From the NCBI GenBank assembly GCA_021737565.1, contig JAIPDS010000003.1:1-64000 (forward strand): a stretch of 64,000 bases of DNA, written 5' to 3'. This DNA comes from Desulfobacteraceae bacterium (lineage in GTDB: Bacteria; Desulfobacterota; Desulfobacteria; Desulfobacterales; Desulfosalsimonadaceae). A model generated the notes under the pieces. That model ran no database searches and was not told the origin of the DNA. It saw only the letters and a program-made list of their open reading frames with translations. Of this stretch, positions 1 to 64,000 are shown piece by piece (within the stretch, counting starts at the first letter, position 1; every line of letters begins with the position of its first letter). The translations under genes were made by a program, and so were the position numbers.

Positions 1-111
1 CCGTAAAAAGTCCAATATCTGCGTTACGCGCAATTTCTCAGAATTTCACGTACGGCTAAGTACGCTGCATTCTTCGAAATTGCGCAAGCCTTGATCTTGA
101 ACTTTTTACGG
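1..111. repeat. Palindromic repeat A, copy 1
   Basis: The stretch begins with CCGTAAAAAGT and ends with its exact reverse complement, giving 11-nt terminal inverted repeats around an imperfectly self-complementary middle. A related element lies at 56922-57045 and shares the starting GTAAAAAGTCCAATATC, the internal GCGTTACGC and the closing CTTGATCTTGAACTTTTTAC. Both copies are followed by a further CTTTTTACGA-type segment. The size, dyad symmetry and lack of an ORF suggest a MITE-like or REP-like dispersed element. The left edge coincides with the window edge, so the element may extend further left. Confidence 0.7.
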
Positions 112-168
112 CGCCATCTAAAATCAGACTTTTTACGAGACTGTCATGAATGGCAAAATAAAAAAAAT

Positions 169-191
169 AACGAGCGCTCGTTCTTTTTTTT
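169..191 (+). terminator. Palindrome plus T-run (terminator or operator)
   Basis: A perfect 14-nt palindrome, AACGAGCGCTCGTT, is followed by C and eight T residues, which fits a short intrinsic terminator for a gene to the left. It also lies directly upstream of the putative -35 box of the gcd operon, where a TetR-type repressor operator could sit. The sequence alone does not separate these readings. Confidence 0.45.
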
Positions 192-192
192 G

Positions 193-220
193 TTGACCTT
201 TGGAATAAAAATTATATATA
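193..220 (+). promoter_or_regulatory. Putative sigma-70 promoter of the gcd operon
   Basis: TTGACC at 193-198 and TATATA at 215-220 are separated by 16 nt, in an AT-rich stretch about 45 nt upstream of the start codon at 265. Other registers of the AT-rich -10 region are possible. No other promoter-like match was noticed before the first gene. Confidence 0.4.
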
Positions 221-264
221 AGGATTTATAAAACTACGAACCCAAAACCTTATCGGAGGTGTTT

Positions 265-480
265 ATGGCAGAAGAAATCAAGGCCCCGCTGGCGGGAAAG
301 GTCATATCAATACTTGTCAGCCAGGGCGACAGCGTGGAAGAAGACGAAGAGATAATGGTTCTTGAGGCAATGAAAATGGAGACCTCGGTTTATTCGACGG
401 CCGATGGGAAAGTTAGCGAAATCAGGGTCAAGACCGGCGATACAGTGGAAGAAGACGACGTGTTAATGGTGCTTGAATAA
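265..480 (+). CDS. gcdC: Biotin carrier subunit of glutaconyl-CoA decarboxylase
   Basis: This 71-residue protein is a bare biotinyl/lipoyl-attachment domain that carries CO2 between the carboxyltransferase and the Na+-pumping beta subunit. The biotinylation motif EAMKMET is present, with Lys as the predicted biotin site. The ATG at 265 is chosen over a GTG at 259 because a GGAGG box ends 5 nt upstream of it. It is the first gene of a plus-strand operon with the alpha, delta and beta subunits. Known GcdC proteins have an N-terminal segment and a long Ala/Pro linker before the biotin domain; both are missing here, so this carrier is unusually short. A role with another biotin enzyme is possible but unlikely given the neighbours. 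Confidence 0.9.
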   Translation: MAEEIKAPLAGKVISILVSQGDSVEEDEEIMVLEAMKMETSVYSTADGKVSEIRVKTGDTVEEDDVLMVLE

Positions 481-516
481 CCTGAAATCAAGAGCAATAC
501 GAGATGAGGTGCACAA

Positions 517-2250
517 ATGCACAAATATTTTAAAAATATGGAAACCCTGGGAAAAGCTATCAAAGAAAAGGCCAGGCAAAGAAACAGCGACAATGCCGGC
601 GAGCTTCAAAAAGAAGAAGAAAACATCCGGTCGGCAAAGGAAAAAACAAAACAGTACGGCCTTCCTGAAGAAAAAATCAATTCACGCGGCCAGCTTACCG
701 TTTGGCAGCGACTTGAAATCCTGGTGGACGAAGGCACCTGGCGGCCTCTTCATACCCTTTACAATCCTGCTGGCAACGATGACTGCACCACCAACGTGGT
801 AGACGGTCTTGCCAGGATAAACGGCCGCTGGGCTGTGGTAATCGGATTTGACAACAAGTATCTTGCAGGCGCCTGGGTGCCGGGCCAGCCTGAAAACATT
901 CTCAGGGCCACAGATCTTTCAAAGCGCCTTAACATCCCCCTTGTCTGGATTGTAAACTGCAGCGGAGTCAAGCTGCCTGAGCAGGAAAAATTTTATGCAG
1001 GCCGCAGAGGCTCCGGGACAACCTTTTTCCGGCATGCTGAGCTTGAACAGATGGGCATTCCGGTGCTTGCCGGAATATACGGCACCAATCCCGCAGGCGG
1101 AGGATATCAGGGCATAAGTCCTTCTGTTCTTTTTGCCCACCAGAACTGCAACATTGCAGTGGGAGGGGCCGGCATTGTAAGCGGAATGAGCCCCAAGGGC
1201 TACTTTGACACAGAATCTGCCCAGGAGCTTATAGAGGCCGCCAAAAAACACCAGGCAACCCCTCCGGGAACCGTGGATATTCATTACGATGAAACCGGTT
1301 TTTTCAAATTCGTGTTTGAAAAAGAAGAAGACGTGCTTTATTCCATGCGCGAATACATGAAAAAGCTGCCCGCCTATGACCCGGAAGTCTTCAGGGTTGA
1401 TGAGCCCAAGGGGCCGGCGTTTTCAGCAGAGGATCTCTATTACCTGCTGCCGTTAAACCCCAAGCGGACCTATGTTTTCGAGGAAATCCTTGCCCGTCTC
1501 ACAGATGGCAGCGGACAAACCGAGTTCAAACCCGATTACGGCCCGGAGGTATACACCGGCCTTGTAAAGATAAACGGGCTGCTTGTCGGCTGCATAGGCA
1601 ACAGGCAGGGGGTATTGCCCAAGGGATATCCTGAATATGCGGATTATCCCGGAATCGGGGGCAAGCTTTACCGCCAGGGGTTGATCAAGATGAACGAGTT
1701 TGTTTCGCTTTGCGGAAGAGACCGCCTGCCGATTATCTGGTTTCAGGACACCACAGGCATCGATGTCGGAAACATAGCCGAAAAGGCCGAACTTCTTGGC
1801 CTGGGCCAGAGCCTTATCTACTCCATCCAGCAGACCGATGTGCCCATGATGCTGGTAACGCTGCGAAAAGGCACGGCCGCGGCACACTACATAATGGGAG
1901 GGCCGACTGCAAACCGTCACAATTCATTCACGCTTGGCACGGCAGCCACCGAGATTTATGTCATGCACGGCGAGACCGCGGCGGTGGCCACCTATACCCG
2001 CCGTCTGATCAAGGATCAGCAGGCTGGAAAACCGCTTGATCCCACGGTGGAGAAAATGAACGAGATGGTGGAAAAATACCATGAAACATCACGCCCCATG
2101 TTTTGCGCCAAAACCGGGCTGGTTGACGAGATCGCCGATTTGGGCGAAATCCGCGGCTATCTCGAAGCCTTTGCAGAAGCCGCATATCAGAATCCGAAAT
2201 CCATATGCCCCCATCATCAGATGATTCTGCCGCGCGTGATAAAAGGATAA
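517..2250 (+). CDS. gcdA: Glutaconyl-CoA decarboxylase alpha subunit (carboxyltransferase)
   Basis: This 577-aa cytoplasmic carboxyltransferase transfers the gamma-carboxylate of glutaconyl-CoA to biotin, leaving crotonyl-CoA. It aligns along its whole length with GcdA of Acidaminococcus fermentans (about 587 aa), including an N-terminal MHKYFKNM-like start, GAWVPGQ, GIYGTNPAGGGY, VGGAGI, IGGKLYRQGL, QDTTGIDVGN and the C-terminal ICPHHQMILPR. The two carboxyltransferase halves are residues ~60-330 and ~330-570. It lies 36 nt after the biotin carrier gene and 50 nt before the delta subunit gene. In anaerobes with a non-decarboxylating glutaryl-CoA dehydrogenase this enzyme joins aromatic, alicyclic or glutarate degradation to crotonyl-CoA, which suits the catabolic genes to the right. 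Confidence 0.95.
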   Translation: MHKYFKNMETLGKAIKEKARQRNSDNAGELQKEEENIRSAKEKTKQYGLPEEKINSRGQLTVWQRLEILVDEGTWRPLHTLYNPAGNDDCTTNVVDGLARINGRWAVVIGFDNKYLAGAWVPGQPENILRATDLSKRLNIPLVWIVNCSGVKLPEQEKFYAGRRGSGTTFFRHAELEQMGIPVLAGIYGTNPAGGGYQGISPSVLFAHQNCNIAVGGAGIVSGMSPKGYFDTESAQELIEAAKKHQATPPGTVDIHYDETGFFKFVFEKEEDVLYSMREYMKKLPAYDPEVFRVDEPKGPAFSAEDLYYLLPLNPKRTYVFEEILARLTDGSGQTEFKPDYGPEVYTGLVKINGLLVGCIGNRQGVLPKGYPEYADYPGIGGKLYRQGLIKMNEFVSLCGRDRLPIIWFQDTTGIDVGNIAEKAELLGLGQSLIYSIQQTDVPMMLVTLRKGTAAAHYIMGGPTANRHNSFTLGTAATEIYVMHGETAAVATYTRRLIKDQQAGKPLDPTVEKMNEMVEKYHETSRPMFCAKTGLVDEIADLGEIRGYLEAFAEAAYQNPKSICPHHQMILPRVIKG

Positions 2251-2300
2251 CAAAATATTAAAAAGCCGTTTACGGCCAATAATAAATAAGAGGTTTAAAC

Positions 2301-2441
2301 ATGTGGCAAGCGGTCCAAATAAGTATCGCCGGTATCTGCGGTGTAATGGCTGCAATTTTTCTGCTCTACTGCACAGTGCTGCTGACCGGATTTATAACCG
2401 GAAAAATCGGGCAGAAGAAAGGCGAATCAGCAAATGAATAA
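2301..2441 (+). CDS. gcdD: Small membrane subunit (delta/OadG-like) of the decarboxylase
   Basis: A 46-aa ORF between alpha and beta starts MWQAVQIS, has one hydrophobic segment (residues ~8-33, including ICGVMAAIFLLYCTVLLTGF), then a short basic tail. OadG/GcdD-type subunits anchor the soluble carboxyltransferase to the membrane pump and are short one-helix proteins encoded next to the beta gene. Its stop overlaps the beta start by 8 nt (ATG at 2434, TAA at 2439-2441), which implies translational coupling. It is easily missed because of its size. The function rests on position and topology more than on sequence identity. Confidence 0.8.
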   Translation: MWQAVQISIAGICGVMAAIFLLYCTVLLTGFITGKIGQKKGESANE

Positions 2442-3555
2442 CCTGTTCGAGCTGATAAACATGTCCGGCTTTCTGTATCTTACACCCCAGATGCTGGTGA
2501 TGTGGGCAATTGCCGGCATATTGTTTTATCTTGCCATAGTCAAGGAATTTGAACCGCTGCTGCTTTTGCCCATCGGATTCGGAATTCTGCTTGCCAACCT
2601 GCCCCTTACAGGACTCATGGAGCAGGGAGAGGGCCTGATATGGAAATTTTACCATTACGGCATTCAATGGGAAATTATTCCGCCGCTTATTTTCCTCGGC
2701 GTGGGTGCCATGACCGATTTCGGCCCGGTGCTTGCCAACCCCAAGCTGCTGTTTCTGGGCGCCGGCGCCCAGGTGGGCGTATATATCACTTTTTTCTCGG
2801 CCTACCTTTTCGGATTCGATCTCACAGAGGCTGCGGTAATAGGCATAATAGGCGGGGCGGACGGACCGACAACCATATATCTCGGAGCCAAGCTCGCCCC
2901 GCATATGCTTGGGAGTTGTGCTGTGGCGGCCTATTCCTACATGGCCATGGTCCCGATTGTTCAGCCTCCGGTAATGAAGCTTCTTACCACGAAACGCGAA
3001 CGCGTCATCCGCATGAAGACCCAGCGCAAGGTGGGCAGGCTTGAAAAAATCCTGTTTCCGTTTTTGGCCTCAGTTGTGATCATCCTGCTTATTCCGGCAT
3101 CTGCCCCGCTTATGGCCATGTTCATGCTGGGAAACATTTTCCGCGAGTCCAAGGTGGTTGAACGACTCAATAACGCGGCCCAAAACGAGCTCATGAATAT
3201 TGCCACCATTTTTCTGGGGCTCCCAGTGGGCATGACCATGAATGCCGAGCAGTTTCTGCGGCCTGATGTAATCTTTATATTCGTGCTCGGTCTTGCCGCC
3301 TTCATGGTCAGCACAGCAAGCGGAGTGCTTATTGCCAAGTTCATGAACCTGTTTCTGTCAAAAGAAAAAAAGATAAATCCCCTGGTTGGAGCCGCAGGGG
3401 TATCTGCGGTTCCCATGGCGGCAAGGGTCGTACACGCGGTAGGGGCAAAAGAGGACAAGAAAAACTATCTTCTCATGCACGCCATGGGACCCAACGTGGC
3501 CGGGGTTATAGGCACCGTGGTGGCTGCGGGAATCTTTTTAACCCTGCTGCAGTAG
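2434..3555 (+). CDS. gcdB: Na+-translocating decarboxylase beta subunit
   Basis: This 373-aa polytopic membrane protein decarboxylates carboxybiotin and couples this to Na+ export. The family signature GGADGPT is at residues 140-146 with its conserved Asp at 143; YSYMA, the NELMNIATIFLGLPVG segment and the C-terminal GAAGVSAVPMAARV are also present. About nine to eleven hydrophobic helices are visible. The start overlaps the delta subunit stop. With the three preceding genes it makes a complete glutaconyl-CoA decarboxylase operon. A paralogue is encoded at 6443-7567 on the other strand. Confidence 0.93.
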   Translation: MNNLFELINMSGFLYLTPQMLVMWAIAGILFYLAIVKEFEPLLLLPIGFGILLANLPLTGLMEQGEGLIWKFYHYGIQWEIIPPLIFLGVGAMTDFGPVLANPKLLFLGAGAQVGVYITFFSAYLFGFDLTEAAVIGIIGGADGPTTIYLGAKLAPHMLGSCAVAAYSYMAMVPIVQPPVMKLLTTKRERVIRMKTQRKVGRLEKILFPFLASVVIILLIPASAPLMAMFMLGNIFRESKVVERLNNAAQNELMNIATIFLGLPVGMTMNAEQFLRPDVIFIFVLGLAAFMVSTASGVLIAKFMNLFLSKEKKINPLVGAAGVSAVPMAARVVHAVGAKEDKKNYLLMHAMGPNVAGVIGTVVAAGIFLTLLQ

Positions 3556-3616
3556 ACTGACAAAAATGACAGACTAGTAAAAAAGATTCCTCAGATTTGC
3601 GGGAGGGAAGCCCTGC

Positions 3617-3792
3617 GGTCGGGGTCAGTTTTTTCGCTCCTGACCGTTTTCGGGATTCATCAAATGCCTTCGCTAAAATTTCAAAAACTCGGCCTGCCGG
3701 CCTCAAACAGTTTGAAATTTATACGCTCCGGCATTTGCTGAATTTTTCCCGAAAACGCTCAATGTCGCTTCAAAAACTGCCCCCGACCTTGG
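3617..3792. repeat. Palindromic repeat B, copy 1
   Basis: This 176-nt element lies in the 525-nt gap between gcdB and the molybdopterin oxidoreductase gene. Its left arm (GGTCGGGGTCAG, GACCGTTTTCGGGA, CAAATGCC) pairs imperfectly with its right arm, so it can fold into one long hairpin. A copy of the same length in inverted orientation lies at 6201-6376 and differs at only a handful of positions, so the two copies frame the gene between them. No transposase gene is present. Confidence 0.85.
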
Positions 3793-3794
3793 AC

Positions 3795-3846
3795 TTCCTT
3801 GGAAGTGTTCCCCACCGGGCGCGGCCCGGGGGGCACTTCCAAGGAA
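3795..3846 (+). terminator. GC-rich hairpin downstream of gcdB
   Basis: TTCCTTGGAAGTG at 3795-3807 and its exact reverse complement at 3834-3846 enclose a GC-rich loop that is itself partly self-complementary. It could end gcd transcription or be the shared junction of repeats B and C. A TTTTTT run follows shortly after (from about 3851). Confidence 0.45.
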
Positions 3847-4046
3847 ATCCTTTTTTGCGCTCTTACGGAATTGCACCTCGTTGCCCTGACGGCGGTGCGG
3901 AAAAGCGGGTTTCCGAGCGGAAATTGAGGCTCGACGAGGCTCCTGGAGCGAGGAAACCCCTTTTTCGCACCGACGATCAGCCAAGGTGCTTACGGATTTT
4001 CTTTCTGCAAAAATGCCGCACCAGCGGAATAAATCGCTTTTTCCAA
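3821..4046. repeat. Dispersed repeat C, copy 1
   Basis: This ~225-nt segment is closely matched at 41375-41600 in the same orientation. Shared blocks include TTGCCCTGACGGCGGTGCGG, GGCTCGACGAGGC, GATCAGCCAAGGTGCT and a tail resembling CAAAAATACCGCCCTGGCGG. Inner inverted arms (GGTGCGGAAAAGCGGGTTTC pairing with the later GAAACCCCTTTTTCGCACC) give it a hairpin. The tail motif also follows repeat B copy 2 near 6391-6430, so the repeats look modular. No ORF is credible in it. Confidence 0.8.
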
Positions 4047-4080
4047 AGCCGTTAAAATCAAATTACATGAGAAACCGCCC

Positions 4081-6183
4081 ATGCCTGCCAGAACCGTATT
4101 TACTCACTGCGGCCGTATGGATCACGGCGGATGCCGCCTGAAAGTCAGTGTAAAAGACGGGCGAATCACCTCAATTACCGGCGACCGGCAAGGATATCTG
4201 AATGCGGGATACTCCTGTGCCAAGGGCCGCGCCCTGGCAGAAGTCCACGAAAGCCCGCACAGGCTCAAAACCCCCCTGATCCGCGCAGGTGATCGCGGGG
4301 CAGATCAATGGCGGCAGACCTCCTGGAAGGAAGCCCTGGACGCAGTTGCCGACGGGCTTGACAGGGTAAGACAGCGCGACGGTGCAAAATCGGTTGCCTT
4401 CTGCCAGGGCATGCCCAAGGGTCTTGAGCATTTCGCCCTGATACGCCTTGCAAACACATTCGGCTCGCCAAACCTGGTGGCTGTCCAGGACGTATGCCAT
4501 GCTCCCAGGGAACTGACAGGAAGGCACATGTGCGGTTTCTATCCGGTGGCCGACATGCACGGAAAAAGCGAGCTGGTTGTGCTGTGGGGAAGCAATACCA
4601 GGGCCACAAACGAAGAAGGAATTATTAGTTCCCTTGTGCTTGAAAAAATAAAAAACGGCGCGGCCCTGATGGTAATAGATCCCAGGAAAACAGGACTTGC
4701 CGGCCGGGCTCAATATCACCTCCACCTCAGGCCCGGCACAGACTGCGCCCTTGCCCTTGCTTTTCTGCACGTGATTATTAATGAAAAACTTTATGATAAA
4801 AACTTTGTGCGGGAATGGACCATTGGTTTTGAAGAAATGGCCGACCATGTCGAATCTTTTGACCCGGGATGGGCCGCGGGTATTACCGGGGTGGACGCGG
4901 ATCTTATAACCAGGGCGGCCAGGGCGTATGCAGGGGCGGATCCGGCCTGCACGGCCTGGGGCAACGCGGTTGAACAAACCCCGGAAGCATTTGACACCAT
5001 CCGCTGCCTTGTATCCCTGATGGCGATATGCGGCAACCTTGATGTGCCGGGAGGCAACATCCGGGCAGCCGAACCCCGGCTCATGCCGCCGGGAAAATTC
5101 GTCCGGGCCGACCTGGTACCGGAAAAACGCACACAATACCTAAACGCATATTACGGCACAAGCGAAAAGCTTATGACCGTGCCGCCGGCTTTTTTCCGAA
5201 AGGCGGTAATTGATGAAACTCCTTATCCGGTCCGCGCCGCATACATGCAGTGCACCAATCCCATGCTCTCCTACGCGGACAGCCAAACGACCAGGAAAGC
5301 CCTTTTAAAACTTGAGTTTTTCGCGGTATCTGACGTGGTTATGACACCGACCGCCGCACTTGCAGACGTGGTACTGCCTGCAGCCAGCCAGTTTGAATTC
5401 GATGATATCGGCCATTACGGACTGGGCCACGGAATAATACTGGCACGGCCAATGATAGTTGACCCCCCGGAGCAGTGCAGACCTGACCTGGCAATTATAA
5501 ACGATCTGGGCCGTCGTCTTGCCGGCCCGGAACTATGGTTTGACAGTTACGGGCAAATGCTTGAAGCACTGCTTGCCCCGTCAGGTCTGGCCTGGCATTC
5601 GTTTGCACAAAAGGGTTTTCTTAAAGGAGAAAAAACCCGGCGGCAATACGAATCAAAGGGATTTTCCACCCCTTCAGGCAAAGTTGAACTCACGCTGACA
5701 GATGCCGAAAGTCTGTGCGCCTCAGCTCTGCCGCAGTACGGGGAGCCTCCCGGGAAGCCGGATCAGGATTTCCCGCTTCTGCTGACCAGCGCCAAAAGCC
5801 CCAACTACCTGCACTCCTCCTACAGATGGATAAAAAGCCTGCGCAGGAGGGAACCGGACCCGACAGTGCAGGTTCATCCCGAAACCGCACAGACGCTTGG
5901 CATCAAACAGGGGCGGGAAGTCAGGATTGAGACAAAGCACGGAGCAATAATTCAGCGCGCAGAAATCACCTCAAAAATCCGGCCGGATGTTGCATGCGCA
6001 TCGCACGGCTGGTGGTTTCCTGAAAAAGGTGCTCTAAGCGAAGAATCCTGGCTGCGGTCCAATCTGAACGCGGTCACCTCATCTGAAGAACGGGGCAAAC
6101 AGTTCGGCACCCCCAGGCTGCGCGGCATCCCCTGCAGGCTTGTGCCTGTAAAAAATACTGAAGCAAAATTGATGAGCTCGTAA
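4081..6183 (+). CDS. Molybdopterin-dependent oxidoreductase (DMSO reductase family)
   Basis: This 700-aa catalytic subunit of the DMSO-reductase superfamily has an N-terminal Fe-S segment (residues ~9-50), molybdopterin domains, and a C-terminal molydopterin-dinucleotide-binding domain (residues ~560-690, with LLLTSAKSPNYLHSSYR and ASHGWWFPE). VQDVCHAPR (residues ~137-145) may supply the Cys ligand to Mo/W. The cluster motif is unusual: CGRMDHGGC followed by SCAKGR has Asp-His where another Cys is expected, so the 4Fe-4S cluster may be altered. No Tat signal or electron-transfer subunit is adjacent, suggesting a cytoplasmic enzyme with a soluble partner. The gene stands alone between inverted copies of repeat B. 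The substrate cannot be named. Confidence 0.85.
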   Translation: MPARTVFTHCGRMDHGGCRLKVSVKDGRITSITGDRQGYLNAGYSCAKGRALAEVHESPHRLKTPLIRAGDRGADQWRQTSWKEALDAVADGLDRVRQRDGAKSVAFCQGMPKGLEHFALIRLANTFGSPNLVAVQDVCHAPRELTGRHMCGFYPVADMHGKSELVVLWGSNTRATNEEGIISSLVLEKIKNGAALMVIDPRKTGLAGRAQYHLHLRPGTDCALALAFLHVIINEKLYDKNFVREWTIGFEEMADHVESFDPGWAAGITGVDADLITRAARAYAGADPACTAWGNAVEQTPEAFDTIRCLVSLMAICGNLDVPGGNIRAAEPRLMPPGKFVRADLVPEKRTQYLNAYYGTSEKLMTVPPAFFRKAVIDETPYPVRAAYMQCTNPMLSYADSQTTRKALLKLEFFAVSDVVMTPTAALADVVLPAASQFEFDDIGHYGLGHGIILARPMIVDPPEQCRPDLAIINDLGRRLAGPELWFDSYGQMLEALLAPSGLAWHSFAQKGFLKGEKTRRQYESKGFSTPSGKVELTLTDAESLCASALPQYGEPPGKPDQDFPLLLTSAKSPNYLHSSYRWIKSLRRREPDPTVQVHPETAQTLGIKQGREVRIETKHGAIIQRAEITSKIRPDVACASHGWWFPEKGALSEESWLRSNLNAVTSSEERGKQFGTPRLRGIPCRLVPVKNTEAKLMSS

Positions 6184-6200
6184 AAATCTTCCAAGGAGAC

Positions 6201-6376
6201 CCAAGGTCGGGGGCAGTTTTTGAAGCGACATTGAGCGGTTTCGGGAAAAATTCAGCAAATGCCGGAGCGTTAAAATTTCAAACTGTTTGAGGCCGATAGG
6301 CCGAGTTTTTGAAATTTTAGCGAAGGCATTTGATGAATCCCGAAAACGGTCAGGAGCGAAAAAACTGACCCCGACC
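6201..6376. repeat. Palindromic repeat B, copy 2 (inverted)
   Basis: This is the inverted partner of the element at 3617-3792, with the same 176-nt length. Here the dyad extends further: the 20 nt at 6193-6212 are exactly complementary to 6369-6388, so the whole 196-nt unit is a near-perfect palindrome. It lies between two convergent genes and could also act as a terminator for both. The following bases to about 6430 resemble the tail of repeat C. Confidence 0.85.
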
Positions 6377-6442
6377 TTGGGTCTCCTTCCTGCAAAAATA
6401 CCGCCCTGGCGGTATAAAAAGCTTTTTACGAAGCCCTCAAAC

Positions 6443-7567
6443 TTACAGTACTGCAAGGAAAATACCGGCCGCAATAGCAGACCCTATAACACCGCCCACA
6501 TTCGGACCCATGGCAAACATCAAAAGAAAATTGGAGGGGTTTTCCTTCTGGCCCACTGCCTGGCAAACCCGGGCAGACATGGGCACGGCTGAAACACCCG
6601 CGGCCCCTATTAAGGGATTTACCTTGCCGCCGGTGGCCTTGCACATGACCTTGCCCATTAACACTCCGGTTGCCGTTCCTATCGCAAAAGCCACAAGTCC
6701 GAACACGAGTATTAAAATGGTTTCAAATGTCAAAAAGTGGCTTGCAGTGCATTTGGCCCCAACTGTAAGTCCAAGGAAAATAACCACTATATTGTTTAAT
6801 TCATTTTGCGCCGCCTTGCTTAACCGGTCGACCACGCCGCATTCCCGAAACAGGTTGCCCAGCATAAGCATGCCCAGAAGAGGAAGCGACTCAGGCAGGA
6901 AAAGCCCGGTAACCAGAATGCCTATAACCGGAAAAAGAATTCTTTCACGTCTGGTTGTTTCCCTTAACTCCTCCATTACGATCCTGCGTTCATCCTTTGT
7001 GGTCAACAGCCGCATAATCGGGGGCTGAATAATGGGCACAAGAGCCATGTAAGAGTATGCGGCCACGGACACCGCCCCCAGCAGGTGGGGGGCCATCTGG
7101 GAGGAAAGATAAATGGCCGTGGGACCGTCGGCTCCTCCTATAATGCCTATGGAGGCAGCTTCCAGATCAGTGAATCCCAGCATCAGCATGCTCAGAAAAG
7201 TACCGAAGATGCCTATCTGGGCTGCAGCGCCGAGCAGCAGTGTTTTGGGGTTTGAAATAAGCGGTGAAAAATCAGTAAGCGCACCAACCCCCATAAAAAT
7301 AAGTGGCGGATAGATTCCGAGTTCAATGCCCATGTAAAGATAATACAACAATCCCCCGGGCTGGCCGTTTTCCGGCTGAACCATCAGAGGGGAAAGGGGG
7401 AAATTCACAAGGAGTATCCCGAAGCCGATGGGCACAAGCAGCAATGGCTCGTATTTTTTTGCAATACCAAGATAAAGCAGAAAAAGCCCTATTACCAACA
7501 TTACAAGGCTTGAGACTTCTATATTCGAAAAACCGGTCTGGGATACAAAGTGAAAGAATTTTTCCAT
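6443..7567 (-). CDS. Second Na+-translocating decarboxylase beta subunit
   Basis: This 374-aa membrane protein is paralogous to the beta subunit at 2434-3555. GGADGPT lies at residues ~144-150 with Asp148, and NELNNIVVIFLGLTVG and GAAGVSAVPMSARV are conserved. It would decarboxylate carboxybiotin and export Na+. The gene follows a gamma-like membrane protein gene and a cNMP-binding protein gene on the minus strand, but no second carboxyltransferase or biotin carrier lies with it. It may share the nearby GcdA/GcdC or serve a carboxyltransferase encoded elsewhere (oxaloacetate or methylmalonyl-CoA decarboxylase). Confidence 0.92.
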   Translation of the reverse strand: MEKFFHFVSQTGFSNIEVSSLVMLVIGLFLLYLGIAKKYEPLLLVPIGFGILLVNFPLSPLMVQPENGQPGGLLYYLYMGIELGIYPPLIFMGVGALTDFSPLISNPKTLLLGAAAQIGIFGTFLSMLMLGFTDLEAASIGIIGGADGPTAIYLSSQMAPHLLGAVSVAAYSYMALVPIIQPPIMRLLTTKDERRIVMEELRETTRRERILFPVIGILVTGLFLPESLPLLGMLMLGNLFRECGVVDRLSKAAQNELNNIVVIFLGLTVGAKCTASHFLTFETILILVFGLVAFAIGTATGVLMGKVMCKATGGKVNPLIGAAGVSAVPMSARVCQAVGQKENPSNFLLMFAMGPNVGGVIGSAIAAGIFLAVL

Positions 7568-7606
7568 TTTATCTACGGATCCTTAGCCTTTCCGTTCCCC
7601 GCTCTT

Positions 7607-8038
7607 TCATGAAAGTCTTTTATATGCTTCATGGTTTAACCTGTAGTAGCCGTTTTTATCAGGCACGATCAGGTTGCTTACAATAAGATGGCTTATCGTG
7701 GAATGGGCATGTGCAATGCCCACTGTCTCGGCCTTCTGTATCAGTTCAGGCAGTGAAAAGGGCTCCCCCATGTTGTTTATCAAAAGCTTAAACTGCCGGG
7801 CCGATTCATTGAGATCGTCAAAATACTGGACCTCAGGCATGGGCTCGGGTTCCTCGGGGGGAGAGAAGAGCCGCCGCAATTTGCCAAGATACAGTTTTTT
7901 GTTCTCCCAGAGAGTAACAGCATTATGAAGCTGGGAAATTATCACGGCCAGTACTAAAAGTGCCGCAAAAACGGTCAGGATGCCCAGTACCGCCATTGTA
8001 AATCCGTCATAATGAAGTATGGCCTCAACACCTTTCAT
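7607..8038 (-). CDS. OadG-like membrane anchor with cytoplasmic winged-helix-like domain
   Basis: This 143-aa protein has one strong transmembrane segment at residues ~13-36 (GFTMAVLGILTVFAALLVLAVI), a charged and Pro/Glu-rich linker (SPPEEPEPMPEV, ~59-70), and a C-terminal domain of about 70 residues (LPELIQKAETVGIAHAHSTISHLIVSNLIVPDKNGYYRLN) that reads like a small winged helix. The N-terminal part resembles the gamma subunit of oxaloacetate decarboxylases, which anchors the carboxyltransferase. The C-terminal extension is not part of the usual gamma chain. The gene overlaps the cNMP-binding gene by 1 nt and lies 39 nt before the second beta subunit gene. Confidence 0.65.
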   Translation of the reverse strand: MKGVEAILHYDGFTMAVLGILTVFAALLVLAVIISQLHNAVTLWENKKLYLGKLRRLFSPPEEPEPMPEVQYFDDLNESARQFKLLINNMGEPFSLPELIQKAETVGIAHAHSTISHLIVSNLIVPDKNGYYRLNHEAYKRLS

Positions 8039-8460
8039 TACAGCATCCCTGTATGCGGTCTGGAGTTAATAAATTCATTTATCTTCCTTATGAGTTTCGT
8101 GCCAAGGGCGGTATTGCCCTGAATAAGCTCCACAAAATTTTCACTGGGAATACAGAGCACATCCCCGTCGGTAAGCGCCGTTACATTTGCCGTGTACTGA
8201 AAAGGGCTGATAACAGCAGACCATCCAATAATATCGCCTTTTTTATTAAGGGTAAAAGCTTTGCCGTCCCTGTAATGGATCATAAAATGGCCGCGCAGAA
8301 TAATAAAAAGACTGCGCGCCCTGTCTCCTTCACGGATAAGCTGCTCGCCTTCAATTACCCTGATATGATCAAGCAATGGATAAACCTGTGACCATTCCTC
8401 GGGAAGAAGATCCGCAAAAATCTGCAGTTGTTTTATTTTGCCGGAATCCAGATGGTGCAT
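8038..8460 (-). CDS. Cyclic-nucleotide-binding domain protein
   Basis: This 140-aa protein consists mostly of one cNMP-binding beta-roll (residues ~10-125), with IREGDRARSLFIILRG, a glycine-rich GDIIGW segment and ALTDGDVLCIPSENF. There is no DNA-binding domain after it, so it is a stand-alone sensor rather than a CRP-type regulator. The ATG at 8460 is preferred to an upstream TTG at 8505 because AAAGGA lies 9 nt before it. It overlaps the gamma-like gene by one base and is probably co-transcribed with the second Na+ pump, which suggests a role in controlling pump activity or assembly (inference). Confidence 0.75.
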   Translation of the reverse strand: MHHLDSGKIKQLQIFADLLPEEWSQVYPLLDHIRVIEGEQLIREGDRARSLFIILRGHFMIHYRDGKAFTLNKKGDIIGWSAVISPFQYTANVTALTDGDVLCIPSENFVELIQGNTALGTKLIRKINEFINSRPHTGML

Positions 8461-8611
8461 GCAAATTTTTCCTTTAATAACCGCTGTCCGCGATAATCTT
8501 TCCAAAGTTGTTTAAAAGGGCGCCGACAGTGCCATACGCTGATTCCAGTAGCAAGATATCCGGTTAAAGACAAGACAAAACTTAAAATCAAAAAAGCTTT
8601 CCTTCTGCGGG

Positions 8612-9118
8612 TTACCTATAGGGATAGGCCCCGGCAATGCTTTTACCCTTTCTCTTGTTTCTGTTGATCCGCTGTTTCCGCTCCCGGGCGGTCTTTTCCG
8701 CATAAATTTCCATCCACTTTTTGTTAACGCGATTTTCAAAATCGCATTCGAACTGCATCATCTCGGGGTCTCTGGTCATCTCAATGCGATGGTTGTGAAT
8801 ATCTCTGTAATGGGCAAGCCATTGATCAATAGCCTCTTTGACTTCCTGACTATTAGTGGATTTTCTTTTTTCAACCCAATAATCCCTCTCTGAAAAATAA
8901 GCACAAGCGGGAAGTACCAACCTTTGACCCCGTACAACGCTCATCATATGATGAAACAATACGCAGGCCAGACAATTTCCCTTGTGAGGGCAATTGTGCG
9001 CCGGACACGGACAGTCTTCCCGTATCAACAAGTCTTCGACACCTCTTTTATTAATTGCTTCCAAAATGTCGCGATTCATATCAGAATCGATTTCTTTTCT
9101 GGCTATACGATGCTTCAT
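8612..9118 (-). CDS. Cysteine-rich hypothetical protein
   Basis: A soluble 168-aa protein of unknown function. A Cys/His-rich motif near the N-terminus, CPCPAHNCPHKGNCLACVLF followed by HH, may bind metal or a cluster and resembles short cysteine-rich domains of unknown function in Deltaproteobacteria. The C-terminal third is strongly basic (ARERKQRINRNKRKGKS). The start is uncertain: ATG at 9118 is used, but TTG codons at 9136 and 9145 are possible, with a GGGAAAGGA box just upstream of the latter. It stands alone between the pump genes and the flavodoxin gene. Confidence 0.6.
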   Translation of the reverse strand: MKHRIARKEIDSDMNRDILEAINKRGVEDLLIREDCPCPAHNCPHKGNCLACVLFHHMMSVVRGQRLVLPACAYFSERDYWVEKRKSTNSQEVKEAIDQWLAHYRDIHNHRIEMTRDPEMMQFECDFENRVNKKWMEIYAEKTARERKQRINRNKRKGKSIAGAYPYR

Positions 9119-9232
9119 CTTCTCTCTGATTGACAAACCTGACAAATTCCTTTCCCAAATTACACCACGCCAGCACTTGCTGACAGGCTTATTTTATAAG
9201 AGTTTAATAAACCTTAATATCGTTATAAAGCC

Positions 9233-9658
9233 CTACAAACAGGAAGCCCACTGCTTTAATCCATGCATTGCTGCCTCGTCAAAATGCTTATCACAGCGGA
9301 AGCCTTTTTGAACAAGTTGTGCACCTGCCTTCTTGATTACTTTCTCCAGCATGATCACGGCATAACAAAATTTTTTATATTCTGAATCTCCCTTCCCAAA
9401 CACTGCGGCCCGTTTGGACGACAGATCCATACCGCTAATATACTCGTACACGGGGATCATATCCATCTGCAAATTTCCCACACCCCATGTTGAGGCCCCT
9501 AAAATAATAAGGTCTGCCCGGGTCATTGTTTCAGGGGTCGCATCCAATGCATTGACAATCCGGGTTTTATATCTGTCATTGATTTCATCGGCAAGGGCAT
9601 AGGCTATTTCCTCTGTCGCACCGGTAACCGATCCATATATTATGACAGCTCTTTCCAT
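9233..9658 (-). CDS. Flavodoxin
   Basis: This 141-aa protein is a small FMN-binding electron carrier. The phosphate-binding loop GSVTGATEEIA lies at residues ~9-19, the first aromatic loop contains STWGVGNLQMD (~56-66), and FGKGDSEYKKFCYAV (~87-101) corresponds to the second isoalloxazine loop. The length is that of short-chain flavodoxins. It is the most downstream gene of the long minus-strand catabolic region, 73 nt after an MBL-fold hydrolase gene, and may supply electrons to, or take them from, the nearby flavin/Fe-S reductases. Confidence 0.9.
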   Translation of the reverse strand: MERAVIIYGSVTGATEEIAYALADEINDRYKTRIVNALDATPETMTRADLIILGASTWGVGNLQMDMIPVYEYISGMDLSSKRAAVFGKGDSEYKKFCYAVIMLEKVIKKAGAQLVQKGFRCDKHFDEAAMHGLKQWASCL

Positions 9659-9731
9659 GGTCGCTTCTTTGCTAATTGAAAATTTTCCCGCAAATTATTG
9701 TCATAATAACTATTTACAGGAGCTCTGATTT

Positions 9732-10688
9732 CTAAAGCTCAATAATTGTACCTACCGCGTTTAAAACAAAGGCTTCGGGGAACTCCCTTTCAAAAGCCCT
9801 TATGGCCTTGTATCCGGTGCAATGACAAGGTACAAGGACCTCGGGAGAAAATTTTTTCATTTCCTGTACCGTGCTTGCAATAACAGGCTCAAAATGCGGT
9901 CCTGTCAGGTGAAATCCTCCCATAACCGCGTGGATCTTATCGCTGCCGGTTATCTGCCGGGCATAAAAAAGCGTGTTAATTATCCCGGAATGCCCGCATC
10001 CGGTGATCACCACCAACCCTTTATTTCTCACCAGGATCGCCAGCCCCTGATCATCCCTGATGTGGTCCTTATACAATTGCCCTTCCTTTTTATAATAAGT
10101 GGTGGGCATGCCTTTCTCAAAATCCACCTGCCTTGGAATCTCAGTGAGTGTAAGCATGTATCCCCCCGCCAGAAGCGTTGGTTCAGTGACCTCTATAATA
10201 CTGCTCCCCGTAGCCTCAACATCCTCCTTCTTCAATGAAGGTATAGGCACTTCACTGCCGTCGGAAAAACTGTGGATACGTTCTTTAAGGAATGCATGGG
10301 GATGAACAAAGACTTCGGCAGAATGCGGGAGTGACCCCAGCACAGATTTCAATGCACCTATATGATCATGATGGCCGTGGGAAAGAACAAAACTTTCCAT
10401 CTCAGCCGGATCTACCCCCAGTGCTGACAAATTGTGAGGCATTGCCAGGTTCGATACACCGAAATCCATAATAACGGCATGATGATCCTGTCCGTCCCAT
10501 ACCTCGATCAAAAAACTGAGGCCGTGTTCGGCCAGCAGCGGCGGGGTTCTTCTGCCCTCTTTTACCATGGGAGGCCTTAGCACGTGATCACTGTTTTTCA
10601 AAAATACGTCACTGTAATTATCAACCAGCGTGGTAATCCGAACACTGGTTGCCGGCTTTAAAGATGGTATCCGGCCCGTCTTGCCCAT
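9732..10688 (-). CDS. Metallo-beta-lactamase-fold hydrolase (MptA/RFA-P synthase-like group)
   Basis: This 318-aa protein has the metal motif H104-x-H106-x-D108-H109 (SHGHHDHIG), later TGCGHSGIIN, and GGFHL plus PCHCTG near the C-terminus. This layout is typical of the MBL branch annotated as 7,8-dihydropterin-6-yl-methyl-4-(beta-D-ribofuranosyl)aminobenzene-5'-phosphate synthase-like, whose members often have unrelated roles. The ATG at 10688 is chosen over GTG at 10706 because AGAGGTGA precedes it closely. Context suggests hydrolysis of a lactone, thioester or cyclic amide in the pathway, but the substrate is unknown. Confidence 0.8.
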   Translation of the reverse strand: MGKTGRIPSLKPATSVRITTLVDNYSDVFLKNSDHVLRPPMVKEGRRTPPLLAEHGLSFLIEVWDGQDHHAVIMDFGVSNLAMPHNLSALGVDPAEMESFVLSHGHHDHIGALKSVLGSLPHSAEVFVHPHAFLKERIHSFSDGSEVPIPSLKKEDVEATGSSIIEVTEPTLLAGGYMLTLTEIPRQVDFEKGMPTTYYKKEGQLYKDHIRDDQGLAILVRNKGLVVITGCGHSGIINTLFYARQITGSDKIHAVMGGFHLTGPHFEPVIASTVQEMKKFSPEVLVPCHCTGYKAIRAFEREFPEAFVLNAVGTIIEL

Positions 10689-10737
10689 ATTCACCTCTCT
10701 TGTCACCCTGCTGCGTATTGGCCCGGTGTTGGCTTTT

Positions 10738-12696
10738 CTATACCTTGTATGCGGTTGTCACCGCATCGCGCATTGCATCAATTATCATACCCGGCGCCCT
10801 GGAGTCCCCGATATTATATACTGGTATGTTCACCGTCTTTTTAAGCTCTTCATACAATTCATTTTTGGATCTGTTTCCCAAAGCGTATATTACCGCATCC
10901 GCAGTTATCTCCACCTCGGTGTGTTCGCCCTGGCTTAATGGTTTACAGGTAACACAGCCTTTAGATATTTTATTTACCTCGTGGCCGGTTATCACTTCCA
11001 CATTGTGGCCCTCCAGCCTTCGGAAAAAATCATTGCGGGAAATAATATTCATATCACCGGCAATCTGGGGCAGCATATCGATAATAGAAACCTTATATCC
11101 AAGCCCGGCAAGGTACTCCGATGTTTCACATCCTACTAGACCTCCGCCTATCACCGCCACTCTGTCTCCATTAATCTCTTCGGTTCCCTGCAAACATTCA
11201 AATGCTGACAGGACCTGAACATCGCTTTCTATATCAAAAGGCAATATAAAAGGTGCCGCCCCCGTGGCCACGACAATCGCATCAGGATTGCATTCTTTAA
11301 CAGTGCTGGTTGTAACAGTTGTGTTCAGGTTAACCTTAATACCCCTCTTAATGACTTCCATTACCAGATAATCCTTGAAATCTCCTATCTTCTCCTTATG
11401 AGGCGGGACCCGGGCCAGCAACAACTGCCCCCCCAGTTCCTTGTTGGCTTCAAAAAGGATTACCTCGTGGCCCATTTCGTGCAAAACAATGGAATTTTGC
11501 ATTCCAGCCGGACCTCCGCCTATAACCATAACTTTTTTTGACTTGTGCAAAGAAGCAGCAAGTGTATGGGAAAGCTCCTTCTCATAGCCCATCATGGGAT
11601 TAACCGTGCACCTGATGGCCTTGGCCTCAAAAATCCGCCTGGAAGCACAACAATTACATAAAATGCACGGTCGTATTTCCCGGGCTTTGCCCTGGCGCGC
11701 TTTTTTTGCCCAATATGGATCAGCCAGGATTCCCCTGCCAATAACCACAAAATCGGCTTTGCCGTCAGAGATTATTTCATCGGCCTTTTGGGGATCCCTG
11801 ATTACACCCACAGCGGCAACCGGGACATCCACAACCTTTTTAATTTCTCCTGCCAGATATGCTTTCCATCCTTCCTTATAGCCGGACGGCTCAATATGTT
11901 TTTCAGGGGTAAACCCGCTTCCCGCTGTTACATGAATCAGGTCTGCACCCGCCTTTTCAAGCAGACCGGATACTTGTTTTGCCTCTGATAGTGACAAACC
12001 CCCGTTAACAAACTCATCCCCGTTAATACGAAATGACAGGGGATAACCTTTTCCTAAAAGGGACTTGATTTTTTCCACAACTCTTAGAGGAAAACGCATG
12101 CGATTTTCCAGGTCCCCTCCAAATTCATCTGTTCTTTTATTGGTAAGCGGTGAGATAAACTGGGCGAGAAGATAGGCGAATCCCCCATGAAGTTCAATCA
12201 GGTCAAAACCGGCTTTCCGTGCTCTTACAGCCGCCTGTCCGAATTTCTCGACGATTTCGGCAATCTCTTCTTTAGTGAGAGGCTGCGGAATTTCCCCGTA
12301 CGACGAGGTAGGCAGATCAGAGGGACCGCCCGGCCGTATTCCTCCTGTTCTTGCAGAAGAGGTGGCAGCGCCTGCGTGATTGAGCTGGAGCGCGACTCTG
12401 GATTCCGGTGCCGCTTCCTTAATCGTTTCAACTAAACAGGACAGACCGGGCAAAAACAGGTCATCATCTATCCTTAACTGGGTTGCCCCGTTTCGCCCTC
12501 TGGGATAATCTACATTCGCGTTTTCGACAAAAATCAATCCGATTCCGCTCTTTGCGCGTTCAACATAGTAATCAGTCTGCTTCTGGGTGACTTCCCCGTA
12601 TGCCGAAGCAAAATTGGTGGCCATCGGCGCCATTATTACGCGGTTCTCTATCGCAAGATCCCCGATATATCCCTTTGAAAAAAGGTGCCGGTACAT
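10738..12696 (-). CDS. NADH:flavin oxidoreductase / 2,4-dienoyl-CoA-reductase-type enzyme 1
   Basis: This 652-aa protein has three parts: an FMN-binding TIM barrel (~1-340), a linker with Cys ligands for a 4Fe-4S cluster (CILCNCCASRR and a Cys about 11 residues later), and a FAD/NAD(P)H module (~380-640) with GGGPAGMQN and GGGLVGCETSEYL. Such enzymes reduce activated C=C bonds (2,4-dienoyl-CoA, enoates) or oxidise N-methyl amines. A paralogue of nearly the same length is at 21625-23586. It lies downstream of the fumarase genes. In this cluster reduction of an unsaturated dicarboxylate or ring intermediate is plausible but not shown. Confidence 0.9.
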   Translation of the reverse strand: MYRHLFSKGYIGDLAIENRVIMAPMATNFASAYGEVTQKQTDYYVERAKSGIGLIFVENANVDYPRGRNGATQLRIDDDLFLPGLSCLVETIKEAAPESRVALQLNHAGAATSSARTGGIRPGGPSDLPTSSYGEIPQPLTKEEIAEIVEKFGQAAVRARKAGFDLIELHGGFAYLLAQFISPLTNKRTDEFGGDLENRMRFPLRVVEKIKSLLGKGYPLSFRINGDEFVNGGLSLSEAKQVSGLLEKAGADLIHVTAGSGFTPEKHIEPSGYKEGWKAYLAGEIKKVVDVPVAAVGVIRDPQKADEIISDGKADFVVIGRGILADPYWAKKARQGKAREIRPCILCNCCASRRIFEAKAIRCTVNPMMGYEKELSHTLAASLHKSKKVMVIGGGPAGMQNSIVLHEMGHEVILFEANKELGGQLLLARVPPHKEKIGDFKDYLVMEVIKRGIKVNLNTTVTTSTVKECNPDAIVVATGAAPFILPFDIESDVQVLSAFECLQGTEEINGDRVAVIGGGLVGCETSEYLAGLGYKVSIIDMLPQIAGDMNIISRNDFFRRLEGHNVEVITGHEVNKISKGCVTCKPLSQGEHTEVEITADAVIYALGNRSKNELYEELKKTVNIPVYNIGDSRAPGMIIDAMRDAVTTAYKV

Positions 12697-12736
12697 TATA
12701 AAAAACCCCTTTCATGCCAAAAAATTACAAAAAAAA

Positions 12737-13297
12737 TTATGAAGCACGCCGGTATGCTTTAACGCCCTCCTCGTAAAGATCGCCCCCGTAAATATCGTTT
12801 ATTACGATCAAAGGCATATTTTCGACTACCAGCCTGCGAACCGCCTCTGTTCCCAGATCCGAATAGGCAATAATTTCGGCCGAGCGCACAGTTTTGGCCA
12901 TAAGTGCGCCCGCTCCTCCAATGGCAGCCATGTAAACAGCCTTATACTCATGCATGGCTTCTTTGACAAACGGCGCCCGCATACCTTTCCCAATCATGCC
13001 CTTCAAACCATTCTCTATGAGCCTGGGGGTATAAGGGTCCATGCGGTAACTGGTGGTCGGGCCTGCTGCACCAATCGTCATGCCGGGTTTTGCGGGTGTA
13101 GGCCCGACGTAATATATTACCTGCCCGTCAAGATCAAAAGGCAGCGATTCGCCGCTTTCAAGTGCTGCAACAAGCCTTTTATGGGCTGCATCCCGGGCCG
13201 TGTATATAATCCCGCTGAGCAATACACGATCCCCCGCCTTCAGGTTTTTGATCACTTCGGCGTCAAACGGTGTTTGAAGATAAACAGGAGCCCCCAT
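12737..13297 (-). CDS. Class I fumarase-type hydro-lyase, beta subunit
   Basis: This 186-aa protein corresponds to the C-terminal domain of class I fumarases and to the beta subunit of heterodimeric fumarase/L-tartrate dehydratase. Recognisable parts are LLSGIIYTARDAAHKR, IYYVGPTPAKPGM, GAAGPTTSYRMD, GKGMR and AYSDLGTEAVRRL. With the alpha subunit 58 nt upstream it would hydrate fumarate to malate; class I enzymes also often hydrate mesaconate to citramalate. The RBS-like AAGGAG abuts the chosen ATG directly, so the exact start is slightly uncertain. Confidence 0.92.
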   Translation of the reverse strand: MGAPVYLQTPFDAEVIKNLKAGDRVLLSGIIYTARDAAHKRLVAALESGESLPFDLDGQVIYYVGPTPAKPGMTIGAAGPTTSYRMDPYTPRLIENGLKGMIGKGMRAPFVKEAMHEYKAVYMAAIGGAGALMAKTVRSAEIIAYSDLGTEAVRRLVVENMPLIVINDIYGGDLYEEGVKAYRRAS

Positions 13298-13355
13298 CTC
13301 CTTTCCCTTCCCTTTCCAGTTTTGAATTCATTCATTAAATCTTTCCGATGCCTGC

Positions 13356-14195
13356 TTAAAGCTGGATTGTCTTGTGCCTGGAGGCATGGCACTGGATGTT
13401 TACAGCCACCGGTATACTGGCAATATGAGTGGGCATGGTTTTAATATGTACTGCCAGGGCCGTCACCCGTCCTCCAAGACCCTGGGGCCCTATGCCAAGT
13501 AAATTGATTCTGTTTAGCCAATCAAGTTCCAGGCGACCGGTTTCCTCGTCTTCGTTGGGGGTTCCCAGGGGTCTGAAAAGCGCCTTTTTGGCCAGCAAAG
13601 CCGCCATTTCCATGGTGCCTCCCATACCGACGCCGACTATGATTGGCGGACACGGGTTGGAACCCGCCTCGGCTACTCTTTGAACCACAAAGTTCCCGGC
13701 CCCTTCAACTCCTAATGACGGCGCAAGCATCGTGACCCTGCTCATGTTTTCCGAGCCAAAACCTTTGGGAGCCATGGTAATCTCCAGGCAGTCTCCTTCC
13801 ACAAGCTCCAGATGAATCACGGCCGGGGTATTATCCCCTGTATTTTCACGGGTGACGGGATCACAGACGCTTTTTCGCAAATAACCTTCCCTGTAACCCC
13901 TTCTGACTCCTTCATTTACAGCCCCGGTCAGGGAACCCCCGTCTATATGAACCTCTTGTCCCAGTTTAATAAGAACCACTGCCATGCCGGTGTCCTGGCA
14001 TATCGGAATTTTTTCCTCCCTTGCAACACCGGCGTTTTCAATTAACCTGCCGAGAATCTCCCTGCCTGTGGGTGAAGTTTCCTCGGCTTGAGCCCTTTTA
14101 AGGGCGTCAAGAACATCCTCGCCCAGTTCAGTGTTAGCCCTGATAGCCAGATCACGCACAGCCTGCACTATTTTATCTGTATGGATTTCCCGCAT
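13356..14195 (-). CDS. Class I fumarase-type hydro-lyase, alpha subunit
   Basis: This 279-aa subunit carries the 4Fe-4S active site. Three candidate cluster Cys are seen in ICQDTG, SNPCPP and the C-terminal QCHASRH, as in class I fumarases and tartrate dehydratase alpha subunits. [10 protein letters not shown] and [11 protein letters not shown] are also typical. These hydro-lyases are oxygen-sensitive, consistent with an anaerobe. The gene lies between frdB and the beta subunit, so it probably acts on the product of the adjacent FrdCAB complex: fumarate to malate, or mesaconate to citramalate. Confidence 0.93.
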
Positions 14196-14271
14196 TTGCC
14201 TTTTCCGTAAAAACCCAAAGTTTCACGATATGCATCACATGTTATCTCCGCATATGAGACAACAAACTTTT

Positions 14272-14991
14272 TTATTCCTCTTGGAGCGCACCGGCTTTAG
14301 CAAGCGCTATAAAATGGGCCACGTCAATTTGTTTTGGACATACAAAAGAACAGGCAAAGGAAGAATGGCAGCGATAAACCCCGTGCTCGCTGAATAGGCA
14401 GCTCAATCTTTCTTGCTTTTCCAGTTCCCTCGGATCCATGGCCCGTACAATGGCGGCCAGCATGGCGTTTGGGCCGAGAAACTTCCTGGTGCTGGAAATA
14501 CAGGCTGAAGTACAGCAAAAACAATTAATACATCGCGTGGCCTCCAGGTAGCGCTCCATTAATTTCGGGGAGATTTGATGTTCCTTGCCCCCGGCGGGCG
14601 GGGGCTTGGGATTTATAATAAAGGGCTTTACCTTATGAACACGCTCATAGGCTTTTTCCATATCTATAACCAGATCCCGAACAACAGGTGCCACGTTGTC
14701 AAGCGGCTCAACATCAAAGGTGGTTGTCTTAAACAAATCAACGGCATTTTCCACAAGAAGTTCACAGGCCAAAAGCGGCTTGCCGTTAATTTTTACTGAA
14801 CATGCCCCGCACTGTCCATGTTCACAGGAAGAAGACCATGTAAGAGTCGGATCATCCTCATCGTTGATTTTCCTGAAAAGGTCGACAAACCTCGTTATAC
14901 CTCCTGCTTTTAACCGGTAAGTTTGAACCCGCGATTTTTTTTCTTCAGGATCATATCTGTGAATATTTAACGTTATATCGTATGTTCCCAT
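14272..14991 (-). CDS. frdB: Fumarate reductase/succinate dehydrogenase iron-sulfur subunit
   Basis: This 239-aa electron-transfer subunit has three cluster sites: CEHGQCGACSVKINGKPLLA followed by Cys for 2Fe-2S; CINCFCCTSAC for 4Fe-4S, with one extra Cys; and CHSSFACSFVCPKQI for the remaining cluster. It passes electrons between the FrdA flavin and the membrane cytochrome b. The gene order in the direction of transcription is frdC, frdA, frdB, as in Wolinella-type complexes. Confidence 0.95.
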   Translation of the reverse strand: MGTYDITLNIHRYDPEEKKSRVQTYRLKAGGITRFVDLFRKINDEDDPTLTWSSSCEHGQCGACSVKINGKPLLACELLVENAVDLFKTTTFDVEPLDNVAPVVRDLVIDMEKAYERVHKVKPFIINPKPPPAGGKEHQISPKLMERYLEATRCINCFCCTSACISSTRKFLGPNAMLAAIVRAMDPRELEKQERLSCLFSEHGVYRCHSSFACSFVCPKQIDVAHFIALAKAGALQEE

Positions 14992-15034
14992 AGAGTCCGC
15001 TCACTTTTTGAAATTTGCCCGAAACAGATCGTTG

Positions 15035-16831
15035 CTAATACTTTCGCTCTATAATATCGAATTTTTCATAATTCACTTCACCCCCGCGGAAAATGCTCAT
15101 ATCGACTTCCCGCCAGCCAATCTCTATTTGTCCGAATTGCGGCATGCTTAAAATAGTATGATAATTAAATTCCTCGCTGCGGTTCGGGTAATCATCCCGG
15201 AAATGGGCCCCCCTCGATTCCTTCCGATGCATGGCGGCCTCGCTGATTGCAATGGAAATTGTCAAAAGATTGTCAAGTTCCCACCTGCTCATCAATTCCT
15301 GGTTCATGACCAGGCTTTGCCCATTTAATGCCGCCTGTTCAGCCTGTGCCTTTAAATCCAGAATTGTTTCGATCGCTTCGCTTATGTCTTTTTCCGAGCG
15401 GAAGACCCCGACCTTCTGAGTCATCGTACTTCGCAGGGAATTTCTAATCCGGCCTGTGTTATTTTCGCCCCTGGCCTCGAAATAGTCCTCAAATTTTTTT
15501 TTGTATACCTCTCCATTTATATTCTTAACAGAATTCGGCTCTGCATCTATACGCTCTGCAATTCTGTCACCTACAAATTTTCCCATGGTAATCAACTCAA
15601 GCAAAGAATTGGTGGCCAGTCTGTTGAATCCATGAAAGCTGGCAGCCGCACATTCACCCACTGCATACAGACCCTCGATCACCTGCCTGCCGCCATCCTC
15701 AACTTCGCCGAATTCATTGGTCGGGATTCCCCCCATATGGTAATGATTGCTCGGTCTTACAGGGCAAAGCTCAGTTCGCGGATCCAGATTAAGATAATGC
15801 ATAAAAAAACTGTTAACCTCCGGGATCTGCTTTTCATGAACCTCTTTGGACAAATGGCGAAGATCTATCCAGACATGCTCGATATTATGATCCGGATGCA
15901 GTATTCCCCTGCCCTCCCGGATCTCTGATTCAATGGCACGTGCCACCAGGTCCCTGGGGGCAAGCTCCTTCATCTTGGGAGCATATTTTACCATAAAAGG
16001 CTCATTGTCCTTGTTGCGCAAAATTCCCCCGACCGAGCGCAACGTTTCACTGGCCAGAATTCCCGGCCCAACGATTCCCGTGGGATGGAATTGCACTGCC
16101 TCGGGATCCATTACCGGAAGCCCGGCATCCATAACCAGCGCCAATCCGTCGCCGGTGTTTTGCCGGCAATTGGTCGTGACATTGAAAACCTGTCCGCTGC
16201 CTCCCGAAGCTATAACGGTCGCCTTGGCTAAAATTCGTAAAAAGGTTCCGGTTTTTTGAGAAAAAACAATACAGCCAAAACACCGGTCATCCCTGATCAG
16301 CAGCTCAACCGCGACACACTGGCTGATAAACGTGATATTTTGTTTAAGACACTCGCCCCATGTAGTGTCCATAATCCCTTTTCCGGTCCTATCGGCTTCA
16401 AACACAGCACGGAAAGCAGATACCTCCCCGAAATTTCGCGTATGCCCGCCAAAAGTACGTTTGCTCAAACTTCCGTACTGATCCCTGGAAAAATGCATCC
16501 CCCGGTTTTCCAGCCATAATATCTGGTCCCAGGCCGATTCACAGATTTTTTTCACTACATTCTGATCAGCCATGCAATCAGAACCCTTCCAGGTATCAAA
16601 CATATGGAAAGCTAAAGCGTCATTGGGGTCAGAGGGATCTACAGCAGCCAGGCCGCCCTGGGCAGTCGAGGTGTGAGATTTCTGGGGATGGGAAACTTTG
16701 GTCAGGGCTATAATTTTTGCATCAGGCTTTCGCTCAAGAATCTCGGCAGCCACGCGCATTCCGGCTCCCCCGGCACCAATAATTAACGCATCACAGTTCA
16801 TGGTCTCAGTTACTTTTAAGTCAGGCTTCAT
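15035..16831 (-). CDS. frdA: Fumarate reductase/succinate dehydrogenase flavoprotein
   Basis: This ~598-aa catalytic subunit has the FAD motif GAGGAGM, the covalent-flavin His in SHTSTAQGG, substrate-site elements HPTG and RPSNHYHMGGI, and AVGECA near the C-terminus. It interconverts succinate and fumarate; related enzymes also act on methylsuccinate or other C4/C5 diacids. The ATG at 16831 is preferred to an upstream start at 16897 because AGGAG lies 5 nt before it and FAD-domain homology begins shortly after. It lies 11 nt after frdC. Placement beside fumarase, SucCD- and CitE-type genes suggests a dedicated dicarboxylate oxidation chain rather than the housekeeping complex. Confidence 0.94.
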   Translation of the reverse strand: MKPDLKVTETMNCDALIIGAGGAGMRVAAEILERKPDAKIIALTKVSHPQKSHTSTAQGGLAAVDPSDPNDALAFHMFDTWKGSDCMADQNVVKKICESAWDQILWLENRGMHFSRDQYGSLSKRTFGGHTRNFGEVSAFRAVFEADRTGKGIMDTTWGECLKQNITFISQCVAVELLIRDDRCFGCIVFSQKTGTFLRILAKATVIASGGSGQVFNVTTNCRQNTGDGLALVMDAGLPVMDPEAVQFHPTGIVGPGILASETLRSVGGILRNKDNEPFMVKYAPKMKELAPRDLVARAIESEIREGRGILHPDHNIEHVWIDLRHLSKEVHEKQIPEVNSFFMHYLNLDPRTELCPVRPSNHYHMGGIPTNEFGEVEDGGRQVIEGLYAVGECAAASFHGFNRLATNSLLELITMGKFVGDRIAERIDAEPNSVKNINGEVYKKKFEDYFEARGENNTGRIRNSLRSTMTQKVGVFRSEKDISEAIETILDLKAQAEQAALNGQSLVMNQELMSRWELDNLLTISIAISEAAMHRKESRGAHFRDDYPNRSEEFNYHTILSMPQFGQIEIGWREVDMSIFRGGEVNYEKFDIIERKY

Positions 16832-16842
16832 GACAGCTCCTA

Positions 16843-17661
16843 TCAAATCATTATGATCAGCCTGAGCCCTGTCCAGGCGAACAACAAGGTTACACAACTT
16901 AACAAAACCACCACGCCAATCTTAATCTTCTCCGAGGCGATGTAATCCTGGCTTATGGAGTAAACTCCGTAAGCTCCGTGATAAAGCACACCAGCTAACA
17001 GCGAAAAATCAACGATCTTTATAAAAGGGTTGCCCATACGCTCAATAATTGTTTGGGCTTCGTGCCCGATTTCCGGGTTAAGGTGCATAAAAAGCATGTG
17101 GGCGGGTATCATTAACAGGAGATAGATACCGGAAATTCTTTGAAGCTTCCAAAACAACGAGGCACCTGAAGCCTTGAGTTTCTTTATTGTGATGTAGACA
17201 ATACAGGCCGAGGCCGCTGCCATGTAGACCCAAAAAAAAGCAGCCGAAACTTGCTGGTCTCCTATAATCATAAAAAACGCCAGCAAAATTGTATACACGC
17301 CGCCTAAAAACAGCACCCATTTCAGTAAAATTTCTTCTTTTCTTATTTGAAAGATTTCATAAAGAATCAGGCGGCCGCCGTTTAATGCGTGATAAATTAC
17401 CGGTATAGCCAATAGCCATTCAAGAACAACAAACAATATAAATCCGAATATTTTCATCTGGGAATTAAACTTATCCGGTTGGCTCAAGCCGGAGAGGGTA
17501 ATGATATGGAGCCATACATACAACAGAAGCAAAACCCCGGTTGCCCTTTGTGCCCAGGCTGCCCAAAAAGCCCACCCCCTGGTTCTGTGCAAAATTTTAA
17601 GATAATATTTCAGCTGAGCATGGTCGCCAAGCAATTTTGTAATCGAGGTTGATCCCGCCAC
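16843..17661 (-). CDS. frdC: Fumarate reductase/succinate dehydrogenase cytochrome b subunit (single, di-haem type)
   Basis: This ~272-aa membrane anchor looks like SdhC and SdhD joined in one chain. The first half has QRATGVLLLLYVWLH and YHALNGGRLILYE; the second has QRISGIYLLLMIPAH and YHGAYGVY. Candidate haem ligands are His52, His91, His188 and His228. About seven hydrophobic segments are seen, two more than the five of classical B-type FrdC (Wolinella, about 256 aa), inserted between the second and third ligands. GTG at 17661 is chosen over TTG at 17679 because AGGAGG sits 6 nt before it. It would exchange electrons with menaquinone. Confidence 0.88.
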   Translation of the reverse strand: MAGSTSITKLLGDHAQLKYYLKILHRTRGWAFWAAWAQRATGVLLLLYVWLHIITLSGLSQPDKFNSQMKIFGFILFVVLEWLLAIPVIYHALNGGRLILYEIFQIRKEEILLKWVLFLGGVYTILLAFFMIIGDQQVSAAFFWVYMAAASACIVYITIKKLKASGASLFWKLQRISGIYLLLMIPAHMLFMHLNPEIGHEAQTIIERMGNPFIKIVDFSLLAGVLYHGAYGVYSISQDYIASEKIKIGVVVLLSCVTLLFAWTGLRLIIMI

Positions 17662-17714
17662 CGGTTGCCTCCTAAGCAATTTTGAGATACTTGCCTATAG
17701 CCTTTTCTTCAGAT

Positions 17715-17933
17715 TTATTGCTCATATAGTTTTATGATTTTGACCCCTCCATTTGGACATACATCCATACAGCGATCACAAAATGTACACTCGTCTTCAT
17801 TTTCCTCAACTACCCGGAGATGTTCATCCTTTATTTCGAAAACCCCCACGGCGCAAACATCGACAAGTGACCGGGCTTTATCGGCACCTCCGCATTTCTT
17901 CTCGTCGACTGAAATCCGCACGAATTCACCCAT
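17715..17933 (-). CDS. Small ferredoxin-like Fe-S protein
   Basis: This 72-aa protein has one complete 4Fe-4S motif near the C-terminus, CTFCDRCMDVCPNGG, while the N-terminal half (KKCGGADKARSLVDVCAVGV) keeps only two Cys and looks like a degenerate second site. An AGGGGTGA box precedes the ATG. It lies between the citE-like gene and frdC and probably carries electrons for one of the neighbouring oxidoreductases. Confidence 0.85.
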   Translation of the reverse strand: MGEFVRISVDEKKCGGADKARSLVDVCAVGVFEIKDEHLRVVEENEDECTFCDRCMDVCPNGGVKIIKLYEQ

Positions 17934-17961
17934 CTATATCACCCCTTTTTGTTTCCTGTAT

Positions 17962-18855
17962 TCATTCTTTTGAAGCTATCCTGCCGGCAAGCTCCAATAT
18001 TTTTCGTGCCTGTGCGATAACAGGATAGTCAATAAATTTCCCGTCCATCTGGATAGCGGCCTGCCCGCTTTTCTCGGCTTTTTCATAGGCGTCGATCACT
18101 TTGCGGGCAAACGTTATTTCCTCTTGCGTTGGTGAGAAAACAAAATTGCAGAAATCAACCTGGTTGGGATGTATACAGAGCTTGCCTCCAAATCCCAAGC
18201 TCTTGCCGCGCCGCACATCGGCTTCAAACGCCTCGCGGTCCTTAAGATCAAGCATAAAAGGGCTGTCAAGGGGCGGTGCAATTTCTGCTGCACGGCATCC
18301 GATCGCAATTTTTGCCCTGGGATATGCAAGTTCCTCGCCGGTTTTCGAAAGCTGCACCCCCATATCCAGACAGAAATCAGCCGACCCGAAAGCTATTGTC
18401 CGCAGGCGCGGCGGTTCTGTTTTTGCCGAGGCAATCTCAAATGTGTTTTCCACCCCTAAAGCCGTTTCAACAAGCACAACCAGGCCGATTGAGCCTTGTT
18501 TTATGCCGGCGGCGGCTTCGGCAGCCTGTATAAGTTCCGCCATATGTTTTACGTCTTCGGCTTTCTCCACCTTGGGCAGCATAATTGAATCCAGCCCGCT
18601 GCATACGATACTGCCCAGGTCACCCTCGGTCAAATCCGTATCAAAACCATTTACACGCACCATGAGCTTTCGGTGCACATGCTCTTTAATTTTTGCTTCA
18701 ACCACGGGACGCACCTTGATTTTTTCAGCAACGGGTACCGCATCCTCCAAATCAATGATAATTAAATCCGCCGCCGTGGCCACAGCCTTATCCACCCGAT
18801 CCGGCCTGTTTCCGGGAACAAACAAAGCAGATCTTGTAATTCCTATCTCATCCAT
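17962..18855 (-). CDS. HpcH/HpaI-CitE family lyase (malyl-CoA/citramalyl-CoA type)
   Basis: This 297-aa TIM-barrel protein has RSALFVPGNRPD at the N-terminus, DLEDAVP (metal/acyl site), VRVNGFDT, LPKVEKAED, LVETALG, FGSADFCLDMG and CIHPNQV. Family members cleave 3-hydroxy-acyl-CoAs such as malyl-CoA (acetyl-CoA + glyoxylate), citramalyl-CoA (acetyl-CoA + pyruvate) or beta-methylmalyl-CoA, or act in citrate lyase. No citrate lyase alpha, gamma or citX/G gene is nearby, and a SucCD-type ligase is two genes upstream, so a free malyl- or citramalyl-CoA lyase is most likely. It abuts the HD-domain gene with no spacer. Confidence 0.9.
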   Translation of the reverse strand: MDEIGITRSALFVPGNRPDRVDKAVATAADLIIIDLEDAVPVAEKIKVRPVVEAKIKEHVHRKLMVRVNGFDTDLTEGDLGSIVCSGLDSIMLPKVEKAEDVKHMAELIQAAEAAAGIKQGSIGLVVLVETALGVENTFEIASAKTEPPRLRTIAFGSADFCLDMGVQLSKTGEELAYPRAKIAIGCRAAEIAPPLDSPFMLDLKDREAFEADVRRGKSLGFGGKLCIHPNQVDFCNFVFSPTQEEITFARKVIDAYEKAEKSGQAAIQMDGKFIDYPVIAQARKILELAGRIASKE

Positions 18856-19446
18856 CTACAGATCACCCTTAAGCTCGCTTTCTATTCGATCCAGAAACTT
18901 ATACATATATTCAATACGTTCTTTCCCAAGCTTTTCAGCTTCTTTGGTATGGAAGGTGTCTTGAACTTTTCCAAGCATGTTTCTTAAATAATCCGGAAAA
19001 TCCTTTATTCTTCCATTGTAGGAGCCATCAATTAGACCTCTTATGACAGCTCTTAATATGCCTATGGCGCCGATATACTCCAATGCATCCGAATCCTGTC
19101 CCACTTTTCCTTCTATAGAGGCCGGCGCCGGGCCTCCGTAGCGGCTGTGGGACTCAAGCACGTGCAAAGCCGTGCCGACTTTATCCTCCTTAAGGCCGGC
19201 ATCACGCAAAATATCTTCGGCCACGGGCTTGCCTGCTGTATAATGTTTCCCCCTGTCATAAAGCACGCCTATATCATGAACCAGGGCCCCTGCAACCAAA
19301 GCCTCCATGTCCGCCCCCTCGGCCGGACCCAGTTTCTGGCACCATTCTGTCATTCTTTCAACATGATCCGGGCTTGCTACTTTCTCATCTTCCAACATGG
19401 AAGATACCCGCTCCCATATCTTTTTTTCCGTATCATTAAGCTCCAT
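18856..19446 (-). CDS. HD-domain phosphohydrolase-like protein
   Basis: This 196-aa protein has the metal motif of the HD superfamily: His near residue 28 (SPDHVERM), HDIG at ~57-60, and later His residues in LESHSRYGG. The reaction is unknown; relatives hydrolyse nucleotides or small phosphoesters. It is embedded between the CoA-ligase and lyase genes (9 nt from one, adjoining the other), so it is probably co-transcribed with them; why it sits there is unclear. Confidence 0.8.
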   Translation of the reverse strand: MELNDTEKKIWERVSSMLEDEKVASPDHVERMTEWCQKLGPAEGADMEALVAGALVHDIGVLYDRGKHYTAGKPVAEDILRDAGLKEDKVGTALHVLESHSRYGGPAPASIEGKVGQDSDALEYIGAIGILRAVIRGLIDGSYNGRIKDFPDYLRNMLGKVQDTFHTKEAEKLGKERIEYMYKFLDRIESELKGDL

Positions 19447-19455
19447 CTGTCCTCC

Positions 19456-20349
19456 TTACAAATAATCCTTTAGTATCCTGCTGATATCCGAAAAAGAATC
19501 AGCCACATGGATACCGGCCTCCCGGAGACGTGAAATTTTACCGCGCGCACTGCCACGGTCTCCTTCAACAATAGTAGCCGCATGCCCGAAGCGGACCCCG
19601 GGCATTTCATCCACGAATTTTCCGGCAATAAAAGCTACAATCGGAAGTTTGATTTTATTTTCCATAACATAATCAGCCAGTCTTTCCTCAATAACACCGC
19701 CCGGTTCACTAAAAAGCACGACAGCCCTTGTATCAGGGTCTTTATCAAAAAGCGGGATCAAATCGATAAAGTTGGAGCCAACTACCGGATCACCGCCGAT
19801 ACCGACACAGGTACTTTGCCCGATACCGTTATTTGTAAGCAAATTTGCGACCTCGGTTGTCATTCCGCCGCTTCGCGATGCAATCCCTACTTCTCCCGGC
19901 TTATAGGCCTTTACCAGATCGTCAACCGGCCCCCCGGCCATGCCAAGTTTAATATGCCCGGGAGAAATCAATCCAAGAGTGTTGGGCCCTATAATTCTTG
20001 CTTTCTTTTCATCCGCCATTTCAAGAATTTCTATAGTATCTCTGCGGGGAACGCGTTCACTTACTATTACTATCAGCTTTATTTCGTTTTCTATGGCCTC
20101 CTGGGCTGCCCCCTTAACAAGTGCCGGAGGCACCGATATAATGGACACCTCGGCTGAATGCTGCCGCATGGCCTGGCGGACCGTGTCATAGACCGGCACA
20201 CCATAAACAGATTGCCCTTTTTTGCCGGGAGTTACACCGGCCACAACCTGGGTGCCGTAATCCATCATGTCCTTTGTAAATGCCGAGGCCTCTCGTCCTG
20301 TTATTCCCTGAACAATGACCCTGGTATTTTCATTTGCCAGTATAGGCAT
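19456..20349 (-). CDS. Succinyl-CoA synthetase/malate-CoA ligase-type alpha subunit
   Basis: This 297-aa subunit has the CoA-binding Rossmann start (VIVQGITGREASAF), IGPNTLGLISPG, SRSGGMTTEVA and the phospho-His loop RFGHAATIVEG. It partners with the beta subunit encoded 30 nt upstream to form acyl-CoA from a dicarboxylate and ATP. Because a CitE-type lyase gene is two genes away, malate or citramalate thiokinase (MtkAB-like) is a better guess than TCA-cycle succinyl-CoA synthetase, but sequence alone does not decide this. Confidence 0.9.
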   Translation of the reverse strand: MPILANENTRVIVQGITGREASAFTKDMMDYGTQVVAGVTPGKKGQSVYGVPVYDTVRQAMRQHSAEVSIISVPPALVKGAAQEAIENEIKLIVIVSERVPRRDTIEILEMADEKKARIIGPNTLGLISPGHIKLGMAGGPVDDLVKAYKPGEVGIASRSGGMTTEVANLLTNNGIGQSTCVGIGGDPVVGSNFIDLIPLFDKDPDTRAVVLFSEPGGVIEERLADYVMENKIKLPIVAFIAGKFVDEMPGVRFGHAATIVEGDRGSARGKISRLREAGIHVADSFSDISRILKDYL

Positions 20350-20379
20350 CGCTCTTTCCCTTTCCCCTGCTTATAATTG

Positions 20380-21564
20380 CTAACCTTGTGACACAGCCAT
20401 TTGTGCTGCCTGGTCAATTGAAACTTTCCGGTCGCAGTAACGGACACCATATTTTTTAAGGATTTTAATGCCTTCCTCTTCCCAGGCACCGGGCACTCTA
20501 AATACCGCCACAGTTTCCGATGGTTTTTCCCCGGCCTCCAGAATTCCTTTAATAATACCGCGCGCGACCAGATCCACGCGCGTATTGCTGACTACGTTCA
20601 TAATAACAGCTATCTGTTCAACTCCCGGCTTTGAAAGTATATGCCTGGTCAACTCCTTGACTTTCTTCACGGAAGGATTCCCGCCTATCTCGCAGTAATT
20701 GGCCGGTTTCCCCCCATGGGCGCGTATTGCGTCAAACGCGGTCAGGGAAGCTCCACCTCCCCCGATAATCAATCCCAAATTCCCGTCAAACTCTATAACA
20801 CGGCCCGCCACGCCCCGATGGTCCAGATTGTCGATTTCAGCCGCCTTGCGCTCGAAATCAGTCTGAGAATGAAGAAATTCATATCTTGAGCCGTCTTTTT
20901 GAAGACCAGCCAAATCTTTATGGCGAAACAAAGCATCATCGTCTATATCCAGGTGACAATCCAAAGCAATTAACTCATTTTCCCTGGTAAGGACTAGCGG
21001 GTTTATCTCGGCAATCGTGGCATCTTTTTCAATAAATATAGTAGCCAGCTTCGAGAGGACCGATCCAACACCCAATAACAGTTTGTCCGAAATACCTGTA
21101 TCTGCGATAATCTGGCGCGCCTTATATTCAGCAAGGCCGTCGCGGAAGGTGAAATGTTCCCGGCATATTTTTTCCGGCTCCTTTTGCGCCAGTTCTTCTA
21201 TATCAATTCCGCCCTCGCTTGAAAAAATGGCTACAGGCCTTTTTTTTACAGTGTCATAGGTGACTGCCATGAAAAATTCATTTGCAACCTCCACCTTTTC
21301 CTCAATTAAGACCATGGCAGGCCGATATCCCTGAATCTCGGTTTCAAAAACGCTTTGTATTTGCCTGTCAAGTTCCGGCTCTTCATCAGAATCCAGAACA
21401 CCCCTCTGCTTTTTCCGCCCTCCAATCGGAACCTGGGACTTAATAACACAAGGCCCGTAATTTATATCCGCCGGGTCTTCATTCCGGGAGAGCAGAGTCC
21501 CTTTCGGTGTCTTAATTCCATACTGCGTCAAAATTGATTTGGCTTCATATTCAAGCAACCTCAC
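20380..21564 (-). CDS. Succinyl-CoA synthetase/malate-CoA ligase-type beta subunit
   Basis: This 394-aa ATP-grasp protein starts at GTG (MRLLEYEAKSILTQYGI, typical of SucC/MtkA) with AAAGGGGGA upstream. The C-terminal CoA-ligase domain contains LGLIIGGGGASLTAFDAI, GGNPSV and IMNVVSNTRVD. The C-terminus (GIKILKKYGVRYCDRKVSIDQAA) matches the family. It forms the ligase with the downstream alpha subunit; the pair feeds the CitE-type lyase. Confidence 0.9.
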   Translation of the reverse strand: MRLLEYEAKSILTQYGIKTPKGTLLSRNEDPADINYGPCVIKSQVPIGGRKKQRGVLDSDEEPELDRQIQSVFETEIQGYRPAMVLIEEKVEVANEFFMAVTYDTVKKRPVAIFSSEGGIDIEELAQKEPEKICREHFTFRDGLAEYKARQIIADTGISDKLLLGVGSVLSKLATIFIEKDATIAEINPLVLTRENELIALDCHLDIDDDALFRHKDLAGLQKDGSRYEFLHSQTDFERKAAEIDNLDHRGVAGRVIEFDGNLGLIIGGGGASLTAFDAIRAHGGKPANYCEIGGNPSVKKVKELTRHILSKPGVEQIAVIMNVVSNTRVDLVARGIIKGILEAGEKPSETVAVFRVPGAWEEEGIKILKKYGVRYCDRKVSIDQAAQMAVSQG

Positions 21565-21624
21565 AATGGTCCCCCTTTAAATTACGGCAGAATGCCTGAT
21601 TTTGAGTAAATACAAATATCAAAT

Positions 21625-23586
21625 CTATATGCTTCCTCCCATATCGAAACCATCGCGAACAGCCTCAAGAATTCCCTGAGGGGCGGATTTATCCCCAATG
21701 ACAAATATATCAGAGACCTCCTGCCTGATAACATCTTCAACATCATCGAAAGCAGGCTTGGCACCGGTTGCAATAACCACATGCGAGGCCGGCAGAAACT
21801 CTTCATTTCCCATATGCTGGACCCGAACACCTTCTTCAGTAATCTCAAGGGGTTTTGATTTTGTCAGAATACGAACACCATGACTTTCCAGAGCCAGTTC
21901 CAGAGGTATCCTGTTAATGTGGTCCAACTCCTTGCAGATACCTTCGAGCATTTCCACGATTACAATATTTTTGCCCTGCTCTGCTAAAAGCTCCGCGGTT
22001 TCACAACCTACTTGTCCACCGCCTATAACAACAATATCTTGTCCGGGCAGCTCAACCCCCTCTAACACCATACGGGCGGAAACAGCCTGCCGGCTTTCCA
22101 ATCCCGGAATCTCCGGCATAACAGGAATGCTCCCGGTAGCCAGTACTGCTATATCAGGTCTGTTTTCTTTTAACCATTCAGGTAATATTTCAGTGGAAGT
22201 CTTTACTTCAACATTTGATTTTTTTATCTGGTTGACTAAATAATTTGTAAAAGGAAGGATGTCCTGCTTTCCCGGCGGCAGGGAGGCCAGGAGAAGCTGC
22301 CCGCCCAATTCGGAGCCACGTTCCACCAGTAAAACTTCATGTCCTCTTTGCGAGGCGATAAGTGCGGTCTGCATACCAGCGGGCCCGCCGCCGAGAACAA
22401 GCACTTTCTTCCTGATCTCAGCAGGTTTGATATTGCTTTTTTCCATTTCATGGCCGGCCTCTGCATTGACCGAACATGCTACAGGGATATTTTTCTCAAG
22501 AACATTCTGAAGACACCCCCTGCAGCAGCAAATGCAGGGTCTGATGTCATTACTGCGCCCTTCCATGACTTTTTTAGGCAGCATGGGGTCGGCTATCAGG
22601 GGACGGCCGAGCCCGATTAAATCGGCCCGACCTTCCTGGAGAATAGTTTCAGCATATGAAACATTGCCAAGTTTATTAACTGTAATAACAGGAATCGATA
22701 CCCCTTTTTTTATATTTTCAGCAAGATGAACAATAATGCCATGCGGTGCACGCATGGGGGTTATAGAAGGTATTAAACCCGGATCTTTTGTCGGGGCACC
22801 AAAACCCACCGATACATGAATAGCATCTGCGCCCGCCTCCTGGAACCGTCTTGCAATTTCACGGATTTCCTCCAGGGTATTTCCGCCTTCGGGTTCCCGG
22901 CCATTCATTCTGATGATAAGCGGGTGCTGCGGGCCGGTTTTTTTCTTTATTTCATCAATGACTTCCAGCACGAACCTGAGTCTTCCCTCAAAATCTCCGC
23001 CATACTCGTCTGTTCTCTGGTTTGCCCATGGTGTAAGAAATTCCCCGCACAAATACATATGCGCGCAATGAAGTCCTATTGCGTCAAATCCTGCATCCAC
23101 GGCTCTGCGCGCTGCTTCGCCGAATTTTACCACCAGTTCCTTTATTTCTTCCTTGGTGAGCTCTCTGGGCACCACCTGGCCGGGAACCGGATGGGGCAAG
23201 GCAGAAGGTGCCACCGGTATTTTTCCTCTGGTTACTTTGAGATACCCGTCTTTTGCTGCGCGTCCGGCCCGCCTGCCGCCGTGTGAAAGCTGCATTGCTA
23301 TTTTTGATCCGTGTTCGTGAACCGCCTGGGTAAGCTTCCGGAGAGCAGGTATATACATATCATCGTCAAGCGGTGTGCTCTCAATAACATTATTGCCTAT
23401 CGGACTATCTACAATTCCGTCTCCGATTGTTATCAGGCCTGCGCCTCCTTTTGCCCGCTCCTCATAAAACCTGACCATGCTGTCGGTAACAAATCCGTCC
23501 TTGTTAAGATTCAGAGACATTGGCGCCATTACGAAGCGGTTCTTTATTTCCATTGAACCAATCGTGCATGGTTCCAATAGTTTCAT
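21625..23586 (-). CDS. NADH:flavin oxidoreductase / 2,4-dienoyl-CoA-reductase-type enzyme 2
   Basis: This 653-aa paralogue of the enzyme at 10738-12696 has the same architecture: FMN TIM barrel (~1-340, with RFYEERAKGG and YGGDFEGRLRF), a Cys-rich 4Fe-4S linker (CICCCRGCLQN plus a Cys 11 residues on) and a FAD/NADH module (GGGPAGMQTAL, GGGQVGCETAELL). It lies between the SucCD genes and a MmgE/PrpD gene. It probably reduces an activated C=C bond of a pathway intermediate with NAD(P)H; relatives include 2-enoate reductase, which acts on free unsaturated acids in anaerobes. Confidence 0.9.
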   Translation of the reverse strand: MKLLEPCTIGSMEIKNRFVMAPMSLNLNKDGFVTDSMVRFYEERAKGGAGLITIGDGIVDSPIGNNVIESTPLDDDMYIPALRKLTQAVHEHGSKIAMQLSHGGRRAGRAAKDGYLKVTRGKIPVAPSALPHPVPGQVVPRELTKEEIKELVVKFGEAARRAVDAGFDAIGLHCAHMYLCGEFLTPWANQRTDEYGGDFEGRLRFVLEVIDEIKKKTGPQHPLIIRMNGREPEGGNTLEEIREIARRFQEAGADAIHVSVGFGAPTKDPGLIPSITPMRAPHGIIVHLAENIKKGVSIPVITVNKLGNVSYAETILQEGRADLIGLGRPLIADPMLPKKVMEGRSNDIRPCICCCRGCLQNVLEKNIPVACSVNAEAGHEMEKSNIKPAEIRKKVLVLGGGPAGMQTALIASQRGHEVLLVERGSELGGQLLLASLPPGKQDILPFTNYLVNQIKKSNVEVKTSTEILPEWLKENRPDIAVLATGSIPVMPEIPGLESRQAVSARMVLEGVELPGQDIVVIGGGQVGCETAELLAEQGKNIVIVEMLEGICKELDHINRIPLELALESHGVRILTKSKPLEITEEGVRVQHMGNEEFLPASHVVIATGAKPAFDDVEDVIRQEVSDIFVIGDKSAPQGILEAVRDGFDMGGSI

Positions 23587-23595
23587 GATTTCTCC

Positions 23596-24951
23596 TTAAT
23601 ACAGCGTTCCGGTTAGCTCGGCTATTGACTCCATTGATTCCAAACGTGAAACAGAATCAATAACAGCCCGCGCCCGGCTCTCTGAGATACTGTTGGTGGC
23701 CAGGCTCATAAATTTATTCTCTATTTCTTCCCTGGTGAACGGATTCTTATAACTGCCTTTCGGATAATACTCATCCTGTGAAATTTCCTTGCCTTCAGCC
23801 GTCCTTATCATAACTCTTGCGGGAAATTTTTCAGGATACAGGGCATCGAGCTCGGGCTCTCCCTTAACCGTAATCTTTTTCATAAAATCTCTAATATTAG
23901 AGTCGTGTACTCTTTTTTCCGTAAAGTTGTTAAGGGTTACCTCGCCATCTATAGCAGCAAGGGCAATGCAGAAAGGAACGCTTAAGCGTGCTGCAAGAAG
24001 TGTCTGAGGGTCATAGTTGCAAAACGCCTTCTCAACCGCGTTATAAGTTTTTACTGAAATGCTCTCTATCTTGTCGGCCTCAAGATGCTCATGGGCCACT
24101 ATATCCATAACAGCTTTTATGGAGGTGTGGCTCGCCAAAATAGAAGGAAAGGCCTTATATCCGTTTACCAGGATTTCGAAAGGGTTGCCCAGATTCTCGG
24201 AAATCTTTTCTATTTTGGGCTGTGTTGAATAGGCATAGCAATAACCTTTTTCATAATCGAACATATTTGCCGGACCCCCAGCCCCCTCGTCAACCAGAAG
24301 GGCGGACAGGATCCCGTTCATTGCCGCCGTACCGGCATGCAGGCTCTTGGTGATATCCCCGAATTCAATACAGGCGATGGAGCCTGAAGCAAAATCAGCG
24401 GCAACACCCAAAGCAAGATTCATCTTTTCAGCCGTAAGCCCGAGGAGCTTGCCGGCAGTGGCGGCCCCCCCGATCGTGCCGTTCATGCCGGTGGAGTGCC
24501 AAAACCGCATCAAATCAGGCATAACGCTTTGCCCCACCTTGGTTGCCGCCTCAAAACCCAGGGCGATCGCCAGAATTACGTCTTTTCCTGAAGCATTAAT
24601 CTTTTCACCCAGGGCCAGGGCCGCGGGCACAACAGCCGCGCTTGTATGCGTAAGGGCCGCCTGATGGGTATCGTCAAAATCAATAGAATGTATAAAACAA
24701 CCGTTTGCAAAAGCTGCAAACAATTCATTGGTCTTATGTCCGTCTGCGATAATTGTTGATTCTTTGGTTCCTCCCAATGACTTTACCACCCGCAATACCG
24801 GCGCCAGCGCCTCGCTTTCAAGCCTGGCGCCCGCAAGACCACAGCCCAAGCTGTCAAGCACGCTGGTTTTTACACTAGCAATAACACTTTCCGGCAAATC
24901 GGTAATCGAAGTATCAGCAATAAAGGTTGAAAGAACTTCGGTAGACTTCAT
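23596..24951 (-). CDS. MmgE/PrpD family protein 1
   Basis: This 451-aa member of the family includes 2-methylcitrate dehydratase, cis-aconitate decarboxylase and iminodisuccinate epimerase, which act at C-H bonds next to carboxylates. Family features include SLGCGLAG, IDFDDTHQAALTHTSAAVVPAALA, KSLHAGTAAMNG and YKAFPSILASHTSI. It lies just downstream of the 3-hydroxyisobutyrate-dehydrogenase-like gene. Two further paralogues are in the window, so these probably catalyse different dehydration or isomerisation steps of one pathway. A dehydratase acting on a hydroxymethyl-dicarboxylate is one guess. Confidence 0.88.
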   Translation of the reverse strand: MKSTEVLSTFIADTSITDLPESVIASVKTSVLDSLGCGLAGARLESEALAPVLRVVKSLGGTKESTIIADGHKTNELFAAFANGCFIHSIDFDDTHQAALTHTSAAVVPAALALGEKINASGKDVILAIALGFEAATKVGQSVMPDLMRFWHSTGMNGTIGGAATAGKLLGLTAEKMNLALGVAADFASGSIACIEFGDITKSLHAGTAAMNGILSALLVDEGAGGPANMFDYEKGYCYAYSTQPKIEKISENLGNPFEILVNGYKAFPSILASHTSIKAVMDIVAHEHLEADKIESISVKTYNAVEKAFCNYDPQTLLAARLSVPFCIALAAIDGEVTLNNFTEKRVHDSNIRDFMKKITVKGEPELDALYPEKFPARVMIRTAEGKEISQDEYYPKGSYKNPFTREEIENKFMSLATNSISESRARAVIDSVSRLESMESIAELTGTLY

Positions 24952-24969
24952 ATCCGCTCCTTTCGGATT

Positions 24970-25863
24970 TCATTCTTCCATCTTAACATCCGCCCATTCT
25001 TCTATTAGCTGGGCAATGGAGGTATGCCCTTTCGGGCCGTAGCCCTGGCTCAATGCGAAACCAAAAATCTGATGAATCATGTTTGCCGTAAACATGGGAA
25101 CCTTAAGCTCACGGCCGAGCCGGGTCAAAATATCGAGATCTTTATTAAAAAGCTCTATCCGAAAGCCATCGTCAAATTGCCTGGTAAGCACAAATCTTGG
25201 AAACTTCCACTCTGTGGAATAGCTCCTGCCGGTACTTACCTGGAGCACATCCACTACTCTTTTGGGATCAAGGCCCGCCTTGGTAGCAAGGGCAACCGCC
25301 TCGGAGGTCGCAACCATCGAACATCCCGAAAGAAAATTGTTGACGGCCTTCATGGTATGGCCCGAGCCCACAGCCCCCATATGGAAAATATTTTTCCCCA
25401 TGATTTCAAAAAGGAATCTGCACTGATCAAAAAGGTCCTGGTCTCCGCCTACGATAATACTAAGCGACCCCTTTTCCGCTCCTACAACACCGCCGCTCAC
25501 CGGGGCGTCAAGCATACGCATGCTCTTTTTCTCAAGTTCTTTTGCAATCTTTAGCGTGCTCATTGGATAGGCCGTTGTCATTTCTATTAACACGGAACCT
25601 TCGGCCGCACCCGCCATAACCCCTTCATCTCCAAAAACCACATCCTCCACTATTTCCGAGTTCGGCAGAATTGTTATAACCGGATTGCCTCTTTCGGCAA
25701 CCTCCCTGGGTGAAGAGGCGATATTCGCCCCGTTTGCCTTTGCTTTGCTGCATGCCTCAGGGTCAACGTCATATCCCACAACATTATATCCTGCATCAAG
25801 CAGGTGCTTTGACATGGGCAAGCCCATCATGCCCAGCCCTATAAATCCTATTGACTCAAACAT
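24970..25863 (-). CDS. 3-hydroxyisobutyrate/2-(hydroxymethyl)glutarate dehydrogenase-like protein
   Basis: This 297-aa beta-hydroxyacid dehydrogenase has the N-terminal NAD(P) motif GFIGLGMMGLPMS, the substrate motif DAPVSGGVVGAEKGSL, the catalytic Lys region KAVNNFLSGCSM and a helical C-terminal domain with GRSYSTEWKFPRFV and FNKDLDIL. The last segment resembles 2-(hydroxymethyl)glutarate dehydrogenase of Eubacterium barkeri (GRSYAMEAK and HKDLGLAL), which reduces 2-formylglutarate, the product of enamidase; an enamidase homologue is encoded at 34073. A generic 3-hydroxyacid role cannot be excluded. A terminator at 25903-25944 precedes it, so it may need its own promoter or readthrough. Confidence 0.85.
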   Translation of the reverse strand: MFESIGFIGLGMMGLPMSKHLLDAGYNVVGYDVDPEACSKAKANGANIASSPREVAERGNPVITILPNSEIVEDVVFGDEGVMAGAAEGSVLIEMTTAYPMSTLKIAKELEKKSMRMLDAPVSGGVVGAEKGSLSIIVGGDQDLFDQCRFLFEIMGKNIFHMGAVGSGHTMKAVNNFLSGCSMVATSEAVALATKAGLDPKRVVDVLQVSTGRSYSTEWKFPRFVLTRQFDDGFRIELFNKDLDILTRLGRELKVPMFTANMIHQIFGFALSQGYGPKGHTSIAQLIEEWADVKMEE

Positions 25864-25902
25864 TTCAAATACCTCCCTTGAATACGATTTTGTCGGCTGT
25901 TG

Positions 25903-25944
25903 GTAAAAAGAAAGCGCATCTTATATTCCCTAAGATGCGCTTTC
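25903..25944 (-). terminator. Intrinsic terminator after the AA_synth gene
   Basis: On the minus strand, GAAAGCGCATCTTA and TAAGATGCGCTTTC form a perfect 14-bp stem with a 7-nt loop, followed by a T-run (AAAAA at 25905-25909 on the plus strand). It sits 15 nt after the stop of the gene ending at 25960 and would divide the 9.2-31.5 kb gene string into two units. Confidence 0.9.
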
Positions 25945-25959
25945 ATCTTTCATCCGTCT

Positions 25960-26541
25960 TTATCCCATGAAATCATCGACCCCTTTTTCCTTCATCTCGG
26001 CTTTCAAATCACCGATTCTGGGATGGGCCCTTCCCGAATTCGCCAGGGCCGCAACAATGACAATTTCATCAGAGCGGGGAGCGTCGGGGATCCTGACTTC
26101 CAGGGTCTGGTGATGAGACCTGGTATGATCGTCAATCCAATGTTTAATCGGAACATCTATGGGGGAACCGGCAGATCCTCTTTTCTCCGAGGAAGGCAGC
26201 AATGATTTTCCGCCCCCTATCGCGTCTCTAAAAGGCTTGCCCCATTCCACTGTATGAATGAGCGCGGAACCATGTTCTATTTCTCCATCCAAACCTACAA
26301 GCGCTCCCTTCCCGTAACCTTCCACATCGGCATCAAGGGCTTTTCTCGCCCTCGGCACAAGCTCCTTTGCAAGATAAGTGCTGTATTCCTGAATCAAAGG
26401 GGTCAAATCCTCCTGATACTTTCCCGCATAAGGGTTTGAAATTACGGCCATGCTGGCAGCCATCCGTATCGGCCCCTCTACTTCTTTAAACCCTTCTACA
26501 AATGTCTCTTCAACCATGGTCACTATCTTCCGGATTTTCAT
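25960..26541 (-). CDS. Amino-acid-synthesis (AA_synth/DUF1185) family protein 1
   Basis: A 193-aa protein of the AA_synth family (DUF1185). Typical features are VETFVEGFKEVEGPIRMAAS, VISNPYAGKYQEDLTPL, GKGALVGLDGEIEHGSALIHT, WGKPFRDAIGGGKSLLPSSEKRG, and HQTLEVRIPDAPRSDEIVIV. The biochemical role of the family is not established. A paralogue (35257-35832) lies beside another MmgE/PrpD gene and the enamidase gene, so the family probably acts on a pathway intermediate. ATG at 26541 is chosen; AAGGAGG lies 8 nt upstream. The intrinsic terminator follows directly. Confidence 0.88.
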   Translation of the reverse strand: MKIRKIVTMVEETFVEGFKEVEGPIRMAASMAVISNPYAGKYQEDLTPLIQEYSTYLAKELVPRARKALDADVEGYGKGALVGLDGEIEHGSALIHTVEWGKPFRDAIGGGKSLLPSSEKRGSAGSPIDVPIKHWIDDHTRSHHQTLEVRIPDAPRSDEIVIVAALANSGRAHPRIGDLKAEMKEKGVDDFMG

Positions 26542-26615
26542 CACTTAGTCCTCCTTAAAAGTAAATATTTCGTAAAGTCCTGAGACCGTAACTATAGGAA
26601 CCGACAAACTTGTAT

Positions 26616-27371
26616 TTATTCGTATACCTCCTTTTCCAGCACCTTTAAATCATGGCCGGGTAATACCGTGTCAGCTATTTTCTCCATTTTTTCCAGGGAA
26701 GAATAACAATCAAAAAGATTGACATGTATCCCGGGAGGTATATGAACAAACTGCTCATTGCCTTCCCAATTCTCGAACAAAGGACAGCTATCGCCTGCTA
26801 TTAAGCAGGGGCCGCTGTCTAATTCCACCAATACGCCCTGGAAACCGACCGTATGGCCGGGAAGGGGCACAAGACTGACACCTTTTTCAATCTCTTTTTC
26901 ACCCTCAACCAGGGTAATACGATCCAGCGACTCAAGCCATGGAGGCGTTAAGCCGATTAATTGGGATTCGTAATACCCGGCCTGGCACATCAGGGGAGCT
27001 ATTGCATAACGGAGTTCTTCGGCCTGGACCAAAATCCTCGCGTTCGGGAAAAGACGATTGTTAAAACAGTGGTCCCAATGAAGGTGGGTGTTAACAATTA
27101 TGTCGATATCCGAACTTTCAAGACCCAACTCTTTAATGGCTTCAACAGGGTCCTCGCCTGGCTTTCTCTCAAGCGGGTGATGATATTTAGCTGCCCAATC
27201 CGGATCGCTTCCGCCCGTGTCAACTAAAATCCTCTTTCCGGCTCCTTCTATAAGATACATCAAAACGCAGGATTGAATTTTAACCCCCTGATCAATGAGA
27301 TAAGTAAAGTTTGATTTTTCAGCCTGAAGAAAACGGCCTGTGGAAAGAGGCCTGATTCGCAAATTTGACAT
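26616..27371 (-). CDS. Metallo-beta-lactamase-fold hydrolase (AHL-lactonase-like)
   Basis: This 251-aa protein has the dinuclear-metal signature H96-x-H98-x-D100-H101 (THLHWDH), His in LPGHTVG, the bridging Asp in AGDSCPLF, and the last His in LPGHD near the C-terminus. The set is complete, so a hydrolase of lactones, thioesters or cyclic amides is expected. The overall form is that of N-acyl-homoserine lactonase-like proteins, but the metabolic neighbours (MmgE/PrpD, AA_synth) make quorum quenching unlikely. A related protein is encoded at 31853-32581. Confidence 0.87.
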   Translation of the reverse strand: MSNLRIRPLSTGRFLQAEKSNFTYLIDQGVKIQSCVLMYLIEGAGKRILVDTGGSDPDWAAKYHHPLERKPGEDPVEAIKELGLESSDIDIIVNTHLHWDHCFNNRLFPNARILVQAEELRYAIAPLMCQAGYYESQLIGLTPPWLESLDRITLVEGEKEIEKGVSLVPLPGHTVGFQGVLVELDSGPCLIAGDSCPLFENWEGNEQFVHIPPGIHVNLFDCYSSLEKMEKIADTVLPGHDLKVLEKEVYE

Positions 27372-27433
27372 TTCCCCTCCTAATCAAAAATTCTAAAACT
27401 TCTTTTACAGGATTTACTTTATACAACGGGAGA

Positions 27434-28828
27434 TCAATGAGGCTCACTCTTTACCTGAAAACATTGCATCAGCTTACGAATGTCATCCAGATCTTCCATA
27501 TTGTTAAGTAAAGAAAGAGAGGCTTCGATGGCCTTTTCAGGAAGAATGCCGGTACAGCAGTCAATATATTTTTCCCGAACCTCAGTGGGGGTCAAAGGAT
27601 TTTCAGGAGATCCCCTGGCCTTTTCCACTCTGGCCTCAAGGACACTGCCACCGCCAAGGTATACCTTTACAGTGGTCGGGCCGAACCCTTTAGGCTCAGT
27701 ACTGTCCCCGCAATTGTCAACCTTTCTTTCAACCCGGGCTATCATAGACTGGATAGAATCTGTCTTAACCTTTTTGTCATGAAAGGATTTGCCGCTCACA
27801 TGGCCGTCGAGCAGCGCAAGGGCAAGGCATCCCTCTATACTGAATTTTGCTTCAAGGCCCGTAACCGGCTCGCGGTGATTTAAAATCTGATCTGCAAGAT
27901 CATGAAGATATGCTTCCACACGCTCAATTTTTCGGGCATCGTATTGAGGTCTCTGAGTTATTTCCAGGGCGGCGTCAATTCCGGGATGTGTAAAAGCGCA
28001 CGAAGGGTATTTTTTTAGAATAATACCCGGGTCTTCAATGTCAAAGGGGTTTCCCAGTTTTCCCGAAAACATGGCTGTCTCTTCACCTTCAACACTGCAA
28101 GCCCCGAAAATACCGAGAAACCCGCGCGGTCCATCCATTATGGCCTGGTCGCCCGTCCAGCCCTTACTGGCAAGAAGCGCTGCAATAACTCCGTTTTCCG
28201 AGGCCCTTCCCGCATGAAATGATTTTGTCATTGTCCCAAAATTACGTTGGAGGCCGCATGCCTGAGACGCAGCCAGAGCAAGAGCGCTCCGCAATTTCTC
28301 TGCGCTGAGGCCGAGCAGTTTGGCGGCCGCTACAGTCGCTCCCATGGTACCCAGTGTGCAGGTGGCATGCCATCCCTTTTCATAATGAACCGGATTTAAT
28401 ACGTATCCCAGCTTTACGGCCACCTCCAGGCCAATTATGTAGGCTTCCAGGGCAGCCTTGCCGCTTGCGCCGAGCCATTCGCTCACGGCAAGGCATGCCG
28501 GAAGCACTGCGACTGTCGGATGACCATACATGGGCTGGCTTACATCATCAAAATCAAGCACATGGCCTGAAATGCCGTTAGCCAGGGCTGACCAGGCAGG
28601 ATGTGATTCCATGTCGGTGCCTATTATGGTAGCTCCTCCCCCAACACTCTGTTGCCGAATCATATCCTGGGCAATCCTTGCGGATTCCTCTTTGGATCCC
28701 CCCACGGTTACACCAAGAAAATCGGTGATCAGGAGATTTGCCTTTTGGAGCACATCTGCCGGGATTCCGGAGATCTCTTGTCTCTCAATAAAATCGGCCA
28801 GCCCTGCTGTTATTTCCCCTTTTTCCAT
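27434..28828 (-). CDS. MmgE/PrpD family protein 2
   Basis: This ~464-aa MmgE/PrpD member has ITDFLGVTVGG, VLDFDDVSQPMYGHPTVAVLPA, TMTKSFHAGRASENG and LKKYPSCAFTHPGIDAA. The family includes methylcitrate dehydratase and cis-aconitate decarboxylase. The ATG at 28828 is chosen; an earlier start at 28855 would overlap the preceding gene. With the MBL-fold gene and AA_synth gene that follow, it forms a set that recurs at 31.8-35.8 kb. Confidence 0.87.
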   Translation of the reverse strand: MEKGEITAGLADFIERQEISGIPADVLQKANLLITDFLGVTVGGSKEESARIAQDMIRQQSVGGGATIIGTDMESHPAWSALANGISGHVLDFDDVSQPMYGHPTVAVLPACLAVSEWLGASGKAALEAYIIGLEVAVKLGYVLNPVHYEKGWHATCTLGTMGATVAAAKLLGLSAEKLRSALALAASQACGLQRNFGTMTKSFHAGRASENGVIAALLASKGWTGDQAIMDGPRGFLGIFGACSVEGEETAMFSGKLGNPFDIEDPGIILKKYPSCAFTHPGIDAALEITQRPQYDARKIERVEAYLHDLADQILNHREPVTGLEAKFSIEGCLALALLDGHVSGKSFHDKKVKTDSIQSMIARVERKVDNCGDSTEPKGFGPTTVKVYLGGGSVLEARVEKARGSPENPLTPTEVREKYIDCCTGILPEKAIEASLSLLNNMEDLDDIRKLMQCFQVKSEPH

Positions 28829-28842
28829 AATGACGCCTTGAC

Positions 28843-29541
28843 TTAATGACAGCAAAATGAATCAAAAATATCCTGAAAAATTTTTGAATACATTTCCTTT
28901 TTATCCACTGCAGTAGTGGTGTGAAGAACAACTAATCTGTCTGAGTGCGGGCATATGAAATATACCTGGCTGCGGTGCACTTTCATCCCGCGTTTAATAA
29001 CGAATCCTTTTTTTATTATAAATTCAACTTCCTCGCAGATGGCAAAATGGTTATTCAGGGTTATTGCTTTTTCATCTATAACCCTGAATTTGGAAAAATC
29101 CGTCTTCATGCCTTTGCGCACATTGTGACGATAGGCTTCCAGCGAATTTGCCACCACGTCAAAAAAATCAGGATCCTCAAAAGACGGCATGTCCTCATCT
29201 TTTAATGCCGGCTTGCCGGCACTGACCAGGCTCGCCGCAGCTTTGACCACTTTTCCGCCTCCAACCGGCTTTCGGGAATCCTGTATTTTAGGTGAGTAAT
29301 ATTTGAATAATGATGTGCTGGGCCGCCACATGACCGTAAAAACAGCTTCCCTTTTGTCAGACGGCTCCAACACGTCCATAATTCCGTGCTCGTGATACAA
29401 GACCTTGCCAAAGCGAACCACCCAGTTGACAGGATGTCTAAGAGTTAACCCGTAAAGCGCCAGTACAGAATCCGGCCTTGCAGATTCACCGGCCTTAAAG
29501 CGAGCTTCTGTCTCCTGTTTTTTCAAAGGTTGTTCGTTCAT
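28843..29541 (-). CDS. Hypothetical protein of the catabolic cluster
   Basis: A soluble ~232-aa protein with no recognised family. It begins MNEQPLKKQETEARF when started at ATG 29541; a further upstream start at 29589 is possible. It has alternating charged and hydrophobic strands (RHPVNWVVRFGKVLYHEHG, EAVFTVMWRPST, YFICPHSDRLVVLHTTTA) that suggest an alpha/beta fold. No signal peptide or membrane segment is seen. It lies between the symporter gene and MmgE/PrpD gene 2, probably in the same transcript. Confidence 0.65.
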   Translation of the reverse strand: MNEQPLKKQETEARFKAGESARPDSVLALYGLTLRHPVNWVVRFGKVLYHEHGIMDVLEPSDKREAVFTVMWRPSTSLFKYYSPKIQDSRKPVGGGKVVKAAASLVSAGKPALKDEDMPSFEDPDFFDVVANSLEAYRHNVRKGMKTDFSKFRVIDEKAITLNNHFAICEEVEFIIKKGFVIKRGMKVHRSQVYFICPHSDRLVVLHTTTAVDKKEMYSKIFQDIFDSFCCH

Positions 29542-29613
29542 CTCAATACCAAACGCAATAAAACATAAATGCATCCTCCCCCGGAACACCGGAGATTATG
29601 TTTTCTTTTTATA

Positions 29614-31143
29614 CTACACATCGTAGGAAGACGCCGTTGAAGCCCTGTATATCATTGAATGCAAATACTTGTGATACTCCTCCTGCTTGCTGTAGGGAAG
29701 AGGTTCTGTAAAAAGGCTGACGATTATAAATACAAGTCCTCCTACAATTAACGAACTTGTCGTGGACTGGGAAAGGTGACCGCTTGGATAATACTGGGCA
29801 ATACTGGGAACCCAGTTCAAAATCATCATGTTAATATTGGCTGCTATTATACTCCAGAAAGCACCCTGCTTTGTTGCCCTGGGCCAGAAAAGAGGACCTA
29901 TAGCCGCGGGAATAATGGTTGTTCCGAACGCCGCTCCGATTGATGCAAGAGGAATAAGCAATGCTTTTCCATGGGGGGAGAGTCCGAAAATCAGCATCAG
30001 TATTGCGAATATCCCCACGAAGGTGCGTCCTACATAATAACGCCTTCTTTCGGTGGCACCGGGATTAAAGTATTTATGGTAAATATCCTCGGAAAACAAT
30101 GAACCCACGGAAAGCAGCATTGAATTCAAGCTTGACATTCCTGCGGCAAAGGCTGCTGCAATGACTACCAAGCCGAATATAGGTGCATAGGTTTTAAAAA
30201 ATATCGGAAGGATCATGTCGGTTTCCGCCTTGGTCAAATCCGGCAAAACCGTGTAAGCCGCCAGACCGACAACAAGGCAGGGTATGGTCATTGCAATACA
30301 GTTCCAAAACGGTGTAAAGGCGCCGGCCCTGGCCAAAACAGTGGCGCTTTTGGCCGAATACCATCTCTGCCACATATGCGGAAGGAAAATAAAAGCCAAA
30401 CCCCACACCAATGTGATATTCAGATAAGGGGCCCAGCCCCCCCCTCCTTCCGGAAAGGTAAGCAGTCCGGGGTTTGCAGAAGCGGCATTTGCAAAAATAG
30501 GCTTTAAACCGCCTGCCATGCCGATCACCCAGAACATACATATCCAGGCCACTAAACCGAAAAAGAGCCCTTGTACCACGTCTGTCCAGCCTACGGCACG
30601 AAGCCCGCCGATACTGGTAGAAACACCTACAGCGACGATTCCGAGCACAAGTCCGACCCAAAACGGCACTTCCCCGCCGGTCAACCCGACAAAAGCCTTT
30701 CCTGCCCCTGTTAACTGAATAACAGCATAAGGAAATAGGCAGACAATGCCGACAATAGCGGTCACTAAGTGCACGGCCTTACTTCCGTAATAATCCCCCA
30801 GCATGTCTGCAGGGGTAATGAAGCCGAACCTCCTGCCCAGTAACCATATGCGGGTTCCGCATACGTAAACCAAGGGGGCGATAATCGCTATTTGCCAGAA
30901 ACTAAATGAGGTAAATGAAACCCCAAGCCGGTAAAACGTTCCGTAAGCCCCCAGAAATGTCCACATGCTAAAAAATGTGGCACCGTTGGTCAGCACCAGC
31001 ACCAGGGTTCCAAGGCCGCGGCCTGCAAGAAAATAGTCCGAAGGCTCGCTCTTGGAACGCAAATATGACCAATAACCGATGCCGACCATGACTCCAAGCC
31101 ATGCCACACATACTAAAATCGATGCGATCGCATAACCACTCAT
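29614..31143 (-). CDS. Sodium:solute symporter (SSS family)
   Basis: This 509-aa membrane protein with about 12-13 helices belongs to the SSS family. N-terminal DYFLAGRGLGTLVL, central ITPADMLGDYYGSKAVHLVT, GGLRAVGWTDVVQG and AAAFAAGMSSLNSMLLSVGSLFSEDIY are typical; the Ser-rich part of the last motif forms the conserved Na+ site. It would import an organic acid or amide driven by Na+. It lies 61 nt after a gene for a small two-helix membrane protein and is the second gene of the sigma-54-type operon, so it is the likely uptake system for the substrate of this pathway. Confidence 0.92.
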   Translation of the reverse strand: MSGYAIASILVCVAWLGVMVGIGYWSYLRSKSEPSDYFLAGRGLGTLVLVLTNGATFFSMWTFLGAYGTFYRLGVSFTSFSFWQIAIIAPLVYVCGTRIWLLGRRFGFITPADMLGDYYGSKAVHLVTAIVGIVCLFPYAVIQLTGAGKAFVGLTGGEVPFWVGLVLGIVAVGVSTSIGGLRAVGWTDVVQGLFFGLVAWICMFWVIGMAGGLKPIFANAASANPGLLTFPEGGGGWAPYLNITLVWGLAFIFLPHMWQRWYSAKSATVLARAGAFTPFWNCIAMTIPCLVVGLAAYTVLPDLTKAETDMILPIFFKTYAPIFGLVVIAAAFAAGMSSLNSMLLSVGSLFSEDIYHKYFNPGATERRRYYVGRTFVGIFAILMLIFGLSPHGKALLIPLASIGAAFGTTIIPAAIGPLFWPRATKQGAFWSIIAANINMMILNWVPSIAQYYPSGHLSQSTTSSLIVGGLVFIIVSLFTEPLPYSKQEEYHKYLHSMIYRASTASSYDV

Positions 31144-31204
31144 ATATAACCATCCTTTCCTGGAAAATTGTTATTCATAAAATTAATTATGATGGTATTT
31201 GTAG

Positions 31205-31552
31205 TTATCTGCTTGATGTGTCAAATAACCACGAGTGATCTTCCGGGGGCGCAAAAATGCTAGGATCTTTTTCCTGCAGTTTATCCAGATCAGAGCCCCA
31301 GTACTGATAACTTAAAAGATAAACGAGCGTTAGCAATGCTATCTGGATAATTGACCAAACATAAATCCAGAACACTGTAAGCGGAATACCGGCAATATAT
31401 GTAAGCTCGTTAAACCAGTATCCCTTAACTACGCCCCAAATAGCTATCCAGAAGATGATCATGCCCAGTTGCAAGATTCTACACGTATATGTTTCCGCGA
31501 TAAACCAGGCAACAGTGTATTCCGTTCTGTATACTTTTTGACTTTGAGCCAT
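31205..31552 (-). CDS. Small two-helix membrane protein, symporter partner
   Basis: This ~115-aa protein has two hydrophobic helices (residues ~25-45, with LQLGMIIFWIAIWGVV, and ~52-80, with IPLTVFWIYVWSIIQIALLT) and a soluble C-terminus with PEDHSWLFD. Small two-helix proteins are often encoded directly upstream of SSS transporters and are thought to be accessory subunits. The ATG at 31552 is chosen because AGGAGG lies 8 nt upstream. It is the first gene behind the putative sigma-54 promoter at 31648-31665. Confidence 0.75.
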   Translation of the reverse strand: MAQSQKVYRTEYTVAWFIAETYTCRILQLGMIIFWIAIWGVVKGYWFNELTYIAGIPLTVFWIYVWSIIQIALLTLVYLLSYQYWGSDLDKLQEKDPSIFAPPEDHSWLFDTSSR

Positions 31553-31647
31553 CCCCTTCACCTCCTTTTTTTATTTCGGGATTATCCTTTTGCCTCGAAT
31601 TGTACGTTAACACCCCCTTTTTTATAAAATTGTCATATTTTAAAATT

Positions 31648-31665
31648 ATGAAAAAACCATGCCAA
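31648..31665 (-). promoter_or_regulatory. Putative sigma-54 (-24/-12) promoter of the 31.5-kb operon
   Basis: On the minus strand the sequence is TTGGCATGGTTTTTTCAT. TGGCATG fits the -24 element, and after the correct 10-nt spacing from GG the -12 element reads TTTC instead of TTGC. The same pattern, including TTTC, occurs at 54974-54991. It lies about 96 nt upstream of the start codon at 31552 and 67-69 nt downstream of tandem inverted-repeat sites. Confidence 0.75.
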
Positions 31666-31731
31666 TTCATCAGGGAAGCAAATAAATCATTATTTTAGCA
31701 TGTTATTAATTTTACAATCATGCTATTAAAC

Positions 31732-31765
31732 GTTAACTATATTTAACACGTTAACCATTGTTCAC
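31732..31765. promoter_or_regulatory. Tandem upstream activator sites (31.5-kb operon)
   Basis: Two 16-bp inverted-repeat units lie 18 bp apart: GTTAACTATATTTAAC (31732-31747) and GTTAACCATTGTTCAC (31750-31765), fitting GTTAA-N6-TTAAC with one mismatch in the second. The same arrangement with the same 18-bp step is at 55059-55092 upstream of the other sigma-54-type promoter. They are probable binding sites for the Fis-type helix-turn-helix of the activator encoded at 55257. The rest of the ~300-nt gap 31553-31852 is AT-rich and holds no gene. Confidence 0.75.
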
Positions 31766-31852
31766 ACTTTTTAATTTACATCCCGTTGCCGGCACTGCAA
31801 AAAATTTAAGGACCGATTCCCGGATTTCACCGGAAATGAAAATAAAAATTTT

Positions 31853-32581
31853 TTATGGAATTGTTTTTATATCCATGTATTGAGGATCATGGTTTGGTAT
31901 TATGATATCTGCTGCATTTTTTACTCTTAAGGCAGTATCATAGGCAATCCTGCAATCTGTATGCAACCCGCACGCAGCTACTTCAAGCCCTTTTTCCTTC
32001 ATAAACGGTGTTTGGGTAAAGGTGCTCATCTGTGAACAAAACCCTGTTATGATTGCTTTGCCTTTATCCGTGTTTATCTGAACAGACTGGCCCCCGGGGC
32101 TGTGGCCGGGAGTGTGCAGCAGGTTTATGCCCGGATATAGCTCAGTGTCGCCTTGAACAATCTTAAAACTCAAACCTTCAAATAGCTGGGGATTGTAATC
32201 AACCGAATTGAAAATATGCGGGTTTCTGGCATATTCGAGTTCTTCTTTTTGCACAATAAAAGTTGCATTCTCATAACGATAAGCAAGGGCGATATGATCG
32301 AAATGCAGATGGGTTACTATAACATTTTCTATTTCTTCGGGTTTGATGTTTATCTGAGAAAGCCCTTCTTCTAACGACATTCTTGTTTTCATGGGAAACT
32401 CAGGATTCGTAAAATGCTCCTTCTGCGCTCCAGCGTCTACTATGGTTATTGGCTCCAAACCTTCTATATACCAGATGTAACATGCGGTTTTTACTTTTTT
32501 GCCTATATTCCAGCGGTATGTCCACTGTGACATATCCCGGAAACCTTCACACAAAGCAATCGGTCTGATACTGTATTTCAT
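31853..32581 (-). CDS. Metallo-beta-lactamase-fold protein (AHL-lactonase-like), altered metal site
   Basis: This 242-aa protein has the first metal motif H91-x-H93-x-D95-H96 (THLHFDH), His in TPGHSPGG and a late IPNHDPQ. The bridging Asp, normally in a GD-S motif, appears replaced (IITGFCSQMS), so one metal ligand is missing or supplied differently; Cys may substitute. Length and order match the MBL protein encoded at 26616. It is the last gene of a minus-strand set with MmgE/PrpD protein 3, enamidase and AA_synth protein 2. A hydrolase role is inferred. Confidence 0.8.
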   Translation of the reverse strand: MKYSIRPIALCEGFRDMSQWTYRWNIGKKVKTACYIWYIEGLEPITIVDAGAQKEHFTNPEFPMKTRMSLEEGLSQINIKPEEIENVIVTHLHFDHIALAYRYENATFIVQKEELEYARNPHIFNSVDYNPQLFEGLSFKIVQGDTELYPGINLLHTPGHSPGGQSVQINTDKGKAIITGFCSQMSTFTQTPFMKEKGLEVAACGLHTDCRIAYDTALRVKNAADIIIPNHDPQYMDIKTIP

Positions 32582-32672
32582 AACAACCCCTCTTCCCGTA
32601 TTTTAATGACCTTTTAAGATCTATAGAATTTGTTCAACATATAAAGACAGTAATATTCGAAAATATTTCATC

Positions 32673-34028
32673 CTAGAATCTCATTGGACCAATCAGATCT
32701 CTTACATCTGAGAGCATCTCGATATTTTCCACCATGGAAATTAATTCGCGCCTGTCTTCGTCTGCGACAGGCAGTCCGCTGTAATCAACACATTTATTGA
32801 ACTTATTCCTGCATTCCTCGTCGCTCATTGGATTTTCGGGATTGCCCCGGGGCACGGAAACAAACTCTGATAACACTTCACCGTTGCTTTTTGTTATCCT
32901 CATCTCGGCCTGGAAAATATCTTTTTGCGGAAGATCCTGATTTACAGATACATGCACCACCCCGGCTGTCTTTTTTATTTCAGGATCCAAAATAAATTCC
33001 GTTTCAAAATCCCTTAAAAACACATCTCCACGAATCAAGGCGCAGGCCGTGGTGTAAGGGATGCTAAACTGGGCGTCCACCTGTGGATTGGTCCCGATCT
33101 GAAAAGACTTTCCCACCATTTCTGCTACCATGGAAGAAACCGATACATCGATACGATCGATATCCCCGATCCGGCCGATGCGTTTCTTGAGTTTTAAGGC
33201 CGCGTCAATGCAGGAATGTGTCATGCGGCAACTCGGATAGGGTTTGATGCTTAAATCCAGGATGGTAAAATGGTCTCCGAGTCTTTCTAAAGCACGTTCC
33301 GGATAATACTCGTTTTGTTCATAAAGGGGATAAAACCCGTAAGGTCCTGTCAAAAATTGTCTGCTCCCGGTGATTCCCCGATTTGACAACAGTGCGGAAA
33401 GAACCCCCGCGGAAGCAGCAAATCCGGGTTGCATCCGCTTGACTAAACGTCCCTCTATCAGACCCTGAGCATTGCCCGCAGTCTGGGCATAGACAATTCC
33501 CAGTGCATTGGAAATGCCTTCTTTATCCATCCCGAGAATTTTTGCTGCGCCCGCTGCGGCGCCGAAACTGCCGCACGTGGCAGTGCGTATCCAGGAAAGG
33601 GGGCGATCAATGGCCAGGCTCAGACGACAAACAAGGTCAGTCCCCAAAACAAGTGCGGCAATAAACCTTTTTCCGCTTATTTTTGTTTTGCTTTCCGCGG
33701 CAGCCAAAACAGCAGGCAATACGCTAACAAAGGTATGCAATGCTGAATCATCCAGCGTATCGTCAAAATCAAGGGCATGCATCATGGCACTGTTGACCAT
33801 GGCCGCCTGGGGCGGTGAAACGGTCAGGTCACTAAATAAAACAGACGCTCCATTTATACATTGCCAGGAACCAAGCAATTCCACTGTTTCCCGACAGCCC
33901 GGTGCCCTGCTGCCGGGAAATGCCACAGCCAAAGAATCCAGTATCAACTTCTTGCAGTATCTGATAACGTCATCACCCAGATCTTCGAAGCTGATTTTCT
34001 CAATGTTGTTGATAATTTTTTCTTCCAT
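32673..34028 (-). CDS. MmgE/PrpD family protein 3
   Basis: This 451-aa third MmgE/PrpD paralogue has LDSLAVAFPG, MMHALDFDDTLDDSALHTFV, GRLVKRMQPGFAASAG and IKPYPSCRMTHSCIDAA, the last being the family's substrate-site segment. It lies 44 nt after the enamidase gene. It is divergent from proteins 1 and 2, suggesting a separate reaction. A dehydratase, decarboxylase or epimerase of a tricarboxylate- or dicarboxylate-like compound is expected. Confidence 0.87.
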   Translation of the reverse strand: MEEKIINNIEKISFEDLGDDVIRYCKKLILDSLAVAFPGSRAPGCRETVELLGSWQCINGASVLFSDLTVSPPQAAMVNSAMMHALDFDDTLDDSALHTFVSVLPAVLAAAESKTKISGKRFIAALVLGTDLVCRLSLAIDRPLSWIRTATCGSFGAAAGAAKILGMDKEGISNALGIVYAQTAGNAQGLIEGRLVKRMQPGFAASAGVLSALLSNRGITGSRQFLTGPYGFYPLYEQNEYYPERALERLGDHFTILDLSIKPYPSCRMTHSCIDAALKLKKRIGRIGDIDRIDVSVSSMVAEMVGKSFQIGTNPQVDAQFSIPYTTACALIRGDVFLRDFETEFILDPEIKKTAGVVHVSVNQDLPQKDIFQAEMRITKSNGEVLSEFVSVPRGNPENPMSDEECRNKFNKCVDYSGLPVADEDRRELISMVENIEMLSDVRDLIGPMRF

Positions 34029-34072
34029 GGATTATTCTCCCTCTCCCTGACAATGGCCCGGACCTGCCCAAC

Positions 34073-35233
34073 TTACTGACCTGTTACTGTGGACAGCCTG
34101 TTTGCCAATGGAGAATTCCGGCTTCTGTTTACCTGGACCTGTCCGTCACTTAAAACAATGGATATCCCTGGAATATCGCCTCGCTGTATTGCTTCAAGAG
34201 CGTTATTTGCAACAGAACCCGCCGGTGCGTCGCAAATCAGTAGGTCCGCCGGTTTGCCCTCCTCGATCGTGCCGGTTGCAAGGCCAAAAATTTTCGAATT
34301 ATTGCCCGTGGCCAGGGCGATACAATCCTCGGGTTTAATCTTGCCCAAAGAGGACAATTCGCAGATGGTCTTTATTACGCCAAGAGGTATAACACCGGTT
34401 CCAGTGGGGGTGTCGCTTCCTATGCAAACTCTGTGAAACACATCGTATTTTTCAGCCAGTTTCAAAATGTGTAATGCGGATCTTAAATTTCCGGCCTGAA
34501 CCACCTGAAGGGCCATATCAGTATCTCTTACAACCTGCTCAAGCCCGTCATCATCCAGCGAAGTTGTGCCGCCATTTATATGACCGCATACATCCACCCC
34601 CAAATTGATTAATGCTTCATGATCTATGGGACTCGATCCCGGCAAGGAGGCTCCGCCGCTATGTGCCATCACGATCATGCCGTATTTTTGCGCCATGCCA
34701 ACATCTTTTTGCCCTTCGGCCGGTCCGGAGTAGGCCCCGAATCCGTATTTTGCATACCGGACTCCGCAATCGGCCATTTCTTTAAAATCTTGTTCGGTAA
34801 GGCCGGGTTCAAGCTTTACCGAGCCACCATTGACCTTCATTCCGTTGGGCCGAAAGTTTTGAAAACACTTCAGCGTTGCTATGGCAAAAGCCTTGACTGC
34901 TATCGGATCATGCGGCATGCCCGGTGCGTGCACTCCTTCGCTTGCCGTTACAACGCTTGTTACCCCGCCATGCACATAAGAAGCAAGGAAGTCTACCTGT
35001 TTTTGCCTGGGGGTATAATCACCAAAAACGGTATGACAATGAGAATCAATCAATCCGGGAGTCACCGTCGTATTTTTTGCGTCTATCAGGATGTCGGCTT
35101 TGTCGACATTAAGCTTTTGTCCGATTTTTGAGATAACTCCATTTTCGCATATTATACTGTCGGCATCTAATTTACCTTTCTTCAAATCACCTGAAACAAG
35201 AATTCCTATATTTTTAATCGCTGTGACTGTCAT
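34073..35233 (-). CDS. ena: Enamidase-like cyclic amidohydrolase
   Basis: This 386-aa member of the amidohydrolase superfamily has metal ligands in DSHCH (His65, His67), AHSGG and GHINGG, and the late Asp in IGSDTPTGTG. It resembles enamidase of Eubacterium barkeri along its length: IKNIG, VSGD, VTPGL-D-H-H, GDY-PRQK, HGGVT, LTE-DF-EM, PSGTGLIPLG-like, and a C-terminal GDIPGIS-VL-DG with SRN-P. Enamidase hydrolyses 1,4,5,6-tetrahydro-6-oxonicotinate to ammonia and 2-formylglutarate. Here it may open that or a similar lactam ring. Adjacent are MmgE/PrpD gene 3 and AA_synth gene 2. Confidence 0.88.
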   Translation of the reverse strand: MTVTAIKNIGILVSGDLKKGKLDADSIICENGVISKIGQKLNVDKADILIDAKNTTVTPGLIDSHCHTVFGDYTPRQKQVDFLASYVHGGVTSVVTASEGVHAPGMPHDPIAVKAFAIATLKCFQNFRPNGMKVNGGSVKLEPGLTEQDFKEMADCGVRYAKYGFGAYSGPAEGQKDVGMAQKYGMIVMAHSGGASLPGSSPIDHEALINLGVDVCGHINGGTTSLDDDGLEQVVRDTDMALQVVQAGNLRSALHILKLAEKYDVFHRVCIGSDTPTGTGVIPLGVIKTICELSSLGKIKPEDCIALATGNNSKIFGLATGTIEEGKPADLLICDAPAGSVANNALEAIQRGDIPGISIVLSDGQVQVNRSRNSPLANRLSTVTGQ

Positions 35234-35256
35234 TTTTGCTCTCCATTCTTATTTGC

Positions 35257-35832
35257 TTATCTTAAACCGTCTTTTCCTGTTGCTTCTTCTTTTGACAACC
35301 CGCCAAGACGATAATTAAGACGCCCCCTGTTTGCCACAACCGCTATGACTGCCACTTCATCCGGCAAAGGAGCGTCAGGAACTCTGACTTCCATGGCGTC
35401 GTAATGGGACCGGACAAACAAAGCATCTTTATAAGCCATGGGAATGTCAATAGCTGTCCCCGGGCCACCCAGCTTGCTGGCCGATGGAATCCACGCCGCC
35501 CCTCCCCCGACAGCTTTTCTCAACCCCCTGGCAAACTCGGTTGTCAGAAACATATTGGCATGATCCATCTCCCCGTTAATACCTACTATTCCTCCCTTGC
35601 CATAACTTTCCGCCGGTTCTTTAAGTGCATTAACGGCTTCTTCTCCAAGATAATCTCCGAGTTCCTCCCCGGCTGCAACAGCCTCGGCTAAATCCTCTAC
35701 ATGCCTTCCCGCATAAGGATTCTTTACAACCACCACGGCCGCAACCTTACACAACGGCCGCCTGGCCACTATCCCTGACTCACTTCTAATTTTTTCTTTT
35801 ACTATAAAAGACTTACGAATTTCTAGTTCCAT
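35257..35832 (-). CDS. Amino-acid-synthesis (AA_synth/DUF1185) family protein 2
   Basis: This ~191-aa paralogue of the protein at 25960-26541 shares VVKNPYAGRHVEDLAEA, YGKGGIVGINGEMDHANM, ASKLGGPGTAIDIPMAYK and MEVRVPDAPLPDEVAV. The ATG at 35832 is used because AAGGAGG lies upstream and family homology starts there; a longer frame to 35895 overlaps the preceding gene. The reaction is unknown. Repeated placement with MmgE/PrpD and MBL-fold genes argues for a catabolic role rather than amino acid synthesis. Confidence 0.88.
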   Translation of the reverse strand: MELEIRKSFIVKEKIRSESGIVARRPLCKVAAVVVVKNPYAGRHVEDLAEAVAAGEELGDYLGEEAVNALKEPAESYGKGGIVGINGEMDHANMFLTTEFARGLRKAVGGGAAWIPSASKLGGPGTAIDIPMAYKDALFVRSHYDAMEVRVPDAPLPDEVAVIAVVANRGRLNYRLGGLSKEEATGKDGLR

Positions 35833-35852
35833 CTCTTTTCCTCCTTGTTTTA

Positions 35853-36854
35853 TTAAACGGAAAAAACCGAATTTAAAATTTCCCCCATATCCCACACCCT
35901 GATACCAAGTTCATTTTCGTGCTTCATCAGGTTGATTAAACATACAGGGCACAAGACAAGAACGTCCCGGCCGGTTTCGGCAAGCTCTTTTGCGCGAATA
36001 TAAGAAATAGACCGGCTTAAGTCCGGATATGCATACTCCACAGGCCCTCCGCAGCAGGCTGTATCCATCCCCGTGTTTTCCGGTTCAATCACCTCGATGT
36101 TTAAGCGATTGGCAACGGTTCGCACAGCTTCTATTATACCCAGATTCCGGGTCATGACACAGGAATCATGCAGGACGAATTTTTCCGGAAACCCGGATGG
36201 CCGATATTCGGGCGAAGGAAATTGCAGCTCTGCAAGTAATTCCAGATAGTGGCGAATATCAAGATTAAAATTGGAGATGATTCGGGGATAGACTTCCCGG
36301 AGCATAAATGTCGTGTGGGGATCTACTGTTACGACGGTTTCGGCCCCTGCGGATTTAAGCTTATTATACACTGATCCTGCAACCGGCATAACCTTTTCTT
36401 CCAACTCCAGCTCCCAGAGCAGGACTCCGCTGTAGGGTTCATTGTCATGCAGATATGCAGGATGAACCCCGACTCCGGCCAGCCCTGATACAATACCGCA
36501 AAGAGCTGCCTTACTCCTGCTGCGGATATTTTGCCCCCGTCTGGCCTTTACGCGAAGAAGCGGATCAATAGTCAATGCACTCACAACCTCTGCTATTCTG
36601 GCAAATCCCTTGACCGAAAGCAGCGGCAGCAAGGGCCGTGCTTTTTCAGTCATCCCGGCGACCTCTACAATAAAGGGAAGCATCTGATACATGCGGGCCG
36701 TGTAAAGAAGCACCGGCCCCCTGTCAGGCAAACTCAGTCCATCGCTCCATCGTGTCCAGTAAACGGTTTTAACTCCCAGGGGATCACCTGTGCGCTCGAG
36801 GTTGTCCTGGATTATATTTAAAGCCTGTGAAATTAAAACCTTAGAGCTTTGCAT
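35853..36854 (-). CDS. CCG-domain Fe-S oxidoreductase subunit (GlcF/HdrB-like)
   Basis: This ~333-aa protein has one clear cysteine-rich CCG motif (HDSC near residue ~233, then ACCGGPVEYAYPD, then LCPVCLIN) as in HdrB/GlcF subunits, and an N-terminal half with a degenerate counterpart (VHPAYLHDNEPYSG). It contains no ferredoxin domain; that part is encoded separately by the gene that overlaps its start (36841-37182). The ATG at 36854 is preferred over 36899. Together with the FAD oxidase it probably forms a membrane-associated hydroxyacid dehydrogenase complex. Confidence 0.85.
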   Translation of the reverse strand: MQSSKVLISQALNIIQDNLERTGDPLGVKTVYWTRWSDGLSLPDRGPVLLYTARMYQMLPFIVEVAGMTEKARPLLPLLSVKGFARIAEVVSALTIDPLLRVKARRGQNIRSRSKAALCGIVSGLAGVGVHPAYLHDNEPYSGVLLWELELEEKVMPVAGSVYNKLKSAGAETVVTVDPHTTFMLREVYPRIISNFNLDIRHYLELLAELQFPSPEYRPSGFPEKFVLHDSCVMTRNLGIIEAVRTVANRLNIEVIEPENTGMDTACCGGPVEYAYPDLSRSISYIRAKELAETGRDVLVLCPVCLINLMKHENELGIRVWDMGEILNSVFSV

Positions 36855-37182
36855 GTTTCCCCTCGCGGGCCAGGTTGGTTGAAAGAAGATAACGGCCACT
36901 GTGAATCAATTCGCAAATATCCAGATTTTGGCCTTTACTCTTGCATATGTTTTCACAGCGCCTGCACTTCAGGCAGCTATATAAGCAGTAGGTAAGGGAG
37001 TCATCAAAATCAAGCCGCCCGGCTAACAGGTACTTAATAATCTGCAGTCTTCCGTATGGTGAAAAACTCTCCACCCCTCCGGACGCCTGGTAGGTAGGGC
37101 ATACGTCAATGCAAAACCGACAGGATCGGCATTTTGAAATTTCCCCAAGAAGAGCCTCCCGCTGTTCCTCCTGCCGGTTCAC
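36841..37182 (-). CDS. 4Fe-4S ferredoxin-type subunit of the oxidase complex
   Basis: This 113-aa protein has two 4Fe-4S motifs, CRSCRFCIDVCPTY (residues ~18-31) and CLKCRRCENICKS (~73-85), spaced as in the N-terminal part of GlcF. Its start overlaps the FAD-oxidase stop (ATGA-type overlap at 37179-37182) and its stop overlaps the CCG-protein start. It would move electrons from the flavin subunit to the CCG subunit. A normally single GlcF-like chain is thus split into two genes here. Confidence 0.9.
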   Translation of the reverse strand: MNRQEEQREALLGEISKCRSCRFCIDVCPTYQASGGVESFSPYGRLQIIKYLLAGRLDFDDSLTYCLYSCLKCRRCENICKSKGQNLDICELIHSGRYLLSTNLAREGKHAKL

Positions 37183-38591
37183 AGCCAGCCCTCCAGGTTC
37201 CCGCGATTTAAAATATTTTTGGGGTCAAAGGACTTTTTGAGCCGAAAATAGGCATCAATGTATGCGGCGCCGTATTTTTTTTTGAGAAAATCTGCGCGCT
37301 GGGCCGTCAGCCCCCACTCACCGCCACAGCCTCCGTATTTAACATTAAGCTCCTCGGTCCTTTGCCGCACTTCCATGGTAACGGACTTTTTTACTTCGTT
37401 GGTTATATCCTTGCTCGGGATAAAGGCGTAGGCGTGTATCGTGGGAGCGCCGATATGCCCGAAAGAATAAAATTCATTGCCCTGATAGCTTTTAAGATTT
37501 AAAATTATTTTTTTTGCTTCGCGGAAGGCATCCTTGAGTTTGTCCACCCGGGGAGTAATTTCGCTTCCGAAAGTGGATCCCAGCCTGTATACATAATTGC
37601 CGGCCTCTGCACGACTGCTCCATATCTTTTCCCATTCCCGGTTATCTGAAACAATACGTGCCTCTATAGGATTTGTTTTTTGCAGGAAGTCTGAAAAAAT
37701 CCGGGCCTTTTCCTGGCAACCAACAGAAGTCGCCGAATGCATGCTTATCATGGCCACTGCACCGCCGGGCTGCGGCAGACCCACTGCTTCGTATCCCACC
37801 TGCGAAGCTTTTTCATCCAAATATTCAAAAAAAAGAGGGGTAGGGATGCCTTGCCGGTACATACCCATTACCGCATCAATGATTTGCTCGGTACTGTTAT
37901 AGTATGCAACGATGTTTTCCATGTAAGGTTTTGGTATCAGGCGCATACGAATTCGGGTAATCACGCAGAACAAGCCCTCTGAACCGACCAGGAATTTAGT
38001 GGCTTCAATACCCGCGGGTTTACGGGTTGATTCCGTTCCGGTGCATAGAATTTCTCCCGTGGGCAGGACCACCTCAAGGCCAAGAACGTAATCTCCCGGC
38101 TTACAAAGGCTGGCATCCACTGCGTGGGCACTTGTATTTACCGAAATGGCGCCTCCGATAGTAGCAACAAGTTCACTGCCGGGAAACGTAGGAAGCATGG
38201 CGTTATAAGGATTCAATGCTTTTCTGAGCTTGCTTATGTGCATGCCCGCCCCGACTTCAAAGTATCCGCGCTCCGGCATGATGCAAAGCTGCTGCATTCT
38301 TCCCATGTCAAGTACAATGGAGTTGGTTTTGGGCCTTGCGAGCCCTACCAGCGAAGTCCCTGATCCATGAGTATGAACGGGTATCTCCCTTGAATTGGCA
38401 TACATTAGAATACCGGAGACTTCCTCACTATTGGACGGCCGGGCAACAGCGTAAGGAATATGGTGAGATTCCAGATCCCAGGGCATGGTGTCTTTGGCAT
38501 AGGCAAAAGCCGTGGGGCGATCTGTGAAGGCATTGTCCTTGCCGACTATCCTGCCTAAGTCTTTAACAAGCTTTTTTAAGTCAATCTCCAT
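37179..38591 (-). CDS. FAD-linked oxidase (GlcD/D-lactate dehydrogenase-like)
   Basis: This ~470-aa VAO/PCMH-type flavoprotein has the FAD-binding loop PVHTHGSGTSLVGLARP, GAGMHISKLRKALNPY, TIGGAISVNTSAH, GSEGLFCVITRIRMRLIP, and a C-terminal GGCGGEWGLTAQRADF with KKSFDPKNILNRGN. It oxidises 2-hydroxyacids such as glycolate or D-lactate in known relatives. The ATG at 38591 follows GGAGG with a 6-nt gap. With the two Fe-S genes downstream it would pass electrons toward the membrane or menaquinone. Glyoxylate/glycolate or a branched 2-hydroxy diacid are possible substrates. Confidence 0.9.
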   Translation of the reverse strand: MEIDLKKLVKDLGRIVGKDNAFTDRPTAFAYAKDTMPWDLESHHIPYAVARPSNSEEVSGILMYANSREIPVHTHGSGTSLVGLARPKTNSIVLDMGRMQQLCIMPERGYFEVGAGMHISKLRKALNPYNAMLPTFPGSELVATIGGAISVNTSAHAVDASLCKPGDYVLGLEVVLPTGEILCTGTESTRKPAGIEATKFLVGSEGLFCVITRIRMRLIPKPYMENIVAYYNSTEQIIDAVMGMYRQGIPTPLFFEYLDEKASQVGYEAVGLPQPGGAVAMISMHSATSVGCQEKARIFSDFLQKTNPIEARIVSDNREWEKIWSSRAEAGNYVYRLGSTFGSEITPRVDKLKDAFREAKKIILNLKSYQGNEFYSFGHIGAPTIHAYAFIPSKDITNEVKKSVTMEVRQRTEELNVKYGGCGGEWGLTAQRADFLKKKYGAAYIDAYFRLKKSFDPKNILNRGNLEGWL

Positions 38592-38664
38592 TGATTCCTC
38601 CGCAGCCCTTTTCCTCATTTTGCATACCAAACGCTTGCGCCCGGGAGGGGATTTGAAAAAATTA

Positions 38665-40443
38665 TCACATGCCTTCAGGTTTGCCGTCTTTATCCCATCC
38701 CCGTGCCCTGTAATATTCTTTTAACATCCGGTTCATCTGATCTTCGGTAATGATTTTATTTGTCTCCGGCAAGGCCTGCTTGTGAAAATGCTTGGGCAAC
38801 CGGTCTTCATCTATGGTCAACCCCTCTCTTATATTAAAACGGCGGGTATTGTCTGAAACCGATGCGGCTAAAGCCCTCATCCGGCCTTTATCCATGTCCA
38901 TACCGGTAACGGCATTGATGATTTTGGCCAGTTGCTCCCATTGATACAAATCCCGGTAAAAACGGCACAGAATAAGGCAGTCAAACACTGTCAACCTGTC
39001 TTCCCATTCGGCAAAGACTTCTGCCTTTCCTTCTATTTGCTCCGGGTCAACCATTCCCGCCAGTTCGGGTTTGTAGAAAGTTGCACGAAGGTGGCATGCC
39101 CCCCGGTCACTGGTTCCGTAGGAAAGGGCCATTCCTTTGAGCACCCTCGGGTCATATCCGGCAGGCTCCAGCCCCTTGACGTGCACCGCCCGGTCTTCCA
39201 TGCCCCACTTTCCTGCCGCATGGCGGATACCCCCGGCCAGTATATCTCCGATGCCGCGCCTGTAGGCAATGTCTTCAATAAGCCGGGCTATCTTGTCTAC
39301 TTCTCCGTAATCTATATCAAAATCGAGCTTTCCCTCCAGAACTGCCTCTATGGTAAAGCCCGCAAGATTGCCAACGGTCATGGTGTCTACCCCGAGCCGG
39401 TCGCCGATATCGTTCAGATAGGCTATTTCCTCAATTTCTTTGACTTCGCAAAGGCCGCCGAATGCAAAGATAGTTTCGTATTCTGGCCCTTCTATCCTAA
39501 GCCCCTTGTGCCGCCCCTGTTTTACTGTGGAAAGCCGTCCGCAGGCCATAAGGCAATGCAGGCAGGCATGGGGTTTTACCTCGCACCGATCGTGCAACGC
39601 TTCGGCATTTATATTTTCACTGTGGGAGGCACGGCCTAAATTCCAGTAACGTGTAGGAAATCCGCCGGCCTCGTTTAAAATATCGACCAGCATCGGGGTG
39701 CCTTTGGTTTTGTATGCATGCACGCCCTTATCTTCCTTGGATATTTGGGCTATTTCCCTGTTGAAGCGCTTTACAAGCTCCGGCTCCGCCGTCTGTTTTT
39801 TTGTGTTTCCCCAAAAGGCCACCGCCTTGATGTTTTTCGAGCCCATGACTGCCCCAACGCCGGTTCGCCCTGCAGAACGCCAGTAATCGTTTTCTATTAC
39901 CGCAAAAACCACCCGGTTCTCGCCGGCAGGCCCTATGGTGATAACCCCGCACTTTTTCGCATCCGGTCGATTCTCCCTTATCCACGCCCTAACCCGGTCC
40001 TCTGTTTCATAAGTGTCAAGACCCATAAGCTCGGCGGCGTCATGGAACACAATGCCCTTGTCACTGATTTCGATCCAGGATGGTCCGGGGCAGGCCCCCC
40101 TGATAACAAAAGCGTCAAATCCGGTTCTCGCCATGTATTCTGCAACCGTTCCGCCGGAATACGACTCTGAAAAATATCCAGTTTGCGGTGACTTAGTGAA
40201 AACTCCGTATCTGGAAGATCCCCAGACGGCGGTTCCCGCGGTTGGGCCGATTGAAAATATAAGATGATTTTGAGGGCTTAACGGGTCAACCTTTGGCGGG
40301 TTTCTATCAAGCAGCAGTTGTGCGCCCAGGCCTTTGCCTCCCAGGGTTTGTGAAATGATTTCATCGGAAATATTTTCTATCCGGTATTCCTGCCGGGTCG
40401 CATCTATGCTGACAATGGTGTTATGACAACCGAACATATCCAT
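38665..40443 (-). CDS. Aldehyde:ferredoxin oxidoreductase (tungsten/molybdenum pterin)
   Basis: This 592-aa AOR-family protein has the N-terminal pterin-binding domain (GGKGLGAQLLLDR, GVFTKSPQTGYFSESYSGG, RTGVGAVMGSKNIKAVAFWG) and Cys ligands for 4Fe-4S in ACLHCLMACGR with a late Cys in VFDCLILCRF. It would oxidise an aldehyde to an acid with ferredoxin, or run in reverse. It lies 73 nt upstream of the FAD-oxidase gene. In an enamidase-type pathway, a formyl-dicarboxylate would be an obvious candidate substrate, competing with the dehydrogenase encoded at 24970 (inference). Confidence 0.93.
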   Translation of the reverse strand: MDMFGCHNTIVSIDATRQEYRIENISDEIISQTLGGKGLGAQLLLDRNPPKVDPLSPQNHLIFSIGPTAGTAVWGSSRYGVFTKSPQTGYFSESYSGGTVAEYMARTGFDAFVIRGACPGPSWIEISDKGIVFHDAAELMGLDTYETEDRVRAWIRENRPDAKKCGVITIGPAGENRVVFAVIENDYWRSAGRTGVGAVMGSKNIKAVAFWGNTKKQTAEPELVKRFNREIAQISKEDKGVHAYKTKGTPMLVDILNEAGGFPTRYWNLGRASHSENINAEALHDRCEVKPHACLHCLMACGRLSTVKQGRHKGLRIEGPEYETIFAFGGLCEVKEIEEIAYLNDIGDRLGVDTMTVGNLAGFTIEAVLEGKLDFDIDYGEVDKIARLIEDIAYRRGIGDILAGGIRHAAGKWGMEDRAVHVKGLEPAGYDPRVLKGMALSYGTSDRGACHLRATFYKPELAGMVDPEQIEGKAEVFAEWEDRLTVFDCLILCRFYRDLYQWEQLAKIINAVTGMDMDKGRMRALAASVSDNTRRFNIREGLTIDEDRLPKHFHKQALPETNKIITEDQMNRMLKEYYRARGWDKDGKPEGM

Positions 40444-40550
40444 ACTCCTCGTATGTTACTTTTCCCTGAATCCGTGAAAGTTTAAACAATTCAGACTTTC
40501 ATTACAGGGCTCTCCGGCTCGCCCGGCCGGCATTGATTCTAACCCAAATA

Positions 40551-41243
40551 TCATCCTATATCTCCATGCCCTTCTGCCTTGAATTCAAATGATGGATCCG
40601 CTTGTTTCCTCTGATATCTTTGATATGTATTTAATATACTTTTTTTCACACTTTCTTTAACCAACTGTGAAATTTCATGCTGAAATAACTTTTGATATTC
40701 CTCTGTATTAAAAGCTTCTATATCTTTGAATTCAATTAAAAGAAGCCATTGAGGAGAACCCTCTATACAATGAAACCGGCGAAGGTTTATAAATTGGGGA
40801 ATATCTCTTAATTTGTTAATGAACTCTTTTTCCACCCAACGATTAAACTCTTCTTCTTTGTTTTTATCTACATCATATGCCCATAAAGTCAGGGCATTGG
40901 AATTTTTGGCAAGCAAACTCTGTCCGGGATAAACCTGCTCGTAAGTATTTCTTACAAACACCGGCGATCGGCTAATTATCCTTTTGCTCCACGGAGAATA
41001 ACCTGAAAGGGCAATACTCTTATAGGCTTCACTCTCAAGTACTTGAGGACTTTCAAGATCATAGAGAGCTAGCGATTTCGGATAACCCTCGCAAACAATA
41101 AACCGGGAAATTTCCAGAAAACCCGGTACGCCCGACCTCTCGGGAATATGCTCGGTATCATACCAGTCGTTGAATTCCTCCCACATTCCCTCGCCAGGTT
41201 CTAACATGGCCAGCAGTAAACCGTAATTTCCTTTTTTCCCCAT
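40551..41243 (-). CDS. Duplicated dimeric alpha/beta-barrel (EthD-like) protein
   Basis: A 230-aa soluble protein that seems to contain two ferredoxin-like alpha/beta-barrel repeats: residues ~7-95 with FNDWYDTEHIPERSGVPGF, and ~115-205 with FNRWVEKEFINKLRDIPQF. This resembles EthD/DABB-type proteins seen near catabolic genes, some being small isomerases or decarboxylases. No catalytic residue can be assigned. It is the first gene downstream (on the minus strand) of the repeat-rich gap at 41.2-41.8 kb. Confidence 0.7.
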   Translation of the reverse strand: MGKKGNYGLLLAMLEPGEGMWEEFNDWYDTEHIPERSGVPGFLEISRFIVCEGYPKSLALYDLESPQVLESEAYKSIALSGYSPWSKRIISRSPVFVRNTYEQVYPGQSLLAKNSNALTLWAYDVDKNKEEEFNRWVEKEFINKLRDIPQFINLRRFHCIEGSPQWLLLIEFKDIEAFNTEEYQKLFQHEISQLVKESVKKSILNTYQRYQRKQADPSFEFKAEGHGDIG

Positions 41244-41772
41244 TGGAACCTCCTTTTTTTATTACATGACTCAACTTCCTTGGTTGCATTACCACTTTTA
41301 AGGGACAGCACCCTGAAGCCAACGACTTCTAAGTAACTTCAGCAAAAGTTACTGTTATAGCTCGGTCCCGGGCTGCGGCCCGGGGGGAACACTTCCAAGG
41401 AAATCCTTTTTTTGCGCTCTCACGAAATTGCACTTCGTTGCCCTGACGGCGGTGCGGAAAAGCGGGTTTTCGAGCGGAAATTCAGGCTCGACGAGGCCCC
41501 GGGAGCGAGGAAACTCCTTTTCCGCGGCGCCGATCAGCCAAGGTGCTCACGGATTTCCTTTGTACAAAAATACCGCCCTGGCGGGATAAACAGCTTTTTA
41601 AGGAATCATTATAAGATAGCCCCGCTGAAAACATCATAAATTTCCAAATCCTCTGTCACATCGTATATTTTGTGCCGCACACCCGGAGCCTATAATGAGG
41701 ATATCCGTATCAATGATTTTATGCTTGAACTGCATTCACTGTCTCCAAAAAAAAATTCCCCCCAGTCTGAAG
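41244..41772. other. Gene-free gap with repeat
   Basis: This 529-nt interval between the DABB protein gene and the nitrilase gene contains no credible gene. Its centre (41375-41600) is repeat C copy 2; its edges are AT-rich. No convincing promoter for the minus-strand gene at 41243 was identified, so how the 31.8-41.2 kb block is transcribed is unclear. Confidence 0.7.
41375..41600. repeat. Dispersed repeat C, copy 2
   Basis: This segment matches 3821-4046 closely and in the same orientation, including GCGGCCCGGGGGG, CACTTCCAAGGAAATCC, TTGCCCTGACGGCGGTGCGG, GAGGCTCGACGAGGC-like, and GATCAGCCAAGGTGCT. Inner inverted arms are partly conserved. It interrupts the long minus-strand gene string. 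Confidence 0.8.
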
Positions 41773-42834
41773 CTATGTTTTTTTGATTGATTCCAGATTG
41801 TCGCTTATTTCCTGCAATTTTGCCGAAATTTCTTCAAGGGAGCGAAGCTTTTGGCCTTCAATCCCATCCTTGTCTTTGGTTTGGAATTTGGTCACGGGTT
41901 CTATTGGATGCTCGCTTCTGCCTTTAAGGTTAAGATTTATGATATTCCAGCGGGCATCTCTGCCTGTGGTATCGATTGCTGTCTTGCGCAGCGTAATCAA
42001 ATTATAATCAATTTCCCCGTACAGTATATCTTCACAATCATATAGCGGGCCCACTATATATTCACCGTTTGGATTAATTATTCCGCTGCCTCCGAAATAA
42101 GTCCAGTTGGCATTGCCAAAGCCGGCCTTTTCGGCCTCCTGGGGCGGAACATAAATCGAGGAGACCAAAACAAAATTCTGTCCTTCAAGAGCATGTGCAC
42201 GAGAGGCCGCGTCAATTACATGCTTATTGGTCCGACCATCCTTGTAATTGGGCCAGCCGGGCCATGAAGCACAATGAATTTGTTCCCCCTGGGCTATAAG
42301 AGAATACTTTAAAAGCGGCTGCAGGTGCTCGTAGCATATTAACCCGCCTATGCGTCCGATACCCGAATCAACCACCTTTAATGTCTCGCCTGATCCCCGC
42401 CTGTGAAACACTTTTTCTCTGTTGGACGGGAACAATTTACGATGTACATGCAAAAGCTCTCCCTCGGCACTTATAAAGGCCAGGCTGTTATACAGTACAC
42501 CATCATATAACTTCACCCTTTCATTAAAACCCAAAACAATAAAAATGCCATGCTGACGAGCCAGGGTGCGGAACTTATTTATCTCGGCTCCGTCTGCACA
42601 GACTGAATTATTTGTAAGCTCCAGCAGGTTATCGGCCCATTGCTTTGGATTACTTAAATCTATTGACCAGTTAGGATATGCGGGCAAAAAGCATTCGGGA
42701 AAAATAATCAGTTTCGCCCCCTCCTTGGCGGCCCTGGAGATATACTCCCCGGCCTTCTCGATTGTAGCCTCACAATTCAGCGGATAGACCGGGCTGATCT
42801 GGGCTACTGCGGCGACGAATTTTTTGTTGTACAT
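41773..42834 (-). CDS. Nitrilase (branch 1, nitrile aminohydrolase type)
   Basis: This 353-aa carbon-nitrogen hydrolase has the Glu-Lys-Cys triad: Glu47 in FPECFLPAYP, Lys133 in HRKLFPS and Cys167 in GLICYEHLQPLLKYSL. The segment after the Cys (PLLKYSLIAQGEQIHCASWP) is the signature of true nitrilases and cyanide hydratases rather than amidases; Tyr replaces the usual Trp after the catalytic Cys. It would turn a nitrile into an acid and ammonia. Its location directly before the acyl-CoA ligase genes suggests an entry reaction, though a promiscuous amide substrate is possible. Confidence 0.9.
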   Translation of the reverse strand: MYNKKFVAAVAQISPVYPLNCEATIEKAGEYISRAAKEGAKLIIFPECFLPAYPNWSIDLSNPKQWADNLLELTNNSVCADGAEINKFRTLARQHGIFIVLGFNERVKLYDGVLYNSLAFISAEGELLHVHRKLFPSNREKVFHRRGSGETLKVVDSGIGRIGGLICYEHLQPLLKYSLIAQGEQIHCASWPGWPNYKDGRTNKHVIDAASRAHALEGQNFVLVSSIYVPPQEAEKAGFGNANWTYFGGSGIINPNGEYIVGPLYDCEDILYGEIDYNLITLRKTAIDTTGRDARWNIINLNLKGRSEHPIEPVTKFQTKDKDGIEGQKLRSLEEISAKLQEISDNLESIKKT

Positions 42835-42905
42835 GACAAAACCTCCTTTTATGATGGTTGTTTGATTCTAAAGGGTAGTGGTTCGCAATTAATAATCCGG
42901 GCTTC

Positions 42906-44549
42906 TCAGCTTTTTAATTTTTCCGCAACAAAGTCCTTAAGTCTGAATTTCTGGACCTTCCCGCTGCCGGTCCGCGGAAAATCTTCTATCATCACAACAA
43001 AATCCGGTATAAGATATTTTGATGCCTTATCTTTCAGAAATTCCACGAGTTCGTCTCTTGTAAGGGCATCCGAGGGATCCTTGGGGATAACGCAGGCCAC
43101 GGTCCTTTCACCCAGCCGCTCATCATGCAGGCCTACAACCTGACATTCCTTTACCTTGGGATGAGTGTAAATAACACCTTCCATATCCGTGGCATAGATG
43201 TTCTCTCCCCCCCGGACAATTATATCCTTTATTCTTCCAACCAGCCTTATATTGCCATATTCATCCATTGTTCCTATATCGCCCGGATAAAACCAACCTG
43301 CTTCGTCCACGGATTCTGCGGTCTTCTCCGGGTTTTTATAATACCCAAGGAAATTTGTCGGTCCCCGGTGGCCGATTTCACCGCGGTTATTTACCGGAAC
43401 AATTCGTCTTGTCTTAGTGTCGACCACTTTTACTTCATTGCCTACTTCAAGCGGCGGGCCGGGGCTTTCTGCAATAATTTCAACCGGATCATCGGGCCTG
43501 CTCAATACATTGGATCCGCATTCTGTTGTGCCGTCTCCCTGCAGGATGCCGCAGCCGAAGCTTTCAACCATGCGTTTTGCCACCTCCGGCGGCATGGGGG
43601 CGCCGGTAAAAAAACAATATCTCAATGAAGAAACATCAGTGTCTTTAAACTCGGGAAGGTTCATCAGATCAATATACATGGTAGGGACCCCGGCAGATAT
43701 GGTTGCCTTGCAGCGCTCAATTTCTTTTAATGCAGCCTTTGCCGAGTATCTGCCCATCACCACAAGGGTGCCCCCTGTAAGGAATACCGTGTGCTGAATA
43801 ACGCAGTTGCCAGTCGTATGAAACAGGGGCGTCATATTCAACCAGACATCATCTGCAAGAGGCTTCATTCGCTTGGCAATGCCAATGGAATGAAGCATCC
43901 GGGTGTTATGCGTATGAACCACTCCTTTGGGCACTCCTGTTGTGCCTGACGTATAGGCTATTTCCATCAAATCATCTGCTTCCACCGGATTGTCTTTAAG
44001 ATATTTTTCCAAAGTCTCATTAACATTACCCGGCTCCACCCGGTCACTTACAAGATCGTCAAAATCGAGCATCCAGGACTTTTTCGTACTACCCTTAACA
44101 ATAACCTCCTTTACGTGGGAAATGTCTGAATGGATCTGGGATATAAGATCCACAAAAGAAAAATCCTTCCATTGATCTGCTATAAAAAGGGCTTTTGCTT
44201 CCAAATGGTTCAAAACCGTGGTTATTTCAAATTTGCGATACAAAGGATTCATGGGGGAAACAACGACGCCTATTCTGGCACATGCATATAGGGCAATGCT
44301 GTATTCCGGCCAATCCGGAAAAAGTATTCCCACGCGATCACCTCTTACCAAGCCAAGATCCAAAAGAGAGGCGGCCATCCGATTGACCTTTTCATTAAAA
44401 TCCCGGTAGGTATACTTAACATCGCCAAACCATATAGCAATATTATCAGGAAATTCTTGGGCGCTATTTTCCAGCATATGCCCGAAAGTCAGGCCTTTTC
44501 TGACATCGCCTCCCGGCATATGACAATAACTTTTTGCAAGTGATTCCAT
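42906..44549 (-). CDS. AMP-forming acyl-CoA ligase 1
   Basis: This ~547-aa ANL-superfamily protein has the P-loop YTSGTTGVPKGVVHTH, QGDGTTECGS, YPGDIGTMDEYG, GRIKDIIVRGGENIYA and the C-terminal catalytic Lys in TGSGKVQKFRL. It forms an acyl-CoA via an acyl-adenylate. The ATG at 44549 follows AAAGGAGG closely; an upstream start at 44612 would enter the neighbouring gene's end. Related to medium-chain and cyclohexanecarboxylate-type ligases, but the substrate cannot be read from sequence. A second ligase gene is directly upstream. Confidence 0.92.
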   Translation of the reverse strand: MESLAKSYCHMPGGDVRKGLTFGHMLENSAQEFPDNIAIWFGDVKYTYRDFNEKVNRMAASLLDLGLVRGDRVGILFPDWPEYSIALYACARIGVVVSPMNPLYRKFEITTVLNHLEAKALFIADQWKDFSFVDLISQIHSDISHVKEVIVKGSTKKSWMLDFDDLVSDRVEPGNVNETLEKYLKDNPVEADDLMEIAYTSGTTGVPKGVVHTHNTRMLHSIGIAKRMKPLADDVWLNMTPLFHTTGNCVIQHTVFLTGGTLVVMGRYSAKAALKEIERCKATISAGVPTMYIDLMNLPEFKDTDVSSLRYCFFTGAPMPPEVAKRMVESFGCGILQGDGTTECGSNVLSRPDDPVEIIAESPGPPLEVGNEVKVVDTKTRRIVPVNNRGEIGHRGPTNFLGYYKNPEKTAESVDEAGWFYPGDIGTMDEYGNIRLVGRIKDIIVRGGENIYATDMEGVIYTHPKVKECQVVGLHDERLGERTVACVIPKDPSDALTRDELVEFLKDKASKYLIPDFVVMIEDFPRTGSGKVQKFRLKDFVAEKLKS

Positions 44550-44622
44550 CTGTCCTCCTTTCAAAGGCAAACATATATTTTCAATCAAACGGAAAAGACT
44601 ATACCGGGACAATTCTGCATCA

Positions 44623-46269
44623 TCATTTTTCAGGCTTTATCTTTTCGGCCAGAAATTCCCGTAAGGAAACCTTTCGGATTTTGCCGCTCGGCGTCACCGG
44701 AAATTCATCCATTATTTCAATTCGGTCGGGAATCTTGTACCTTGCCACTTTATTAAGAAAAAATTCTTTTAGTTCCTCATACTTTATGGATTCACCGTCT
44801 TTTGGTATAATACAGGCACATGTTTTTTCTCCCAGACGTTCATCGGGATAGCCTACAACCGCCACCTCCTTTATCTTTGGATACTGGTACAAAATATCCT
44901 CGAGTTCGGTCGGCGAAAGATTTTCTCCGCCTCTTACAATTATGTCTTTGATTCTGCCCACTATAATCAAATTGCCGTCTTCGTCCATTCTTGCCAAATC
45001 TCCGCTGTATATCCACCCCCTGTCATCAATGGTTTTTGCGGTCAGCTCGGTATCCTGAAAGTAGCCTATGGCGACATTTTGCCCCCTTGCACAAGCCTCG
45101 CCCCTTACCCCGATAGGCACGATTCTTCTGTTTTCATCCACCACTTTGTGTTCCATACCGGGTTGAGGTTTTCCGACTGTTTCACAAACAACTTCTATCG
45201 GATCGTCCATCGATGTAATATTGCTGATTGCGGTTTCTGTCATCCCGTAAGCATTATGCGCGTAACACCCCAGTTTTTCCCCGATCTGGCGTGCAATTTC
45301 TATAGGAAGAGGGGCCCCGGCAAGCACCATGGTTCTGAGAGAGGACAGGTCATATTTCTTTAAATCAGGGTGCTGAAGCATCATAATCGGCATGGCCGGG
45401 ACCCCTATGGGAATCGTTACGTTATTGCGTTCAATCTCTTTTAAAGCTTCATCCACATCCCAGGTTTCCAGTAAAACCCCGCAGGCACCGCTGATTACAG
45501 ATGTATAAAAAGCGTTAACCAGGGCCGTGGTATGGGAAAGCGGAACCATTATAAGCCACTTATCTTCACACGTCAGGCGGGTTCCGTTAATAGTCCCGAG
45601 TGCGGAACGGCAGCGTGTGTTATGAGTATGCATAACGCCCTTGGGCCTGCCGGTAGTACCTGAAGTAAAGATGATTTCAAGCAGGTCGTCGGCTTCTATC
45701 GGATGCTGCTCCAGATACACCCGATGGTAATAATCATCGGGATAGGATTCTTCCCAGTTTTTCTCTATTAAGTCCTCAAACAGCAATTCATGCGGGTGGT
45801 TTTTCTTCTCTGTTACAATCACATGCTTCAGGCTTGGCAAATCCTTTCTGATTTCCGCAATTAAATCGGAAAAGGAAAAACCCCAGAATTCAGGGGTCAT
45901 GATAATGGCGGTTGCTTCGGTTCTGCTTAAAATATCCCGGATTTCCTGTTCCCGAAGCCTGTCTGCAATGGGAACATTGACCGCCCCGATTTTTGCAAGA
46001 GCAAGCGAGGCATAAATAAATTCAAGCCGGTTGGGAAACAACACGGCGACCAAATCACCGCGCTTTATTCCAAGGTCTATCAAGGCAAGCACCAGTCTGT
46101 TAACGATTTGCTCGGTTTGTTTCCATGTCACTCTTCTATCTCTGAAAACAAATGCTTCTTGATCCGGATAATTGCGGCAGGTTTTTTCAAAATATTCTCC
46201 CAATGTCACGCCCGGCGGTATCTCTCCGGGCATATAGTAATAGCTTTTTTTCAGCTTTCCTTCGCTCAT
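44623..46269 (-). CDS. AMP-forming acyl-CoA ligase 2
   Basis: A 548-aa paralogue of ligase 1 with FTSGTTGRPKGVMHTH, NAYGMTETAISN, YSGDLARMDEDG, GRIKDIIVRGGENLSP and the C-terminal Lys in TPSGKIRKVSL. The N-termini of both (MESLAKSYCHMPGG and MSEGKLKKSYYYMPGE) share a KxYxxMPG motif, pointing to recent common origin. AAGGAGGG precedes the ATG. Two ligases side by side may activate two different acids of the pathway. Confidence 0.92.
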   Translation of the reverse strand: MSEGKLKKSYYYMPGEIPPGVTLGEYFEKTCRNYPDQEAFVFRDRRVTWKQTEQIVNRLVLALIDLGIKRGDLVAVLFPNRLEFIYASLALAKIGAVNVPIADRLREQEIRDILSRTEATAIIMTPEFWGFSFSDLIAEIRKDLPSLKHVIVTEKKNHPHELLFEDLIEKNWEESYPDDYYHRVYLEQHPIEADDLLEIIFTSGTTGRPKGVMHTHNTRCRSALGTINGTRLTCEDKWLIMVPLSHTTALVNAFYTSVISGACGVLLETWDVDEALKEIERNNVTIPIGVPAMPIMMLQHPDLKKYDLSSLRTMVLAGAPLPIEIARQIGEKLGCYAHNAYGMTETAISNITSMDDPIEVVCETVGKPQPGMEHKVVDENRRIVPIGVRGEACARGQNVAIGYFQDTELTAKTIDDRGWIYSGDLARMDEDGNLIIVGRIKDIIVRGGENLSPTELEDILYQYPKIKEVAVVGYPDERLGEKTCACIIPKDGESIKYEELKEFFLNKVARYKIPDRIEIMDEFPVTPSGKIRKVSLREFLAEKIKPEK

Positions 46270-46311
46270 CCTGCCCTCCTTGATATCTATTATAAACAGT
46301 TGTAAAAAATA

Positions 46312-47697
46312 TCAGATGTAATCTCTTATCGCGGCATAGCTCCGCATATTACTAAAAACGCGTATCGCAGTCTCCGGGAACAAGTAAAACGGAACCCCGT
46401 GGTCTTCAATAAATTCCTTATTGGCTTCCACTTCTTCCCTTGGCCCCAGCAACGAAAAAAACACCGGTTTTTTATTGTATTTCTTTATTATCTCCATGAG
46501 CGGTCGAAAATTCTCACTTTCAGGAAAACCAAAGGAAATAAAAACAATACCGTCAACCCCGTCATCCTCCAGCAGTGAGGAAAGTATCCGGGTCGTGGTT
46601 TTCTCAAAACCCCCGGCGCTCATATCGGGAAACATATCTACGGGATTTCTGGTTTTCGAAGAACTTGATATGACTTCCGATAGTGCTTCCCGGGTTTTGG
46701 ATTTCAATTTGGCAAGGGCCAGGCCGGATTCAGTTGCTGCATCTATGCTCATAATTGCCTGGGCTCCGCTGTAGGTAATCAGTGCAATATTGGGTCCCCT
46801 GGGCAAAGGCATCCAGCAAAACCCCTTAAGGGTTCCCAAAAGTTCGTCAATGCTTGCTACGCGTAAAATACCCATTTGCCGAAACACACCTCTTGCCACC
46901 CTGTCGTTCATCGCAAGGCTTGCAGTGTGAGAAGAGGTGGATCTGGCGCCCAGCGGTGTCCTTCCTCCCTTTAAAAGTACCATCGGCTTTTTTCTTACCG
47001 CCTTTACGGCCTCATCACAGAACCTTTGTCCATCCCTTATATCTTCAATATACATGCCTATGGCATCTGTATATTCATCTTCTGCCAAATAACTCAGGGC
47101 ATCCGATTCATCCACGTCAACCTTGTTTCCCAGGCCAAGGCCTTTTGAAATTTTAAGCCCTTTAAAGGAAGTAAGGTAACGCAGAAACGCGCCCACGAAA
47201 ATTCCGGATTGGGCGGCGAAACCGATATTTCCCGGTTCCAGAATACGTTTATCGGCTATATAGGAGGTGCTCAGGCCCGTGGCGGTGTTCACTATTCCCA
47301 GTGTATTGGGGCCGAAGGCTCTCATCCCGCTCGCACTTAGAATCCTGCGAACCTCCTTTTGGTATTCCACCCCTATCCCGCCGGCTTCGGCAAAACCTTC
47401 CGTAGATATAACAACGCCCTTGACATTCTTTCGGGCACAGTCTTTTAAGGCATCAAGAACGGCCTTTGGCGGGATAATCATAACGGCAAGATCAACCTGA
47501 AAGGGGACTTCATCAAGCCTGCTATAAAAATCAACGCCGTGCATCCATCCGCCTCTAGGGTTGATTCCCGCGATTTTTCCCCTGAACCCGGTATCCTTTA
47601 AAAATTTTAAAAGCATGGTACCGGGTTTATCAGGGTTGCCTGACACCCCGAATATCGCGATATTCTTCGAATCCATTACTTCTTTTATAGAATACAT
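46312..47697 (-). CDS. ADP-forming acyl-CoA synthetase, alpha-type subunit only
   Basis: This 461-aa protein has the CoA-binding domain (AIFGVSGNPDKPGTMLL), FGPNTLGIVNTATG, AAQSGIFVGAFL and the phospho-His segment STSSHTASLA. It is the alpha portion of NDP-forming acyl-CoA synthetases, which normally work with an ATP-grasp beta subunit or domain. No such partner gene is next to it; the only ATP-grasp protein in the window is the SucC-type one at 20380. It may use a distant partner or be a CoA-binding regulatory protein. It lies 43 nt before AMP ligase 2. Confidence 0.82.
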   Translation of the reverse strand: MYSIKEVMDSKNIAIFGVSGNPDKPGTMLLKFLKDTGFRGKIAGINPRGGWMHGVDFYSRLDEVPFQVDLAVMIIPPKAVLDALKDCARKNVKGVVISTEGFAEAGGIGVEYQKEVRRILSASGMRAFGPNTLGIVNTATGLSTSYIADKRILEPGNIGFAAQSGIFVGAFLRYLTSFKGLKISKGLGLGNKVDVDESDALSYLAEDEYTDAIGMYIEDIRDGQRFCDEAVKAVRKKPMVLLKGGRTPLGARSTSSHTASLAMNDRVARGVFRQMGILRVASIDELLGTLKGFCWMPLPRGPNIALITYSGAQAIMSIDAATESGLALAKLKSKTREALSEVISSSSKTRNPVDMFPDMSAGGFEKTTTRILSSLLEDDGVDGIVFISFGFPESENFRPLMEIIKKYNKKPVFFSLLGPREEVEANKEFIEDHGVPFYLFPETAIRVFSNMRSYAAIRDYI

Positions 47698-47769
47698 TTA
47701 ATTTTTCTATATCCTGTCACAAGGCGGGTGAGCATCAAAATTGCCTGTAATTTTCAAAAACCTGCCGTA

Positions 47770-48945
47770 TTAAATAATCCCCCTTTGCTTCAAATTCTTG
47801 CAGTCGGCTTCCGTATAGCCAAGCTCGCCTAAAATCTTATTATTTTCCCCGCCCAATAAGGGAGCGGGCCGGTTTATCGTACCAGGGGTGTGGCTCAGCT
47901 TTATAGGATTGCCCAGTATTGTCTGAGAGCTTTCATCAGGGCCAGGAATATTTTGCAGCAAGCCTCTTACGTTAAAATGAGGGTCGGATACCGCCTCTTC
48001 AAAATTTCTTATTACACAGGAACACAGATCCTTTCCCTTAAATTCCTCGTCCCATTCAGAGGCGGTCCTGGTAAGAAATTTCTCTGTTAGAACCTCGATG
48101 GCGTAATCCGGATATTCACTATCATTGTCACGTATTTTGGGATCATCAATGCCTAGAATGTCACACAAATTGTGCCAGAATTGATCTTCAAGGGCCCCGA
48201 CTGCAAGGTATCTGCCGTCCTTTGTAGGGTAGACCTGGTAACGGGGCGAGCCTCCGTTGGTAAGCTCGCCCCCGCGGGAGGGAATCTCACCGGAGGTAAA
48301 ATAAGTGCCTGCAGCATGATAAAGCCAGAGAAATGAACAGTCCATCATGGAAATATCTATATATTGGCCAGTTCCGGTATTATTTCTTGCAAGCAAAGCC
48401 ATCAGGATAGCCACCAGTGCAGGATAAGAGCCACCACCGATATCTGCGACCAGGATACCCGGCAGAGTGGGGGGGCTGTTTTTCGTGCCGGCCAGATCCA
48501 GTATACCGTTAAGCGCCAGATAATTGATATCGTGGCCGGCAAAATTCTTATGCGGGCTTTCCTGGCCGAAACCGGTAATCGAACAATATATCAACCCTTT
48601 ATTAATTTTGGAGACCTCTTCGTATCCAAGCCCTAATCTGTCCATTGCCCCGGGTCGAAAACCTTCGATTAACACATCGCTTTTTTCTATGAGTTCAAGA
48701 AAAAGTTTTTTGCCTTCCTCTGCTTTTAAATTTAGAGTCAGGCTTTCCTTATTCCGGTTGAGAATCGAGAAATTCCCGCTGTAGCTCGGATACCGGGGAG
48801 TATAATCCCGCATCAAATCGCCGGTACCGGGCCTTTCAATTTTGATAACCCGGGCACCAAAATCCGCCATTATCATGGAACAAAAAGGCCCCGGCAGAAG
48901 CGTTGAAAGATCCACCACCGTTATACCTGAAAGGGGTTGTCTCAT
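47770..48945 (-). CDS. Family III CoA-transferase-fold protein, alpha-methylacyl-CoA racemase-like
   Basis: This ~391-aa protein has LLPGPFCSMIMADFGARVIKIE at the N-terminus (family III fold). His138 in FAGHDINYLALNG and Asp168 in ILVADIGGGSYPAL correspond to the two acid/base residues of alpha-methylacyl-CoA racemase. A racemase of 2-methyl-branched acyl-CoA is therefore more likely than a CoA-transferase. The ATG at 48945 is preferred to TTG at 48966. In this cluster it could epimerise a 2-methyl-branched intermediate before dehydrogenation (inference). Confidence 0.82.
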   Translation of the reverse strand: MRQPLSGITVVDLSTLLPGPFCSMIMADFGARVIKIERPGTGDLMRDYTPRYPSYSGNFSILNRNKESLTLNLKAEEGKKLFLELIEKSDVLIEGFRPGAMDRLGLGYEEVSKINKGLIYCSITGFGQESPHKNFAGHDINYLALNGILDLAGTKNSPPTLPGILVADIGGGSYPALVAILMALLARNNTGTGQYIDISMMDCSFLWLYHAAGTYFTSGEIPSRGGELTNGGSPRYQVYPTKDGRYLAVGALEDQFWHNLCDILGIDDPKIRDNDSEYPDYAIEVLTEKFLTRTASEWDEEFKGKDLCSCVIRNFEEAVSDPHFNVRGLLQNIPGPDESSQTILGNPIKLSHTPGTINRPAPLLGGENNKILGELGYTEADCKNLKQRGII

Positions 48946-48987
48946 AAAAACGGTCACCTCCCGCAACGAATAAATTCAAATAATAAC

Positions 48988-49839
48988 CTATTTGTAAGAA
49001 TGAAATCCTTCCCCTGTTTTTATCCCTAATTTGCCGCCCTCCACTTTTCGGTTCAAAATACTCGGGGCAGAGAACCTCGGATCGTTTATTCGCCTATACA
49101 ACTGCCCGGTTAAGTGCAAATGCTTATCAAGCCCGATTTTATCTATTAACTCCAACGGCCCCTTGGGATATCCAAGCCCCATCCGAATAGCTGTATCTAA
49201 GTCCTCTTTATCGGCAAGGCCTTGATCGTATGCCTCCAGGGCCCTGTTCATATAAGGTACAAACAGGTAATTCACCAGGAATCCGGGGGAATCCTTGACC
49301 ACCACGCATTCTATATTCAGCTCTGAGCAAAACTCTACGGCCAGTGAGATCGTTTCCTCTGAAGAATTCTCCGTCCTTACAATTTCTACAAATTTTGTTC
49401 CCCGAACCGATTCCAGGAAATGTAACCCCAGGCAACGCTGAGGATTTCCTGCAGAGCCTGCAATTTCTGTGGCGGAAAAACAGGAGGTGTTTGTAGCCAG
49501 AACCGCATCCTCCCGGATAAGACCTGATAGTTCGGAAAAAATCCCTTTTTTAATCTCAACATCCTCAACAGCCGATTCAATGACCACATCGGCATCCTTT
49601 AAACTTGTCATATCACTGGTAAAGGTTATTTTATTTAATATATCTTCTTTTTCTTCTTTTGTGATAAATCCGGAGTTTATGGCATTGCCCAGTGCCTCGC
49701 TTAATTCCTTTTTGCTCTTTTCAAGGCCTGATTCATCCTTTTGCCAGGCAATAACAGGGAATCCCCCGCCCGCTATTACCTGCACAATTATGCCCGCGGC
49801 CTTGTCAAAACCTGCCACACCAACATTTTGTATTCTCAT
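48988..49839 (-). CDS. 3-hydroxyacyl-CoA dehydrogenase-like protein with degenerate NAD loop
   Basis: This 283-aa member of the 3HCDH family retains the catalytic His region ([16 protein letters not shown]), NTSCFSATEIA and the C-terminal GLGYPKGPLELIDKIGLD. The N-terminal Rossmann motif, normally GxGxMGxGIA, reads GVAGFDKAAGII, so the nucleotide-binding turn is altered. It lies 14 nt after an intact paralogue (49854-50735). It may be a partner subunit, bind a different cofactor, or be non-dehydrogenating. Confidence 0.82.
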   Translation of the reverse strand: MRIQNVGVAGFDKAAGIIVQVIAGGGFPVIAWQKDESGLEKSKKELSEALGNAINSGFITKEEKEDILNKITFTSDMTSLKDADVVIESAVEDVEIKKGIFSELSGLIREDAVLATNTSCFSATEIAGSAGNPQRCLGLHFLESVRGTKFVEIVRTENSSEETISLAVEFCSELNIECVVVKDSPGFLVNYLFVPYMNRALEAYDQGLADKEDLDTAIRMGLGYPKGPLELIDKIGLDKHLHLTGQLYRRINDPRFSAPSILNRKVEGGKLGIKTGEGFHSYK

Positions 49840-49853
49840 ATTTACTTCCTCCT

Positions 49854-50735
49854 TTAGGTACCAAACATTCCTGACTCTCCGTATTTATAAAAGCCCCGTC
49901 CGGTTTTACGCCCCAAAAATCCGGCATCCACCATACGTTTGACCAACGGAGGCGGATAAAAGCTGTGATCGTGAATCTGGTTAAACAAAGCAAGAGATAC
50001 CCTAAGCTGGGTGTCCATGCCTATATAGTCCAGCAGCTCAAAAGGCCCCATGGGATATCCCAATCCATGTTTTACCGCTTTATCAATATCTTCAACCGAG
50101 GCAAGGCCGTTTTCATAGGCCCTGATACAGTCATTGTTGAAAGCAACGATAAAATGATTCAGAATAAAACCCGGCCTTTCCTTTGTATTGACAAGTACCT
50201 GGCCCAGGGTTTCACCGAATTCGACAGTTCGGTTAAATGTATCATCACTTGTCTGCAGCCCCCGGGTTACTTCAACAAGTTTCATAACTTGGGCCGGCAG
50301 GCAAAAATGCATGCCGATAACCTGTTCCGGCCTGCCTGAACCCGCGGCAATTGACGTGATGGAAAGAGTTGAGGTATTTGTTGCAAAGATGGTTTCCTTG
50401 GGACAGGATTCATTTGCCTGGCTGAAAACCTTTTGCTTGACCTCCAGATCCTCGAAAACAGCCTCTATAACAAAGCTACACTTGTCCAGGGCATCATAGT
50501 TCATGCTCCAGGTAAGCTTTTCGCCCATGATCTCGTCCTTTTGCTGAGCGCTCATTTTCCCCTTTTTAACGCTCTTGGCGAAAAACTTGTCGGCAAAAGC
50601 CGCGGCCTGATCCAGGGCGCTTTGCTGGGTGTCAATAACAATGGTATTAAATCCTGCCCGGGCCGAGACAATCGCTATGCCCACACCCATCGTTCCGCAC
50701 CCTAAAACGCCTACATATTTGGATTTCTCGCTCAT
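49854..50735 (-). CDS. 3-hydroxyacyl-CoA dehydrogenase
   Basis: This 293-aa NAD-dependent 3HCDH has the N-terminal VGVLGCGTMGVGIAIVSA, catalytic MHFCLPAQVMKLVEV, NTSTLSITSIA and the C-terminal GLGYPMGPFELLDYIGMD. It oxidises a 3-hydroxyacyl-CoA to a 3-ketoacyl-CoA. It lies 16 nt after the acyl-CoA dehydrogenase gene and just upstream of its degenerate paralogue. It probably acts after hydration in a beta-oxidation-like sequence. Confidence 0.93.
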   Translation of the reverse strand: MSEKSKYVGVLGCGTMGVGIAIVSARAGFNTIVIDTQQSALDQAAAFADKFFAKSVKKGKMSAQQKDEIMGEKLTWSMNYDALDKCSFVIEAVFEDLEVKQKVFSQANESCPKETIFATNTSTLSITSIAAGSGRPEQVIGMHFCLPAQVMKLVEVTRGLQTSDDTFNRTVEFGETLGQVLVNTKERPGFILNHFIVAFNNDCIRAYENGLASVEDIDKAVKHGLGYPMGPFELLDYIGMDTQLRVSLALFNQIHDHSFYPPPLVKRMVDAGFLGRKTGRGFYKYGESGMFGT

Positions 50736-50751
50736 GGGTTCCTCTCCTTAA

Positions 50752-51915
50752 TCACCATTTTTTCTTTCCGGTAAAATATCTGCCGATAACAATCTTTTGT
50801 ATCTGGCTGGTGCCTTCATAAATCTGGGTTATTTTTGAATCACGATATATCCGTTCCACCGGATACTCCCGGCAGTAACCATAACCGCCGTGAATCTGGA
50901 CTGCATCAGAGGCGACGCTTTCTGCCGTCTCTGATGCAAAAAATTTGGCCATTGAAGCCTCTGCTGAAAAATCTTCTCCTTTGTCCATCAAATCCGCAAC
51001 ATGAAGGATCATTCGCCATGCGGCCTGGATTCGGGTAGCCATTTGCGCGATCATAAACTGAACGCCCTGATGCTTAATAATGGGCTTGCCGAACTGAACC
51101 CTCTGATTGGCATAAGCAACGGCTTCATCAAAGGCTGCCTCTGCAATGCCTGCGGCCTGGGCCGCTATATTGGGCCTTGAATAGTTTAGGGCGTGCAGCA
51201 AAATTTTAAACCCGTCCCCCGGGTTGCCAAGCATATGATCATCCGGCACATGGCAGTTGTTGAAGGTGATTTCAGCGGTGCTCGAGGCACGAAGTCCCAT
51301 CTTTTTTTCTTTCTTCCCGCTTGCAAAGCCCGCCATATCTTTGGTTATAATAAAAGGGCTTAAGCCTAGTATTTCATTATTGTGTTTAACTTTTGCAAAC
51401 ACTGTCAGGATATCTGCCACATCACCCGTAGATACAAAGATCTTTGTTCCGTTTAAAACATATCCGTCATCTGTCTTTTCTGCCACCGTGGTCATAGCGT
51501 TTGCATCCGAGCCGGCATCGGCTTCAGTAATTGAAATACCCCCCAGTGCTCCGTCTATAAAACGGGGAAGAAATTTCTTTTTCTGCTCCTCGGTTCCGAA
51601 TTGCACAATAGGGTGACAACCGTGGGATGTGGTTGCAAAGATGATCCCGGTAGAGGCACATGCTTTTGATATTTCTTTTAGTATCAGGAGCCATGCAGTT
51701 TTCGAAATTAAGTCTCCGCCGTACTCCTGCGGGATAAAAAGGCTGTTAAGCCCGATTTCATTGATTTTTTCCATATTCTCCCATGGAAAAATTTCCTGCT
51801 CGTCAATCTCGGCCGCTTTTGGAGCTATTTGCTTTCTGCACAGCTCTCGCACCGTTTTAAGGATCATCTGTTCTTCTTTATTTAGTATAATCCCTTTATT
51901 GAAAAAGGTCTTCAT
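50752..51915 (-). CDS. Acyl-CoA dehydrogenase
   Basis: This ~387-aa FAD-dependent acyl-CoA dehydrogenase has ISITEADAGSDA, KIFVSTGDVADI, QRVQFGKPIIKHQGVQ, QIHGGYGYCREYPVERIYRD and the catalytic Glu in IYEGTSQIQKIVIGR, placed as in short-chain enzymes. It introduces an alpha,beta double bond and passes electrons to ETF. The ATG at 51915 has AGGAG about 12 nt upstream; GTG at 51942 lies within the preceding gene's end and is less likely. Cyclohexanecarboxyl-CoA-, methyl-branched or glutaryl-type substrates are possible. Confidence 0.93.
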   Translation of the reverse strand: MKTFFNKGIILNKEEQMILKTVRELCRKQIAPKAAEIDEQEIFPWENMEKINEIGLNSLFIPQEYGGDLISKTAWLLILKEISKACASTGIIFATTSHGCHPIVQFGTEEQKKKFLPRFIDGALGGISITEADAGSDANAMTTVAEKTDDGYVLNGTKIFVSTGDVADILTVFAKVKHNNEILGLSPFIITKDMAGFASGKKEKKMGLRASSTAEITFNNCHVPDDHMLGNPGDGFKILLHALNYSRPNIAAQAAGIAEAAFDEAVAYANQRVQFGKPIIKHQGVQFMIAQMATRIQAAWRMILHVADLMDKGEDFSAEASMAKFFASETAESVASDAVQIHGGYGYCREYPVERIYRDSKITQIYEGTSQIQKIVIGRYFTGKKKW

Positions 51916-51938
51916 AAGTCTTTTTATCTCCTTTTTTA

Positions 51939-52700
51939 TCACCAGGAAATTAATTGGCCGCCATCCACGCAGTGAACATGACCCGTAATATAATCAGACT
52001 GCTGCGAACATAAAAAAGCCACAAAATATGCCACCTCTTCAGGCTCTCCTATTCGTTTCGCAGGTATTTTGCTTAAAATCAGGTTGCGCAATTTTTCATT
52101 CTCAAGGGCGCCCTTTGAAATATCTGTCATGATATGGCCGGGAGCCACCGCATTAACCTGAATATTATTTCTGGCCAATTCCACGGCCATGCACCGGGTC
52201 ATCGCTTCAATGGCGGCCTTGGATGTACAGTATGCAACTTGTTTCCTGACTCCGAGCTGCCCCCAAAAAGAACCCATATTGACAATTTTTCCGCCGCCTC
52301 TTTTCACCATCTCGCCTGCTGCATCCCTGGAAAGCGAAAACATTGCAATAAAATTTACATCCATTACCCGGCGAATTTCTTCATCGCTCAATTCAAGAGA
52401 GCTTTTCTCCAGATGAATTCCTGCATTATTAATAAGGAAATCAACTCCGCCAAAGGCGGAAATGCACTTGTCTAACATATGCTTCCTGTCATCTGCCGAA
52501 GTCACGTCAGTCTTGACTGATATTGCCCTGCCGCCTTCTTCTTCAATTTCGGCACAAACCTGAATCAGAAGCTCTTCATTTCTTGCACAACAAACAACAT
52601 TAACCCCGCTTTTGGCCAAAACTAACGCAATCGCTCTGCCAATGCCACGACTGGCGCCCGTAACCACAGATGTTTTATCTTTCAGACCTGTTAATTCCAA
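51939..52700 (-). CDS. Short-chain dehydrogenase/reductase (FabG/BadH-like)
   Basis: This 253-aa SDR has the NAD(P) loop TGASRGIGRAIA, NNAG, catalytic Ser in NMGSFWGQLG, the YCTSK motif (YxxxK) and NAVAPGHIMTDI. It starts at TTG, supported by GAGGTG 5 nt upstream. In a cyclohexanecarboxylate-type pathway the equivalent step is BadH, oxidation of a 2-hydroxycyclohexane-carboxyl-CoA just before BadI. The next gene downstream of this one's promoter side encodes a BadI/MenB-like protein, so that pairing is suggested but not proved. Confidence 0.9.
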   Translation of the reverse strand: MELTGLKDKTSVVTGASRGIGRAIALVLAKSGVNVVCCARNEELLIQVCAEIEEEGGRAISVKTDVTSADDRKHMLDKCISAFGGVDFLINNAGIHLEKSSLELSDEEIRRVMDVNFIAMFSLSRDAAGEMVKRGGGKIVNMGSFWGQLGVRKQVAYCTSKAAIEAMTRCMAVELARNNIQVNAVAPGHIMTDISKGALENEKLRNLILSKIPAKRIGEPEEVAYFVAFLCSQQSDYITGHVHCVDGGQLISW

Positions 52701-52783
52701 TAGATCACCTCATCTTCCCGGAAAATTCGGTTTTCGTTTTTCCGTAAAAGCGGTTAAGCCCTCTTTTTAATATACTGATCTTC

Positions 52784-53563
52784 TTACTTGTAGAACTCGT
52801 CCTGATTCGGCTCTTCCTTCCGGCTGAAAGACCTGTTTAATTCCTTGGCTTCACGGGATTCAACGTAGTAAGTGAGCAAAAGGTCATGGGCCATTCTTGA
52901 CATGCCGGCCACGCCGCTGTTTCTGGCTGTAAAGGAGGCTTTCACAGAGTAAAGCGCCTGGGGCCCGCGATTGATTAATTCACTGCACCATTGCTCAACT
53001 TCTTCTTCCAGCTTATCCGGAGGGACAACCGAGTTTATCAACCCCATATCAAGGGCCTGCTGTGCGCTATATTTTCTGCCGAGCATCCACATCTCCTTTG
53101 CTTTTTTCTTGCCCACCAGATCCTCCAGATACCATGTGCCGTAACCCGCATCAAAGCTTCCCATCATAGGTCCCACCTGCCTGAAGACCGATCTGTCCGT
53201 GGCAATCGTAAAATCACATACTACGTGAAGTACATTTCCTCCTCCCACGGCGAAACCGTCAACAGCCGCTATAATTGGTTTGGGATGCTTATCCATGAGA
53301 TCATAGAGGTCGAGTACCGGCAATACGCCTTTATAGGAAAAAGTTTTTTCAAGATCCGCCTTATCACCCCCGATGCAAAAGAATTTTTCGCCGGCCCCTG
53401 ATATAACGGCTACCCGAACATCTTCGTCTTTTCTGGAATCTTCCAGCGCATCCTTCATCTCAAGCAAGGTCTGAGCCCTGAACATGTTGGCATTCGAAGG
53501 ACGATTGATAATTACTTTAGCTACCTGGTTCTTTTTCTCGTATATTATATCCTCGAATTGCAT
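52784..53563 (-). CDS. BadI/MenB-type crotonase (2-ketocyclohexanecarboxyl-CoA hydrolase-like)
   Basis: This ~259-aa crotonase-fold protein begins MQFEDIIYEKKNQVAKV, like BadI of Rhodopseudomonas. It keeps FCIGGDKADL (oxyanion hole), DGFAVGGGNVL, FRQVGPMMGSFDAGYGTWYL and VGKKKAKEMW, which BadI and MenB (naphthoate synthase) share. MenB is unlikely inside a catabolic operon without other men genes. BadI hydrolyses the ring of 2-ketocyclohexanecarboxyl-CoA to pimelyl-CoA. ATG at 53563 is chosen; AAGGAGG lies 7 nt upstream. Its presence suggests an alicyclic or heterocyclic ketone intermediate is opened. Confidence 0.88.
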   Translation of the reverse strand: MQFEDIIYEKKNQVAKVIINRPSNANMFRAQTLLEMKDALEDSRKDEDVRVAVISGAGEKFFCIGGDKADLEKTFSYKGVLPVLDLYDLMDKHPKPIIAAVDGFAVGGGNVLHVVCDFTIATDRSVFRQVGPMMGSFDAGYGTWYLEDLVGKKKAKEMWMLGRKYSAQQALDMGLINSVVPPDKLEEEVEQWCSELINRGPQALYSVKASFTARNSGVAGMSRMAHDLLLTYYVESREAKELNRSFSRKEEPNQDEFYK

Positions 53564-53614
53564 CACCATTCCTCCTTATGATAATTTCCGTTTTAACTGA
53601 CCGTCGTTTCTAAA

Positions 53615-54802
53615 TTACTTACTCCTCTTTATGCGGTCAGCCTCCGAATCTGCCAGCCATTCCTCATAAACCTCCCGGTTATGCTCGCCGAGCCTTGGCG
53701 GGACTCTTGGGGAGCCTTCCCGCGTTTCTCCCAGTTTCCAGGGAGCTCTTACCTGCGGAATTTCTCCGCCTTCATCGTCTTGTATATGATAAACTGTTTT
53801 TCTGTATTTTACATGCGGATCTTCCACGAGTTGATTTATGTAATATATAGGTCCGCACGGCACCCCCTTCTCGGAGAGATACTCAAACCAGTACTGGGCA
53901 TCTCTCGTCATAAGAACCTTTTCAAACGACTCGATAATTTCTAAACGACGCTCTCTGCGGTCGGCATTGGTCTTATAGGCATCTGATTCCAAAAATTCTT
54001 CAAAACCAAGGAGCTTGCAGGCTCTCTCCCATATCTTGTCATTGCCTATAGCAACGTTTAGATAGCCATCCTTGGTTCGCAAGGGTTGATAAATGGCAAT
54101 AGGGGTACTCTGGTTACTGTCGGGTACAGGCAATACCCCGGTAGACATGTAGCTGACAATTCTCGGTGTAATAAACGACATGATGCTCTCCACAAGATTG
54201 GCATCTATATAATCGCCTTCTCCTGTGAATATACGGCGGTAAAGGCAGCAGACAATTGCAAAACATGCATTGTGGGCGGCCAGAATATCTCCTGCGGCCG
54301 TGCCAACCTTCTCCGGCTCATTATCGCGCCCGGTAACGCTCATTATTCCGCCTATACCCTCAGAGATCAGATCATAACATGGCCGGTTTTTATAAGGCCC
54401 GCTCTGGCCAAAGCCCGTGATGGAACAGTAAATTATTGCGGGATTATGCTGTTTTACCTTTTCATACGTTAAATCATACTTCTGCAAGGTTTTCAATCCC
54501 AGGCTAAGCACGAAAACATCCGCTTTTTTGATGAGCTCCTGCAATGTGGCCCTGTCGTCAGGTTGATTGATATCCAGGGTAATGCTTCGCTTATTCCGGT
54601 TTACACTTAAAAACCATGGGCTTACGCCCTGTTCCGTAAAAGGGGGGCCCCAATGGCGGCTGTCATCTCCTCTTTCGGGCGGTTCAACTTTAACAACATC
54701 GGCCCCCATATCAGACAACAGCATGGTGCAGAAAGGACCCGCGTAAGACATCGTTAAATCCAGCACCCTTATACCCTTTAGCGGCATCTCTAAATTTCCC
54801 AT
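53615..54802 (-). CDS. Family III CoA-transferase (CaiB/BaiF type)
   Basis: This 395-aa protein has YAGPFCTMLLSDMGADVVKVE, RNKRSITLDI, YCSITGFGQSGPY and the catalytic Asp in GTAAGDILAAHNA, as in formyl-CoA transferase relatives. It moves CoA between an acyl-CoA donor and a carboxylate. Unlike the protein at 47770 it lacks the GHDINYL His motif, so a true transferase is expected. It is the first gene of the right-half operon, behind the sigma-54-type promoter at 54974-54991, and may activate the initial acid. Confidence 0.9.
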   Translation of the reverse strand: MGNLEMPLKGIRVLDLTMSYAGPFCTMLLSDMGADVVKVEPPERGDDSRHWGPPFTEQGVSPWFLSVNRNKRSITLDINQPDDRATLQELIKKADVFVLSLGLKTLQKYDLTYEKVKQHNPAIIYCSITGFGQSGPYKNRPCYDLISEGIGGIMSVTGRDNEPEKVGTAAGDILAAHNACFAIVCCLYRRIFTGEGDYIDANLVESIMSFITPRIVSYMSTGVLPVPDSNQSTPIAIYQPLRTKDGYLNVAIGNDKIWERACKLLGFEEFLESDAYKTNADRRERRLEIIESFEKVLMTRDAQYWFEYLSEKGVPCGPIYYINQLVEDPHVKYRKTVYHIQDDEGGEIPQVRAPWKLGETREGSPRVPPRLGEHNREVYEEWLADSEADRIKRSK

Positions 54803-54973
54803 TTGTCATATCTCCCAGGCATCTTTGTAAAATGAAATGCTCACATTAAACCACGGATTCGCTTTTCTTGTTCCTCATCTTCACGGTCATCGCCGCTTAT
54901 TCGTTTTTTCACAAATACGATAACAACGGTTCGTTGACAAAATATCGGGCCTGTGTTATTTAAAAAAAAACTA

Positions 54974-54991
54974 ATGAAAAAAGTGTGCCAA
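54974..54991 (-). promoter_or_regulatory. Putative sigma-54 (-24/-12) promoter of the 54.8-kb operon
   Basis: On the minus strand it reads TTGGCACACTTTTTTCAT. TGGCACA fits the -24 element; GG is followed after 10 nt by TC, so -12 reads TTTC rather than TTGC. The match to the promoter at 31648-31665 is 15 of 18 positions. It lies about 172 nt upstream of the start codon at 54802. Confidence 0.78.
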
Positions 54992-55054
54992 ACGTTTAAT
55001 TGGCATTATAAGTATTTATATTAACAGGTTATACTTAATGAAAAACCGCCATAG

Positions 55055-55092
55055 ACATGTTAATTATAATTAACATGTTACCTATAATTAAC
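55055..55092. promoter_or_regulatory. Tandem upstream activator sites (54.8-kb operon)
   Basis: Two 16-bp units, GTTAATTATAATTAAC (55059-55074) and GTTACCTATAATTAAC (55077-55092), lie 18 bp apart, fitting GTTAA-N6-TTAAC. The first sits in a perfect 24-nt palindrome (55055-55078, arms ending ACATGT). Distance to the -24 GG is about 70 bp, essentially the same as at the 31.5-kb promoter. They are likely binding sites of the adjacent activator and possibly autoregulatory. Confidence 0.78.
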
Positions 55093-55256
55093 ACTTCCTC
55101 CGGACTGTTCTTATTGATTTTATGGGGGCCTTAAACTCAAATTCAGGCAGGTTGTCCGCCAATATTCAGTGTACCCGCAAATAAATTCCTCCAATCAGGT
55201 ACCATGCCTCATACCCTTACTCGAGGGCGGAGAACTTATCGTAAGGAGAAGCAAAA

Positions 55257-56933
55257 TTGAATATAGAAAAATTGCTTAATAATATTCCGATGGGCATTCT
55301 TATTGCCGCAGATGATCAAACTTATTATCTAAACAAAACTGTATGTGATATTTTAAATCTTGATTTTACAGCTTCCGAAGACACACTCTTGGAGATAAAC
55401 AATGCCGGGCAACGTGTTAATAAACTATTAAACAATGAATTTATTCACAAAAAAAACAAAGTTTATAAAATTCTGCGCTATGCCCAAACAAATTATACAT
55501 TTTGTATCGCAATAGAAATCACTTCCCTTGAATTTATGAATCAATTCTTTCTATCGGTTGACTTTGCCGAAGAGGTCCTCAGGTATCTATTCTTAAATCC
55601 TTATGAAGGAATGAACGTGGTGGATCAGAAAGGCTATGTCCGGTTCATGTCCCCAACGCATGAAAAATTTCTGGAAATTGAACATGGCCAGGCAATCGGC
55701 GTACACATAACCAAAATTATACCCAATACCAGGCTTCATATTGTCGCAAAAACCGGAAAGGCCGAAATCGGGAAAACCCAGGAGTTGCAAGGAGAAGAAC
55801 GAATTGTCGGAAGAATTCCAATCCGGAAAAACGGGCAGACAGTTGGTGCCATAGGAAAAGTGCTCTTCAAGGATATAGACCAGCTAAAAGATATTATGAA
55901 AAAGCTGGACTATCTAAAACAGGAAGTTCAATACTACAAGCGCGAGCTTAGAAATTTACGCTCAACGCAATATTCCCTGGATAGAATTATCGGGAACTCT
56001 TCGCCTGTCAAACACATGAAAGAAGAAATAAAAAAAGCTGCCGCAGTGGATTTGCCTGTTCTTATTACAGGTGAAACAGGCAGCGGCAAAGAGTTGGTGG
56101 CCAACACGATTCACATTCTTAGCCGCCGGTCAAAAAAACCCCTGGTTGTGGTGAACATAGCCGCTATTCCCGCCGAACTTTTCGAATCAGAGCTGTTTGG
56201 CTACGAACCCGGCTCTTTTACCAATGCAAGCACAAAAGGTAAACCCGGAAAATTTGAAATAGCAAACGGCGGCAGTATCTTTCTTGACGAAATCGGGGAT
56301 CTCCCTGTAGATACACAAGTTAAGCTTCTGCGCGTTTTGGAGGAAGGTTCCCTGGAGAAAATAGGGGCCAAAAAATTAATAAAATCAGATTTTCGTATTA
56401 TTTCAGCTTCCAATAAAAATATTGAATACTTGCTTGAACAAAACCTGCTGCGCGAGGACTTTTTATACCGGATCAACGCGCTTAATATATTTGTTCCTCC
56501 CTTAAGAGAAAGAAAGGACGACATCCCCCTTCTCTCCAAACAATTTATTAAAGAATTCAACGAAAAATACAATTTTTATCCGCCGGTTAAAGGACTAACA
56601 GAAGAAGTAATTGAAAAATTTAAAACCTTTCACTGGCCCGGAAATATAAGGGAACTTAAAAATGAGATTGAGCGTGCCTGCAGTTTTACAGACAAGGAAT
56701 ACCTGGAGCCAAAAGATTTCACCGGACCCTTTAAAAATTCAAAAAAAGAAGACGAGGTTAATATTCAGGGTAATTTTTCACGAAAAAAAATCATGGATGA
56801 CACGGAAAAAAATCTCATTCTGGAAGCCCTGAGACAAACAGATGGTAACAAAACAAAAGCCGCCAGGCTTCTTGGCCTGTCACGACCCATGCTATACAAA
56901 AAATTAAAAGCCTTAAACTTGACGGCAAAGTAA
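55257..56933 (+). CDS. Sigma-54-dependent transcriptional activator with PAS sensing domain
   Basis: A 558-aa enhancer-binding protein. Order: an N-terminal sensory region (1-100), a PAS-like domain (~105-205), a short coiled segment (~208-240), the AAA+ domain (~243-475) with Walker A GETGSGKE (272-279) and Walker B FLDEIGD (342-348), and a Fis-type HTH at the C-terminus (GNKTKAARLLGLSRPMLYKK). The sigma-54 contact loop, normally GAFTGA, reads GSFTNA (319-324). No receiver domain is present, so it probably senses a small molecule. Translation starts at TTG with AAGGAG upstream. It likely controls the promoters at 31.6 and 55.0 kb. Confidence 0.92.
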   Translation: MNIEKLLNNIPMGILIAADDQTYYLNKTVCDILNLDFTASEDTLLEINNAGQRVNKLLNNEFIHKKNKVYKILRYAQTNYTFCIAIEITSLEFMNQFFLSVDFAEEVLRYLFLNPYEGMNVVDQKGYVRFMSPTHEKFLEIEHGQAIGVHITKIIPNTRLHIVAKTGKAEIGKTQELQGEERIVGRIPIRKNGQTVGAIGKVLFKDIDQLKDIMKKLDYLKQEVQYYKRELRNLRSTQYSLDRIIGNSSPVKHMKEEIKKAAAVDLPVLITGETGSGKELVANTIHILSRRSKKPLVVVNIAAIPAELFESELFGYEPGSFTNASTKGKPGKFEIANGGSIFLDEIGDLPVDTQVKLLRVLEEGSLEKIGAKKLIKSDFRIISASNKNIEYLLEQNLLREDFLYRINALNIFVPPLRERKDDIPLLSKQFIKEFNEKYNFYPPVKGLTEEVIEKFKTFHWPGNIRELKNEIERACSFTDKEYLEPKDFTGPFKNSKKEDEVNIQGNFSRKKIMDDTEKNLILEALRQTDGNKTKAARLLGLSRPMLYKKLKALNLTAK

Positions 56934-57045
56934 AAAGTCCAATATCGGCGTTACGCTTCATCCCTCGGAATTTCATCACGCCAACGGCGTGACTGCATTC
57001 CTCGGGATTTTGCGCGCCTTGATCTTGAACTTTTTACTTTGCCGT
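56922..57045. repeat. Palindromic repeat A, copy 2 (also terminator-like)
   Basis: Termini ACGGCAAAGTAAAAAGT and its exact complement form 17-nt inverted repeats. The element overlaps the stop codon of the sigma-54 activator gene (TAA at 56931-56933), so it probably serves as its transcription terminator as well. It matches the element at 1-111, with an internal hairpin (TCACGCC-AACGGCGTGA) not shared exactly. A CTTTTTACGA-type segment follows, as at copy 1. Confidence 0.8.
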
Positions 57046-57131
57046 CATAAATCGTCTTTTTACGATTCTGCCGAACCTGGTGAACTCGTAGAAAGCAATC
57101 TATACTGAAAAATTTACCTACAGGTATAATT

Positions 57132-58820
57132 ATGCCTGAATCTTTTACATATAACAGGCTTATTCAGGACATCGCAAATCCTGACACTGCAGAAAGTGCG
57201 CATATTGAATTAAAGGAAAACCTCCAAAATATAGTGGAGACAGCGGCCTATATCTTTGATGCTGAATCCTGTATTTTATTTACGCTGGATCCTGCTAAAA
57301 CAGAAACCCAACTCCTTGTTTCCAATGGACTGGATTCAACCACCCAGAGAAAAATCAGGATAGCCGATATTGCAGACCTGCCCGAAATCAGGCAAAATCG
57401 AACCCTGCTCATTGAAGATGCTGAAAACGACCCCCGTACATCCGGCGTAATTGAATCAATGGATAAAAACATAGTCTCAGTCATCGGATTGCCTTTTTCT
57501 GTTACCCGGGACATATCAATGCTTCTACTGATCCTTCTTGCCCGGCCCCTGAACCATGATGAAAAAAGCCCCCGGCTGCATACCGCTGTATGCAGCCAGG
57601 CCTCGGCCGCGGTCAAAAACGTCATCCAGCAGAGCCAGTATCTTGAAACCTTTAGCAAAATTAGCGCCAGCATTCACCAGGGAGAAGAAGTTGAAGACAT
57701 CTTAAACATTATTGTGACCCATATTCAGGAAATCATGGAAGCCCGGGGCTGTATTTATTGGATTGTAAACACAAAACAAAGGGATATTCATCTGAAAGCC
57801 ACCTCAGGCTTTCAGATGGAAAGCCTCTCCTTAATCAGCTATGAAACCCTGGAAGAGATATTTGATTTTTACAGCGAAAAAGATATTTATTTTGAAGATG
57901 TAAGAGAAGATCCACGCATCCCCAGCGCCACAAACCTGGGCAAACAGATGGTCACTTCGGTTTTGGGAATTCCGTTTCCTATCGTAGAGCCGTTCCGCGG
58001 CATTCTGGCCGTGTATTTCAGCAGCAGCCGGCCTGTTAAACGCAGCGAAATCGAATTTGTGCGGGATGCAGGCAGGCAAGGAGCTATAGCCCTTCACAAG
58101 GCATTTCGTTATGATGAACGCATATTCAAAGCGTTTCAGGAAACCATCCAGGGTCTTGTAATGGCCATTGAAGCAAAGGACGTATGCACTCACGGCCATT
58201 CTTTAAACGTAGCCACCTATGCCAGACTCACCGCCCTGGAAATGGGACTGGGGGAAAAAGAAGCAGACACCGTCTACCATGCCGGGTTGCTCCATGATAT
58301 CGGAAAGCTCGCGATGGAAGATACAATCCTGCGCAACCTGGGCAATCTTACGCGCAGCCAGGTATCACGATACGACATTGAAACCGTTGAAAAGCACCCG
58401 GTCATAGGAGCGCTGATCCTTGAGCCACTATCGTCTCTGGGCAAAGTGGCCAACCTGGTCAAATACCATCATGAACGCTTCGACGGCAAGGGATATCCGG
58501 AGGGACTGTCCGGAAAGGACATCCCCATTGGTGCAAAGATAATAGCAGTCTGTGACAGTTTTGACGCTATGACCTCCGAAAGACCCGGAGCCACTATCCT
58601 GGATACTAAAAAAGCCATGGCAGTCCTGAAAATGCATTCCGGAACCAAATTTGATCCCGAAGTGGTGCGCGCGTTTATACAAGTCATTGAAAAAAGACCC
58701 GATGCTGTCAAACCTTTTACCCTCACCGGGGATTATATTACCAGGCACGCCGAAACCCTTAATGCTAAAAAAAAACGAAGCTCCCTTTTGGCCCGGTTGC
58801 TAAAAATTGGCAAACAATAA
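57132..58820 (+). CDS. GAF-GAF-HD-GYP signalling protein
   Basis: A 562-aa soluble sensor with two GAF domains (~25-165 and ~185-335) followed by an HD-GYP domain (~345-520). The catalytic HD is in AGLLHDIGKLAM and the GYP signature in YHHERFDGKGYPEGL; KDVCTHGHS is also typical. HD-GYP proteins hydrolyse cyclic-di-GMP. No membrane segment is seen. It does not clearly belong to the catabolic cluster and is followed by a convergent gene with a palindromic terminator between them. Confidence 0.9.
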   Translation: MPESFTYNRLIQDIANPDTAESAHIELKENLQNIVETAAYIFDAESCILFTLDPAKTETQLLVSNGLDSTTQRKIRIADIADLPEIRQNRTLLIEDAENDPRTSGVIESMDKNIVSVIGLPFSVTRDISMLLLILLARPLNHDEKSPRLHTAVCSQASAAVKNVIQQSQYLETFSKISASIHQGEEVEDILNIIVTHIQEIMEARGCIYWIVNTKQRDIHLKATSGFQMESLSLISYETLEEIFDFYSEKDIYFEDVREDPRIPSATNLGKQMVTSVLGIPFPIVEPFRGILAVYFSSSRPVKRSEIEFVRDAGRQGAIALHKAFRYDERIFKAFQETIQGLVMAIEAKDVCTHGHSLNVATYARLTALEMGLGEKEADTVYHAGLLHDIGKLAMEDTILRNLGNLTRSQVSRYDIETVEKHPVIGALILEPLSSLGKVANLVKYHHERFDGKGYPEGLSGKDIPIGAKIIAVCDSFDAMTSERPGATILDTKKAMAVLKMHSGTKFDPEVVRAFIQVIEKRPDAVKPFTLTGDYITRHAETLNAKKKRSSLLARLLKIGKQ

Positions 58821-58864
58821 CTCTTTGATTTTACTTAATACTTAACCACTTAAAACTTAACACT

Positions 58865-58888
58865 GTCTGTAAAAAATTTTTTACAGAC
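58865..58888. terminator. Bidirectional terminator
   Basis: A perfect 24-nt palindrome with arms GTCTGTAAAAAA and TTTTTTACAGAC lies between two convergent genes ending at 58820 and 58921. A- and T-runs on both strands allow intrinsic termination in either direction. Confidence 0.75.
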
Positions 58889-58920
58889 TCATCAAGTTTA
58901 ACCGGCATCCATGATACTCT

Positions 58921-60420
58921 CTAAGAATATGGGAAAAAGTCCATTTTTTTCAACTTTACCCGGGCGATCCGAATCTGCTTGAATGCCGCCTTTAAAGCCT
59001 GTTGGTCAATGGCGGTCAGATTGCCCGGTTTGATAAAATTATCCGGCGAGTCGCCGCCTTGTTCAATCATGCGACTTTGATGTCTTAACCTCTGATACAT
59101 AAGAAAATTATAGGCGTGCATTATGTTATCGTATTCTTTCTTTTTAAATCGTTGCCGCCGGTAAAGTGCAAGAAGGCGTTTGGCGGTATTGGTTTCTTTA
59201 ATTTTCTCCTGCAAAGCATAAATTCTGCTGAAATCAACGAGCAGGCGCATCGCCCCCTTGATATTCAGCCCGCCTTTACCCTCTCCACGCTTCCTGAGCA
59301 CAAAGTTGCCGAAAAAACTGATAGGCAAACGATAATAAAGGGTATTTTGAGCCATATGCCCTAATAGCGCCTGCCATTGCTCCAGTTTTGCAAAAAGGGC
59401 CTCGTGCAATTCATCAACGAGTTCCTGACTGCCAAAGCCCAGCCGAAAATCAAAGAAAATACTTGCATATAATATTCGCTCAGGATCAAGGCCCACAATC
59501 CATGCCCGGTAATATTTTTCCCAGCGGGACATGGGCTGGCACCATTTAGGGTTTTTGGCCATTACATTGAAGTCGCAATATTTCTGCCCAATTTCATGGA
59601 GTTGATCACAAACCAGGGTTCCCATTTCCAGAAAGTAACGATTTACATCGGACTCATCTTCTGGCTCGGGATCTGAATATACAATGCCGTTATCCTGATC
59701 TGTTTTCAGTGTCTGTTCCTTGCGGCCTTCGCTTCCGAAAAGCAAAAAAGCAAAATCTGCCGGCGGCGGCCCGATTTGTTCAAGAGTCATGTCCATAACC
59801 CGCGCGAGAACTGCGTCATTTACCGCTGTAATAATCTCGTTGACATGGCCTACAAGGACACCCCTGGAAAGCAACCTGCCAACCATGGCAGGCACCTTTG
59901 CATATGCCTCCTTTAGCCCGGAAATCTGCCGGACGTTTTTAATATCATGTACCAGTAATACCGGAGAATGGATACCTTCCAGCAAAAGATCCCTCTCTGT
60001 GATCATCCTCCTGACTGCGTTGTTATAAAAAACCCCCAGGTGTTTGATCCCGTCTTTCATCATGCTCAGCAAGGCTTCAAAAACCGTCTCCGAATCATTT
60101 ACATATACCAGCGGACTCGACATTATTTTGCCAACCGCTTCATCAGCGCAATAACCCTCTATAACAACTTTTTGACGCAGGTCGCTGTCAGTGACAAGCC
60201 CTGAAGGGGACCCCTCATCATTGATTACAATAATCGCATCCCGGCCACTGGCTTCCAACAACCCGGCCGCCTCCCGAATAGTGTTTTGAACCCGACAGGA
60301 GGGAAAGACCCTGGCGATTTTGCCCACGGGTTTCCATAAAAATTCGTCGGCCAAAAATAACGACGATTCATCCGTTTCACCCGGGCTGATTGTTTGCGAC
60401 TCTTTTATGCGCTTATCCAT
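58921..60420 (-). CDS. CBS-domain/DUF294 nucleotidyltransferase-like protein
   Basis: A 499-aa protein with a pair of CBS domains (~35-155, with SPSGLVTDSDLRQKVV and RRMITERDLLLEGI), a DUF294 nucleotidyltransferase domain (~175-300) whose motif FGSEGRKEQTLKTDQDNGIV has the G-S and D-x-D residues of GlnD-type enzymes, and a C-terminal helical domain. Family members are thought to transfer nucleotides to proteins or sense adenylates through the CBS pair. The usual N-terminal cNMP-binding domain is absent. It is a stand-alone gene. Confidence 0.88.
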   Translation of the reverse strand: MDKRIKESQTISPGETDESSLFLADEFLWKPVGKIARVFPSCRVQNTIREAAGLLEASGRDAIIVINDEGSPSGLVTDSDLRQKVVIEGYCADEAVGKIMSSPLVYVNDSETVFEALLSMMKDGIKHLGVFYNNAVRRMITERDLLLEGIHSPVLLVHDIKNVRQISGLKEAYAKVPAMVGRLLSRGVLVGHVNEIITAVNDAVLARVMDMTLEQIGPPPADFAFLLFGSEGRKEQTLKTDQDNGIVYSDPEPEDESDVNRYFLEMGTLVCDQLHEIGQKYCDFNVMAKNPKWCQPMSRWEKYYRAWIVGLDPERILYASIFFDFRLGFGSQELVDELHEALFAKLEQWQALLGHMAQNTLYYRLPISFFGNFVLRKRGEGKGGLNIKGAMRLLVDFSRIYALQEKIKETNTAKRLLALYRRQRFKKKEYDNIMHAYNFLMYQRLRHQSRMIEQGGDSPDNFIKPGNLTAIDQQALKAAFKQIRIARVKLKKMDFFPYS

Positions 60421-60506
60421 GGTTGATCAGCCTCTAAAAAAACCTTTTCCCAAGGAGTTTTAAGTTGTTAAGTGAAATCATGAACATATTTTTTATTATG
60501 GGCAAA

Positions 60507-61061
60507 TTATTTCAGTTTTGAGACATAAGGACTGGCGCTGATAAAAAACCTCAGGGGCTCCTGCGCCCAGGAACCCGCATACCCCACCCCGATTCGGGGT
60601 TTTTCGGCAATATTAAAATCCCCGGTTTCAGGGCCGGCTGCTATATAAAGACGGCTGCCTGTAAGATCCAGCCCGTTGACACTTTTGTCAATATTCATGG
60701 CCCGGCATACGAGACCCGGCCCACGTGTTCTGTCTTCAAGATTTTTAACCGGTTCAAGGGCCCGGATCAGAACCGCTGATGCGTTCTCCCCCGGTCCGGT
60801 TACGACATTTAACAAGTGATGCATTCCATAGACCAAGTACACATAGGCAAATCCGGACGGCCCGAACATAACTTCCGTGCGCCTTGTCTTTTTTTTAGAG
60901 GAATGCGAGGCAAGATCATGGGAACCCAGATATGCCTCTGTCTCCACAATTTTTCCGATCCGGACCTTTGCGTCGCGATCATGGACCAGGTATTTGCCCA
61001 GCAGGTCTTTTGCAACCGCATCTGCAGGCCTGTCATAAAAATCCCGCCCCATGGGTTTCAT
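60507..61061 (-). CDS. mpg: DNA-3-methyladenine glycosylase (AAG/MPG type)
   Basis: A ~184-aa base-excision repair enzyme of the mammalian AAG type, which removes alkylated and deaminated purines. GRDFYDRPADAVAKDLLGK, IVETEAYLGSHDLASHS (with catalytic Glu), GFAYVYLVYGMHHLLN and RGPGLVCRAMNID are characteristic. ATG at 61061 is used; an ATG at 61070 directly abuts AGAGG. It lies alone, and the downstream side of its gene has no clear terminator. Confidence 0.93.
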   Translation of the reverse strand: MKPMGRDFYDRPADAVAKDLLGKYLVHDRDAKVRIGKIVETEAYLGSHDLASHSSKKKTRRTEVMFGPSGFAYVYLVYGMHHLLNVVTGPGENASAVLIRALEPVKNLEDRTRGPGLVCRAMNIDKSVNGLDLTGSRLYIAAGPETGDFNIAEKPRIGVGYAGSWAQEPLRFFISASPYVSKLK

Positions 61062-61070
61062 AAAACACAT

Positions 61071-61295
61071 CCTCTTTTTCCGAAATAAAACAGTGATGTC
61101 TTACAAGCTGTCTTGTCTTGTCTTGTCTTGTTTCCTGCAATCGATTGCCAACATTTTGTTTAAATTATGACAGTCCCGGCAAAAAATCAAATCAAGTGTT
61201 TCGGTATTTTCCGCTCTGTACCATCATGCAAATAAGCCCGGGCAGCCTTTTATTCAGCCTCCGCAAAACCGCATTCAAGACTTAAAAAATTTTTC
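61071..61295. other. Intergenic region with short tandem repeat
   Basis: The gap between the glycosylase gene and the sahR promoter contains four to five tandem copies of TCTTG around 61105-61130 and otherwise AT-rich sequence with no credible gene. Confidence 0.6.
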
Positions 61296-61342
61296 TTGAC
61301 ATATATAAACTTTTCATTATAATTGGATCTAAATATAAAGAT
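61296..61342 (+). promoter_or_regulatory. Consensus sigma-70 promoter with palindromic operator (sahR-ahcY)
   Basis: TTGACA (61296-61301) and TATAAT (61318-61323) match the consensus exactly with a 16-nt spacer. Just downstream, ATCTAAATATAAAGAT (61327-61342) is an inverted repeat with ATCT/AGAT arms, ideally placed for a repressor to block transcription. The encoded ArsR-type regulator is the obvious ligand-controlled repressor. Confidence 0.8.
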
Positions 61343-61358
61343 AAATTGATTTAAGAAA

Positions 61359-62279
61359 ATGAATAGCCTGGCATATTTCAAAGCACTTGCGGATGAAACC
61401 CGGATCCGCCTGGTAAATATCCTGCTGCATCACGAACTCAAGGTGGGGGAAATAGTAAGTATCCTTGAGATGGGACAATCCAGGATCTCGCGTCACTTAA
61501 AGATTCTGGCTGATGCGGAGATGGTAAAAAGCCTTAAAGAAGGCGTATGGGGTTTTTATTCCATTGCAGAGACCGGGCCCGGACGCAGATTCATTGATGC
61601 GGTCAGCCATGTTTTCAAAGATGACCCCCTGCTGGAGCACGACCTTGAGAAGGCCGGTCAGATAATCGAGGCCCGCTCCAGGAACACCATGAGGTTTTTT
61701 GATCACGTGGCCTCCAGGTGGGATCTTTTAAAACGCGAAATCATCGGCGCATTTGATCTGCAGAAGGCAATTTTCAAAAACGCCGGAACATATGAGACAG
61801 GCGTGGATCTGGGATGCGGTACCGGTGAGCTGCTCGGTGTCATGAAAAATCACGCGGCAAAGGTTATAGGCGTAGATTCTTCACCAAGGATGATAGAAGA
61901 GGCAAGAAAACGATTTTCAAGCGGACACGGAGAAAGTATGGAAATCCGGCTGGGCGAACTCGAGCACCTGCCCATGGGAGACAAGGAAGCGGATCTTGCT
62001 GTTATATCCCTTGTTCTGCAGTATTTAGACGACCCACAAAAAGGCATCTCCGAGGTTGAAAGGATTTTAAAGCCGGGCGGCCAATTCATACTGGCCGAGC
62101 TTGACAGGCACGAAAACGAGCATCTTAAAACCGTCTACGGTGTCAAATGGCAGGGTTTTGACAGGCACGAACTGAGCCGGTGGCTTGAAAAAAACGGATT
62201 TAAAGTAAAACAGGTCGAGCCTCACCCGATTTCAAAAGGGCTGACCTTAAACATTTTCCGGGCGGCCAGGATTAATTAA
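61359..62279 (+). CDS. sahR: ArsR-type regulator fused to SAM-dependent methyltransferase (SahR-like)
   Basis: A 306-aa two-domain protein: an N-terminal ArsR winged helix (~1-90, with ALADETRIRLVNILL and LEMGQSRISRHLKIL) and a C-terminal class I methyltransferase domain (~110-300, SAM motif VDLGCGTGELLG, then GVDSSPRMI and RILKPGGQFILAELD). In sulfate-reducing bacteria SahR regulators of this form control S-adenosylhomocysteine recycling, with the methyltransferase fold serving as sensor. The gene lies 45 nt before ahcY, which fits that role exactly. No arsenic genes are nearby. Confidence 0.85.
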   Translation: MNSLAYFKALADETRIRLVNILLHHELKVGEIVSILEMGQSRISRHLKILADAEMVKSLKEGVWGFYSIAETGPGRRFIDAVSHVFKDDPLLEHDLEKAGQIIEARSRNTMRFFDHVASRWDLLKREIIGAFDLQKAIFKNAGTYETGVDLGCGTGELLGVMKNHAAKVIGVDSSPRMIEEARKRFSSGHGESMEIRLGELEHLPMGDKEADLAVISLVLQYLDDPQKGISEVERILKPGGQFILAELDRHENEHLKTVYGVKWQGFDRHELSRWLEKNGFKVKQVEPHPISKGLTLNIFRAARIN

Positions 62280-62324
62280 GGCCGCCCCGGACAAACCAAG
62301 GCAAAAAAAGAAAGGAACAACAGA

Positions 62325-63773
62325 ATGTTAATGAAACCAGATGAAAATAAAAAACCGATCGTACCTGAACTCGACCCCGGGCTGCCCTATAAAGTGGCCG
62401 ACATATCTCTTGCCCCGGACGGATTCAAGGAAATGGAGCTTTCTGAAAATGAAATGCCCGGCCTGATGGCGGTGAGGGATAAATACGGACCCGAAAAGCC
62501 GCTTAAAGGTTTTAAAATAACCGGCAGCCTGCACATGACCATACAGACCGCAATGCTGATTGAAACATTAAAGCAGCTTGGCGCAGACATCCGCTGGGCA
62601 TCCTGTAACATTTTCTCCACCCAGGACCAGGCCGCAGCAGCAATTGCCAAGTCCGGCTCCGCAGCCGTGTTTGCCTGGAAGGGCGAATCCCTGGAAGACT
62701 ACTGGTGGTGTACAGAACAGGCTCTTACCTGGCCGGACGGCACAGGACCTGACCTGATAGTGGATGACGGCGGGGATGCCACCCTTTTTATCCACGAAGG
62801 GGTAAAGGCTGAAGACAGCCCCGAGATGCTTGAAAAAGAATACGATGTATATGAGTATCAGTGCATAATCAACAGGTTGCGGGCTTCATATGAACGCGAC
62901 CCGAAGCACTGGCACAAGGTTGCCGAAAAAATACAGGGGGTTTCCGAGGAAACCACCACGGGCGTAAACCGCCTTTACCAGCTCGCCAAAAAAGGCGAAC
63001 TGCTTTTCCCGGCGGTAAACGTAAACGATTCTGTGACCAAGTCCAAGTTCGACAATATTTATGGCTGCCGGGACTCCCTGGCAGACGGGATCAAGCGTGC
63101 AACCGATACCATGGTTGCCGGAAAAACAGTTGTAATATGCGGCTACGGAGACGTTGGCAAGGGGTGCGCCCAGTCCATGCGTGGTTTCGGCGCAAGAGTG
63201 GTGGTAACCGAAATAGATCCCATCTGCGCGCTGCAGGCGGCAATGGAAGGCTATGAAGTCTCGACCATGGAGGATATGGCACCTGCCGGCGATATTTTCG
63301 TAACGGCATCAGGCTGCTGCGACGTGGTGACAGGCGAGCATATGGAACAGATGAAAAACGAGGCCATTGTATGCAATATAGGTCATTTCGACCACGAAAT
63401 CGAAGTCTCCTACCTGGAGAAAAACTGCGAAAAAACCAGTATCAAGCCGCAGGTTGACCAGTGGCACATGAATTCGGGGCGCTCCGTCATCCTGCTTGCA
63501 GAAGGACGCCTTGTAAACCTTGGATGTGCAACCGGGCATCCCAGCTTTGTCATGAGCAACAGCTTTACCAACCAGACACTGGCCCAGATCAAACTGGCCG
63601 CAGAAGACCTTGACAGGCAGGTATATACGCTTCCCAAGGGTCTGGACGAAGAGGTGGCAAGGCTGCATCTGGACCGTCTCGGTGTAAAACTTACCAGCCT
63701 TAATGAGAAACAGGCAGACTACCTGGGCGTGCCTGTGCAAGGACCTTATAAACCAGAACATTACCGGTACTAA
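62325..63773 (+). CDS. ahcY: Adenosylhomocysteinase
   Basis: A 482-aa NAD-dependent enzyme that hydrolyses S-adenosylhomocysteine to homocysteine and adenosine, regenerating methyl-transfer capacity. Clear motifs are [55 protein letters not shown] (with the NAD-site Lys and catalytic Lys/Asp/Asn) , [18 protein letters not shown] (NAD loop) and the C-terminal [13 protein letters not shown]. Length and end match the family. It is co-transcribed with sahR. Confidence 0.97.
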
Positions 63774-63836
63774 GCCTGCAGCAACTTCAAGCCTCAAGCT
63801 GCAGCTTCAAGCTTAAAAGCGCAAAGTAAAGCAAAA

Positions 63837-63892
63837 AGCGGGGTTACCCCGCGGGCTTCCGGTGGGGGAGCCTGCGGGGCAAGACCCCGCTT
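63837..63892. terminator. Bidirectional terminator between ahcY and the partial gene
   Basis: AAGCGGGGT at about 63838 and its complement ACCCCGCTT at about 63884 bracket further paired GC-rich arms, followed by TTTATAATTTTTT on the plus strand and preceded by an A-rich run that gives T residues on the minus strand. It lies between convergent genes. Confidence 0.75.
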
Positions 63893-64000
63893 TATAATTT
63901 TTTATGGTTTCTCAGCAGTTGCGCCCCCAGATCCAGAGCCTTCAGGTTTATTTCGTGAAAGGAGGGGGAAAAGCGCTTCCTTATCAGCTCCTTTACAGAA
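63892..64000 (-). CDS. 2-oxoacid:ferredoxin oxidoreductase gamma subunit, 3' end only
   Basis: On the minus strand an open frame runs in from the window edge and stops at TAA (63892-63894). Its 35 residues include ELIRKRFSPSFHEINLKALD followed by LGAQLLRNHKKL. This matches the C-terminal tail of the gamma subunit of pyruvate/2-oxoglutarate:ferredoxin oxidoreductases (pattern RF..KFHE.N..A...G). The rest of the gene lies beyond the window, so the call is tentative. Confidence 0.6.
   Translation of the reverse strand, partial: SVKELIRKRFSPSFHEINLKALDLGAQLLRNHKKL

Follow-up and report, generated by a model that had tools for sequence, protein, structure and literature searches.

In a stretch of 64,000 nucleotides from an uncultured Desulfobacteraceae bacterium of the sulfate-reducer type (contig JAIPDS010000003.1, hereafter the window), two sets of catabolic genes very probably form one sigma-54 regulon, both operons being co-controlled by the product of the gene at 55257-56933. 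A preliminary description of this DNA had proposed that one regulator governs both, and we infer the same with good support, reading from promoter and enhancer sequences in the window and from the loci of related activators. The system is of a known switch type, a sigma-54 regulon with a PrdR-like activator; it counts as a variant because of its base at -13, its activator loop and its locked 36-bp enhancer.

Two control regions built from the same blocks

The elements of the two control regions are as follows.

31648-31665, minus strand: sigma-54-like promoter 1, TTGGCATGGTTTTTTCAT, with GG at -25/-24 and TC replacing GC at -13/-12
31682-31706, minus strand: third shared block, ATAACATGCTAAAATAATGATTTAT, between enhancer 1 and promoter 1
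31731-31766, minus strand: enhancer 1, 36 bp, abutting 18-bp dyads CGTTAACTATATTTAACA and CGTTAACCATTGTTCACA as read on the plus strand
54974-54991, minus strand: sigma-54-like promoter 2, TTGGCACACTTTTTTCAT, with the same deviation at -13 as promoter 1
55008-55032, minus strand: third shared block, ATAACCTGTTAATATAAATACTTAT, between enhancer 2 and promoter 2
55058-55093, minus strand: enhancer 2, 36 bp, abutting 18-bp dyads TGTTAATTATAATTAACA and TGTTACCTATAATTAACA as read on the plus strand

Both sigma-54-like sites that had been claimed on the minus strand are present, and the odd -12 element noted for them is a G-to-T change at -13, which gives TTTC in place of TTGC at each promoter. At both, the GG at -25/-24 lies within TTGGCAC, and the GC that should follow ten bases on is TC; the two exact sigma-54 consensus sites elsewhere in the genome retain GC (TTGC). 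Taken by itself, the sigma-54-like string is weak evidence: the window contains 2 matches when up to 3 mismatches are allowed, and 1.7 would be expected. The full promoter string without mismatch occurs at these two sites only in the whole assembly, where a single ordinary rpoN gene was found, its RpoN box (ARRTVAKYRE) intact. A small hairpin, TGCCAATTAAACGTTTGGCA (54986-55005, minus strand), overlaps promoter 2, and a T-run comes after it; promoter 1 has no counterpart of this hairpin.

The paired GTTAA-N6-TTAAC sites of the preliminary description are all where it had placed them, but in each pair one of the two dyads is imperfect. The sites at 31750-31765 (GTTAA-CCATTG-TTCAC) and 55077-55092 (GTTAC-CTATAA-TTAAC) each carry one mismatch. 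A more fitting description of each tandem is a pair of 18-bp dyads, NGTTAA-N6-TTAACN, that abut each other, one arm of the tandem being imperfect. The distance between the TGG and the edge of the enhancer is 66 bp at promoter 1 and 67 bp at promoter 2; this is the same spacing as the 69-70 bp given earlier from site to GG, measured differently. These distances put the enhancers between about -93 and -128, close to the 100-150 bp at which enhancers usually lie (PMC7057263). The 36-bp double dyads are the predicted upstream enhancers for an AAA+ activator.

The tandem dyads are not a product of chance. Enhancer 2 (16.5) and enhancer 1 (14.5) rank first and second in the window for the double-dyad score, which never rose above 13.5 in 20 first-order Markov windows. 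A genome-wide scan with the composite dyad matched these two places only in the 2.65 Mb assembly, the reversed-pattern control giving 1 match per strand at up to 2 mismatches; at both places the sigma-54-like site is in the correct orientation. Since the assembly is 88% complete, further targets may be absent from it. The uniqueness of the composite to the two promoters, in a genome with one ordinary sigma-54 gene, is one of the grounds for co-control by a single regulator.

A third block of 25 bp, missing from the preliminary description, stands in the same register to the promoter in both regions (19 of 25 positions identical; none of 5000 shuffles was as good), and it has no further match in the assembly at up to 3 mismatches. 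Other candidate elements in the stretch between enhancer and promoter were rejected. One-mismatch matches to an IHF site are placed differently in the two regions, and 7-bp inverted repeats (31 and 29 bp overall) are expected in 15-23% of shuffles. Helical phasing of the enhancer-promoter distances was judged unconvincing, with a mean resultant length of 0.28-0.29 at 10.5-11 bp against 0.17-0.25 at control periods.

The presence of three common blocks in register might also reflect duplication of an ancestral control region, the likeness being due to descent and not to present co-control, and one copy having perhaps decayed; enhancer 1 would then be the weaker copy (14.5 against 16.5). However, identity between the two regions is only scattered once the enhancer, the third block and the promoter are set aside, and the genes downstream are unrelated. 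We consider this explanation very improbable. The parts that were kept are those a regulator needs, so common descent and present co-control are in any case compatible.

Another possibility is that a different regulator, such as a repressor, uses the dyads as its operator, that transcription is driven by sigma-70 and that the sigma-54-like strings are incidental. Indeed, promoter 1 also matches a sigma-70 pattern (TTGGCA-17-TAAAAT) at 10 of 12 positions, both sites lack the G that normal sigma-54 promoters have at -13 and, as stated above, a sigma-54-like string alone is not improbable. In contrast, a sigma-70 pattern was looked for at promoter 2 and none was found; the two strings are near-identical, lie at the same distance from the dyads and, in their exact form, occur nowhere else in the assembly. 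Moreover, no other regulator stands out among the open reading frames of the cluster, and the dyads match the syntax described below for relatives of the sigma-54 activator encoded next to them. Transcription by sigma-70 under another regulator is improbable, if somewhat less so than mere duplication.

The activator and the enhancers of its relatives

55257-56933, plus strand: sigma-54 activator, PrdR-like, divergent from operon 2

The co-control reading assigns both promoters to this gene. Its product has an N-terminal PAS-like region, a second PAS-like domain (residues about 118-205), an AAA+ domain (244-411; Sigma54_activat, 206 bits against a cut-off of 20.2) and a C-terminal Fis-type HTH (514-552; HTH_8, 53 bits) with the recognition helix GLSRPMLYKK. 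The best NCBIfam model is PrdR (NF041552), which scores 392 bits and misses the equivalog cut-off of 795 bits; the protein is PrdR-like, not PrdR. Its nearest relatives are 43-47% identical, with similarity starting near residue 106. The structure model (mean pLDDT 80, pTM 0.50) is good for the second sensory domain and poor for residues 1-110. No relatives were found in viral contigs.

The most telling new evidence is provided by these relatives. Their bEBP genes adjoin a 36-bp element, TGTATCA-N7-TACATGTAG-N6-TGATACA, which consists of two abutting 18-bp dyads and occurs in Desulfobacterales, Syntrophaceae, Desulfomonile, Syntrophomonadaceae and other lineages. The element was first detected by an unsupervised score and then by a matrix, which gave 102 matches in the relatives' loci against 1 in the reversed control; with a single-dyad matrix, for which no spacing was assumed, 70 pairs had a step of exactly 18 bp, whereas the control contained no such pair. 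Beyond the element, a TGGCAC-N5-TTGC promoter was found at 96-206 bp in 52 cases, often at 152-157 bp; most relatives combine the 36-bp syntax with an ordinary -24/-12 promoter, and most promoters next to these enhancers retain TTGC. All these counts are inflated by related sequences, though the lineages are diverse. The genes downstream are catabolic: among 33 cases, SDR proteins were counted 11 times, acyl-CoA dehydrogenases 5 times and TRAP transport 3 times, and TRAP binding proteins and aldehyde dehydrogenases are also among them.

Recognition helices and half-sites pair as GIHRTLLYKK with TGTATC, GIHRSGLYQK with TGTCTA and, in the window, GLSRPMLYKK with TGTTAA. The variant with TGTCTATA and GIHRSGLYQK is found in a sub-clade that belongs to the taxonomic family of the window's genome. 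The syntax is constant across these variants, and half-site and recognition helix thus change together. The window's activator falls within the group of bEBPs that have a 36-bp double dyad, but its half-site is different; in 389 genomes sampled from the class, this half-site type was absent beyond 3-mismatch matches at control frequency. The shared syntax links the type of enhancer to the type of regulator and speaks for joint control of the two operons.

Across the family, the 36-bp double dyad marks PrdR-like activators of Desulfobacterota and syntrophs (loci L019-L127 and L149-L152). At L065, L070, L074, L078, L079, L092 and L097, the region adjoining the end of the bEBP gene contains one more dyad, the third. 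Its distance to the second dyad of the pair is 70 bp (69 bp in L074), and it sits on the way to the promoter.

The GAFTGA loop of the window's activator reads GSFTNA, with F and T retained. The change from A to S at position 2 is common in relatives; the change from G to N at position 5 was seen in none of them, and among the bEBP open reading frames of the fetched loci only the window's protein has N there. NorR with G266N or G266D is a functional, fully constitutive activator (PMC2941729). By analogy, it is possible, though we would not favor it, that the sensory domains fail to repress an activator with the GSFTNA loop, so that its mere presence would keep the operons switched on; with equal reserve, control might then lie in activator level or in regulation of the ATPase. 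NorR senses through a GAF domain and not a PAS domain, however, and its mode of repression need not apply here. A natural GAFTDA sub-clade among the relatives shows that a non-glycine residue can be fixed at this position, but it is silent on regulation.

The loop contacts DNA near -12 (PMC9770992), and that of PspF senses DNA conformation downstream of -12 (PMC7057263). The GSFTNA loop and the T at -13 could be a co-adapted pair, the L1 loop having changed with its promoter element, and the activator might open its own promoters while ordinary sigma-54 promoters would be opened poorly, or the reverse. The idea is attractive, but its basis is one coincidence, of one activator and two promoters, and we regard both the pairing and its consequence for promoter choice as unlikely. 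In the GAFTDA sub-clade (L149-L154), TTGC promoters are present wherever a promoter was found beside the double dyad. A rule by which non-glycine at position 5 goes with T at -13 was rejected for this reason, and the combination of GAFTDA with normal promoters argues against a simple coupling of loop and promoter.

Genes under the two promoters

The genes downstream of the two promoters were assigned as follows.

31205-31552, minus strand: first gene of operon 1, a 115-aa small membrane-type protein, missing from the gene list of the preliminary description
29614-31143, minus strand: sodium:solute symporter (PF00474), operon 1
21625-29589, minus strand: rest of probable operon 1, downstream limit uncertain, with a 248-aa protein of unassigned family, two MmgE/PrpD proteins, a metallo-beta-lactamase-fold hydrolase, a PF06684 protein, a HIBADH-type dehydrogenase and an OYE-type flavoenzyme
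31853-54802, minus strand: genes read from promoter 2, with gaps of 529 bp and 279 bp, encoding a CoA-transferase, a BadI/MenB-like crotonase, an SDR, an acyl-CoA dehydrogenase, two 3-hydroxyacyl-CoA dehydrogenases, a second CoA-transferase, NDP- and AMP-forming ligases, a nitrilase, an AOR, GlcD- and CCG-type proteins, a PF06684 protein, an enamidase, an MmgE/PrpD protein and a hydrolase

The two gaps in the gene run of promoter 2 may hold further promoters. It is plausible that the two operons belong to one pathway, as had been suggested, and that this pathway would degrade a single compound. As no more than a reasonable guess, a cyclic and perhaps nitrogen-containing acid would be taken up, its ring opened and the product passed on to beta-oxidation. 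The enamidase is a close homologue of the enamidase of nicotinate fermentation (PDB 2vun, 353 bits); its relatives are 44-59% identical, and the closest (59%) has no other catabolic genes nearby. An orthologous cluster was searched for in other genomes and none was found.

In three genomes, an enamidase and a PF06684 ('amino acid synthesis') protein are encoded within a few kb of each other (window 34073-35895; L178 9245-13447; L179 8890-13075), and this proximity suggests a functional link. The 248-aa protein of operon 1 (28843-29589) matches no Pfam or NCBIfam model, and a search of 389 genomes sampled from the order found no homologue.

The proposed switch and related systems

From the arrangement described above, we infer binding of the activator, looping and an inducing signal. 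The PrdR-like protein would bind the two abutting 18-bp dyads upstream of each promoter and assemble as an AAA+ ring. It would then loop onto RNA polymerase-sigma-54 held at TTGGCAYR-N6-TTTCAT and open the polymerase-promoter complex with ATP. Promoter 1 would thereby start the genes for the small membrane protein, the symporter and the MmgE/PrpD proteins, and promoter 2 those for CoA-transferase and acyl-CoA oxidation. The points against this explanation are the missing -13 G at both promoters, the GSFTNA loop, the sigma-70 fit of promoter 1, the negative search for an orthologous cluster and the 88% completeness of the assembly.

Enhancer sites of the type TGT-N10-12-ACA are known for PrdR and other bEBPs in Clostridiales regulons (PMC6615313). 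The window resembles PrdR-type systems in the PAS-AAA+-Fis HTH architecture of the activator, in TGT-N12-ACA dyads, often more than one per promoter, and in a regulator gene that adjoins its targets; two or more operons per regulator are also common. In contrast to those systems, the dyads of the window are locked as an abutting 36-bp pair, the half-site is GTTAA and no proline reductase genes are present. Compared with ordinary sigma-54 promoters, the likeness extends to TTGGCAC/T, correct spacing, upstream enhancers, an AAA+ activator and rpoN in the genome, whereas both window promoters have T for the near-invariant G at -13.

NorR binds a GT-N7-AC motif, unlike the dyad of the window, and its GAF domain senses nitric oxide, whereas the sensory regions here are PAS-like. 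Asparagine at loop position 5 is an artificial mutation in NorR and natural in the window's activator. The two systems are alike in having several dyads upstream of a -24/-12 promoter and in a GAFTGA loop whose position 5 matters for regulation in NorR (PMC2941729).

The bEBP of Roseovarius pacificus (L050) pairs with the window's activator in the tree (support 96/77, but both on long branches), lies among genes for MmgE/PrpD, CoA-transferase and acyl-CoA dehydrogenase, and has a loop that begins with GSFT. It differs in being 43% identical to the window's activator and in having the loop GSFTGA, and a 36-bp double dyad was searched for at its locus and none was found. At this locus the relative stands beside an additional rpoN gene (4032-5462 and 5683-7383).

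To conclude, our results point to a concrete regulon in an uncultured lineage, in which one regulator would be linked to two sets of catabolic genes, spanning 23 kb and about 10 kb. The natural asparagine in the loop, together with the T at -13, offers a natural test case for the interplay of activator loop and -12 element. Moreover, the 36-bp syntax may serve as a simple rule for finding the targets of many orphan sigma-54 activators in Desulfobacterota and syntrophs.
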